Below are positions 1-33,908 of a DNA stretch of 33,908 nucleotides, one piece after another (within the stretch, counting starts at the first letter, position 1; the number at the start of each line of letters is the position of its first letter). Source of the DNA: a virus; the IMG/VR virus record IMGVR_UViG_3300030116_004105, positions 62,074 through 95,981 of that record. One strand, written 5' to 3'. The translations under genes and the position numbers were made by a program. A model generated the notes under the pieces. It was given only the letters and a program-made list of their open reading frames with translations. It searched no databases and had not been told where the DNA came from.

Positions 1-2
1 AA

Positions 3-782
3 TTTGATGGTAATTCAGCTATGTATCTTAAAGGTACAAGCGATCCGATACCTGAGTTTCTAGCTAAAAAGCTTTTGGAATATATTGACAAAGGTTTGAA
101 TGTAGAAGCTCTGGTTAACTTCTGGAAGAACACGCTTCTTAATCCTGATAAAGGTGTAAGACAGCAGTTGTTCAGCTTCTTAGAACACAATGGTCATCCT
201 ATTACAGATAAGGGTTACTTCTTGGCTTACAAAGCCGTGGGTATTAAACGTAAGTTTGATGTAGAAACCGGTGAAGAGATAGTCAATGTAAGATATGATG
301 AGGATACGGGAGAAAGAGTTGAGGAAAAACTTTCGCAGTCCATGACATTCAAACCTTTTCATTCTGGCTCACATGGTATGACAATTAAAGTCGGCACGCC
401 TATAACAATGCCGAGAGAAGAGTGTGACTCTGATCCTGATGTAACATGTTCAGCAGGTCTACACGTAGGTTCTATGGCGTATGTTCGCGATTTTGGACAT
501 AGTGATAGAGTAGTATTGGAGGTATTAGTTAGTCCTCGTAATGTTGTAGCGGTGCCATCTGACTACAATAATACGAAGATGCGATGCTGTGAGTATTATC
601 CTATTGCTATTACAAATGGTGAGAATGAGAATATCTATCTTGAATCTGATTATGCTGCATATGATCATGCTTCTATGGAGGCTGACATTGTAAGCTATGA
701 AGAATCTAAGAGAGATGTAATCAAGGAAATCGAGCGAGAGCTCGCAGAACGGAAAGCAATAGCTGAAGAATTAGTATCATGA
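3..782 (+). CDS. rIIB: rIIB-like protein, 5' end cut by window edge
   Basis: Resembles phage T4 rIIB, a membrane-associated protein linked to exclusion and lysis phenotypes in T4; its biochemical role is unclear. The conserved core is visible: a segment ending in LLNPD, then FLEHNGHPITDKGYFLAYKAV, then HSGS, an MPRE segment, CSAGLHVGS, and a VVAVPSDYNNTKMR segment near the end. An acidic insert of about 40 residues between YKAV and HSGS is absent from T4. The first Met in the window is at base 21, but the frame is open to base 3, and the residues before that Met (FDGNSA) align with the T4 region around EGGSLFY. The true start is therefore probably upstream and the gene is truncated here. The stop overlaps the next start as ATGA, so the two are likely translationally coupled. 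Identity is from recalled family motifs. Confidence 0.85.
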   Translation, partial: FDGNSAMYLKGTSDPIPEFLAKKLLEYIDKGLNVEALVNFWKNTLLNPDKGVRQQLFSFLEHNGHPITDKGYFLAYKAVGIKRKFDVETGEEIVNVRYDEDTGERVEEKLSQSMTFKPFHSGSHGMTIKVGTPITMPREECDSDPDVTCSAGLHVGSMAYVRDFGHSDRVVLEVLVSPRNVVAVPSDYNNTKMRCCEYYPIAITNGENENIYLESDYAAYDHASMEADIVSYEESKRDVIKEIERELAERKAIAEELVS

Positions 783-1465
783 GCCATACTGCAGATACTA
801 TGATTAACACTCGTAATATTGCAGTAGATACTATTGGTGAATCCTGGGCCCAACATTTGGGCTCAGAATTCTCCAAAGAATATATGGCTATTCTATCTGC
901 AACTCTTAAACGAGAAAGAATGACGCATACAATATACCCTGAACAACAGGATGTATTTAATGCGTATTTACATACACCTTACGACAAAGTTCGTGTCGTA
1001 ATACTAGGCCAGGATCCGTATCATAATGGTGCGGCGGACGGTCTAGCATTCAGTAGCAAAAAGCCTAACTTTATACCGCAGTCTTTGCGTAATATATTTA
1101 AAGAGATAGGCTATGATGCTGTAAAAAGTCCTAGTTTATATCGATGGGCAGATCAAGGTGTGTTATTACTTAACACATGTCTTACTGTTCGTAAAGGTAT
1201 GGCAGGATCACATTCAAAGATTGGTTGGCAAGAGTTTACTCTTCGTACAATACAGGCTTTGAATGATAGACAAGATCAGATTATCTTTCTGCTTTGGGGT
1301 GCTCATGCACAAAAGTATGATGAGTACATAGAGCCTAAGCATATAACATTAAGGTCCGCTCACCCTTCACCGTTTTCTGCGCACAGAGGGTTTCTAGGTA
1401 GCGGACAATTTAAATGGGTAAATGATTATTTTAGTAGTACAGGCCAGGATATAATAAACTGGTAA
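779..1465 (+). CDS. ung: Uracil-DNA glycosylase, family 1 (UNG)
   Basis: Removes uracil from DNA by cleaving the N-glycosidic bond, the first step of base excision repair. At 228 residues it has the usual UNG length. The water-activating motif GQDPYH is at residues 77-82 (catalytic Asp79), a SLRNIFKE helix follows, then the WADQGVLLLN segment with the uracil-binding Asn, a beta strand IIFLLWGAHA, and the DNA-intercalation loop HPSPFSAHRGF beginning at His195. All catalytic residues seem intact. It starts at ATG 779 inside the rIIB-like stop (ATGA) and is the last gene before a hairpin terminator. Crass-like phages often carry a UDG in the replication module, which fits this + strand operon. 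An active UDG implies the phage genome is not uracil-substituted (inference). Confidence 0.97.
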   Translation: MSHTADTMINTRNIAVDTIGESWAQHLGSEFSKEYMAILSATLKRERMTHTIYPEQQDVFNAYLHTPYDKVRVVILGQDPYHNGAADGLAFSSKKPNFIPQSLRNIFKEIGYDAVKSPSLYRWADQGVLLLNTCLTVRKGMAGSHSKIGWQEFTLRTIQALNDRQDQIIFLLWGAHAQKYDEYIEPKHITLRSAHPSPFSAHRGFLGSGQFKWVNDYFSSTGQDIINW

Positions 1466-1513
1466 GATCTAGCTGTGTTGTTGATTACTTGTTGTTGTTG
1501 CTAGGGATAGATT

Positions 1514-1537
1514 GAGGGGCTTTATGCCCCTCTTTCT
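1514..1537 (+). terminator. Intrinsic terminator at the convergent gene junction
   Basis: A perfect 7-bp GC-rich stem GAGGGGC / GCCCCTC with a TTTAT loop is followed by TTTCTATT on the + strand, 49 bases after the UDG stop. It lies in the only intergenic space between the + operon and the - strand late block (1466-1538). On the - strand the stem is not followed by a T run, so it should mainly stop the rightward transcript. Confidence 0.8.
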
Positions 1538-1538
1538 A

Positions 1539-1985
1539 TTAATCTTGACAAGCTACAAATACTTCTATTTGTATAGTACCACTAGATGACTTTGCAGCTA
1601 TACTATCTATATTAGCTAAAGTCTCACTTGTACTAAGCGCTGTATCACCATCCTCCATTGCATCCATTTTGTTGTTTCCTAGTAAGAAATGATCTTCTGA
1701 TTCTAGTTTTACAAAATATTGCGAGTCTGTCATTTTTACTTTAAGAGTTATATCTGCAGATCCATCTAGGTTTGTAATACGTAAATATTGTACAGAGTCA
1801 TCTTTAAATGTACCTGCTGATGCAGCTGCACCAAATTTAACTACATCTACGTATGCTGTACCTACATCCATAATTCTGTGTGATACTTCATTTACAGTTT
1901 CAGTGTGTGTATTTGTTGTACCTCTATCAGTACTACCGTCACCCATTGTAACGGCTTCAGTTAATGTTATTGTTAGTGTTGCCAT
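1539..1985 (-). CDS. Small beta-rich protein, likely virion component
   Basis: This 148-residue protein is the last gene of the leftward block. It is rich in Thr, Ser, Asp and Ala with short alternating hydrophobic strands (for example LTITLTEAVTM and VQYLRITNLDGSADITLKV) and no signal peptide or membrane segment. The composition and pattern resemble small structural proteins of marine phages, such as head decoration or tail-surface proteins, but I recognise no named family. ATG at 1985 is chosen because it opens directly into the conserved-looking MATLTITLTEA strand. Its start lies inside the end of the 54-residue ORF (29-base overlap). The only cysteine is near the C-terminus (VACQD). The virion role is inferred from its place at the end of the structural operon. 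Confidence 0.7.
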   Translation of the reverse strand: MATLTITLTEAVTMGDGSTDRGTTNTHTETVNEVSHRIMDVGTAYVDVVKFGAAASAGTFKDDSVQYLRITNLDGSADITLKVKMTDSQYFVKLESEDHFLLGNNKMDAMEDGDTALSTSETLANIDSIAAKSSSGTIQIEVFVACQD

Positions 1986-2121
1986 TGTCTATAATTATAT
2001 AAATTTGTATTAATCCTAAAAATAATTGCACTTCATAATACGGTGCATACTCTTCTGGTTGGAAATGTCTTACGCCAACTATTAATCCTTTTGACCATCC
2101 TATACCGAATTCAAACTTCAT
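1957..2121 (-). CDS. 54-residue ORF coupled to the giant gene by TAATG
   Basis: The stop of the 4898-residue gene and the start of this ORF share a base (TAATG), a classic coupling arrangement repeated elsewhere in this operon. The product starts MKFEFGIGWSKGLIVGVRHF, continues with an acidic PEEYAPYYE segment, a hydrophobic stretch LFLGLIQIYIII, and an Asn/Thr-rich tail, ending at TGA 1957-1959. Without it the 135 bases between the neighbouring genes would be unexplained. The pattern FGxGWxxG...YxEVQLFLGLIQ resembles small uncharacterised phage proteins I have seen, but I know no function. The 3' end overlaps the start of the 148-residue gene, suggesting a second coupled re-initiation. Moderate confidence because the gene is short. 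Confidence 0.7.
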   Translation of the reverse strand: MKFEFGIGWSKGLIVGVRHFQPEEYAPYYEVQLFLGLIQIYIIIDNGNTNNNIN

Positions 2122-5100
2122 TAATCTTTTTCTATTTGCGTTTCCATTAGGTAATCTATAGATCTTATTGAGTTACCAAATGGAACTACCTTCATCCATT
2201 TTTTATTAAGTGGATCTCTTCTACTTTCTTCATAGCCTTCTTTATCATCTATGTAATCATATGTAGCTGTTGCTGCATTGGAGAAATCTTTAACTGTTTT
2301 TAATACTGGTGCTGGATTTCTTAATACTTCCATAGCTGTACTAGGACGCGCATAAAACTCACCATCCTGTTCTAATCTATAGAATGTATTTTGAAGCAGT
2401 CTATATACTTTTTCAGTTTCTTTATCATCTTCATCTGCGCCTAGTGCTCTTAATAAATTTCCTGCTGCCATTACAGCAAGATAAAATTTAAGTCCTGCCA
2501 TATTCTTACGCATATTAGCAAATGTAAGATCATCTTTTATGTCACCTCTCATAGACTCCTCAGATACTCCATACCCTAGAGTCAATGTATTTAATATACT
2601 TTTACCAAACATTTCTAATGATCCTTTTAGACCTACTTTACCAAAAGACATATATCTACCTTCTGTATATCTTCCAAGTTGCGCGTTATAAACTTTTCCA
2701 CCCCATCTAGTGTTTAAACCTTCAAAGGCCCATGTTCTAAACTGTGTACCTATTCTACCCCACACTGATTTTTTAATTAGTAAAGCTGAATTAGGATCAT
2801 AGTTACCATGATTTACTTTATTCATTTCAATAGTTGCATCTCTAAACTCTGTAAATTTATTTTGAGTTTCTGCATCTACCTTCATTGTCCAGTCACTTTC
2901 CAGGCTTTTAAATTCCTCTTTGATACTACCTTCATTATCATATATATCCCACAAAGTATTACCTTTATCATCTATTTTTGTATTTAACATTTTAGCCACC
3001 ATTGGAGCTATTTGATTCATATACTCTGTGCTAGTTTGTAGGAAGAATGGATTCAGTTTAGACATATATTTATATCTTGTCTTTTTAGTTTTACCGTAAT
3101 ACGTATCTAACTGTTCAAATAATATCCCATATTTTTCTGCTAGCTTTTCTGCTTTATTTGCTGTTCCAGGCACATACTCTTTAAACATTAAAGCATATGC
3201 TTTTGTCAATTGTTCTGTAGAATAATCTTCATTACCTGCAGCGTGTACAAAGTTAGCTATTGTACCAAATGATAAGTTGTTTACACCGGACATTAAGTTC
3301 CAACCTAAACCTTTTAGCTGTGTATACTCTACAAGTCTTTCTAGAGGTTTTCTATAGCTTATAGGTTTTTTGTTTAGTTCTTTTAATCTTTCATCTAGTT
3401 TTGCTTTTTCTTCAGCATAAACACTATCATCTATTTTATTTGTTTTGTAGTCTGCTTGCAGTTGTTCAAACTCTTGTTTAACTTCTGCTACTTTTTGAGA
3501 TAATACAATACCTCTTTCTACAGTATCTTTAGATACTCCATATAAATTAGAATCTATTGCATACTGCACAGCCTCTTGTGTATTTTTTAAACCACCAACT
3601 TTACTATCTAATTTAAGTGCTCTGCTAATTTTTCTCATCATAGGAGATCCTGTAGAATCTAACTGAATCTCTTTTGCTTCTCTTATCACTCTTTGTAATA
3701 ATAAAATTTTATCTTCTACTTGTGATTTGTAGTCATAGCTTACAGACATAGCTGCAAACATTTTCATAACTTTTTCTATATCATAAGATTTTTCATCTGC
3801 TTTACCTCTTAGCATTCTAACCGGTATATTTTTTTCTATCTCTCCAGTATCAGGGTTTCTTACACCCTTAGTTGCAACCTGTGGATTAAGAGTTACATCT
3901 TGATCTAAGTTCCATAAATAGTCTGCTATTTTACTACCTTTCATTGCGCTAAATATTGCACTAGTTCCTTCATTTTGTATTTGTTCTACAAATCCACGTT
4001 TAGCAAATGGGAAGAAGTTCTCCGGTAGTGTAGCTACTAATCCTTCAGGTAGTAAAGTTATTAGATCCTTCATAGTGCTAGTATAGAAGTCATAGAACTT
4101 TTTAAGTTGAGGATCCTTTTGTATAGCAGTGTATCTGCTATCATAATACTTTGGTTTATTTAAAGGAACATTTACTAAAGCTTTATATCCTTCATTTCTA
4201 GCAAGTTTTTTACCTCCACCATATCTAGAGTTTAAATGATACAAAGGACTATATCTTTCTTTGTATCTAAGTTGTCTACTATTTATAGTAGCTCTAAACT
4301 CTTCTATGTTACCAGCATTATTAGATTCCTCTAATTCTATCTCCATCATTCTCTGATCCTCAGCTGCCTTATACTTTTTATATTTTTGTAAAGCTTCTTT
4401 TATTAATGCATCTCTTCTTGCTGTATCTCCTATTTGTTGATCTAAATACTCCATGTATTCTTGCTTAGATTTGAACGGTGAATTAAATGAAGCTTCTTCA
4501 TCAATAAACCATCTTATATCAATTGCAAACTCAATAGAGTCAAGATCTCTCATTAGTTGTACAGTTGCAATATTTTTTGCACTATCTCTAGTTGCCTTAG
4601 CCATTTTAGCACGATACTTACCAAGTATTTTACCTCTAGCTTGATTGTATGCAGAACTGTATGGTGATATAAAGTATCCTGTTAATTTACCTTTATCATC
4701 CTTTTGGAAGAATAAGTTAGGATCTTTTTTGAACGCAGCACTATTCTGAATATCAGCCATTGCTGATTCTATTTCTAAGAACCTAGATTGTATGTCTGTA
4801 TCTGCATTTCTATTTGCTGCTTTTAAATATTTATCTAGCATTCTAACAACTGGATGACTAAATTTACTAAGGTCTAAGAATCTAGATTTTCTATAAGTCT
4901 CTCCCTCTATATTCTTAAGCTGTTCAGCTGTTACTGCTTCTGTTTCAGGTAGCTCTTGATTAATTACTTCTACAGTCATATCAATAAGCTTATCTAACAG
5001 ATTTACTTTTATATTACTAGCTAAAGAACTTTGGCTTTTTAATAATTCGTTAAATCTATCTCCTACCTTTCTTTCAGTTTTATCTAAATATTTACTAGTA

Positions 5101-8100
5101 ACTTTAGTGTAGTCATACATGTCCACAATATTCAACGCTTCTTTTATCTCTACCTCAGTAGGATTTTTAGAGTTTGCAATACCATTGGCCCATCCTAGTT
5201 GTAGTGACATAATAGAATCAAGATTTCCATATGTCTTTTTACTTTTTAATGTGCTTATCTGGTCTCTATATACATTAAGACGCTCTTGCATTTTTTTACC
5301 TGCTGCAGTTTTGATTACCTTATCTGTAAGCTTACCTTTTAATTTATCAGCACGCTCTTGATATACTGCTAAGACTTCATCTATAACTCTACCTGTTTTA
5401 TTTTTATTTGCAGCCATGTAATTTAAAGAGAACAGTTGACTATCTCTATAATCTTGTAGGGCCTTATCAAACTCTTCTTGTGTATACTCACCATTTTTCA
5501 TTCTTGTATAACTAGCTAGCACGTGACGTGGCTCAGATATATATGGGTTAAGTGGGAATACACCAGCTTCTTGTTCAGCTTTCTGTGCAGTTTTTGTTGC
5601 TTGTTTTCTAGCTGGAGCTTCTACAATGAATGACATTATACTATCTACAGATTCTGCAAGTAGACTGTCTTTATTTACAGCTACACCTAAATCTACACCA
5701 AGAACTTTTAAGAAGTCTTTTATTAATTGTTTAAATCTCTCAAACAAATTCTTTTTACCTGGTACAGTATTTAGGAAAGATTGCACTTCTTTCTGTGTCA
5801 TTGTATTTGTAACAAACTCTTGAGGATTACTAAATGCATACTGTAGTGTTTTATATTGTACAGTGCCTTCTTCTATCTCCCCTTTCTTAACAGCTGCTTT
5901 AAATGCACTATTAGCAGCATTCGTTAAATAACTTACCTTTCTACTAAACTCACTACTACTATCTGCTACCTCTGAACTTAAGAATCCATGTAGCATTTCA
6001 TGTAGTATAGTTTCCTGTAGCTTCTCTGGGTATCGAGTTATTGTTTCTCTATTTATAACTACCGCCCCATCTCTATACAATCCGTATGCAGAATTACCAT
6101 CTCTATCAACTAAGCCGTCCTCTATAAGTATTTCTTTTATAGCGCTACCTTTTGTATCTATATTCTTAGATAGCATAGTAGCTAATCTACTTAAAGATTT
6201 ACTTTGTGTATCTTGCATTACTGCACTTAACAGTTCTTTTACACCTGCTCTACCAGGAGTAGCATACTTCATAGATATAGGATCTAATCCGTATACACTT
6301 ATATCAGTAGGAGCTTTTGTAGTTGATACTTGTGGTACCCCTACATTTGTCTTCACTGCTTTAGGTATATTATTCTGCGGTAGGATACTCTCTTCTGTTA
6401 TCATTCTACCGTCTTTTAAGAACTTAGTTACTCCTGAGTATTCACTAACTTTTGAATAACCTTGTCCTGCAGTTTGATAACCTTTCTTACCTATTCTTCT
6501 AAATACAACATTACCATCTTTATTTACTCCTATCTTTTGGAACAACTCTAATCCGGTAGGTCTTTCTGCAGCTATAACTTCTATATATAGTAAGTTTCCG
6601 TCATCTCTTTGATAAACAATTCTATTAAACTTATTGCTATTATCCGGTTGCGGTAGTTCAAACTCATAGTTTATAGTTTTACCATCAAACTGTATTGTAC
6701 GCATCGGGCTTACAGATATATCTTGCAACTCTTTTCTAGATAAAGCAACTGCTCTATTAGGATTGTGCTGTAGATATTCTACCATAAGCTCTAGTATATT
6801 TATAGACTCTGGAGATGTCGGTGAATTTAGATTTTTTTGTTCTTCACGCAATGCATCATAGAAACCTATTTGATCTAGATATGCAGTATTCATAAACTTA
6901 GAGAAGTTGGTAGACGATTGTACACCGCCTGTTAGGTATGTGTACTTAACAATATCTTCAAACAATTCTCTATGTCCTACTTCTGCTGATTCATACAATG
7001 ACACAAAGTCTACAGCCATCTGGTCTGCTATGTCATCTTGTTTTGAATTTACGTATGTAATACTAGCAGGTACACCTTTATTTGGTTTGTTCAGTAGTAA
7101 TCTACTAATAAATAGATTTCTTCTACCAAAATCTGATTCCTGTACCTTTTCTATTCTTGCTGCTATGTTCTCATCCGGGTCAGATAGTAATCTATATCTC
7201 GCCGCTGTTGCATCTTCATTAAAGGTTTTCTCAAAGGCTCTTACAAAACTTTTATTTAGTAATGAGTTAAACAGATCCTCTCTTAATTTTTGGCTAACGT
7301 TTTCATTACCTGTAAACTGTTGCCAAAGATTAATCATTCGCTGATGTGATCTATTACTAAATGGTAATATTTCAGATAGACTTGTATATACTTTAGCGAA
7401 TTGTTTGTACATTTCTTCTAGTTGTCCATCTGCTAAATTTTCTACACCACCAATAGTTGATAATTGTTTTTCAAATACAGCCTCCATATTATCAATACGT
7501 TTCTGTGCTTCAAAGATTGTACTACCAATACCTTTAGTTCTTGGTGATACTATACCTCTTTGTAGTTTACGTACAGGGTCAGATGAATTCTGTAGTTGTT
7601 TGAATCCTGCTAGTATAGCCATTTGAGTTTTATAGTAACTAGGGTTTGGTTTGTTTCTAGTTCTAAGCTGATCTAAAAACTCTTGAGAGCTAAATGTCAT
7701 AAACTCTCCATCCGTAGTTGATCTATATTGATCTAAGTTTGCAGTGTAATCTGCTTCAGGGTCTAGTCCTGCTTTCTGCGCAAGTATAATCATAGACGCA
7801 TTGAATGCATCATTTCTAATTTGCTCTTCAGTTCTGAATCCTCCTTCTATTTGTGCAGAGTAGTAGTCAACCTGTTTTGTATATTCTTCTATAGCTTCTT
7901 GGCGTAAGAAGTATACTAGTTGCTCTCCGTGTATAGAATCTGCAGAGGCCTGATCTTTATACATTAGTGTAAATAGCGCTACATCGATTGTAGCATTATT
8001 TATACCTGCTCTACCCAGCACGGCTTCATTAGCATTATCCACTGCAGCATTTTGTACACTACGTATGTTATCTGATGCAGATCTTATAGCATCTGTTAAA

Positions 8101-11100
8101 GCATTTGTAGTATAAGACTTACCTCTGTAAGAAGATATATTAGTTAGTTTTAAATTTTTATTTTCTACACCACCTTTAAAGAATATAAATGGTATTGGCT
8201 CTTGAGTTCTACTAGATACATTTATTGTTATGTTTTTACCTTGTAGTGCGGCGTGCATAACAGCAGCTAGAGATGCAGGCCCAATAAGTTGCTTACCTGT
8301 TCTTTGGCTGATTGTGTTATCTATATTTGTAGTTACAAAAGATGGGTCATTTATTTCTGACTCTTTACCTAGTATACCATCTACTACATCTGCAGCTTGT
8401 TTAAGATCGTTGTTATCTAATTTACTTGTTGCTTTTCTTGTAGTTTCGTCAAATATTATCTTTTTAAATAACTCATAGTACTCATCCTGCAGCTTTTGTA
8501 GTTCAGATAAATCAGACTTTATTTTGACTGTACCATCTTTATTTACCTCAAACTGCTTGAAGTATGTGTATGCTGTATCCCAGTCAAAGTCACTACCCAT
8601 CTGGTCTATAACTTGATCAGGCACAATTACACTAGATGTAGAAGTTTTAGGTAAAAATCCTACAATCTCTACAGGAACTACTGATGGTTTACCTTGTCCA
8701 GGTATACGATAGAGTATTCTTTCTCTAAGCTCTTGTGGCAGTATATCTGTACGTAGGTATCTTATTCCATTTGTTATTGTTGTATATTTTTTAGAACTAA
8801 GATCAACACTTTTACCGTTTGAATCTGTGAATACCGGGCTAATAAATATTTGTGCAGGTAATACTTTACCATCTTTACCTTTTCTTACTCCCTGTAAACC
8901 TACAGACTCATCAAATGCATTTTCTGTTTCTATAAGTGTAATTCCATTTTTAATTTTATCAAGCTCTCCACTAGATACAAACTGATCCCATCCAAATCCA
9001 CCTCTAGCTTCAAAGCCTGCAGACGACGCTTGTACAAGTGACTCTCCAGGTATTTTAATTTTTATTATTGCTTTATTAACTAGAGATAGTACTAAAGAAT
9101 CTATATTTTTTCTAGCATGGTTAAATATAAGTGGTGATTTAAATACACGTTCTACTGCACCTGATACATCTTTTAGTGCTAACTCTGATATATCTTTATC
9201 AGTCCACTTACGTGCTATTGCTTCTTCTTTAAGCATCTTAGCTAGTGTGGTAGGATTAGGTACGTATGCGCTACCATCAGGACTTACTTTTATACCTAAC
9301 TTATCAAACAATCCTTTTGCACCAAGTTGCATAAACTTTTTATGTAACTCTTCTTTTTGGTCTCGTAGATCACTGTATGATTCTCCAGTTGTAGATAAAG
9401 TTTTACCTAGCATATCATCAAATGCTAAAACATCTAATTGAGAAGAATATGCATTCTCACCAGTATCAGTTCCTTTTTCTTGCTGTATACCTAAACCAGA
9501 TCTACTAATGGACCGTCTTCCTCTTTCCATCTCTGCTGTTACTTCAGGTAAAGATCTTACTTTACCGTTTGCATCATAGATATTAATTGGATTTACTGCT
9601 CCTGTTTTATCAGAGGTCATATGTCCTAACCTATCTATACCAGTATTCTCCATTGCTACACGGATGTTATCTAATCCGTATCCTGTAGTTTCTTCAGGCC
9701 ATAGGTATCTAATATGTGACTTTCTAAATAGTTTATTGTTACTATCTTGATCTACTCTTATATCGTTTTGTACAAATACAGGCTTATCTGCCATCATTAT
9801 TTTTTTGTACTTGTTTATCTCTTCTTTAGTTAGTGCTTCATTAAGTTTAAAAAAGTTTCTTACATTGTCTGGGTCATTCTTAGCTGCATTGTAAGCAGAT
9901 AATATTTTATCACTTATGTCTTTTGGTAGTTTACCTGCAGATAGTTTAGATTCTACCATCTCAGCTATTGTACCATACTCTTGAGCATCTGTTCTTTCAA
10001 TACCATCTTTAACTGCGTCGTTTGCTGTAGCTATTGTTACACTTGGCATTGTGTATTGTGGCGTAGATGCAGGAGATATTAGATCTGCTTTACGTTTTTC
10101 ATAGTTGTTAAGCGTTTCTTTTATATCATCTTTTAATGTAGCCCCAGGTTTCTTACTTCTTTTAAAAGCATGCGCGGGATCATTACCAAATAATTTTACT
10201 ACTTCATTATTAGATACTATATAGTTTAGGTTATAGTCAGCAATAGCTCCTGCTAATTTATCTGCTTTCGTTTTATAGAATGCAGATTGTTTTCCAAACT
10301 TCTTATTTATGTATCGTTTATCCAGGAATTTTTCTTCTATACCAAGCTCTTGTAATCTATCTATATGTGAGTTGATTTGGTTTATCACATTCTGTTTTAC
10401 CGTAGCACGTATAAACTCTATAGGGTCTTGTGCATCAAACACGTTCTCCTGATTAGGGTCATATGCATTTAGATAATTGAACATGTAGAAGTATTTTGCA
10501 CCCTCTTCATAAGGCCCTCTATTAACTCCTTCTATCTCTTTATAATTTTCAATTCTATTATACTCATCTATAGCGTAGTTATATATCTGTTCTAGGGCAG
10601 GATCTAGTATATCAGTTACCTTTCCATTCTCAGTTCTTATATTTTCTACTGTGTTTGTTAACCTAGGAGCTTTTATTATTGGTGCTATATCTTTATCCGC
10701 CGTAGTTATAGGGAAGAAGTATGCATCTTTATTTCCTTGATTAGCAAAAGCATTGAACAAAGTTATCTCTTGTAAAAATTTACCTTGTTCTTTTCTATTT
10801 GTAGCGTTTGCATTAAATATAGTTGAGTCAAACATAAGAAGCTCCAAGTACTTATCATCGTTTTGTAGGCCTTGTCCCCATACAGAGTTTTTATTGTAGC
10901 TTAGCGATAATAGATCATTTAGAAGATTCTTATCTTGTATATAATCAGCTAAAGTTCTACTCATACCAAAATGATTCTGGAATGGGTATATAAGATTACC
11001 TTTTGCATCTCTAAAACTATCTCCGTATAAAGCGCCTCCAAAGTCTACAGTAAGTTTTAATAATCCATAAGCAGCTCTTTCACGATTAGGGCCGTCGTAT

Positions 11101-14100
11101 GGATTAGTTACATGTATAAACCCACCTCTTTTTTCTGCCTCTAGAAGAGTATTGTATGCTTCTTCGTTTTCTTTTGTTTCCTCTATGCTTTGTTTATCTG
11201 TAGATATTTTTAACAGCTGTTGTTCTGCTAGTCCTCCATTTCTTAATCTAAATGAATTGAATAAGAAAGACATCATACCTTGTCCTACTCCCCCGCTTGT
11301 AAGTTCAGGGTTAACATGTGTCTCCCATTTAGATTTTCTACCTAAGTAAGCAGATCTATCTTTAGCGTTTGCTTTTTTACTAGCTAAAAATCTAAGTCCT
11401 TCTACAGGTACATCCATACCCATATCCCCTAAGTATTTTTTAACTACATCTACAAACTCATTGCTTCTTAGCTGGTTAGCTTGTTGGTATTTTTTATACT
11501 CTTTTAAATAATTGTTATATAACTTCTCTCTTTCTTTTTGATTTATTATTGTTTCTGGTATACCATCTAGAGTTATAGTTTTTACTAGCTTTGAGCTTTG
11601 TAGATTTCTAAACCACTTATTCTTTATATTAATAGTGGTGTTATATCTATCTACTAGTTGCATTTCTACATTACGTCCTAACTGTTGAGGATTTACTTTT
11701 AAATGTACAAAGTCAAGTCTTGTACCTGACATTGCCACTACAAACTGTCGACGTAATGTTTCTGATCCTCTGTCTAGCTCTTCTGCTATTTTTCCAAATA
11801 TAGGATTACTAGACTCCTCTTCTCTTGCTAATAATGCAGCTCTCTGATCTTTAAATGTACCAGGCACAGCACTTAGTGTAGCTTTTATTGTATCATAACT
11901 TTCTTGATACGGTATTGCTTTTCTAAAGTTTTTACCTAACCACGTTGTTTCGTTTTTAGTTGCTCTAGATAGTAATAGTTTTATACTAGAAGATGCTGTC
12001 CTTTTCTTATTTGTTTTATAGAACTCAAAATCATAAATATCTTTTACAAAGTCTTCCTGGGTAAAACCATCAACTTCTAAAGACTCTGCAAATATTTGAT
12101 CTATTTCTGCATCGGTAAGATCCTTTGATCTAAACCCTTGTTTTTGTGGTAGTATATCTAACTTTGCTAATGATTCTAACATTATACCTTCCACGGTAAC
12201 CTTACCAGACTTAGCGTCGTAGTTATCTACTAAATGTTTTAGAGCTTTCTTTCTTCTAGTATTTATTTTTATACCATCTGCTTCTTTATTTAGCTCATTT
12301 TTTATAAACTGAGATATTTGTTTAAAGTTAGCTTTGGTAATATTTTGTGAGTATTGTGCAAATATAGAACCTATGGCTTCTAACTGCATCGGTAGACTAA
12401 TTATCTTAGTATCAAAGAATCTTTCTCCTAACTCTTCACGCATAGCCCGCGCAATGGCATCATCTTTATAACCATCTAGTTGGTTTTCATTAGCCTGAGT
12501 TGATTCGTATATAGGTGATGCAAAAGATAATCCTTCTGCAGCCTGGTTTGCATTCTCACTTTCGTTTACTACTGCTCCCTGTTCTGCAAATGATGTATCT
12601 ACAATTACTAATGGCTGAGTCATGTATGTATACTCTGTCTCGCCTGCACTATTAATTAATGTATTCTTACCGTTTATATCAGTTTTTAAGAACTGTCCTT
12701 TAAATGCATTGTATGATGAGTGTGTACTTACATCTTCTACAACACCTTCTAAGTTCAGAATCACATCCTTAAACTCTTCTTTTTTATTTATGTTTTGTTT
12801 TTGTACACTAACAAGTTTTCCTTGTAGTAATTGAGCTGCTTCTTTTGCAGCGCCTTCTTCTCTAATATCTTTTATCTCTCGTATGTCATTATCTGTTACG
12901 AAAGAAGGATTGTTTTTAAAGAACAAAGGATCGTTTGTGTACATTACTCTTTGGTCTACATTTATTATCTGTAGCATTCCTTGTACCTGGCCATCTTCTG
13001 AAGCAGCCAGTTCCGGTGTATGTACTAATACAGCGCCTTGCTCAAAGTTATCTTCAACTTCTTTATTCCAGCTGTAGAATGTCTTTCTAGCAAATGTGTA
13101 TCTATTTACAAACTTATGTAGTCCTGCTGAATCTCCTTGTCTACCAAACTGTATTCCTGTTTGTTCTGTTATAGTATCAAACGTTTCTGTCTGGTTGTTC
13201 TGGAATGATGTTGCAGCACCTATTATAGTGTTTGCTTGATCTGCAGTTACATTATCCACAAATAATATTGTAGGGAATATCTTACCATTTGGTGTTGGTA
13301 AGTTAGCAACTACTCTACCATTAGTGTAGTTAGCATCTTTAAGATCTATTACAGTCTCTTCTTTTAGGGCAAACTCTCCTATGAATATTTCACCACCATC
13401 TACAATACCTAGTTTTATATTATCTACATCCGGTAATGCTTGGTCTATAGGTTTATTTATTTTTTGTAGTTTATTACCCACTAGTAATAAGTTACCTGCA
13501 CTGTCTTCTTGATATAAAGGTAAAACCTTACCATGGCCCTTGAATACTACAGTTGTTTTAACTTCATTATTTTGGTCAATGCTTCTAGCTAATGCTCTAC
13601 GTATGTTTCTAGCATTCTGTAGCTCTTCTTCTAGTCTACCAGGGGCCGTGTTTATCAGTCTTCCATTACTATCTCTAGCTTCTATCCAATCTGTAGTGTG
13701 TAGTGATGCTGATTTTATACCGTCTTGGTATACAGCTACAGCTAGATTATCTACGTCTTCATTAGGCATAGATATTAACTCTTCTTTTGTTAGAGCTACA
13801 TTATCACTATTAACTAGTCTTAGTACAACTTCACTATTAGGCATCATTGCTTTACTAGATTCTATAAGTTTAGATTCTTCAGTCTTAGTGTTAGATGTAC
13901 TTACTTTTTCTTTTACACCCTCTATTTCTATTTCTCTGTATTGCACAGATAAGAATGCAAGAGAAGAGGATGAGTTTGTTTGTCTTCCTGTTAGTGTTTG
14001 ATCATCAATCTCAAAGTATGGATTAAATGATTTAGGAGCTACTCTACTATTTTCTAAGTTTGTATCTCCAGTAGATTCTATGTCTTCTCCACCATTGTTT

Positions 14101-16817
14101 ACTTCTCCATCAAATACTGGAGATGAAAAGCTTGTAGATGTAACATTAACCTTATTTGGGCTGACAGATTGTTTTTCACGTAGAAGGGTAGAACGTTGTT
14201 TGTCATCTACTAAAGATCTTATTTCTCCTTTAGGGTCTACATATAACTCTTCCTCTTTTAGAAATTTTCGAGCTGCGAGTTCAATTTTCTCTGCTGTATT
14301 TTCAGTTGTTAAATTATAAATTGCTTTTATTATATCATTGAAAAACATTTTTTTAGCAGGATATGGACCTAAATCTCCTATTAGAGCTGATGTAGAACCC
14401 AAAAACTCTTTTTCTACGGTAGCTAATGTGCCAATTTGTTTAGCAATAAACTCAAAGTTACCTGGTTTAGCGGCGCCCATAGCATCACGATTAATTAACT
14501 TAGGTAATTTACCTTTTAGGTAATCCTCTATTTCAGTTGTAGGCATTATCTGATTTGTACTGGCAGATTCTTTTTTACCTATAGGTGATGTAGCAGTAAG
14601 TGGTGCTCCACCGGCCGCTTGTTGTGCTGTAGTTGCCTGTGTAGTTTGTGCAGGCTGACTATTTCTAGCTTTCTTTTTTGCAGCTTGTGTTTGTTGTTTT
14701 TTCTGAGCTTGTTGTTTAGCTTTCTTAGACGCTGCTCTCTTTGCTTGTTCTGCTTTCTCTTGAGCAATTGTTTGTTCAGCTTCTTGTTTCAATAACTCAG
14801 GATTACTTACTAGCTCTTGGTATCTAAGTGCATTGTTTTTACGACGTATTCTACCAGCTTCTAATAGACTTTCAGTTAGTTCTATCTTTGCATCTATATC
14901 ACCGGCGCTTTCTAGCTTAGATACTCTATCAAGAGTTTCATCTACAGTAATCTCATTAGCTGAAGCATAGTCTTTTACTTTTAACTCTAGAGTTTCTTCT
15001 CTTTGTTTTAGTCTTGTTTTTGCATCCTCTAAGTTTTTTACTTCTCCTGCTAACGTTTCATTAGTTTCTCTTGTTAGAGGTTTAGCTTGACTTCTAAGTT
15101 CTTGTATACTATTCTCAAAACCTTGCACAGTTCTTTGTAAAGCAGCTCTCTTGAATATATTATTACGTATCTCATGCAGATCTTTATCTTCTACATTGTT
15201 TTCAATATCTTCAAACAGCTTTTGTTTCTGTGCTTCTAGATCTGTAAGATTAGATTTATATTTTTCTATATCTTTTAGAGCATAGTATTCATTTAACTTA
15301 TTATTTACTAGTACAAATGCTTCCGCTTGACTACCTCTAAGCGGGTTAAGAAGTTCGTTATTTATAACGTCTTCTATATACTTTGCATCTGCTATGTATT
15401 CATCAGCTAGTTCTTTATAGTTAGATTCAAAACCTAGATTCTTTGCTTCTTCTTCTGTAGCATTTCTATAGGTTTCTAATACGTCCATAAAGTTTTGGGA
15501 TGTACCTTTTAGAGCATTCATTACTGCGTGCTCTCTAACTTGTTTTTTAGTTAGATCTTTTATTCTTTCTCCTGAAGCCCCTAAAGCTAACTCTGATTGC
15601 TTAACTTGTTCTAATGCATCTATATTATCTTTTTTACCAAATATAGACACACCTGTACCTACTACACCACCACCTAAAGCTCCTAAAAGCCCTTCAGTTA
15701 TACCTTGGTAACTTGTTGCATGCTCTACAAACTTTTCAAATCCTGGTCTATTATCAGGTACAACTTTACCAAGCTCTAGATCTGTTTTGTATTGAGCTTC
15801 TGTCTCTTGATACCCGGTGGTTACTTCTTCTAACCCTTCTGTAGTGGCTTCTATACCCAGCCTTTTTAGGCCGTCAAACATTCCTTGATTCTTTGTAGCC
15901 TCTTTTAACTTACCTAGTCTTCTAGTATGAGATACCCCTCTAAATAAATTAGCTTGTGATATAGATTGCCATAGTATATTTACTCTACCGCCTTGTATAA
16001 TCTCAGCTGCTTGTTTAGATAGTGTTCTTCTAGCTTCTTCTGCTGCCTGTCCAGGCTCTAATCCATTTGCAATGTATTTATTAGTAAGATCTTCTAGGTT
16101 TTCTTCTATATGTCTAGCTGCAGATACTGCATGCTCTCCATAGTTTAGTAGTGTTGCTGATCCTAAAGCGCTACCTGCATTCAAAGCAGATGCAGCGGCT
16201 GAACCAGATATAGATTTACCTGTTAAGTTTGCAGCTGTACCAAAGATAGCTTTACCTGCAATATTAGCGCCTTTAAATAAAGCACCTGCAGGTAAGAAAT
16301 ATCCAATAGATCTTAGAACTTGATCTGTATTTTGAAACCACCAATCTGAAGAACCTATAGTTGGTTCTTGTCCGGCTGTATATATAGGAAAGTCTTCTCT
16401 TACAGATTCTTCTAATCCTCGTAACCCTTTTGTAAGAAAGTTATCATAGTCTCTGTCTGCACCTTGTAGTGCTGCTATGTGGTTTTCTACATCTAATAAA
16501 TATGCAAAAGGTTCTACAGCAGCTACAGCTGCTCCTACAGTGCCTCTAACTAAAACATTACCTATCTTATTTAATGTCCCTTGAGCTTCGGACATCTCTT
16601 TCATTATGTTCATGCCTGGAATATATCTTACTCCTAGGCTTTGCTGCTCTTCTACTTCCTCTGAAGATAACAGACCTACATACCCTTCGGGTAAACTAGG
16701 TTGATCTAATTTTATTTCTGGTAGATTTAAGTTTAATGGTGGTAATTCAAATAGACTATCGTATTGAGATGCAGCTACTGACTTTCGCTTTTTATCTCCG
16801 TTAGTGTGTTGAGACAT
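2121..16817 (-). CDS. Giant virion protein with RNA polymerase and zincin motifs (crAss-like vRNAP)
   Basis: A 4898-residue protein, probably packed in the virion and ejected to transcribe early phage genes. From the N-terminus: Gly/Ala-rich hydrophobic segments (about 88-110, 169-226 and 373-393) that could interact with membranes; coiled-coil regions (about 400-680); a Lys/Gln/Ala/Thr-rich linker (675-751); and a polymerase core. The core has RIPGQG (from residue 2704) followed 39 residues later by GSDFDWD, matching the spacing and form of the beta' 'R-P..NADFDGD' double-psi-barrel motif and of crAss-like polymerases such as phi14:2 gp66. A conserved-looking AVDNANEAVLG block follows near 2925. 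A zinc-protease motif HEMLH is at 3606-3610. The C-terminal 700 residues contain a QFRTWAFEG block (about 4690) and a hydrophobic segment (about 4772-4793), like phage polyvalent proteins. No cysteine was found by eye. The polymerase call is from motifs; start and frame are clear. Confidence 0.85.
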   Translation of the reverse strand: MSQHTNGDKKRKSVAASQYDSLFELPPLNLNLPEIKLDQPSLPEGYVGLLSSEEVEEQQSLGVRYIPGMNIMKEMSEAQGTLNKIGNVLVRGTVGAAVAAVEPFAYLLDVENHIAALQGADRDYDNFLTKGLRGLEESVREDFPIYTAGQEPTIGSSDWWFQNTDQVLRSIGYFLPAGALFKGANIAGKAIFGTAANLTGKSISGSAAASALNAGSALGSATLLNYGEHAVSAARHIEENLEDLTNKYIANGLEPGQAAEEARRTLSKQAAEIIQGGRVNILWQSISQANLFRGVSHTRRLGKLKEATKNQGMFDGLKRLGIEATTEGLEEVTTGYQETEAQYKTDLELGKVVPDNRPGFEKFVEHATSYQGITEGLLGALGGGVVGTGVSIFGKKDNIDALEQVKQSELALGASGERIKDLTKKQVREHAVMNALKGTSQNFMDVLETYRNATEEEAKNLGFESNYKELADEYIADAKYIEDVINNELLNPLRGSQAEAFVLVNNKLNEYYALKDIEKYKSNLTDLEAQKQKLFEDIENNVEDKDLHEIRNNIFKRAALQRTVQGFENSIQELRSQAKPLTRETNETLAGEVKNLEDAKTRLKQREETLELKVKDYASANEITVDETLDRVSKLESAGDIDAKIELTESLLEAGRIRRKNNALRYQELVSNPELLKQEAEQTIAQEKAEQAKRAASKKAKQQAQKKQQTQAAKKKARNSQPAQTTQATTAQQAAGGAPLTATSPIGKKESASTNQIMPTTEIEDYLKGKLPKLINRDAMGAAKPGNFEFIAKQIGTLATVEKEFLGSTSALIGDLGPYPAKKMFFNDIIKAIYNLTTENTAEKIELAARKFLKEEELYVDPKGEIRSLVDDKQRSTLLREKQSVSPNKVNVTSTSFSSPVFDGEVNNGGEDIESTGDTNLENSRVAPKSFNPYFEIDDQTLTGRQTNSSSSLAFLSVQYREIEIEGVKEKVSTSNTKTEESKLIESSKAMMPNSEVVLRLVNSDNVALTKEELISMPNEDVDNLAVAVYQDGIKSASLHTTDWIEARDSNGRLINTAPGRLEEELQNARNIRRALARSIDQNNEVKTTVVFKGHGKVLPLYQEDSAGNLLLVGNKLQKINKPIDQALPDVDNIKLGIVDGGEIFIGEFALKEETVIDLKDANYTNGRVVANLPTPNGKIFPTILFVDNVTADQANTIIGAATSFQNNQTETFDTITEQTGIQFGRQGDSAGLHKFVNRYTFARKTFYSWNKEVEDNFEQGAVLVHTPELAASEDGQVQGMLQIINVDQRVMYTNDPLFFKNNPSFVTDNDIREIKDIREEGAAKEAAQLLQGKLVSVQKQNINKKEEFKDVILNLEGVVEDVSTHSSYNAFKGQFLKTDINGKNTLINSAGETEYTYMTQPLVIVDTSFAEQGAVVNESENANQAAEGLSFASPIYESTQANENQLDGYKDDAIARAMREELGERFFDTKIISLPMQLEAIGSIFAQYSQNITKANFKQISQFIKNELNKEADGIKINTRRKKALKHLVDNYDAKSGKVTVEGIMLESLAKLDILPQKQGFRSKDLTDAEIDQIFAESLEVDGFTQEDFVKDIYDFEFYKTNKKRTASSSIKLLLSRATKNETTWLGKNFRKAIPYQESYDTIKATLSAVPGTFKDQRAALLAREEESSNPIFGKIAEELDRGSETLRRQFVVAMSGTRLDFVHLKVNPQQLGRNVEMQLVDRYNTTINIKNKWFRNLQSSKLVKTITLDGIPETIINQKEREKLYNNYLKEYKKYQQANQLRSNEFVDVVKKYLGDMGMDVPVEGLRFLASKKANAKDRSAYLGRKSKWETHVNPELTSGGVGQGMMSFLFNSFRLRNGGLAEQQLLKISTDKQSIEETKENEEAYNTLLEAEKRGGFIHVTNPYDGPNRERAAYGLLKLTVDFGGALYGDSFRDAKGNLIYPFQNHFGMSRTLADYIQDKNLLNDLLSLSYNKNSVWGQGLQNDDKYLELLMFDSTIFNANATNRKEQGKFLQEITLFNAFANQGNKDAYFFPITTADKDIAPIIKAPRLTNTVENIRTENGKVTDILDPALEQIYNYAIDEYNRIENYKEIEGVNRGPYEEGAKYFYMFNYLNAYDPNQENVFDAQDPIEFIRATVKQNVINQINSHIDRLQELGIEEKFLDKRYINKKFGKQSAFYKTKADKLAGAIADYNLNYIVSNNEVVKLFGNDPAHAFKRSKKPGATLKDDIKETLNNYEKRKADLISPASTPQYTMPSVTIATANDAVKDGIERTDAQEYGTIAEMVESKLSAGKLPKDISDKILSAYNAAKNDPDNVRNFFKLNEALTKEEINKYKKIMMADKPVFVQNDIRVDQDSNNKLFRKSHIRYLWPEETTGYGLDNIRVAMENTGIDRLGHMTSDKTGAVNPINIYDANGKVRSLPEVTAEMERGRRSISRSGLGIQQEKGTDTGENAYSSQLDVLAFDDMLGKTLSTTGESYSDLRDQKEELHKKFMQLGAKGLFDKLGIKVSPDGSAYVPNPTTLAKMLKEEAIARKWTDKDISELALKDVSGAVERVFKSPLIFNHARKNIDSLVLSLVNKAIIKIKIPGESLVQASSAGFEARGGFGWDQFVSSGELDKIKNGITLIETENAFDESVGLQGVRKGKDGKVLPAQIFISPVFTDSNGKSVDLSSKKYTTITNGIRYLRTDILPQELRERILYRIPGQGKPSVVPVEIVGFLPKTSTSSVIVPDQVIDQMGSDFDWDTAYTYFKQFEVNKDGTVKIKSDLSELQKLQDEYYELFKKIIFDETTRKATSKLDNNDLKQAADVVDGILGKESEINDPSFVTTNIDNTISQRTGKQLIGPASLAAVMHAALQGKNITINVSSRTQEPIPFIFFKGGVENKNLKLTNISSYRGKSYTTNALTDAIRSASDNIRSVQNAAVDNANEAVLGRAGINNATIDVALFTLMYKDQASADSIHGEQLVYFLRQEAIEEYTKQVDYYSAQIEGGFRTEEQIRNDAFNASMIILAQKAGLDPEADYTANLDQYRSTTDGEFMTFSSQEFLDQLRTRNKPNPSYYKTQMAILAGFKQLQNSSDPVRKLQRGIVSPRTKGIGSTIFEAQKRIDNMEAVFEKQLSTIGGVENLADGQLEEMYKQFAKVYTSLSEILPFSNRSHQRMINLWQQFTGNENVSQKLREDLFNSLLNKSFVRAFEKTFNEDATAARYRLLSDPDENIAARIEKVQESDFGRRNLFISRLLLNKPNKGVPASITYVNSKQDDIADQMAVDFVSLYESAEVGHRELFEDIVKYTYLTGGVQSSTNFSKFMNTAYLDQIGFYDALREEQKNLNSPTSPESINILELMVEYLQHNPNRAVALSRKELQDISVSPMRTIQFDGKTINYEFELPQPDNSNKFNRIVYQRDDGNLLYIEVIAAERPTGLELFQKIGVNKDGNVVFRRIGKKGYQTAGQGYSKVSEYSGVTKFLKDGRMITEESILPQNNIPKAVKTNVGVPQVSTTKAPTDISVYGLDPISMKYATPGRAGVKELLSAVMQDTQSKSLSRLATMLSKNIDTKGSAIKEILIEDGLVDRDGNSAYGLYRDGAVVINRETITRYPEKLQETILHEMLHGFLSSEVADSSSEFSRKVSYLTNAANSAFKAAVKKGEIEEGTVQYKTLQYAFSNPQEFVTNTMTQKEVQSFLNTVPGKKNLFERFKQLIKDFLKVLGVDLGVAVNKDSLLAESVDSIMSFIVEAPARKQATKTAQKAEQEAGVFPLNPYISEPRHVLASYTRMKNGEYTQEEFDKALQDYRDSQLFSLNYMAANKNKTGRVIDEVLAVYQERADKLKGKLTDKVIKTAAGKKMQERLNVYRDQISTLKSKKTYGNLDSIMSLQLGWANGIANSKNPTEVEIKEALNIVDMYDYTKVTSKYLDKTERKVGDRFNELLKSQSSLASNIKVNLLDKLIDMTVEVINQELPETEAVTAEQLKNIEGETYRKSRFLDLSKFSHPVVRMLDKYLKAANRNADTDIQSRFLEIESAMADIQNSAAFKKDPNLFFQKDDKGKLTGYFISPYSSAYNQARGKILGKYRAKMAKATRDSAKNIATVQLMRDLDSIEFAIDIRWFIDEEASFNSPFKSKQEYMEYLDQQIGDTARRDALIKEALQKYKKYKAAEDQRMMEIELEESNNAGNIEEFRATINSRQLRYKERYSPLYHLNSRYGGGKKLARNEGYKALVNVPLNKPKYYDSRYTAIQKDPQLKKFYDFYTSTMKDLITLLPEGLVATLPENFFPFAKRGFVEQIQNEGTSAIFSAMKGSKIADYLWNLDQDVTLNPQVATKGVRNPDTGEIEKNIPVRMLRGKADEKSYDIEKVMKMFAAMSVSYDYKSQVEDKILLLQRVIREAKEIQLDSTGSPMMRKISRALKLDSKVGGLKNTQEAVQYAIDSNLYGVSKDTVERGIVLSQKVAEVKQEFEQLQADYKTNKIDDSVYAEEKAKLDERLKELNKKPISYRKPLERLVEYTQLKGLGWNLMSGVNNLSFGTIANFVHAAGNEDYSTEQLTKAYALMFKEYVPGTANKAEKLAEKYGILFEQLDTYYGKTKKTRYKYMSKLNPFFLQTSTEYMNQIAPMVAKMLNTKIDDKGNTLWDIYDNEGSIKEEFKSLESDWTMKVDAETQNKFTEFRDATIEMNKVNHGNYDPNSALLIKKSVWGRIGTQFRTWAFEGLNTRWGGKVYNAQLGRYTEGRYMSFGKVGLKGSLEMFGKSILNTLTLGYGVSEESMRGDIKDDLTFANMRKNMAGLKFYLAVMAAGNLLRALGADEDDKETEKVYRLLQNTFYRLEQDGEFYARPSTAMEVLRNPAPVLKTVKDFSNAATATYDYIDDKEGYEESRRDPLNKKWMKVVPFGNSIRSIDYLMETQIEKD
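5985..6002 (-). other. Zincin motif HEMLHG (residues 3606-3611)
   Basis: The segment ETILHEMLHGFLSS forms the typical helix of an HExxH zinc metallopeptidase: His3606 and His3610 as zinc ligands, Glu3607 as general base. It follows a beta-rich stretch (GAVVINRET) as in zincin folds. A third zinc ligand cannot be assigned by eye; FSNPQEFVTN downstream (Glu in a helix) is a candidate for a gluzincin/MPTase-like third ligand. Confidence 0.7.
8577..8591 (-). other. Polymerase catalytic motif DFDWD (residues 2743-2747)
   Basis: Codes for Asp2743-Phe-Asp2745-Trp-Asp2747 inside GSDFDWDTAYTY. In multisubunit RNA polymerase beta' and in QDE-1-like and crAss-like single-chain polymerases, the three Asp of DxDxD bind the catalytic Mg. 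All three are kept. The fourth position is Trp instead of the Gly of cellular enzymes or the small aliphatic residue I recall for crAss-like proteins. Confidence 0.8.
14565..14795 (-). other. Low-complexity Lys/Gln/Ala/Thr linker in the giant protein (residues 675-751)
   Basis: Residues 675-751 begin as a charged coiled coil (EQAKRAASKKAKQQAQ), turn into a basic AKKKA run and then a neutral TTQATTAQQAAGGAP stretch. This looks like a disordered hinge between the N-terminal membrane-like/coiled-coil part and the polymerase-bearing part, and is a plausible place for proteolytic processing (inference). Confidence 0.6.
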
Positions 16818-16823
16818 ATTTAT

Positions 16824-18656
16824 TTATTGTTTAAGTTTTTCGTCTAGATTTCTTATTAACTCTGTTAAAGTTTTTACATTTGTGAGCTGTTCATCTGTAA
16901 GTGGGGCCACTAGGTTTCCATTTGTTTTGTTTACTATAACAATAGAGTGAGTTCCATCTTCATTCATTCTTGCTCCTAGAACATTATTTGATAACACATC
17001 TGCTAAATTAGGATCTTTTTCTGCTAATTGTTTTGTGTAGTTTTCAAATGTTTTTCCAGAAACTGTCTGCCCTTTAAACATTAATCTAGAAGCTTCTATC
17101 ATTGCTGGAGTTCCATGTATTGCATTTAATCCTGAATTAACTCCTAACACAGAAGTTGTAGGAAGTGTGCCTTCAAAAATTTTAGTGTCTTTACCATCTT
17201 TAAAAGAACCCATAACTTTTGTAAAAGTTTGTCCTGTTGCAGTATCATAGTAAGGTCTAGTAGATATAGCATCTATATTCATGTCCTGCACATTATCAAA
17301 TGTTTTATTACTAGCATCTTCCCATTTATTACCACTCTTTACTTGATCTATATTTAGTAAACTTTGATAATTTTCAGTAGCATTTAAAGCGTTTATAGCA
17401 GCCTTTTGTTTTGGGGTTGTAGTTTTGTCTGCAAACAGTGCGTACTGAGGAATTATTGTTGCATTTTTAAAATATTCCTCAGCAGCTTTTTCAAACTTGT
17501 AATGAGGAGTTTCTTTTGTTAGTTCTCGTCGTAATCCTGTAATAGGTTTAAATCCTTCTCCTGCTGTAAGCATAGAAATATTCTCTGGTACTTTACTATT
17601 TACTAAAGTTTCTACAGAATTTTTTTCTATAGTTTCTAAATCTTTTTTAGATAGTCCTGCATTTCTTGTAATATTATCTATCATACTAGCTTTACTAACT
17701 CTCTCAGCAAGATCCATATTTACTTTGCTATTTTCAAAGTTTTGAATTATATTTTGAGCTTTGCCTGTACCCAATATATTTTCAGTGTCTACATTAAATA
17801 TAGATCCTGTAAATGTAAATTGATTATCAGCTGAAGCTCCTGCAAGAGGGTCTGCAGTTGTTTTACCTAGAGATACATCACCTCTTCGTTCAAGTTGAGC
17901 AGCTATATTATTTATTTTACCATCTATATACTCTTGCCCAGTTACACCTAGTGCAGCTGCTTTATCTCTTATGTATCCAGTTAAGCTTTCACTTTCATTT
18001 ATATGATTGTATAGAGTACTTCTTATATCATCTGCAGACACACCTGTCTTAGTAGTTTGTATTGTTTGAGTTCCTTGATCATCTATTCTATCTACAAATG
18101 TCTCAGACTTTAACTTACCTGCTACTGTATATAACTCATCCATGAGTTTCTTTTCATCTAATCTAGAGTAGTCAAGCATAGGAATGTAATCAGTACCTAA
18201 CTCTGTTTGCCCATATTGTGCATCAGACATATTTAAATAATAAGGACGTAAGTCTGGATCTGTTACTTTCTGTTGTAGTGTATTTATATAGTCTTCTCTA
18301 ACCTTATAGTTATTAGTTTCTGTTAAAAGAGTTCTATCATTTTGTATATTAAATGCTTCTTCATTTAATATCCCTGATAACCCAGATAAGTTACTTCCGT
18401 TTTGTGTTATATAATCTCCAACTCTTTGATTAAAAGCATCAAACTTTTGATCGTAAACATTACGTGCTTTAGGTAAAAGATTTTGTCTATATAATCTATT
18501 TACATTGTCTTGTAATTGTGTATTTCTTTGTTGCGCACGATCAGCTAACTGTCCTGCTAATAACATTTCTCTAAATGGTATAGGAGTATATTGGTAGTCT
18601 ATTGTTGGTACTCTACCTAAAAATCCTCTTATACCTTTTCCAAAATCTATTGCCAT
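16824..18656 (-). CDS. Internal virion (cargo) protein next to vRNAP
   Basis: A 610-residue protein directly upstream of the giant polymerase gene, 6 bases apart. It has no signal peptide or strong membrane segment. The N-terminus is a short conserved-looking stretch (FGKGIRGFLGRVPTIDYQYTPIPF) followed by long Gln/Asn/Leu-rich helices (about 30-120), then mixed alpha/beta sequence and a helical C-terminus (LKTLTELIRNLDEKLKQ type). By position it corresponds to the cargo proteins that lie between the tail muzzle and the vRNAP genes in crAss-like phages, which fill the tail and are ejected. I see no cysteine, as in the two other cargo proteins. The cargo role rests on gene order, not on sequence homology I can verify. 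ATG at 18656 follows an A-rich leader. Confidence 0.75.
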   Translation of the reverse strand: MAIDFGKGIRGFLGRVPTIDYQYTPIPFREMLLAGQLADRAQQRNTQLQDNVNRLYRQNLLPKARNVYDQKFDAFNQRVGDYITQNGSNLSGLSGILNEEAFNIQNDRTLLTETNNYKVREDYINTLQQKVTDPDLRPYYLNMSDAQYGQTELGTDYIPMLDYSRLDEKKLMDELYTVAGKLKSETFVDRIDDQGTQTIQTTKTGVSADDIRSTLYNHINESESLTGYIRDKAAALGVTGQEYIDGKINNIAAQLERRGDVSLGKTTADPLAGASADNQFTFTGSIFNVDTENILGTGKAQNIIQNFENSKVNMDLAERVSKASMIDNITRNAGLSKKDLETIEKNSVETLVNSKVPENISMLTAGEGFKPITGLRRELTKETPHYKFEKAAEEYFKNATIIPQYALFADKTTTPKQKAAINALNATENYQSLLNIDQVKSGNKWEDASNKTFDNVQDMNIDAISTRPYYDTATGQTFTKVMGSFKDGKDTKIFEGTLPTTSVLGVNSGLNAIHGTPAMIEASRLMFKGQTVSGKTFENYTKQLAEKDPNLADVLSNNVLGARMNEDGTHSIVIVNKTNGNLVAPLTDEQLTNVKTLTELIRNLDEKLKQ

Positions 18657-18673
18657 AATTTTATTTTATTTAA
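18657..18673 (-). promoter_or_regulatory. A-rich translation leader before the 610-residue cargo gene
   Basis: The same 16-mer TTAAATAAAATAAAAT as at 25202-25217 sits just before the ATG at 18656 and overlaps the TAA stop of the preceding gene. Its exact repetition at two late genes suggests a shared translation-initiation element; a promoter function is not shown. Confidence 0.4.
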
Positions 18674-20057
18674 CTCCGTATTTACCTCCGTATGCTACAG
18701 GAAAAATTCTATTTAAAAGATCTCTTTGAAGTCCTTGTTGAGATAAACTTGTTGCGGTACCAAGTATTTGTGATAAACCTTGACTAAATGCAGGTGCAGG
18801 ATTATTTTGCAGTGCAAATTGATCAGCCATCATTTCCCTTTGCATATTACCTTCCCGTGCTGCTGTTCTTTGTCCTATATTAAACAGATCTGTTTGTCTA
18901 TCACTTTGTGCTTGCATTTGTCCTACTTGAGATAGGAAGTTGGCAGCATTGCTTTGAGACTGATTAAGTCCTGCTTGGAAGTTAGCTCTTAATCCTGTGC
19001 CTGAAACTCCTGACCCTTCTAAACCTGCTCTTAAAGTTGCTAAAGATCTATCTTGTTGCCCTAAATAAGTTTTAATTAAAGGATTAAAGTCTTGGTAGTC
19101 TTGCATTTCTGGTACAATTGGATCATATTCTAACTCAGGCGCTTTTGCAAACAACCCTCTACCAATATTAAATAATCCAGGTAAGAACTGTGCAGCTGCT
19201 AATCCTGGAGACAATCCTGCCCCTTGAGCTAAAGCTGTAAAAGCAGCCCCTAACTGAGCCTCTTTAGGCTCTTGATCTATATTATTTTCTCTTTTAAATT
19301 CTTCTTGATCATCGAATAGATCTTTTACATCTTCCATGATTCTAGGACGCATTCTTTCTGCTGTATTTCTATCAGATGCTTCACCACCCATAGCCATAGT
19401 ATTTATCTCATCTAGTTCATTACCAAACTTAGCAGCCATGTCAGCATATGTAGCGCCTCTCATACCTCCTACTTTTAGTTTATCAGAGAATACATAAGAA
19501 GGGCCGTCACCTTTCATCTTAATACCAATACCACCTTCTGCATGCGATGGTCCACCAAGCATGTACATATTAGCACCCTTGTATTGTTTAGCTGTACCAC
19601 CGTTATACATTTTATTTACAGCTATATCACCTATAACAACTTCTCCACCTTCAGCTTCATAGTCTACATCCATAGATTTAGATTTAGATTTACCACCATA
19701 CTTTCTATCATCTATACCGCTATCCATATACTGCTGCATAAACATATCCATGTCTACCGCCGGACCAGTGTATTGCTTCCCAACCAAATTGAGATCTCTA
19801 ATCTCACCTTCAGTGTAAGGCTTTATTTTATTTCTTAGCTGTCTATTTAGCTGTAGGCGCTTCATCTCATCAAACATAAAACTAGGAAACATTGCATCTG
19901 CTAGCGCAGTACTATCTCTAGTAATAGCTTTTTGATAAGTTTCTAAATCATATGCAGGGTTACCTTCCATAAAATAGTTTGGCCCTTTGTACTGTAAATA
20001 GTCTGGTTGTTTTACAGGTGGATCCCCTCCGTTATCGTATTTATTTATTTTTTTCAT
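18666..20057 (-). CDS. Internal virion (cargo) protein with EGGE / SHAEGGI motifs
   Basis: I choose ATG at 20057 (463 residues, MKKINKYDNGG) over an in-frame TTG at 20066. Conserved-looking blocks are EAEGGEVVIGD (about 134-144), GGPSHAEGGI (about 168-177) and VFSDKLKV (about 189-196). I recall this set from structural proteins of crAss-like and other Bacteroidota phages, where its function is not known. A Gly/Ala/Leu-rich hydrophobic stretch (about 265-305) could be a membrane-active segment. The C-terminal half is rich in Gln/Asn/Ala (SQSNAANFLSQVGQMQAQSD) and probably helical. It sits between the large tail protein and the second cargo gene, so ejection with the DNA is likely (inference). 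No cysteine found by eye. Confidence 0.75.
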   Translation of the reverse strand: MKKINKYDNGGDPPVKQPDYLQYKGPNYFMEGNPAYDLETYQKAITRDSTALADAMFPSFMFDEMKRLQLNRQLRNKIKPYTEGEIRDLNLVGKQYTGPAVDMDMFMQQYMDSGIDDRKYGGKSKSKSMDVDYEAEGGEVVIGDIAVNKMYNGGTAKQYKGANMYMLGGPSHAEGGIGIKMKGDGPSYVFSDKLKVGGMRGATYADMAAKFGNELDEINTMAMGGEASDRNTAERMRPRIMEDVKDLFDDQEEFKRENNIDQEPKEAQLGAAFTALAQGAGLSPGLAAAQFLPGLFNIGRGLFAKAPELEYDPIVPEMQDYQDFNPLIKTYLGQQDRSLATLRAGLEGSGVSGTGLRANFQAGLNQSQSNAANFLSQVGQMQAQSDRQTDLFNIGQRTAAREGNMQREMMADQFALQNNPAPAFSQGLSQILGTATSLSQQGLQRDLLNRIFPVAYGGKYGVK

Positions 20058-20081
20058 AATTAGCAAATATATTCTATTTTA

Positions 20082-23000
20082 TTATCTTCGAGAAATTCTA
20101 AATAAGGTTTTTACGTAATGTAATAGTAGTTTAGTAGCGGAGTCTGAAGATAACAATACTTTTAAATATGTATCTCTGAATCTATAGCCTCCCCCTGTTC
20201 TTGGAACAGGTAATTTTGTTAACTTTTCTTTTACTTCTTTATATGGAAAATATGCAGGATTACTTTGACTAATTAATTCTACTAGTTTTGTAGCAGTAGA
20301 TGTTGAAAATATAGCCTCATTAATTATATCTTGCCCTGCTGTATCTGACTCTGCATACCATTCTAAATTATCAAATACTTTAGAATTTAAAGGATGCTTA
20401 TTTACTATAAACTCAATTTCAGTTTTAAAACTAGTATCATACCAAGTGCTAGAAAGATAAGAGTTATGCTCAAATAGTTCATCTCTTTTACTTTGAATTG
20501 GATTTACAGACAATAGATTAGTTGGAGCATTTATATACATAGGAGTGTAAAAAGAATATCTTGATGTAAACTTATTTATATCCTCACTAAATACTATTGT
20601 TTCTCCTGCATTTACTATACCAGGATCAAAGATACTATACAAGACTTCATTATTTTTATAGTCATATCCTAAAACTATTTTAGGAAAATTGTTTACAATC
20701 TCATCACTAGTTAAACTAAATAAAGATTTAACTCCATGTGTATCTGATATACTTTCTAGACCGTTTGCTCTAAAAGCATATGCTTTTTTATTATTTGAAT
20801 CAAACCAGTACAGTCCTCTAGGAGTTCCAACTACAGCTTTAAAAGAATTACACCCTATATTATTTGATATATACTGAAAGTCTTGTATAACAGATCCAGT
20901 TCCTAAAATAATAGAAGCTCCATCATTATCAACAACAGTAGACACAGGATTTATAGATAATTTACCAAATCCATAGTCTTGTAGAAAATACATTATGTCG
21001 TTATTAACGATTAACTTATTTATAGATCCTTTCAAACCTTCTAAATCTTTATAATTTTCAAGTCTAAATTTTCTCCAAGAATCCATTGCTGAGTTGTTTA
21101 TTTTTGCATCAGAGTATATAACTCTAGAATCAAATTTAGATGTCTCAACAAAGTTTAAAGGTTTAGGTAAAAACGCTTCAACATTATTTTCAATAGAGTA
21201 ACAAGTTTCTAAATCAAATGTATTTAGTTTAGTGTCTGTGTCTATATCCCAATCTGTTTTATTTGCAAAATGCCACCCTCCTCGTATTGTAGTATTGAAA
21301 TATGTTTCTACAGGAAAAGCATAACTAGTAGATTTAGTATCATAATATTCAGAAACAGGATCGTTTGTTGTGTTAAATAAGCCACCATCACCAATATCTC
21401 CTGACGCTCTTCTTATTTTTTCTATGTCGTACATAACAACATAAGTATCTCCTCCCCAAACATCATGTCTACCAAACTCATCTACTTGATCAGGTTCATT
21501 TATATTTATTAATGGCCCTGCTGGTATATAAAGATTATTTCTTCTTGCTTGCTCAGTGTTACCTCCATATTGAGCACTTAGTATTCTTTTTACAGAAGCT
21601 AAAATTTTACCTCTACCATTTTTAGCAATGTTTGTACTTGCAGTATTAAAAAATGCTGTGATTATAGGAGAATCTAGCGAGTCTAAATTAAAACCATATT
21701 CATCTAGTCTAACAAATAAAGTTTCTTCTCCTACACCAGTTACATAATGGTTGTTTGCTGTGATAGTGGTGCTTGAAAATGCTTTATTCCATAGTCCAAT
21801 GTTTGTTTCTTCATTATAGTTTGAAGTTTCTCCAAAAAAATCAGTTCCAGGTACATCAATATTTTCACCTGGCTCTAATTTTGTAGAGAACTCTACTCCT
21901 ATTTTTGAACTATCAAAAAAATCTGAATTAAGAGCTAATGTATGAGAACTAAATATAGCAGCTTCTCCTTTTGCTCCTCCTAAAAAATTATTATCAATTA
22001 CACCTGTAACACCCCCTATAAATTCTATGTAATTACAATTCCCTGCTGGGTAAGAATTACCAAATGCAAAGTCTGGAGAATCTATAGTAATATTTCTTCT
22101 GTGTGAGTCTGTAACTTGTGCAGCAGTTCCAGTACCACCTATAGGAGCTCCAATACCAGAACCAAAATCTCCAAAATCTTCTGGGTATCCTAAACGATTT
22201 CCAGTACTACTATTGTTAAATCCTATATATATGTGTTGTTGTTGCGCGTCCCACCATTGAGGCATAAAATTAATAACTCCTGTACCAAGAACTGTTCTAT
22301 CTCTATCTTTTCTTTCTACTCTAACAATTCTATAACCACTAATTTTATCTTCAAGCTCTTGGGGAATATTAACTGTAAACTTAATACCTAAAGCATATAA
22401 AGTATTTTTAGCAGAACTATTAAAATTATCATCATTAAAATTATAACTACTATTAACTTGATCATACCCGCCATTGTTATCAGGATCATAATATTCCATG
22501 TTTGCATAAGCGTTGATGTCACTTTCTGTATGATTATAATTAACTCCAGAACCAGTATCACTAGTTTGAGCTAATGTATAATTATATATCCCTCCGTACA
22601 ACCCGTCTTTGTGATCGTAGTCTCCATAGTTTGGAAACTTAATATCACCTATCCAATTTACAAATCCTGGATTACCGTATTTATCGTATAGTACAACCCC
22701 AAATCTATATATTTCATTTCTATGATACCCTACAAATTCAGATGCATTTCTTGGAGATTTATAATCTCCTTTAAAAAGAGTATCATCATCATCACATCCA
22801 GCTTGATAAAAGTTTGATTTAACAAAGGGAGCTTGATCAGGTATTGATGAAGATGAGTTACCATCTAATTGTTTTTTAAAAAATTCATACTCTACGTTTG
22901 GCCCTTCTCCACCTAAAGTTATTCCATCTTTTTTAAATTTATAATGTAGTTCTCCAGGAATAGCTTCTTCACTATCTATGTTATAAGGGTTAATAGCATC

Positions 23001-24281
23001 TATATTTTCTTGTTGTGAATAGGTAAAACTTCCTTGTAAGTTTATAGGATCAAAGTTTTCATCTACATATGTAGTCATTTCTCCATCAACTTCAGACTCT
23101 TCTAAACTGAGTCTTGGGTATTTTTCTCCATCAGGTCTTACATATCTATAAGCTCTAGCATTAAACTCTAAATCAAAAGCAGAATATTCTAATCCGCCCA
23201 TAAAAAGTCTATTATCTTTAGCTTCTATTGTTTTAACCTTAGATGGTAGATCTATTATTTCTGTTATTTCTTCTGCTAACAGAGCTTCTCCAATACTAGT
23301 TTCATGTATAATTTCTACTTCTGTAGAGTTTAATATAACTTCTTCTACTATATAAGCACTATTTATAGAATTTTTAGCTGTTCTATATATTGCTGCAAGT
23401 TCTAAAGAATCATAATCATCATCGATATTTTCTATACGTACATAAACAGCCTTATCAGTTGCATCTCCTGCAATTGTATTGCTGTATTCGTTTTGGTTTT
23501 CTGGATCTTCTTGGTAATTCCAGTACAAGGAACCATCTACTATATGTATACCATTAGATAACGGTGAGAATCTTGATACTAGTCCTTGTTTTGTTTTTAG
23601 CCTATACGCATACTGATATGTTCCTGCAATTAAGGCTCCACTACCATCAACTTTAGTTACTTTTGGAGAAGTAAAATTTACTGGAACATTTAAGGATAAC
23701 TCTTCTGCTGGTAAATTTTCTAATTCAGCAGATTTTATATTTAAAGTTCTAGCTGGATTTAAATTATCTGTCCAATAAACCCTTTGTATATTTTCAGATT
23801 CATATATACCTACAGCTTCAATAGGGTAGTCAAAATTAAAATTTAACTCCTCAGACACATATATTACTTGAGCTGCCTCACCATAATTATTTAAGTCAAC
23901 TGTATATATTAAATCTACCTTTACATCTTGTGCAAATATTCCACCCTCAAAAAGAGTTCCTGTTCCTATAGCATATAAGATTAATGTATTTCTTATTGTT
24001 GTGTGTCCTATTATAGATACGTCTAAATGTTGAAAGTCCTGAGCAATAGGTACAAATACTCCATTTATTAGGCTAAGTTCATAATTATAAGGATATAGGT
24101 ATCTAAGAGTTTTTATTTTTTCATTACCATCTACAGTAGCAGCTATTGCAGATTCTCCTTCACGTCCCCCAGAAACAATTCTTATATTTTTAGCATCTGT
24201 ATAAGATCCATCTTGTGGTATAGTAGAACCTAAATCTGATTGTAGGCCGTTTTGAAATGTATTTATATGCTGATCTTTCAT
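20082..24281 (-). CDS. Tail muzzle/nozzle-type protein (crAss-like 'stabilization' protein)
   Basis: A 1399-residue beta-rich protein expected to form the distal tail tube, comparable to T7 gp12, P22 gp10 and the muzzle of crAss-like phages. The N-terminus has the typical pattern IPQDGSYTDAKNIRIV. An internal block near residue 520 reads RNEIYRFGVVLYDKYGNPGF followed by NWIGDIKFP, which I recall from crAss-like members. The C-terminal part has repeated blade-like strands (IMYFLQDYGFGKLSINPVS, IILGTGSVI, RGLYWFDSNNKKAYAF, KIVLGYDYKNNEVLYSIFD) typical of the propeller-like portion. A GCDDDD stretch near residue 510 is strongly acidic. Four cysteines are seen, unlike the cargo proteins it would guide out. 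ATG overlaps the upstream gene's stop as TAATG. Confidence 0.8.
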   Translation of the reverse strand: MKDQHINTFQNGLQSDLGSTIPQDGSYTDAKNIRIVSGGREGESAIAATVDGNEKIKTLRYLYPYNYELSLINGVFVPIAQDFQHLDVSIIGHTTIRNTLILYAIGTGTLFEGGIFAQDVKVDLIYTVDLNNYGEAAQVIYVSEELNFNFDYPIEAVGIYESENIQRVYWTDNLNPARTLNIKSAELENLPAEELSLNVPVNFTSPKVTKVDGSGALIAGTYQYAYRLKTKQGLVSRFSPLSNGIHIVDGSLYWNYQEDPENQNEYSNTIAGDATDKAVYVRIENIDDDYDSLELAAIYRTAKNSINSAYIVEEVILNSTEVEIIHETSIGEALLAEEITEIIDLPSKVKTIEAKDNRLFMGGLEYSAFDLEFNARAYRYVRPDGEKYPRLSLEESEVDGEMTTYVDENFDPINLQGSFTYSQQENIDAINPYNIDSEEAIPGELHYKFKKDGITLGGEGPNVEYEFFKKQLDGNSSSSIPDQAPFVKSNFYQAGCDDDDTLFKGDYKSPRNASEFVGYHRNEIYRFGVVLYDKYGNPGFVNWIGDIKFPNYGDYDHKDGLYGGIYNYTLAQTSDTGSGVNYNHTESDINAYANMEYYDPDNNGGYDQVNSSYNFNDDNFNSSAKNTLYALGIKFTVNIPQELEDKISGYRIVRVERKDRDRTVLGTGVINFMPQWWDAQQQHIYIGFNNSSTGNRLGYPEDFGDFGSGIGAPIGGTGTAAQVTDSHRRNITIDSPDFAFGNSYPAGNCNYIEFIGGVTGVIDNNFLGGAKGEAAIFSSHTLALNSDFFDSSKIGVEFSTKLEPGENIDVPGTDFFGETSNYNEETNIGLWNKAFSSTTITANNHYVTGVGEETLFVRLDEYGFNLDSLDSPIITAFFNTASTNIAKNGRGKILASVKRILSAQYGGNTEQARRNNLYIPAGPLININEPDQVDEFGRHDVWGGDTYVVMYDIEKIRRASGDIGDGGLFNTTNDPVSEYYDTKSTSYAFPVETYFNTTIRGGWHFANKTDWDIDTDTKLNTFDLETCYSIENNVEAFLPKPLNFVETSKFDSRVIYSDAKINNSAMDSWRKFRLENYKDLEGLKGSINKLIVNNDIMYFLQDYGFGKLSINPVSTVVDNDGASIILGTGSVIQDFQYISNNIGCNSFKAVVGTPRGLYWFDSNNKKAYAFRANGLESISDTHGVKSLFSLTSDEIVNNFPKIVLGYDYKNNEVLYSIFDPGIVNAGETIVFSEDINKFTSRYSFYTPMYINAPTNLLSVNPIQSKRDELFEHNSYLSSTWYDTSFKTEIEFIVNKHPLNSKVFDNLEWYAESDTAGQDIINEAIFSTSTATKLVELISQSNPAYFPYKEVKEKLTKLPVPRTGGGYRFRDTYLKVLLSSDSATKLLLHYVKTLFRISRR

Positions 24282-25198
24282 TATCTATTAAAATTTCGTC
24301 TTATTTCTGGAGATACTTGAGTTGCAAAAAATGTTTCATGTGCATTTATATTAGGAAGCAATCGCATCACTTGATTCTTAATACCTTCTAACTGATCTAT
24401 ACTTGGCATCTTAGCTTTATTACCTGCTTGTCCTACATACCATTGCCACTCTTGTTCTGAGTGTTGGAATATATCAGATCTAAGTTCACCTCTTCTCCAA
24501 GCTATATAATCTATCTTCATTGTAAGATATTTTTTTATAGCTAGTTGGTAGCTTGTATCTTCAGGTATTAAAGGTAGGCCATCATCATCAGTTGGCACTG
24601 CTAAATATGCTATACAAACATTACCTTCTTTTACAGATAATGTAATATGATTATTATTTATATCAAAAGTAATTCTTCTATTTTCTTGGGCTCCTCCATT
24701 TCCTAAGTAAAATTCTTGAGTACCATCAGACATCAAGTTAAGATTCTCCATGTCTTCTAAGTCTCTGGCTTGATAGGAGTATGATTGAGTTTCCTCATCA
24801 TATGTAAGAACATCTTGCCCCCAGTTCCTTGTAATTATTTGCTCACTATTATAGTATAACCCTGAGCTCATATCTTCTTCTACGCCACAACAATCTCCTG
24901 ATAGTAAATGATGAAAGGTATTGCTGGCATACTCAGCAGGTCTACCATTTACAGCTATCTGTTCTAGTTGATAAAAATCACAAGGTAAATGCGCTCTGTA
25001 ATCTTTTATAGCAAGATCAGGATTGCTTTTATGTCCAGTTACTTTTCTTATGTATTGTCTAGGGTGCCCTATTAAGTTAAGAGCCTCTTCTGTCCACTGC
25101 ATACAATCAACCCACGGTAATTCAAATTGATAACCGTTGTCAGCATATACTTGCTCCATGATTGCTTTTAGTGATATATATTTTCCGTTTAGTGCCAT
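24281..25198 (-). CDS. Tail ring / adaptor protein candidate
   Basis: A 305-residue soluble protein just upstream of the muzzle gene and coupled to it (TAATG). The N-terminal half is helical (YISLKAIMEQVYADNGY, MQWTEEALNLIG), followed by beta segments with several cysteines (DCCGVEED), then a block reading CIAYLAVPTDDDGLPLIPED, and helices ending with W..Y...A..KAKMPSIDQLE. The block 'Y..(I/V)P.DEDG.PLIP' is one I associate with ring or gatekeeper proteins between portal and muzzle in crAss-like phages. This, its length, and its place next to the muzzle gene support a ring/adaptor role; the exact ring cannot be assigned. Earlier gene ends 15 bases before the ATG within an A-rich leader. Confidence 0.65.
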   Translation of the reverse strand: MALNGKYISLKAIMEQVYADNGYQFELPWVDCMQWTEEALNLIGHPRQYIRKVTGHKSNPDLAIKDYRAHLPCDFYQLEQIAVNGRPAEYASNTFHHLLSGDCCGVEEDMSSGLYYNSEQIITRNWGQDVLTYDEETQSYSYQARDLEDMENLNLMSDGTQEFYLGNGGAQENRRITFDINNNHITLSVKEGNVCIAYLAVPTDDDGLPLIPEDTSYQLAIKKYLTMKIDYIAWRRGELRSDIFQHSEQEWQWYVGQAGNKAKMPSIDQLEGIKNQVMRLLPNINAHETFFATQVSPEIRRNFNR

Positions 25199-25217
25199 AT
25201 TATTTTATTTTATTTAA
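25199..25217 (-). promoter_or_regulatory. A-rich translation leader before the ring/adaptor gene
   Basis: On the - strand, TTAAATAAAATAAAAT lies directly upstream of the ATG at 25198 and includes the TAA stop of the fibre gene. The identical 16-mer precedes the 610-residue cargo gene (18658-18673). No Shine-Dalgarno is present; A-rich leaders replace it in Bacteroidota. It may also be chance AT-richness. Confidence 0.4.
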
Positions 25218-27691
25218 GGTACAGAGTCATATTCTGCACTAGTTCCTAATAAAGTATTATAATCCCACTCTATTACTGTTGTTGCATATATAAATGTATT
25301 ACCCATTACATCTGCGCTAGCCTGTATTGATACTGCAAATTTTTCTGTACTTTCAAAATGTTTATCATTGCTAAATCCAAAGTGTAAAACATGGTTGTCA
25401 TCTGTAGATGTTATAGGTAAAACTTCAGACTCTTCTAAAGTCCAACTAGATAAACTTGTTCCAGAAGTGTTTGGACCTATAGAGTAAACTTTAACTGTAA
25501 GATCACCAGAACCTGTGACACTCATAATACTTAATGAAACAGAAACCACTCTACCATCGCATGGAGCTAGTAAAGCTACATCATCTTGATAAACTTGAGC
25601 TTGTTCAAATGTTGTACCATGTATAGGCATAAAAACTTCAGAAGTACCAAAATCATCTACAAAGTTAGTTGGAAATACTTGATACTGTTTACCTGTAATA
25701 CTTCCTGTAACATCTAAATTAGCCCTAACGTGAGTATTTGCACTACCATCAAATGTAATTGCTGCATTACCACTTGAATCTTTTATATCGTTACCTGCTA
25801 CAATTATATCTCCTGCAAAATAACTATCTCCAGAATGAATTTTAAGAGCATAATTATTAGTAATAGTTTGATTAGTACTTGCAAATGGAGCTCCTTTTAT
25901 AAATACAGTAGCAGCATCGGTAGTTGTTACAGATGCATTTGTAGCAAATAATCTAGGATTTTCAAAAGTTATATGATTGTAGGTACTTGCTGTTCCTGAT
26001 GCAGATGTAGCATTATCTGTTATATCCATAGCATCAACATGTATTGCTGCACCATCTGCGCTTGGTGTTACATTTCTATCACCGTCTAATATTATTCCCT
26101 TTTCAAATGTTTTAGTCCCAGTAAATGTTTGACTAGTAGATAAGTGTGCAGTATCTTGATCTAAATATGCACTAGCAATGGCAGTGCCTTGCCAAGTACC
26201 AGAACTTATTGTACCAACACCTGTAATATTAGATTGATTAGCGACTTGTAAAACCCCGCTGTTATCAGCAAATAAAGTAGAACCGACTACAATAGTACCA
26301 TTAATAGTAGTTACAGATGCCGCTCCATTACCTAAAGTAACATCTACTTCGTCTTCTACATTACCACTATCTAACTTTAAACCAGGCTGTAGTTCTCCAT
26401 CATGACTTGCTACACTAAGTGTTAATCTACCTTCTTCAGAACCATCTGCAGCTACTTGTATTTCACCTAATACTTGAGCATATGTATGTGGACCGTTTCC
26501 AGAATCATCTTCAGCATCAAATTTTATTACACCAATATCATCACCATCTGCTCCAGCTGTAGCTGTTCTATCAAATATAAGTGAAGGGGCTTCTGCGTCA
26601 GAATTAGTATTTGATATATACACTGCAGGCCTAGCACTAGTTGAAGAAGCAATAACAAAATTACTACCGTTAAAGGTAAGATTGTTATCTGCAGTCAAAG
26701 CACTTGTACCATTACCTCTTAAAATTTGACCGCTTGTAAATGTAGTAGAACCAGTACCACCGCTTCCTACAGGAACAGTACCGCCTGTTATTTCTTGACC
26801 TGATAAACTTAAATAATTTGTATTAGCTAATGTAACTGCATCATGATCCCTTGCTGCTATATCTACACCATCTACTGTTCCTGTAACAGTTATGTTACCA
26901 ACAAAATTAGCTGCTACATCTGTTAATGTTAAAATACGTGTAGCAGGATCACTGTGTTGAGTAGATCCGCTTGATACTGAGCTAGCAACAGAAAATCTTA
27001 TTTCTCCTGCATCAGCCTCTCCTGTACCTAATCCGCTATGAAATCTTAAGTTACCTCCATCTGAATTTGTACCTGAACCACTCCCTGCTCTAATAACGAG
27101 CTGTCCGCCTGCACCAGTTGAACTTTTACCTTTTCTTTGTATTGTTATTGAAGTAGAATCATCTCCTCCTAATTCTAAAATATCACTTCCAAAAGTCAAC
27201 TCAGACTCAGATGTAACAGTACCATCACCATCATCAGTTAGTAATTGATTAGCTGATCCGTTTACACCTGCGCCATGCAAGTCTGTAATATTGTCAGCAT
27301 GCACTGTTCCTGTACCACTTTGTGTTAAATCTGGAGGTATAGTATCAACAACTAAGTCTATAGTGCCATCGCTATCTTCATATGTAGCTGCTATTCTAGT
27401 CTCAGTATTTGATGTGAACATAGCTCCTACAATGTCTTGTATTTCTTCTTCAGTTTTTCCTCCACCCGAAGCATACTTAACAACATCACTACCATCCAAT
27501 ACAAGAAATTTAGTAGAACTAGATACATCACTCTGTACACCCTCTAATTTTATAGGGTCAGCAGCATCCTTCACATGTAATTTATGTGTAGGAACTTTTG
27601 TCCCAACACCCACTTTAAATAAAGTAAACATGTCAGAAGATTTAAGCCGTACCTGTTTCCAGAATGATATTATTTTATCTTTTATTGCCAT
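25214..27691 (-). CDS. Tail fibre / host-binding protein
   Basis: An 825-residue Gly/Ser/Thr/Asn/Asp-rich protein. It begins with a short basic helix (KDKIISFWKQVRLKSSD), then VGVGTKVPTHKLHV, a start often seen in fibre repeats, followed by collagen-free repeats such as TDLHGAGVNGSANQLLTDDG, GGTGSTTFTSGQILRGNGTS, ISSGTWQGTAIASAYLDQDT and LSTSQTFTGTKTFEKG. These are hallmark stretches of trimeric beta-fibre shafts of marine phages. The last 150 residues (from about VFPTNFVDDFG) form a more globular beta domain likely to bind the receptor. No intramolecular chaperone motif is seen. It lies between small structural genes and the ring/muzzle pair. It is separated from the upstream gene by one base (TAG T ATG). 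The fibre role is supported by composition and repeats; the receptor is unknown. Confidence 0.8.
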   Translation of the reverse strand: MAIKDKIISFWKQVRLKSSDMFTLFKVGVGTKVPTHKLHVKDAADPIKLEGVQSDVSSSTKFLVLDGSDVVKYASGGGKTEEEIQDIVGAMFTSNTETRIAATYEDSDGTIDLVVDTIPPDLTQSGTGTVHADNITDLHGAGVNGSANQLLTDDGDGTVTSESELTFGSDILELGGDDSTSITIQRKGKSSTGAGGQLVIRAGSGSGTNSDGGNLRFHSGLGTGEADAGEIRFSVASSVSSGSTQHSDPATRILTLTDVAANFVGNITVTGTVDGVDIAARDHDAVTLANTNYLSLSGQEITGGTVPVGSGGTGSTTFTSGQILRGNGTSALTADNNLTFNGSNFVIASSTSARPAVYISNTNSDAEAPSLIFDRTATAGADGDDIGVIKFDAEDDSGNGPHTYAQVLGEIQVAADGSEEGRLTLSVASHDGELQPGLKLDSGNVEDEVDVTLGNGAASVTTINGTIVVGSTLFADNSGVLQVANQSNITGVGTISSGTWQGTAIASAYLDQDTAHLSTSQTFTGTKTFEKGIILDGDRNVTPSADGAAIHVDAMDITDNATSASGTASTYNHITFENPRLFATNASVTTTDAATVFIKGAPFASTNQTITNNYALKIHSGDSYFAGDIIVAGNDIKDSSGNAAITFDGSANTHVRANLDVTGSITGKQYQVFPTNFVDDFGTSEVFMPIHGTTFEQAQVYQDDVALLAPCDGRVVSVSLSIMSVTGSGDLTVKVYSIGPNTSGTSLSSWTLEESEVLPITSTDDNHVLHFGFSNDKHFESTEKFAVSIQASADVMGNTFIYATTVIEWDYNTLLGTSAEYDSVP

Positions 27692-27692
27692 A

Positions 27693-28001
27693 CTAGCATC
27701 TACATCTCCAACGTCTTAATGACTGATTGATTCTTGAATTTCTATCTCTTGCTGTTTTAGCACTAGTTCTTCTTCTTTTCATACCACACATTCTAGAACA
27801 AAAAGACTTTCTTCTCTTTGCTGCTTTACTTCCTTTCTTTACATCACCAGTTACAGCGGTCTTTAGTTTTGATCCAGGGTTAGCTCTACGATAGGCTTTT
27901 ACACCTTTCTTGGTCATACCTGCGCCTTTTTTAGTAGGTCTAAAATTACCAGACTTTACACTAGTTTTTATACCCATACCTTTTCTTTTAGTTGCTGCCA
28001 T
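27693..28001 (-). CDS. Small very basic protein, DUF6321-like
   Basis: A 102-residue protein with about a third Lys/Arg. The blocks KKGAGMTKKGVKAYRRANPG, SKLKTAVTG and KGSKAAKRRKSFCSRM match a family I recall as DUF6321, found in phages and giant viruses of aquatic environments; its function is unknown. A Cys pair in FCSRMCGM and a C-terminal RCRC could bind zinc (inference). The extreme charge suggests binding nucleic acid, for example in genome packing, or association with the virion interior. It stops at TAG, one base before the fibre start. It starts 2 bases after the stop of the Thr/Arg-tailed gene. Confidence 0.75.
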   Translation of the reverse strand: MAATKRKGMGIKTSVKSGNFRPTKKGAGMTKKGVKAYRRANPGSKLKTAVTGDVKKGSKAAKRRKSFCSRMCGMKRRRTSAKTARDRNSRINQSLRRWRCRC

Positions 28002-28003
28002 AA

Positions 28004-28324
28004 TTAGTAGCCCCCTCCCCCTGAGTATCCTCCTCCAGATCCACCTGAAGACGTAGTAGTTCTAGTAACTGTAGGAGTTGCAGTTCTAGTCGTAGTTCTA
28101 GTTGTAGTCCTAGCTGTTCTAGTAGCCGTAGTAGTTTGTGTTGCTGCCCCTTCCATATCTGTAGGATGAGTGGTTCTATACTCCATCATAACATAAGGAC
28201 TTGATTTATCTCCATTAGTTAATGTGTGAGCAGTGTAAGCTCCTGTCATTAAATAGAAGTTACCATTCTTTTTTACCATAAAGTGGTACCCTTCCGGTGC
28301 AAATACTTTTGTTTTTTGTGCCAT
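28004..28324 (-). CDS. Small protein with Thr/Arg low-complexity tail
   Basis: This 106-residue protein has a compact N-terminal domain of about 58 residues (APEGYHFMVKKNGNFYLMTG, a beta-hairpin-like start, then YVMMEYRTTHP) and a disordered tail of alternating Thr and Arg (TATRTARTTTRTTTRTATP) ending in Ser/Gly/Tyr (SGGSGGGYSGGGGY). No family is recognised. The N-terminal EGYHFMVKKNG...LM resembles small marine-phage proteins of unknown role. The tail could be a flexible surface appendage or bind nucleic acid. It is flanked by 154-residue and basic-protein genes with 2-base gaps, so it belongs to the structural cluster. The repetitive codons give a locally repetitive DNA sequence near 28040-28140. 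Confidence 0.65.
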   Translation of the reverse strand: MAQKTKVFAPEGYHFMVKKNGNFYLMTGAYTAHTLTNGDKSSPYVMMEYRTTHPTDMEGAATQTTTATRTARTTTRTTTRTATPTVTRTTTSSGGSGGGYSGGGGY

Positions 28325-28326
28325 AA

Positions 28327-28791
28327 TTACATAAAATAATCTAGTTCTCTATTTTTATCTTTTAATATACCTGCTAGAGTTCTTGTATTTGTTCTTGTTG
28401 GAATAAAAGAGTATGCTGTTATATTTTTAACTATACCTTTTGTCCAATAGAATCTATACTTATATCCACCAGTATGATCATTTAGATGATAAATTCTTTT
28501 ACCTAGTTTTCGACTAGCTGCCCAATCAATCTTAAGTTTATTTTTATCATCATATTTCATTTTAGACTTTTTTATTCTTATTGTTCCTAGTCTATAAGGA
28601 AGTCTCATTTCTTCTGAGTTTACTAATATTTCATCAATAAATAATTTATTAAACTCATCACATATTTTTCTAAACTTTTGTTTATCAACCTGTAATTCAG
28701 GTATTACACTATTCTTATAATGTGTGTATACATCATTAGATCCAAAATCTTTTTTATAGTTACCTTCCCCTCTTTTTGAATTTTCAAACAT
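28327..28791 (-). CDS. Conserved structural-cluster protein, crAss-like phage family
   Basis: A 154-residue basic, soluble protein. The blocks MRLPYRLGTIRIKK, LKIDWAASRKLGKRIYHLND and GGYKYRFYWTKG, then SFIPTRTNTRTLA, follow a pattern (LP.GLGTL.I.K; DW.ATRKLGKKVYH.ND HT.GYKYR..W; F.PTR.N.R.LA) that I recall as conserved in crAss-like phages next to the connector genes. Its function is not known to me; a role in the head-tail connector or a tail accessory is inferred from its place directly after the 231-residue protein, with which it is coupled by TAATG. No signal peptide or membrane segment; one cysteine. Confidence 0.65.
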   Translation of the reverse strand: MFENSKRGEGNYKKDFGSNDVYTHYKNSVIPELQVDKQKFRKICDEFNKLFIDEILVNSEEMRLPYRLGTIRIKKSKMKYDDKNKLKIDWAASRKLGKRIYHLNDHTGGYKYRFYWTKGIVKNITAYSFIPTRTNTRTLAGILKDKNRELDYFM

Positions 28792-29486
28792 TATTTTTGA
28801 GTATTAGGTTGAAAGTCAGACTTAGCATTATTAGAACTATCTGTTAGAGTTTCTATAAAAGGCTTCATGTTTTGAGTTAACATACTAGTTTTTATTAAAT
28901 CTAACATAGACGTAGATAAAGGATAATCATGATTATCTGGATCATAAGAAGGATTACCATTTACATCCATAAAGTTTGATATTTCTCTTGGATTTTGAAA
29001 CACTCCCTCTGCTTTTATTTTATCTAAGTACTTAGCCTCTGGACCAGTTACATAAATAAAATTATCTAACAAGAATGCAAAAGTCATACGCTTTGTATAC
29101 TTATTAGTTCCTATCCAAGGAGCTCTATTATAAGGTACCATATGAAAGTTAACAGATAAAATTCCTGTAGGCCCTATAGCTGTTATAAGATCTGAGTGCG
29201 ATGTTTCTATTGGATTAGGTATTTGTTGCTTAGATCTCATTATTTTTAAATCAGCAGGTAGCCCACATGTTGATCCAGAAACAGCTTCCACATCTAAACA
29301 GTGTATAACCTGTTTAATATTATCTGAAATACTTCTTCGTTTATTTATATCTTGTCGTATAAACTGAGCTCTTAAGCTGTTTATTTGAAATTCTATTTGA
29401 CGATCAGATATAATTTCATCGTCTGATTGCATACCACCTCTAATAAGGTTTTTAATATCGTATACTATTTCTTTTATTGTTGCCAT
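28791..29486 (-). CDS. Connector / ring protein candidate
   Basis: A 231-residue soluble protein. The N-terminal 60 residues are helical (IKEIVYDIKNLIRGG, DRQIEFQINSLRAQFIRQD), followed by a beta-rich middle with PADLKIMRSK and segments about IGPTG and NRAPWIGTNKYTKRM. The helical N-terminal bundle plus beta core is the usual make-up of head-tail connector or tail-ring proteins (P22 gp4/T7 gp11-like). A protein of this kind stands next to the small 'KYRFYW' protein in crAss-like genomes, as I recall. The role is inferred from context and pattern. It overlaps the next gene as TAATG and starts 1 base after the preceding phosphoesterase stop region. Confidence 0.6.
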   Translation of the reverse strand: MATIKEIVYDIKNLIRGGMQSDDEIISDRQIEFQINSLRAQFIRQDINKRRSISDNIKQVIHCLDVEAVSGSTCGLPADLKIMRSKQQIPNPIETSHSDLITAIGPTGILSVNFHMVPYNRAPWIGTNKYTKRMTFAFLLDNFIYVTGPEAKYLDKIKAEGVFQNPREISNFMDVNGNPSYDPDNHDYPLSTSMLDLIKTSMLTQNMKPFIETLTDSSNNAKSDFQPNTQK

Positions 29487-30650
29487 TTATTTTAAATTAA
29501 CTTGTAAATATCCTTCACATCCTTTTTCTCTGTTCCATATATAAGCCTGCGCTTCTCTTTTACTATGATACCCCATCATTTTATGCCAGGCATCATGTGT
29601 TGCAATACTTGGAAGGAATCTAACTTTTACTCCTTGGTAGGTATTGACAATTTCTCTGTGCTGATGTCCGCAGTGCACTTCTCTGTGCTCACACTCTGCA
29701 AACATTGCTGGCCTTTCGGTTGCCATGAGAAGGGGCATGTCTGCCGGCTTCTCTTTATCCCCATGTGTAAACATAAGCATATTGTTTCCGTATTTGTAAT
29801 ACTTTCTTGACTCATAACTATTATATACTGTCACTGGTTTATAATTTCTATACCAAGCTTCTATTACTTCTCCTATATAAAACATACGTTCAAAGTCATG
29901 GTTACCTTGCACCACTATAACATCTACAGGTGCAAATGCAGATAGATAATCTATTGCTGTAACTAGTAACTTCCAGTAACCTCTAAAGGTTTGTTGCCAT
30001 TCTTCAGCATCATGCTGTGGTGTACCTTTAGTGGTAGCTCTACTATATCCTTCAGAGTTAAGACCATCGTTACCAATAGGTAGTATAAATCTTTCTATGT
30101 TTAATCCTTTGGCTTTTCTATGTAACTCTTTTACAGTGTTCATAAAATCCAAATTATTATCCTCTTGAGATATAGCCCCTATCTTACCGTAATGAAAATC
30201 AGGTAAAGATATTTCGTAGGCTACAGGAGATCCCTCTGTAAGGTTGTAGTTAGGAACTGCAACCTCTGGGATATACTGTTTCATTTCTTCAAAGAACTCT
30301 TTTTTAAACTGCTTAAGATCAAATCCATTTTCTTTTGTTACTACAGAAAACCTATATTCTCCATTAGCAGCTTGCCAGTGTTTGACTGACTTAACATCTT
30401 GTTTTTTTATTCCCCTCTCTTTTAGATGTAAATCCAGTTCGGGTATATATAAAGGATCTATATCCCCTATATTTTTTGTTTCGTTTACATTATCATTACT
30501 ATCCTTCCATCCGTATCCTCCTGCGTATTTTCTGACTCCTCTAACAACCTTTGCTATATTGCTTTGGTCTATACCTAATGCACCACTTGCTTCATAGATA
30601 CTAGAGAATTCATCAATAACGTTTCCTTCTCTGTCTAACTGTTGTATCAT
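29487..30650 (-). CDS. NUMOD1 - metallophosphoesterase fusion protein
   Basis: A 387-residue protein with two modules. Residues 1-50 match a NUMOD1 DNA-binding element (DREGNVIDEFSS, EASGALGIDQSNIAKVVRG, AGGYGWK), usually found in homing endonucleases and other mobile-element proteins. Residues 145-387 carry all motifs of a calcineurin-like metallophosphoesterase: DFH (Asp151, His153), GND (193-195), GNHD (249-252), HGD (296-298) and GHQH (328-331). These bind two metal ions and hydrolyse phosphodi- or monoesters; the substrate is not evident. The DNA-binding domain suggests action on DNA (inference). It lies between the holin and the connector gene and overlaps the holin stop by ATGA. An intact motif set suggests an active enzyme. 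Confidence 0.9.
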   Translation of the reverse strand: MIQQLDREGNVIDEFSSIYEASGALGIDQSNIAKVVRGVRKYAGGYGWKDSNDNVNETKNIGDIDPLYIPELDLHLKERGIKKQDVKSVKHWQAANGEYRFSVVTKENGFDLKQFKKEFFEEMKQYIPEVAVPNYNLTEGSPVAYEISLPDFHYGKIGAISQEDNNLDFMNTVKELHRKAKGLNIERFILPIGNDGLNSEGYSRATTKGTPQHDAEEWQQTFRGYWKLLVTAIDYLSAFAPVDVIVVQGNHDFERMFYIGEVIEAWYRNYKPVTVYNSYESRKYYKYGNNMLMFTHGDKEKPADMPLLMATERPAMFAECEHREVHCGHQHREIVNTYQGVKVRFLPSIATHDAWHKMMGYHSKREAQAYIWNREKGCEGYLQVNLK

Positions 30651-31033
30651 TGTTTTTTAATTTTTTCTATACTTCTTCCAGCAAAATAAGCACCGTACAC
30701 GGTGATTAATAGTGTCTGGTAGATAGGAATATAAGCCGGAGCTATTTCAAATCCTCCTGCATTCCCATCAAATATAGAAATAATTACAAACATTGCTGTT
30801 AAAAATATACATATCAGCGGTCTAATGTTTTTACTTAGCCAGTTATCGGACTTCATATCAGCCTCCCAACGTCTAGTAACTTGTTCTTGTGCTTGAGCTT
30901 CAGCTTGCATAAGAACTTCTTCCATAGCCTGTTTAGCAGCTAATCTTTCTTCTTCAGTAGTAGTTAGATTATCTATTACTCCTCCTACTTTTTCTATAAC
31001 GTTTCCGCCTAAAAATTTTAATAATTTACTCAT
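30647..31033 (-). CDS. Holin, GTA/3TM-like
   Basis: A 128-residue membrane protein next to the M15 peptidase. The N-terminus is amphipathic (KFLGGNVIEKVGGVIDNL), followed by a charged helix rich in Glu/Gln/Ala (30-60), then WLSKNIRP and two transmembrane segments (about 72-88 and 102-118), and a basic end (GRSIEKIKKQ). The WLSKNIRPLICI pattern with flanking helix is typical of the phage 'Holin_3TM' type, which forms the inner-membrane lesion that releases endolysin. Start overlaps the peptidase stop as TAATG, and the stop overlaps the phosphoesterase start. Lysis pairing strengthens the call. Confidence 0.8.
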   Translation of the reverse strand: MSKLLKFLGGNVIEKVGGVIDNLTTTEEERLAAKQAMEEVLMQAEAQAQEQVTRRWEADMKSDNWLSKNIRPLICIFLTAMFVIISIFDGNAGGFEIAPAYIPIYQTLLITVYGAYFAGRSIEKIKKQ

Positions 31034-31503
31034 TAAAGTGCTTTTATATTATCACTGGCATGTCTATAAGCTGTTTTACCTTGATCGTTTTTATAAGCTT
31101 CTAGTACTTGCTTTCTATTTTTGCTTGAACTAAATGATATATGTATCCATGCAAAATCAAACTCGTTTATCATTTGATCAAATTCTAAACCTGAGTCTAG
31201 CACCCAATCATAGATAACTTTATTATTCATTTCTCCATCTTTCCAAAACTGCAGATCCAGTGCTTCACCTTTACAGTGTTGCGAGCGGCTACTTCCCCCG
31301 ATAGCACGATTAAGTTTCGGGCTGCGATAACCACTGCTAATACGGATAGGACCGATAGCATCGCGCATAGGCTGAACAAGCTCTGTAATGATAGTCTGCA
31401 GATTAGCCAGGTGTTCTTTATCTGGTTCATTACTTATTCCTTTTCTTCTTGCTGTATTACTTCGAGTAATCTCTGACAATACAAAATTCTTACTTAGTCT
31501 CAT
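31033..31503 (-). CDS. M15-family peptidase, probable endolysin
   Basis: A 156-residue peptidase_M15_3-type D-Ala-D-Ala carboxypeptidase-like protein that would cleave peptidoglycan peptides. Visible motifs: SSGYRSPKLN (Arg60), SQHCKGEALDL (His76 and Asp83 as zinc ligands, H-x6-D) and AWIHISF (His121, third ligand), with Glu114 or Asp116 as the likely catalytic acid. It has the size of a complete single-domain enzyme and no signal peptide, so release needs a holin; the holin gene follows by TAATG. Together they form the lysis cassette. Confidence 0.92.
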   Translation of the reverse strand: MRLSKNFVLSEITRSNTARRKGISNEPDKEHLANLQTIITELVQPMRDAIGPIRISSGYRSPKLNRAIGGSSRSQHCKGEALDLQFWKDGEMNNKVIYDWVLDSGLEFDQMINEFDFAWIHISFSSSKNRKQVLEAYKNDQGKTAYRHASDNIKAL

Positions 31504-31512
31504 AATTTATAT

Positions 31513-31848
31513 TTAAAATGCTTCCATTACAATTTCGTCTATAGACTCTTGCACTTCTTTTCTAGTGGCTTCCATAGTCATCATAATATTTGCTTGAAAT
31601 CTTTTTACTTCTTCGTTATTATTAAATATCACAATAGTGGGAACTACCACTATTTTATATTCTTTAGACCACCTAGAGTCAGATGTTATATCTACTCGTT
31701 CTGTTTCACAGTCTGATAACTTTGGTAACCATTCTACCTGGTTAGCTGCATTAAAACTAGCATTAAACTCAACAGCAACCATTCCATCAGGAAAGTCTTG
31801 AGCCATAGCGCCAGTGTAAATACAAAATAAAACAAATAGTTTTTTCAT
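31513..31848 (-). CDS. Exported thioredoxin-fold protein without CxxC
   Basis: A 111-residue protein. A signal peptide (MKKLFVLFCIYTGAMAQ, cleavage before Q17 or D18) sends it to the periplasm. The mature part has the thioredoxin order: strand VAVEFNASF, a helix, strand TERVDIT, and VVVPTIVIF with the cis-Pro (Pro70). The place of the WCxxC redox centre is occupied by SFNAANQ, so no catalytic cysteine pair exists; the only mature cysteine (Cys47) lies elsewhere. A binding or chaperone-like role rather than a redox role is likely (inference). It lies between the small membrane protein and the endolysin gene, with 6-10 base gaps. Confidence 0.75.
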   Translation of the reverse strand: MKKLFVLFCIYTGAMAQDFPDGMVAVEFNASFNAANQVEWLPKLSDCETERVDITSDSRWSKEYKIVVVPTIVIFNNNEEVKRFQANIMMTMEATRKEVQESIDEIVMEAF

Positions 31849-31854
31849 AAGATA

Positions 31855-32139
31855 TTATTTTAAGTCATCTATCTTTTCCTCAAGACGTAGCATATGCCCT
31901 TTAATTTCTTTTACATCGTCTTGAGTTGTCATAATAGTTTGACGAATTAATTGATCCTTCATATCATACTCCATGCGAGTAATCTCAGGATCTGGTGGCT
32001 TAGGTAATTCCTTTGCCTCTGATATATCTGATTGTAGTGTAAACCACATACCTACAAGAGTGAAGATTAACACTGCTATACCTGCTAATGTTTTTATACT
32101 CAGTTTTAGAGTTGTGTCTTCATTTATTTCTTTTGCCAT
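31855..32139 (-). CDS. Small single-TM protein with coiled-coil tail
   Basis: A 94-residue protein with a short charged N-terminus, one membrane segment (about 16-35, SIKTLAGIAVLIFTLVGMWF), a Pro/Asp-rich spacer (PKPPDPEITR) and a C-terminal amphipathic coiled coil (about 58-94, KEIKGHMLRLEEKIDDLK). The topology N-in with a periplasmic coiled coil resembles inner-membrane spanins or small lysis-regulating proteins, but I see no clear homology. It lies two genes before the endolysin, so a lysis accessory role is possible (inference). Confidence 0.65.
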   Translation of the reverse strand: MAKEINEDTTLKLSIKTLAGIAVLIFTLVGMWFTLQSDISEAKELPKPPDPEITRMEYDMKDQLIRQTIMTTQDDVKEIKGHMLRLEEKIDDLK

Positions 32140-32141
32140 CT

Positions 32142-33179
32142 TTAAAATATTACATAGTTAAGGCCAACGCTAAAGTTGTGCCATTGTCTGTTCCAATACT
32201 TATTGTATCTACCTTCTATAAATACACCTAAGCTTTTATTAAATCTATATCCATATATAAGTCCTGCTGAATAATCTAACCATTGTTTACCCTTATAATT
32301 ATAATAAGAGTATTCGTTACCTGTGTCTATATGATAAGGCATAAGGTTACCCCAGCTATGAAACCAAAAGTCTTTTGTAAAGTGATAGTAATCAAATCCT
32401 AATACTGCAGAGTATTCAACTATATTAGAAAGTGCAGATCTTTGCGCTTCTACATAATCATCTATTACTTGTGGTATAACAACTTCTTCCCATACCTCTT
32501 GACTAGTTGCTACTACCTCTCCATTGGGTGCTGAATATTGTCCATCTAATGTTATAGTGTATCCCTCTTGAAGTGCCAAGTATGTATAGTGTAATGTCCC
32601 ATTGTCCAGCACCCAGTCTGCCAGGGGGTCAAATCCATATGGCTCTGCAAGTCGCTGTACTGCACCTACGTTTACAGATAGTTTACCTGCTTCACCTATT
32701 TGCAATCTAAATCTTTCTGATGCTTCAAAGTATTTTATGTCTGCAAAACCATCTTCAAGATACTCTATTTTACCTACCCAGCTATCTGCAACATATCTTA
32801 CAAAATGATGCTGGTTAGTAAAATTAACACCTAAACGGCGTACAAAATCAGCCTCGAATAAATACTCAAAGCCATCGACTCTACCAATTGTGGCAGCATC
32901 ACTGTATGAATTTTCTGTACCATTATAAAAAGTAAGAGCCCTGTTTTCATATCCAAATCGTTTTATTTTTCTTATACCTATAGATAATGTATAATCAAAA
33001 GGTGTTTCTATTGTTTGTTCTTCTAGTGTACCAGATGTAATAGACCATATCTGATCATCACCTAATGATGTACCACCATTAACTGCAGCATAAAATGTAG
33101 AGTATTTAAATATTTTATGTAAACCTTGTGCGTTTCCTAAAAAAGGAATAAATACTAATATTAATAATAATTTTTTCAT
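32142..33179 (-). CDS. Exported outer-membrane beta-barrel-like protein
   Basis: A 345-residue protein with a clear Bacteroidota signal peptide (MKKLLLILVFIPFLGNAQ). The mature part alternates hydrophobic and polar residues in likely beta strands with many Tyr/Trp/Phe (FYAAVNGGTSLG, FDYTLSIGIRKIKRFGYENR, FSVGLNYVIF) and ends in an aromatic residue, as outer-membrane barrel proteins do. A helical acidic insert lies near residues 230-265 (EVWEEVVIPQVIDDYVEAQ). No named family is recognised. It is ATGA-coupled to the T9SS-sorted protein upstream. A phage gene of this kind might alter the host surface, for instance to block further adsorption, but it could also be a virion or lysis part; these are inferences. 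Confidence 0.65.
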   Translation of the reverse strand: MKKLLLILVFIPFLGNAQGLHKIFKYSTFYAAVNGGTSLGDDQIWSITSGTLEEQTIETPFDYTLSIGIRKIKRFGYENRALTFYNGTENSYSDAATIGRVDGFEYLFEADFVRRLGVNFTNQHHFVRYVADSWVGKIEYLEDGFADIKYFEASERFRLQIGEAGKLSVNVGAVQRLAEPYGFDPLADWVLDNGTLHYTYLALQEGYTITLDGQYSAPNGEVVATSQEVWEEVVIPQVIDDYVEAQRSALSNIVEYSAVLGFDYYHFTKDFWFHSWGNLMPYHIDTGNEYSYYNYKGKQWLDYSAGLIYGYRFNKSLGVFIEGRYNKYWNRQWHNFSVGLNYVIF

Positions 33180-33908
33180 TTCTTTAATACTTTTCTAGTG
33201 CTAGTGTTACCATTATATGTTACGCTAAAATTATATATACCTGCTGGTAATAAACCTACATCTAATTGATTTAATCCTTTATGCGTTTGATTTTCTTTTA
33301 TTTTAATTACAAGTTTACCAGATACATCATAGACTCTTATACTTACAGGACCATTTGTTAATATGTTTAACATATCTCCCATAGGATTTGGATACATAAC
33401 TACATTATGCCCTCTAAGTAAATCTCTTGTATCTAATGGACTATCCCAAGAACAGCTCCAATATATCTGCTGACATTTATCATCCCATTCATTATTACAA
33501 CAATAAGGATCTATTAAAATAACCCAAGCATAGCACGTGTCATTCAACCAATAAGGAATACCAGGACCATCAATACAACCTGCATCGTATAAACAACTTC
33601 CATCATCTGTATTGTATATAGCATCATAATTGTATCCAAGCGGGTCCATACATCCTTCTAATACATCTATACATCCTCCATTGTCTGTGTTAGCTAATGA
33701 ATCGTAATTAAATGCTGTATCGTCAGTACATCCATAAACTACATCTACACATGAGAAATCTTCTGTATTTGCATCTGGACTGTAATTAAAAGCATTAGGG
33801 TCTGTGCATCCAGGTGTCACCGGAATACACGATCCATTATCGGTGTTAGCAACAGGGTCATAATTAAATGCAATAGTATCAGTACAACCAAATATAAAAG
33901 GTATACAG
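33176..33908 (-). CDS. T9SS-sorted GCTD-repeat protein, 5' end cut by window edge
   Basis: The frame is open to the right edge, so the N-terminus is missing; a GTG at 33820 is internal to a repeat and not a likely start. At least four 26-residue repeats of the form GCTD..AFNYD..ANTDNGSC are followed by a Cys-rich stretch (PYCCNNEWDDKC). The last 75 residues form a T9SS type A sorting domain: VVMYPNPMGDMLNI, VRVYDVSGKLV-like, LPAGIYNFSVTY and a basic end RKVLKK. In Bacteroidota this domain directs cargo through the outer membrane to the cell surface or medium. A phage gene carrying it suggests use of host T9SS in the infected cell (inference). Paired cysteines suggest disulfides in the exported state. 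The upstream half and any signal peptide lie outside the window. Confidence 0.8.
   Translation of the reverse strand, partial: CIPFIFGCTDTIAFNYDPVANTDNGSCIPVTPGCTDPNAFNYSPDANTEDFSCVDVVYGCTDDTAFNYDSLANTDNGGCIDVLEGCMDPLGYNYDAIYNTDDGSCLYDAGCIDGPGIPYWLNDTCYAWVILIDPYCCNNEWDDKCQQIYWSCSWDSPLDTRDLLRGHNVVMYPNPMGDMLNILTNGPVSIRVYDVSGKLVIKIKENQTHKGLNQLDVGLLPAGIYNFSVTYNGNTSTRKVLKK
33578..33889 (-). repeat. Four tandem 78-base (26-residue) GCTD repeats
   Basis: Units run 33889-33812, 33811-33734, 33733-33656 and 33655-33578, each exactly 26 codons and starting GCTD or GCMD with a second Cys at unit position 21. A further partial unit (ending C-I-P) continues to the window edge, so the full array is longer. 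Coding tandem repeat, not CRISPR. Confidence 0.85.

Follow-up and report, generated by a model that had tools for sequence, protein, structure and literature searches.

Virion RNA polymerases and the cargo locus of the window

The virion RNA polymerase (vRNAP) of N4-type phages (Schitoviridae gp50 family) is a giant protein without Cys that is packaged in the virion and ejected. The lack of Cys was published previously and explained by passage through the tail and the oxidising periplasm (PMC3715699, PMC3915230, PMC2784036); the vRNAP passages of the latter two papers cite Kazmierczak 2002 on this point. N4-type vRNAP is a single-subunit T7-like polymerase made as one chain, with no junction Cys. 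In Crassvirales, gp47, gp49 and gp50 of crAss001 and g065-g067 of phi14:2 are virion proteins by mass spectrometry, and the structure of phi14:2 g066 is available (PDB 6vr4). The three crAss001 proteins, here called A (gp47), B (gp50) and C (gp49), are virion cargo that needs partial unfolding to pass the tail, and crAss001 cargo 1 was modelled N-terminus first (PMC10172136). How megadalton cargo gets through a channel too narrow for the folded proteins, in order and in fixed proportions, remains an open problem in the study of phages.

The DNA analysed here (the window) is a stretch of 33,908 nt, positions 62,074 to 95,981 of IMG/VR virus record IMGVR_UViG_3300030116_004105; all features described below lie on its minus strand. 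The muzzle protein (1399 aa, 4 Cys; 20082..24281) adjoins the cargo genes and matched Pfam PF25731 (E = 3e-166), PF25729 and 85 phage records in tblastn. The phage is placed in Crassvirales because of this protein, which is a non-ejected comparison protein for the cargo.

The giant cargo protein (4898 aa, 0 Cys; 2121..16817) is collinear with phi14:2 g067/g066/g065 and crAss001 gp47/gp50/gp49. Module B, a two-barrel RNA polymerase (residues 1486-3671; 5805..12362), was recognised by the B profile (E = 3e-132) and by BLAST to phi14:2 g066, and it carries the DFDxD-type catalytic motif DFDWD (residues 2743-2747; 8577..8591) inside GSDFDWD. Module C (g065/gp49-like, residues 3544-4884; 2166..6188; C profile E = 3e-91) overlaps the module B match where B and C are fused. 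The 1,485 residues N-terminal to module B are probably module A (g067/gp47-like, ∼residues 1-1485; 12363..16817, boundary approximate), as judged from position and from a weak BLAST match to g067 (residues 90-388, E = 0.09); the A profile gave no match in this region. On these sequence matches, three proteins of the virion RNA polymerase are probably fused in the 4898-mer, in the order A-B-C (phi14:2 g067-g066-g065). Like N4 vRNAP it is giant and devoid of Cys, but its polymerase is of the two-barrel (DFDxD) type and is joined in one chain to module C and the probable module A. The phi14:2 and crAss001 cargo has homologous modules in the same order; there, however, the modules are separate chains with a single Cys per facing end, whereas in the window they form a single Cys-free chain.

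Two smaller Cys-free proteins follow, one of 610 aa (16824..18656) in the cargo-2 position (crAss001 gp46, phi14:2 g068) and one of 463 aa (18666..20057) in the cargo-1 position (crAss001 gp45, phi14:2 g069), both putatively assigned by synteny. A sequence search for homologues of either gave no match, and a structure model of the 610-aa protein was uninformative (pLDDT 37). ORFs of relatives in the cargo-2 position contain 3 Cys in 26,606 aa. By analogy with the virion data for crAss001 and phi14:2, the cargo of this phage would also be packaged and ejected.

Absence of Cys from ejected proteins

An earlier note, made by eye, held that the three cargo proteins lack Cys and that the neighbouring tail proteins have about 13 in 2,914 residues. 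A program count agreed with both statements, giving 0 Cys in 5,971 residues for the cargo (still 0 if the 463-residue protein starts at TTG 20066 and has 466 residues) and exactly 13 in 2,914 for the five tail proteins. At the rate of the tail neighbours, the Poisson probability of finding no Cys in 5,971 residues is 3e-12; at that of the remaining genome, which includes genes for Cys-rich proteins (one with 85 Cys in 3070 aa, another with 45 in 824 aa), it is 2e-36. From positional base frequencies, 60 in-frame TGY codons were expected in the cargo frame vs. none observed; the tail frame had 20 vs. 59.5 expected, and the other two frames of the same cargo DNA contained 105 and 326 TGY. These frame counts rule out base composition or codon bias as the cause.

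The note had further proposed that Cys depletion marks ejected proteins, which was borne out in the phages compared. N4 gp50/51/52 contain 0 Cys in 4,294 residues vs. 8.4 per 1000 in other N4 proteins. No Cys was found either in P22 gp7/16/20 (1,309 residues), in the ejected proteins of LUZ7 (4,079) and SP6 (2,487), in phiEco32 gp22-26 (2,796), in LUZ24 gp50-53, or in the large ejected proteins of T7 (gp15/gp16) and P-SSP7 (gp15/16). One Crassvirales clade relaxes the exclusion, with up to 23 Cys in B; because this clade tolerates internal Cys, Cys-freedom is a strong but not a universal marker of ejection.

Junction Cys in split, fused and re-split cargo

We gathered 147 non-redundant loci with alignments (crAss001 gp50 alone as query found only two) and called each junction as split or fused by profile HMM. 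As a rule, split A, B and C genes encode exactly four Cys, at the A C-terminus, the B N- and C-termini and the C N-terminus (36 of 45 split sets). In these 45 sets (250,005 residues), 178 Cys fall in the 2,700 junction-end residues vs. 16 in the 247,305 others. Chance is ruled out as the cause of the Cys pattern by this density and by the Poisson values for the window. At the split A|B junction (n = 48), Cys was present at the B N-terminus in 48/48 and at the A C-terminus in 46/48 (in the other two it lies 23 and 31 residues short of the end); at B|C (n = 106), the C N-terminus had it in 106/106 and the B C-terminus in 105/106, with the remaining one 22 residues from the end. None of the outer ends carried Cys (0/41 and 0/101). 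In phi14:2 the residues are g067 C1797 (the final residue), g066 C3 and C2179 of 2180, and g065 C3; in crAss001 they are gp47 C2339 of 2341, gp50 C5 and C2404 of 2412 (with an additional internal C1334), and gp49 C5. DAC15, p-crAssphage, crAss002 and Flavobacterium phage Fpv3 have the same pattern.

Apparent misses were traced to start-call errors in crAss002 gp33 (where MSC at codon 33 is probably the true start) and in loci L085 and L089. The exceptions are L111, which has no end Cys and is possibly incomplete, and the clade with many internal Cys; L053/L244, a frameshifted contig with two broken genes, was left out. The model of one C subunit (L192, mean pLDDT 55) gives slight support, in that it places the tail bearing Cys7 outside any helix.

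We considered a cause at the DNA level, in which TGT/TGC near stop and start codons would serve translational coupling or a ribosomal hop fusing the products. The genes do abut or overlap in many loci. The end Cys are nevertheless kept in distant or opposite-strand genes (crAss001 gp47 vs. gp50, DAC15 gp61 vs. gp63) and across B|C gaps of 359 to 6,170 nt, and the position of the Cys codon shifts over several residues. Since separated genes keep the Cys, a start/stop-codon signal is ruled out as the reason for the end Cys, and we regard a DNA-level cause in general as extremely improbable.

Fused junctions, whether A-B, B-C or (in the window) both, no longer have their Cys pair. Fused A-B junctions lacked Cys in 29/30 cases, and the ends of fused chains had none (0/26 and 0/24). 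The window chain, with neither junctions nor Cys, is such a fused counterpart and not a member of the proposed Cys-stitched type. On the tree there are at least 12 A-B and at least 9 B-C changes of junction state, and Cys tracks junction state in all independent A-B pairs and nearly all B-C pairs, of which the strictest test retains only 5 (A-B) and ∼3 (B-C) on well-supported branches. That fused junctions lose the pair is in part trivial, since joining two proteins eliminates the ends; the weight of the argument rests on moved splits and on the absence of retained junction Cys. In two lineages the split has moved into B and a Cys pair is found at the new break, at model position 1224|1232 in L056 (...HCK / MSINC...) and 1122|1126 in L150 (...NCD / MACQ...), while the old A-B junction of both is without Cys. 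A further break in B (L040) has no Cys; as it is due to a group I intron (85 bits in Rfam), it was dismissed as a counter-example and serves as a natural negative control. L051 and L052 represent one virus, and only one of these two loci has a break.

The earlier note ascribed the lack of Cys to unfolded passage through tail and periplasm without disulfides. Avoidance of this kind is the published account for N4-type vRNAP and agrees with the Cys-free ejected proteins of N4, LUZ7, P22, SP6, phiEco32 and others; rare terminal Cys would then be harmless in flexible tails. Such tolerance, however, predicts scattered Cys at all ends, and not ∼100% at junction ends vs. 0/142 at outer ends or a pair at two newly made breaks. 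The avoidance reading is incomplete because split-cargo relatives carry Cys at near-invariant junction positions. The junction pattern refutes pure avoidance as a full account, to which we give little credence, and avoidance is true as half of the explanation.

A second lineage and a proposed disulfide-coupled cargo

The same head-to-tail signature was found in epsilon15, with C629 of 634 in gp16 and C5 in gp17. Relatives in Yersinia, Pseudomonas, Acinetobacter, Vibrio, Pelagibacter and Stenotrophomonas phages share it, and 36 non-redundant metagenome/genome loci fit wherever both genes are readable; the scan used a three-sequence alignment, an eight-sequence one being too divergent for scanning. 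No homology of gp16/gp17 to A, B or C, no polymerase link and, among the epsilon15-type loci examined, no fused gp16-gp17 form was detected. Like A, B and C, they are consecutive internal virion proteins with Cys near the facing C- and N-termini, but they have one link only and no polymerase; their ejection is suggested by position and by analogy to T7 and P22. C5 of gp17 is invariant in the eight-sequence alignment, which also speaks against pure avoidance.

The end Cys might instead tether A, B and C to one another in the assembled, active polymerase, by way of a metal site or a disulfide, with no role in threading. All three are RNA-polymerase-associated virion proteins, and gene fusion would do just as well in place of a tether. 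A single Cys on each side is, however, too few for the usual metal site, a disulfide would be reduced in the host cytoplasm, and gp16/gp17 show the pattern with no detected polymerase link. We consider a tether unlikely.

The reading that we prefer, and judge likely, is that the end Cys form disulfides joining the A, B and C cargo N-to-C for threading, with the window holding a fused, clip-free version. The virion would store the three window proteins, which would be threaded into the host via the tail in an at least partly unfolded state; Cys would be excluded because a stray disulfide that formed after release of the virion, or in the periplasm, would prevent threading or refolding. Most Crassvirales make the polymerase cargo as separate A, B and C polypeptides, with one Cys in a short terminal tail at each facing end and none at the outer ends. 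After lysis, the four Cys would form two disulfides, one from the C-terminus of A to the N-terminus of B and one from the C-terminus of B to the N-terminus of C. The product would be an unbroken chain of ∼5,000 residues, N-to-C throughout, that leaves in single file at 1:1:1 stoichiometry; reduction in the host cytoplasm would let A, B and C come apart. The window chain would have no Cys because A-B-C is fused in a single gene and no clip is needed. Cys thus appears to be barred except where one programmed inter-protein bond seems wanted. At the sequence level we have the Cys absence, the module homology, the terminal pairs, their loss on fusion, the pair at moved splits and the recurrence in an unrelated group; from these we infer the disulfide nature of the bond, its pairing, its timing and its use in threading. 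Two points weigh against this reading: chemistry alone would also permit circularisation of B or dimers of like chains, and the end Cys are retained in phages of anaerobic gut hosts, although the gut environment may be poorly oxidising.

Inter-protein disulfides are known in mature virions, in the tail hubs and rings of crAss001 (PMC10172136) and the tail of Agrobacterium phage Milano (PMC10811340). Those bonds lock a static structure, whereas the proposed ones would couple mobile proteins head to tail. In crAss001 the structural disulfides lie elsewhere than in the cargo (PMC10172136); Bayfield et al. analysed virions both with and without reduction, and the text consulted mentions no cargo adduct. 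The Cys-free half of the pattern was already known for N4, and among the open-access papers searched we found none reporting the junction-stitching half.

It seems fairly probable that at least two unrelated short-tailed phage lineages join ejected proteins by single head-to-tail disulfides with all other Cys purged, gene fusion being the covalent alternative. If so, terminal Cys pairs would reveal which virion proteins are ejected, in which order and in which direction. A signature of ejected proteins, of their neighbours in exit order and of N-to-C direction opens the question of cargo passage to direct tests in cultured phages whose virion structures are published. Cargo of uncultured viruses could be annotated by the same simple rule, and a redox-reversible coupler would be added to the known mechanisms of protein delivery.

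Cysteine-free cargo proteins in the window and in other phages

The 4898-residue cargo protein, which contains the two-barrel polymerase motif GSDFDWD, appears to be a fusion of three modules, A-B-C. Module B matches phi14:2 g066 and crAss001 gp50 (profile E 3e-132; g066 is the virion RNA polymerase of crystal structure 6vr4), and the following module C matches g065 and gp49 (E 3e-91). The 1,485 residues ahead of B occupy the place that g067 and gp47 (module A) have in relatives, with only a weak match. The 1399-residue neighbor matches PF25731 (E 3e-166), the muzzle protein of Crassvirales. Position was the sole basis for identifying the 610-residue protein as cargo 2 and the 463-residue protein as cargo 1. 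A, B, C and two smaller cargo proteins were found in crAss001 virions by mass spectrometry (PMC10172136), and their phi14:2 counterparts are annotated as virion proteins. Small genes for lysis-type and secreted proteins form a 3.3-kb block that is present twice, near both ends of the 95,981-base record (window 30647-33908 and G000:C1:5416-8747 of the full record; 85.7% identity).

A program count gave no Cys in the three cargo proteins, as the earlier note had reported from reading the translations. The named tail neighbors contain 13 Cys in 2,914 residues, a rate at which the probability of none in the cargo is 3e-12, and the remaining genome proteins contain 323 in ∼23,400. In-frame TGT/TGC codons numbered 0 vs. 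60 expected from positional base frequencies, and this DNA read in its two alternative frames contains 105 and 326; therefore, Cys is absent at the protein level. The same genome also encodes the opposite of the cargo, very Cys-rich proteins with 85 Cys in 3070 aa (G000:C1:12666-21878) and 45 in 824 aa (8015-10489), the latter with a signal-like N-terminus and evenly spaced Cys.

The suggestion that lack of Cys marks ejected proteins held for many short-tailed phages, but some homologs of the 4898-residue protein do carry Cys. No Cys is found in N4 gp50/51/52, P22 gp7/16/20, T7 gp15/gp16/gp7.3, the LUZ7 vRNAP and its two partner proteins, SP6 gp35-37, phiEco32 gp22-26, LUZ24 gp50-53, or P-SSP7 gp15/16; other proteins of N4, T7, P22, LUZ7, and SP6 have 7 to 9 per 1000. 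The single Cys of the Sf6 ejected set, C18 of gp11, lies by annotation within the N-terminal stretch that cleavage removes from P22 gp7. Cys-free ejected proteins are thus general and partly known before, the absence in N4-type polymerases having been published with an explanation (PMC3715699, PMC3915230, PMC2784036).

Small gp14-like internal virion proteins have one Cys, at residue 2, in T7 (L255:12729-13319), epsilon15 (L260:11586-12128), phiV10, YeP5, and P-SSP7 (L353:10956-11558), as does T7 gp6.7 (L255:3865-4131); further gp14-like members are without it. Cargo 1 of relatives has Cys pairs spaced 8-9 residues (390/398, 369/378, 211/219 and 273/281) in crAss001 gp45 (L008:26988-29516), phi14:2 g069 (L007:18984-20246), and DAC15 gp59 (L252:37020-39518); the window's cargo 1 has none of these.

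Cysteines at the facing ends of split cargo

phi14:2 encodes A, B, and C separately, and their Cys number just four: g067 C1797 (the final residue), g066 C3 and C2179/2180, and g065 C3. The crAss001 set is gp47 C2339/2341, gp50 C5, C1334, and C2404/2412, and gp49 C5. Three viral-contig scans yielded 147 non-redundant loci, with modules assigned by profiles made from 33 clear split sets. Where A and B are split, Cys was present at the B N-terminus in 48/48 and within 15 residues of the A C-terminus in 46/48 (23 and 31 residues away in the remaining two). Where B and C are split, it was present at the B C-terminus in 105/106 (the lone miss at 22) and at the C N-terminus in all 106. Outer ends had none (A N-terminus 0/41, C C-terminus 0/101). 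In 45 complete split sets, 36 of them with exactly four Cys, the junction ends held 178 Cys in 2,700 residues (66 per 1000) and the remaining 247,305 residues held 16 (0.06 per 1000); other ORFs of these loci have 4.0 per 1000. One clade, whose hosts may be anaerobes, keeps the end pair yet has up to 23 Cys in B. Locus L111, which may be incomplete, is an exception with no end Cys.

The annotated start of crAss002 gp33 (L251:15088-27825) is probably 32 codons early, the real start seemingly being MSCTPSN. p-crAssphage gp47 (L250:3588-6161), in the cargo-1 position, has its sole Cys at the second-last residue (856/857), possibly an additional link in that lineage. Just past the p-crAssphage cargo genes, on the opposite strand, lie two thioredoxin-like genes, gp39 and gp37 (L250:28978-30245).

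A similar arrangement was found in epsilon15, with no detected homology to A, B, and C. The single Cys of gp16 is five residues from the C-terminus, and that of the next protein, gp17, is residue 5. The same holds for phiV10, SPN1S, Yersinia YeP5, Pseudomonas YA3 and Ab31, an Acinetobacter phage, Vibrio VP5, Pelagibacter Skadi-1 and HTVC035P, Stenotrophomonas BUCT708, and virus SI2, and, in a further scan of 36 non-redundant contigs, wherever both genes were readable. The upstream protein ranges from ∼390 to 1,360 residues, with one Cys throughout.

Loss upon fusion and gain at new breaks

The sole surviving end Cys is at the B C-terminus in A-B fusions and at the B N-terminus in B-C fusions; A-B-C fusions (the window and L118, L123, L124, L125, L154, L184, L208, and L241) have none. 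Cys was absent from the junction zone, broadly drawn, in 29/30 A-B fusions, and from the new outer ends of fused proteins (0/26 and 0/24). Some fusions in Cys-tolerant lineages have a few scattered internal Cys. The window shows solely the fused, Cys-free end state of the pattern. On a catalytic-region tree with at least 12 A-B and at least 9 B-C state changes, Cys tracked the A-B state in all independent pairs and the B-C state in 2.7 of 3 on average; this test is modest by itself because just 5 (A-B) and 3 (B-C) pairs lie on starred branches.

The strongest test comes from two moved-split lineages, L056 and L150, in which A is fused with the first half of B, and B itself is broken at a different point in each. 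L056 breaks at B profile positions 1224|1232, with HCK near the new C-terminus and MSINC at the new N-terminus; L150 breaks at 1122|1126, with NCD and MAC, respectively. Neither has Cys at the old A-B junction. In L040, by contrast, B is interrupted by a group I intron, and this break has no Cys. Comparison of these sequences establishes the end-Cys positions, their co-occurrence, loss upon fusion, and gain at new breaks.

The word "cysteine" is absent from the Crassvirales and ejection-protein papers examined (among them PMC10172136), and no mention of the facing-end pattern was found in the open-access literature searched, a scope outside which the 2021 polymerase structure paper falls. The junction pattern in split cargo is the new part; Cys-freedom is partly known.

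A possible disulfide-linked chain

Cargo 1 of crAss001 reaches from the tail, which holds its N-terminal part, into the capsid, which holds its C-terminal part; the authors inferred partial unfolding of cargo on exit, and virions of this phage have disulfides at other places (PMC10172136). We infer a disulfide bond at the junctions, with its partners, timing, and use as follows. Links between facing ends would join C-terminus to N-terminus, the direction that N-terminus-first threading of a chain needs, and with no other Cys in the cargo each end Cys would be left with its intended partner alone. The facing Cys would form disulfides after the virion leaves the reducing cytoplasm, A, B, and C may then leave the virion as a single chain, and host reductants would subsequently separate them.

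Follow-up and report, generated by a model that had tools for sequence, protein, structure and literature searches.

Gene Content and Organization of the Cassette

The window, that is, the whole stretch of 33,908 nucleotides analyzed here, is the right end (positions 62,074–95,981) of a 95,981-bp virus record. Its minus strand carries a cassette of four genes, here called A, B, C, and D, followed by an M15 endolysin and a 3TM holin (Table 1). A and B overlap in an ATGA, B and C are separated by 2 bases, and C and D by 6 bases. The original prediction had placed genes for a protein sorted by the type IX secretion system (T9SS), an outer-membrane-barrel-like protein, a single-TM coiled-coil protein and a redox-dead thioredoxin-fold protein just before endolysin and holin, and all of them were found in place with the claimed spacing. 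Two corrections to this first reading were required: the A gene of the window is truncated by the contig end, which leaves only its last 243 residues, and the entire cassette recurs at the left end of the contig, where A is complete (824 aa; L005:8015-10489).

Table 1. Features of the cassette and the adjoining lysis genes (positions in the window).
Feature	Description	Position	Strand	Basis
A	C-terminal 243 residues; predicted T9SS-type secreted Cys-rich repeat protein	33176..33907	-	Por_Secre_tail
A, sorting domain	residues 171-240; predicted type IX secretion	33188..33397	-	Pfam range
B	modeled outer-membrane beta-barrel; leader and C-terminal aromatic residue	32142..33179	-	model, VIA
C	94-aa predicted inner-membrane protein; N-terminal helix, proline-rich linker, C-terminal coiled coil	31855..32139	-	hydropathy, heptads, alignment conservation
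C, membrane helix	residues 17-35; predicted	32035..32091	-	Kyte-Doolittle
C, coiled coil	residues 62-94; predicted	31858..31956	-	heptad spacing, read by eye
D	exported thioredoxin fold without CxxC	31513..31848	-	profile match
Endolysin	peptidase M15_3	31033..31503	-	Pfam E 9.9e-18; PHROG 894 E 9.8e-35
Holin	three-helix type, GTA_holin_3TM	30647..31033	-	Pfam E 5e-8; PHROG 3427 E 3.5e-28

The two copies (L005:5417-10489 and window 30647-33908) were 92, 79, and 96% identical in B, C, and D, respectively. Their DNA was 87–90% identical across ~3.3 kb, and the tail genes beyond differed. The CrAss_Ring_2 gene was also present twice in this record, compared with once in six other records with CrAss_Ring_2. 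A true duplication is less likely than a chimera or an assembly that ran around a circular genome and on into another strain.

By its sequence, the window phage is crAss-like: CrAss_Ring_2 was matched at window 28791-29486 (E 7.3e-36), and the terminase of the record matched PHROG 6681. Elsewhere in the window, the largest open frame (2121-16817) encodes 4,898 aa, the segment 3-782 matched RIIB lysis-inhibitor families (PHROG 609, E 2.3e-40), and a metallophosphatase-like exonuclease with a NUMOD-type N-terminal domain was found at 29487-30650. The terminase frame of the window phage (G000:C1:40843-42930) contained one in-frame TGA, and that of a related record (L023) contained one TAG and two TAA. 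Sequence error, decay, or stop-codon recoding is possible in both frames.

Features of the Four Proteins

The window A matched Por_Secre_tail with an E-value of 1.6e-12 (48 bits; cut-off, 27), which assigns it by sequence to the T9SS cargo kind with a type A sorting domain. The structural model of A from a relative (L011) was weak overall (mean pLDDT 66.7, pTM 0.31). The best PDB match of its last domain was 8glk_D (TM 0.78 by target length, 2.1 Å), the C-terminal domain of the T9SS substrate NucA solved in the T9SS translocon. Both results upheld the prediction of a T9SS-sorted protein. Complete A versions were mostly 650–1,400 aa long and rich in Cys repeats, and an N-terminal export leader was recognized in them by eye; the truncated window copy does not extend that far. 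Export presumably proceeds via the host type IX system, and from the T9SS domain we infer that the host phylum is Bacteroidota. The Cys-rich repeat of A recurred in proteins encoded close to tail genes, as well as in a virion protein of a Synechococcus phage. One protein (L011:685-5802; 1,705 aa, 108 Cys) contained the repeats of A without its sorting tail, and a tail-side use of the repeat is possible.

The AlphaFold2 model of B (m667f1493d91a; pLDDT 75.7) was a barrel of ~14 strands, in which residues 75-100 scored <50 and are unreliable. In the VIA structure comparison, it matched OmpG (Z 11.7) and TamA (Z 11.4). As modeled, B is a closed outer-membrane beta-barrel, in line with the barrel-like protein predicted. 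Its closest match among predicted viral proteins was A0A516LKJ4 (E 4.7e-24). No Pfam family was found for the window B at E ≤1, and a PDB sequence search with the B profile returned chance matches only. An assignment of B to PorP/SprF or PorV was unsupported, given the lack of a Pfam match at this threshold and the many generic barrels listed by VIA. In the structure matches, a chain of the T9SS complex (8gl6_F, E 7.6e-3) came up only as one of many generic barrels, and B may still belong to a family that VIA does not list. The loops of B were conserved about equally to its strands (0.42–0.96). Some B proteins (L149:12047-13096 and L160:6923-7984) started with a lipobox-like leader, so the barrel may be lipid-anchored in these two loci.

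Protein C showed a single hydrophobic window (Kyte-Doolittle >1.6) starting at residue 17. Heptad spacing was followed by eye through I65, I69, T72, V76, I79, M83, L86, I90, and L93, and a C-terminal coiled coil is predicted there. This pattern, with T72 included among the heptad positions from 65 to 93, agrees with the description of C as a single-TM coiled-coil protein. This layout was conserved in the alignment of homologues, and the charge of the protein suggested its orientation in the membrane. The predicted coil spans only ~33 residues, which is short for bridging the periplasm alone. A PDB sequence search with the C profile gave no match.

The D profile matched thioredoxin structures with a best E-value of 6.1e-8. 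Outside the leader, no CxxC was found in any D sequence, whether among the 40 aligned or the 107 distinct ones, which agrees with the exported, redox-dead thioredoxin fold proposed for D. The D versions of two loci (L132 and L336) scored above the Pfam thioredoxin cut-off (PF00085), and the thioredoxin stretch (EFWAEWN and EFYVEWN) was still recognizable where the Cys pair has been lost. D thus resembles the thioredoxin family in its profile matches and differs from it in being exported and in lacking CxxC. For these two reasons, D is neither a catalytic thioredoxin nor a disulfide enzyme of that type. A match to a DNA-binding family (PHROG 4745, E 0.0016) was weak, and it was contradicted by the leader and the thioredoxin matches.

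Conservation and Distribution of the Gene Set

The IMG/VR scan with B confirmed 118 stretches, of which the best 80 were used. When C, D, and divergent B served as queries, at least 572, at least 569, at least 547, and at least 573 stretches were confirmed, and the best 80 of each were used; the sample therefore leans to the near relatives of the query. Of the 396 related loci, 200 were excluded for lying too close to the end of a contig and a further 36 as identical copies. The remaining 160 loci were non-identical with 5 kb present on both sides.

B, C, and D occurred together in 159 of the 160 loci, and the genes lay on one strand in all 160. Long A was present in 123 loci, a short exported stand-in was found in 27, and neither was recognized in 10. 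The gene orders were ABCD (61 loci), BCDA (45), BCD (35), CDAB (16), CDB (2), and CDA (1). By scan, with 5 kb on both sides, all four genes were found in 44/44, 38/40 (two without A), 42/42, and 27/28 (one without B) loci; in the fifth scan, all four were found in 3/44, and B, C, and D alone in 41/44. The co-occurrence of the set is beyond chance and no accident. The four genes are thus a real conserved set as had been predicted, and the independent occurrence in relatives that would have spoken against it was not seen for B, C, and D. Neither a fixed four-gene block nor a single gene order was upheld: long A was missing in 37/160 loci, and ABCD, BCDA, and CDAB were all in use. The short stand-ins were Cys-bearing with T9SS-like tails by eye, and no Pfam sorting-domain match was found in them. 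An exported 100-aa DUF2279/VanZ-like protein (L064:10313-10615) was present in 17 loci, in many of them inserted between C and D.

A divergent copy (G402:C16) was located on a 56-kb phage-like contig, where terminase, portal, and capsid were assigned by size and order alone. It had the order endolysin-B-C-D with overlaps of 4, 1, and 4 bases. Identity to the window proteins was 32% for B, 44% for C, and 35% for D. No A was found within 4 kb around it. This copy, together with the loci in which A was missing or replaced, suggested that B-C-D is the core and A an exchangeable extra.

Among 36 carrier records searched, the PHROG 6681 terminase was matched strongly in 20 and weakly in 6, and CrAss_Ring_2 was found in 7. 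A contractile sheath was detected in five virus records and two MAG assemblies, in the latter possibly on another contig. Present in both crAss-like and contractile-tailed phages, the set is not confined to one virion type. The carriers comprise many uncultured viruses of bacteria, probably of Bacteroidota. The titles of the carrier MAGs presumably point to sea water.

A tblastn search of 50,697 phage records, from which near records may be missing, found no match to the window B and C, to the divergent B fragment, or to the B and C of G402; D matched ordinary thioredoxins only, and A matched repeats only. The set is nevertheless common in nature, as each IMG/VR scan with C, D, or divergent B confirmed at least 547 relatives. 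Two peptide patterns searched against 84,980 species genomes detected B in six contigs, all from MAG or uncultured assemblies, none of which was recognized as an isolate prophage. In 395 genomes of one order (that of G032), B was found in two and C in three. The two B-bearing genomes held a MAG phage-like contig (L091) and the divergent copy G402:C16. A cellular origin of B was considered, and no bacterial parent family was found in these 395 genomes. Searches of open-access PubMed Central found no paper on this gene set.

Inheritance of the Alleles

In a first Mantel-like comparison, in which differing loci were used for differing gene pairs, the correlations among A–D were 0.48–0.78, and those of A, C, and D with terminase and portal were about zero. 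Restricted to the 32 loci in which all seven families were present, the comparison gave lower correlations among A–D (0.12–0.44), and B correlated with terminase at 0.72. After thinning to 18 loci, most correlations among A, C, and D were near zero. Block inheritance of A–D was consequently withdrawn: A, C, and D each shuffle their alleles separately, and B follows the terminase. Since the co-occurrence stands while the alleles shuffle, the parts need to occur together without particular versions having to match. A similar pattern, in which gene variants shuffle independently, has been described for Cryophage (PMC7468147).

Association with Lysis Genes

A lysis model (endolysin or holin) was matched within 5 kb of the cassette in 107 of the 160 loci, and none was recognized in the other 53. 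As background, 7–37% of positions lay within 5 kb of a lysis match in eight fully read contigs, in all of which the cassette did so. The comparison of 107/160 with 7–37% is not a clean test, as the lysis models were built partly from cassette neighbors, which biases it toward linkage. In a set of 82 loci, 61 carried an endolysin of the M15 family and 57 a member of the holin family. The endolysin varied in type (M15, phrog_33083-like, DUF5675, and PG_binding with Amidase_2) while B-C-D remained constant; DUF5675 was counted as a lysis gene by assumption. A membrane protein of 70–73 aa (L132:5923-6135 and L071:11378-11599) was found near the cassette in many loci (35/44 in the first scan), and it is possibly a second holin or an antiholin.

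One of the nearest known comparisons is with two-component and unimolecular spanins (lambda Rz/Rz1 and T1 gp11), and the cassette may work like a spanin. It adjoins the endolysin and holin, and C is predicted to have a single N-terminal membrane helix and a coiled coil, which would resemble an i-spanin. However, the outer-membrane part of the cassette is a beta-barrel rather than a lipoprotein, there are extra parts (D and usually A), and no sequence relation between spanins and the cassette proteins was found. A crude lipobox scan found no spanin-fit lipoprotein in the window phage and no lipobox in B, C, D, or the seen part of A; the contig held one spurious lipobox ORF away from the lysis genes. 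No unimolecular spanin (a lipobox plus a C-terminal membrane helix) was found in the contig by a scan that does find T1 gp11. In control runs, lambda Bor and T1 gp11 were detected and the embedded lambda Rz1 was missed. The cassette was therefore not filed as a spanin, because the defining outer lipoprotein was searched for and not found.

The absence of spanins is not proof of a replacement, since the scan misses embedded o-spanins and Cellulophaga phage phi14:2, which had no match to B or C, was likewise without a lipobox match. The lack is thus not peculiar to cassette carriers. Nor is it general among them, as lipoprotein candidates were found in two carriers (53 and 193 aa in G021, 285 aa in G025). 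In a spanin survey, an outer-membrane protein was proposed as a possible o-spanin, and Croceibacter and Bacteroides phages were among those without a detectable spanin (PMC6139136). Among Bacteroidetes phages, a later survey lists only unimolecular spanins (PMC12596118).

Possible Functions of the Cassette

Among the roles originally proposed, outer-membrane disruption is favored by the location near lysis genes, and surface remodeling or superinfection exclusion would fit the exported A and the surface barrel as well. This latter role is the main rival, and we consider it somewhat unlikely. Surface A and barrel B would mask or replace receptors, with C and D assembling or anchoring them. The T9SS sorting domain of A argues for it, as do the outer-membrane proteins and exclusion lipoproteins annotated among the late genes of other phages (lambda lom and bor, T1 Cor). 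For Cryophage, superinfection exclusion has likewise been suggested as the role of a phage-borne T9SS cargo (PMC7468147). That cargo and the gut phage BACON proteins (PMC6949934) are, like A, phage proteins with a T9SS sorting domain and presumed host export; they are described on their own, whereas A is accompanied by the barrel B, the membrane coil C, and the redox-dead thioredoxin fold D in a conserved set. The outer-membrane morons (lambda Lom and Bor; the T1 outer-membrane protein and Cor) are also envelope proteins of the late region; B, by contrast, belongs to no Pfam or PHROG family and is accompanied by C and D in all loci examined but one. Against this rival, the loops of B, conserved about as well as its strands, are unlike an arms-race surface. 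The two peptide patterns detected B in only six contigs of the 84,980 species genomes and recognized it in no isolate prophage; many loci also lack A or carry a substitute, and one endolysin-coupled copy has no A.

A role of B, C, and D as helpers of A is unlikely. They would aid Cys-rich A-type cargo in folding, T9SS exit, or surface retention, and the role of the cargo itself (adhesion, aggregation, or nutrient or metal binding) would be separate. Long A or a short exported stand-in was present in 150/160 loci, the stand-ins share the Cys and the T9SS-like tails read by eye, and D places a thioredoxin fold beside Cys-rich cargo. Against this, A was not recognized in 10/160 loci, endolysin-B-C-D occurred without A within 4 kb, and the stand-ins had no Pfam sorting-domain match. 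It is very unlikely that the four proteins are structural parts of the virion or their helpers: the cassette is flanked by tail or fibre genes on one side and lysis genes on the other, and the A repeat recurs near tail genes and in the Synechococcus phage virion protein, but A, B, and D bear export leaders, and the set is common to contractile-sheath phages and to crAss-like phages without a sheath. Barely credible is an accidental adjacency of independent genes. The variable order and the individual shuffling of A, C, and D would suit it, yet B, C, and D were together in 159/160 loci, on one strand in 160/160 and across phage types, and for these three genes it is largely refuted.

We put first a trans-envelope complex that is coupled to lysis, with B-C-D as the core and A as a swappable part, which would do a spanin-like job with unrelated parts. 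This reading is quite possible, and it was placed first for the constancy of B-C-D against a changing endolysin, the tight coupling to the endolysin, the predicted layout of C, and the lack of any lipoprotein spanin in the lipobox scan of the window phage. The presence of B, C, and D together in 159/160 loci, the lysis matches within 5 kb in 107/160, and the proposal of an outer-membrane protein as o-spanin (PMC6139136) also speak for it. The core would be made late in infection. C would be anchored in the inner membrane and extend its coiled coil into the periplasm, B would lie in the outer membrane, and D, having lost its redox pair, would serve as a binding fold and periplasmic adaptor between them. 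After cleavage of the cell wall by the endolysin, a C-D-B bridge spanning the periplasm would tear the outer membrane or cause it to fuse, as spanins do elsewhere. A, the exchangeable or dispensable partner, would be exported to the surface via the host type IX system and load or weaken it from outside. Against this lysis-coupled complex stand the 53/160 loci without a recognized lysis gene nearby and the loose correlations among A–D (0.12–0.44); moreover, it is not obvious what a long exported A would contribute to membrane tearing, and the coil of C is short.

A wider proposal, which we regard as doubtful, is that B-C-D, usually with T9SS-exported A, would be a new class of phage trans-envelope machine, spread through unrelated Bacteroidota phages, that replaces spanins and breaks the outer membrane from inside and outside. 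How Bacteroidota phages open the outer membrane is poorly known, and the set gives three or four genes to test. The cassette may point to an unrecognized route by which viruses break through the outer membrane of bacteria; if surface remodeling were true instead, it would be a shared phage tool controlling which others may infect.

Follow-up and report, generated by a model that had tools for sequence, protein, structure and literature searches.

A phage gene cassette encoding a predicted type IX secretion cargo and an outer-membrane β-barrel in marine crAss-like and T4-like phages

The cargo gene and its neighbours

The window, i.e. the whole stretch of 33 908 nucleotides that was analysed, corresponds to bases 62074-95981 of a virus record of 95,981 bases (G000:C1); its right edge is the contig end, and a gap of 10 N (G000:C1:62064-62073) lies directly to its left. 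Because the window stops at the contig end (G000:C1:95981), the gene of interest is open at its 5′ end and only its 3′ part is present (243 aa, 33176..33907, minus strand, as are all the cassette, peptidase and holin features described below). The initial annotation had considered that the sequence to the right might be bacterial, but none exists, the window ending with the contig. It had also recognized at the C-terminus the pattern of a type A sorting domain of the type IX secretion system (T9SS), and this was confirmed by profile searches: for the domain at residues 169-243 (33179..33403), TIGR04183 aligned along its entire length (model positions 1-72 of 72) with residues 171-243, at 46.1 bits (E 3.4e-12, cut-off 23), and PF18962 gave 48 bits (cut-off 27). 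As sequence matches, such scores are far beyond chance. The predicted structure is a seven-strand Ig-like sandwich (pLDDT mostly 87-94), which matches the C-terminal domains of NucA (8glk_D), RemA (8gl6_D) and mirolase (8qb1), the former two having been solved within T9SS translocon complexes. The best PDB sequence match is also 8glk_D, a weak one (E 0.005). DUF3244 Ig folds match the model equally well, so that the predicted fold by itself is not specific; profile, modelled fold and C-terminal position are nevertheless in agreement.

Upstream of the sorting domain, two further regions were delineated. A Cys-rich domain (CYAWV..YCCNNEWD..C, residues 110-154, 33446..33580), mostly helical in the model and absent from the initial annotation, forms a separate unit after the repeats; few residues of the cargo family are as well conserved as those of CYAWV and YCCNNEWD. 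The repeats themselves (33581..33889) comprise three units of 26 residues (GCTD) and one of 25 (GCMD), each with one Cys pair in conserved columns. They are thus real at the protein level, as initially described, and only there: repeat finders run on the DNA detected none, because the units are too diverged at that level.

The stop codon of the cargo gene overlaps the start codon of the next gene in an ATGA (33176..33179). This second gene (32142..33179) encodes a 345-aa outer-membrane β-barrel with a signal peptide (MKKLLLILVFIPFLGNAQ) and a C-terminal Phe. Its AlphaFold2 model, built from 41 sequences, looks like a membrane barrel and is of moderate quality (mean pLDDT 70.9). By fold, the porin NanC is the top PDB hit (E 4.4e-5), ahead of weaker ones such as autotransporter barrels and OmpG; PorV from the T9SS complex (8gl6_F) comes in at E 6e-3, which does not exceed the level of ordinary porins. 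The model would therefore resemble barrels in general rather than a part of the T9SS. The window protein has no NCBIfam match at E 0.1 and no PDB sequence match, no meaningful Pfam match was found for 41 members, and no useful PHROG family matches the barrel. An assignment to PorV, PorP or SprF was considered and is not supported by profiles, PDB sequence or fold. A likely distant relative is found in BFVD, the viral model A0A516LKJ4, at 22% identity and E 1.9e-23.

Two small genes follow. The first (31855..32139) encodes a 94-aa protein that is predicted to span the membrane once and has a coiled-coil-like tail; by eye its layout is i-spanin-like, and it has no useful family match. The second (31513..31848) encodes a predicted secreted thioredoxin-like protein of 111 aa, which scores below the cut-offs of the thioredoxin families; the CxxC active site is absent from it and from its listed relatives. 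Next come an endolysin-type M15 peptidase (31033..31503) and a three-TM holin (GTA_holin_3TM, 30647..31033), both neighbours of the cassette in the near clade. The gene beyond the holin, at 29487-30650, encodes a calcineurin-like phosphoesterase or an exonuclease; its N-terminal domain is NUMOD-like, of the homing-endonuclease type.

The phage of the window is crAss-like by its gene content: there is a muzzle gene at 20082-24281 (PF25731, E 3.1e-166) and, in the same, apparently chimeric record, a TerL gene of PHROG 6681 at C1:40780-42891, while the putative portal and capsid genes of this record were named solely by where they lie and by their sequence. A single ORF of 4898 aa, without a PHROG match, occupies positions 2121-16817 downstream of the muzzle genes.

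Complete copies of the cargo

The contig does not contain the missing 5′ part. A complete homologue lies in the same record (C1:8015-10489, minus strand), an 824-aa protein encoded between phage genes. It begins with a signal peptide (MLRLINILLLLTLTVNAQ|D, ending NAQ|D), followed by an LNR-like Cys-rich N-domain (recognized by eye), further beta domains, the GCTD repeats and, last, the sorting domain. Searched with this protein, IMG/VR returned 72 loci, most of which encode the whole from signal peptide through tail. Both TIGR04183 and PF18962 are matched by 33 of the 41 aligned cargos, and a hydrophobic signal-like N-terminus, called by a simple hydrophobicity rule rather than by SignalP, is present in all 85 distinct complete cargos among the relatives. 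Complete copies are flanked on both sides by crAss-like genes, which bears out the view that this is a phage gene. The repeat stalk is conserved and the N-domains that it carries are variable: they are LNR-like (judged by eye), with a MAM domain in one member (E 1.1e-18) and weak AMPK1_CBM/CBM48 matches in a few. Body and tail are both under purifying selection. For the body, dN/dS is about 0.05-0.19; for the tail it is about 0.05-0.4 in the majority of pairs that carry sufficient synonymous change, pairs with almost none in the tail giving no usable ratio or, once, 1.1.

GCTD repeats are not confined to these cargos. The same record contains, in its structural region, an ORF of 3070 aa (G000:C1:12666-21878) with six GCTD-like repeats and 85 Cys, without a recognizable signal peptide, and the repeats also occur in an ORF of Synechococcus phage S-CAM3 annotated as virion structural protein.

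The presence of two copies in one record of 96 kb raises the question of its integrity. The segments C1:5416-8747 and window 30646-33908 are 86% identical at the DNA level from holin to cargo, and the record carries two cassettes and two muzzle genes, its ends (G000:C1:1-8747; window 30646-33908) resembling two different crAss-like phages. However, the ring genes just past the holin are only 28-31% identical at the protein level and the two muzzles align over 42 residues only. A true duplication, with two cassette copies per genome, is rejected because of this low ring identity and because each of the 27 other records searched has a single barrel. The simplest reading of the sequence is that the record is probably a junction of two related crAss-like phages sharing a recently exchanged cassette. 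This does not affect the cassette itself, since it is complete in many other contigs.

A four-gene cassette

The cargo is not a lone gene. It is a member of a cassette of four, found in many marine viral contigs, whose other members are the outer-membrane β-barrel, the 94-aa membrane protein (TM94) and the thioredoxin-like protein without CxxC (TRX). A tagged cargo lies within 3.5 kb of the barrel in 136 of 143 barrel loci, a set that includes duplicates from the same contig (94 are left after removal of identical barrels); the other seven all run off the contig on the cargo side. The barrel search behind this count kept the best 80 of at least 589 contigs, and its profile was built from loci originally found via the cargo, so that cargo-less barrels may occur among more remote ones. 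The prevailing order is cargo-barrel-TM94-TRX (112 loci), the others being barrel-TM94-TRX-cargo (20), TM94-TRX-cargo-barrel (3) and cargo-barrel only (1). Barrel and cargo are on the same strand in 94 out of 94 distinct pairs, and a 4-base overlap between the two genes, like the ATGA of the window, is found in 70 of the 77 pairs where the cargo comes first. Such an overlap is a predicted translational coupling of cargo and barrel.

The surroundings are less constant. In the near clade the order is cargo-barrel-TM94-TRX-M15-holin, but the peptidase and the holin are not adjacent to the cassette in more distant carriers. In crAss-like records generally, the cassette lies beside structural and lysis genes.

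Carrier phages

The initial annotation had suggested searching other Bacteroidota phages. The cassette occurs in diverse crAss-like phages and also in T4-like contractile phages. A muzzle match was obtained in 21 of 28 records. Contigs with a terminase of only 24% identity were at one time taken as non-crAss; this was rejected, since these terminases belong to the same PHROG 6681 and most of the records have a muzzle. A clearly different phage type is represented by four records only (G014, G019, G022 and G023; 113-145 kb), which encode a T4-type Gp23 capsid protein and a contractile sheath, and in which the terminase PHROG of the crAss-like phages found no match. One of these T4-like records (G022) carries a cassette, L131, with a barrel 82-84% identical to that of the window; it adjoins CobS-like AAA and peptidase genes, not lysis genes.

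Among crAss-like phages, the barrels are in many pairs far closer than the terminases (e.g. 80-90% versus 45-58% identity). In the barrel tree, phages do not group according to their context labels, which are themselves rough. These identities suggest that the cassette moves between phage groups; being common to crAss-like and T4-like contractile phages, it is not tied to one virion type. We consider it possible, though on balance not probable, that the full picture is that of a mobile cassette of four genes passing from crAss-like to T4-like phages, or the reverse, in marine Bacteroidota; by supplying the T9SS-tagged surface protein as well as an outer-membrane partner for it, the phage would possess a two-partner display system that remodels the infected cell by way of the host T9SS. 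In a phage collection of 50,697 records, the cassette is absent from every record; cargo, barrel and 94-aa protein have no homologues there except for the GCTD repeats alone, and searches with the 111-aa protein found only catalytic-type Streptomyces phage thioredoxins and one weak match.

Tags and hosts

Not all cargos carry the type A domain. Eight of the 41 aligned ones (L060, L062, L064, L065, L070, L071, L073 and L074) have no TIGR04183 match and end instead with a short tail, LLxVTDILGRPxxxxKNKLLLFIYSDGSVxKKI (..TDILGR..NKLLLFIYSDGSV.KKI); L160-L165 are listed with a short C-terminal tail as well. In the phage cargos, neither TIGR04183 nor Pfam recognizes this tail. It is frequent in potential hosts: it was found in 34 of 79 Flavobacteriales genomes (marine-type), with up to 51 copies in one, and several of the fetched Flavobacteriales proteins that bear it carry signal peptides. 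Ten genomes rich in short tails were tested; all ten encode SprA, together with 25-64 type A tails each. The short-tail phages therefore use another C-terminal tag that is also used by hosts. It may be an uncatalogued sorting tag. That it is a T9SS signal would be our guess; its sequence is similar to the final 40 residues of a sorting domain.

SprA is also encoded in three of four metagenome-assembled genomes (MAGs) whose bins hold cassette contigs, a link that rests on the binned contigs. One of these, L081, was binned in a MAG of the archaeon Candidatus Nitrosopelagicus, very likely a binning error. Of 60 Flavobacteriales genomes, 59 lack the barrel, and the sole match is a phage-like contig (L080).

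Possible roles of the cassette

Use of the host T9SS, as put forward in the initial annotation, remains the natural reading because a phage gene, a sorting-domain profile match and the signal peptides of full-length relatives come together. Sec export of the cargo across the inner membrane is supported by those signal peptides, and we judge it very likely that the T9SS of the host, with the C-terminal domain as sorting tag, would then carry it across the outer membrane. The barrel, the single-span protein and the non-catalytic thioredoxin-like protein may help the cargo to fold, to dock or to stay on the surface; for the barrel, co-conservation and gene overlap with the cargo point to a role in surface attachment. 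The infected cell would most likely be covered by a disulphide-rich stalk of GCTD repeats bearing a variable N-terminal domain, and the virus probably re-coats its host from outside. The tag, the signal peptides of relatives, the conservation of the cassette and its phage context can be read from the sequences; actual export, docking on the barrel and an effect on adsorption are what we infer.

What would such a coat do? All three functions initially proposed, i.e. coating of the cell, block of adsorption and change of adhesion, are plausible. The coat might mask or displace host surface adhesins, resulting in less adsorption of further phages and less re-adsorption of progeny. This idea is attractive because the T9SS adhesins concerned are suspected phage receptors: SprB and RemA have been named as possible receptors of flavobacterial phages (PMC13288928). 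No domain with known adsorption-blocking activity was found in the window part of the cargo, and the adsorption role as such is held tentatively, at something below an even chance. In crAss-like records, the position of the cassette beside structural and lysis genes suggests that its action may come late in infection, past the point where superinfection exclusion of the classical kind would be of use. Such a late-type neighbourhood would agree better with keeping progeny from re-adsorbing than with early exclusion. The explanation taken as a whole, a T9SS-exported cargo that with its barrel partner coats the cell and lowers adsorption, comes close to an even call without quite reaching it.

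Another possibility is that the exported cargo is a surface adhesin, which would stick infected cells to particles or to other cells and so raise transmission. The variable N-domains on a conserved stalk (LNR-like, one MAM, weak AMPK1_CBM/CBM48) would suit it, but the window gene contains no validated adhesin domain and the N-domain matches concern few members, so that we find it unlikely. Still less probable is a competitor, occupying the translocon and thereby blocking the export of host receptor adhesins, defence or gliding proteins: a near-standard type A tag could play that part in cells where 25-64 type A cargos depend on the same route, as in the short-tail-rich genomes, yet competition needs neither a large multi-domain body under constraint nor a dedicated barrel. 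We give equally little credence to a lysis or egress module, in which the four proteins would breach the outer membrane in concert with the adjacent M15 peptidase and holin. The near-clade gene order and the i-spanin-like layout of the 94-aa protein speak for it; however, peptidase and holin are elsewhere in distant carriers, an outward sorting tag is unnecessary for lysis, and the CobS-like AAA and peptidase neighbours of L131 argue against a role in lysis, as they do against one in the virion.

The latter role would have the Ig-like domain and the GCTD repeats decorate the particle, the resemblance to a sorting domain being fortuitous. Repeats of this kind do occur in the 3070-aa ORF of the structural region and in the S-CAM3 virion structural protein. 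But all complete cargos have signal peptides (by the simple rule), phages with crAss-like and with contractile T4-like virions share the cassette, and where the tail has been swapped, a different host tag rather than a virion domain has taken its place; a virion component is very improbable. As to an assembly artefact, bacterial DNA misjoined to a viral contig, the gene does lie at a contig end and the record is seemingly chimeric. This reading is already refuted by the relatives, and its chance is practically nil: complete copies stand beside phage genes in many independent viral contigs and the barrel is missing from nearly all Flavobacteriales genomes, its one occurrence being on the phage-like contig.

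Masking of surface adhesins by an exported coat, the reading that we prefer, would touch on a subject about which almost nothing is known, namely how phages change the surface of infected Bacteroidota cells. An intact cassette across marine phages with different virions, equipped with a host export tag, points to a strongly selected surface function, and it offers a concrete target, with a single tag, a single partner barrel and a single phenotype, be it export, adsorption or adhesion. In addition, phage genes may carry the tag type of their host group, which could aid host prediction.

Relation to known systems

An outer-membrane β-barrel gene beside a T9SS cargo gene recalls SprB/SprF. The window barrel has no NCBIfam, Pfam or PDB sequence match that would place it with PorP/SprF or PorV partners. 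For the proposed role, an analogue is Llp of phage T5, a small, periplasm-facing envelope lipoprotein of surface exclusion, which blocks the receptor and protects progeny from debris. The likeness would extend to the role only, the cargo being a large T9SS-tagged surface protein with a barrel. Bacterial NucA and RemA (8glk, 8gl6) and mirolase (8qb1) similarly combine an Ig-like C-terminal sorting domain with a Sec signal peptide, whereas here the protein is phage-encoded, lacks an enzyme domain and has its own phage-encoded barrel alongside.

The initial annotation had called the use of host secretion by a phage unusual. The T9SS tag stands, but this is not the first case, phage cargos with T9SS sorting domains having been reported in two earlier papers. 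Metagenomic Bacteroidetes phage genes with type A sorting domains were described for Cryophage (PMC7468147, Nat Commun 2020), whose authors proposed export by the host and also suggested superinfection exclusion. The cargos there, which differ from strain to strain, are an endoglucanase, a GH39 and a PA14 protein instead of a Cys-rich GCTD-repeat protein; the portions consulted mention no partner genes, in contrast to the single cassette kept here across phage groups. In crAss-like contigs of cluster 2 (PMC6949934, Viruses 2019), ORFs with T9SS sorting domains lie near head genes; these are gut contigs with BACON domains, and in the portions consulted no barrel partner or link to a cassette is described. 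In the literature searched, which consisted mainly of open-access journal papers, neither a conserved cassette nor a barrel partner is described. Phage-borne T9SS cargos are thus already known, and it is the dedicated partner genes and their spread across phage groups that appear new. Weak sorting-domain matches were also noted in two uncultured phage records of 635-642 kb, at LR745206.1:298441-298605 (E 1e-3) and LR756502.1:325937-326140 (E 2e-2).
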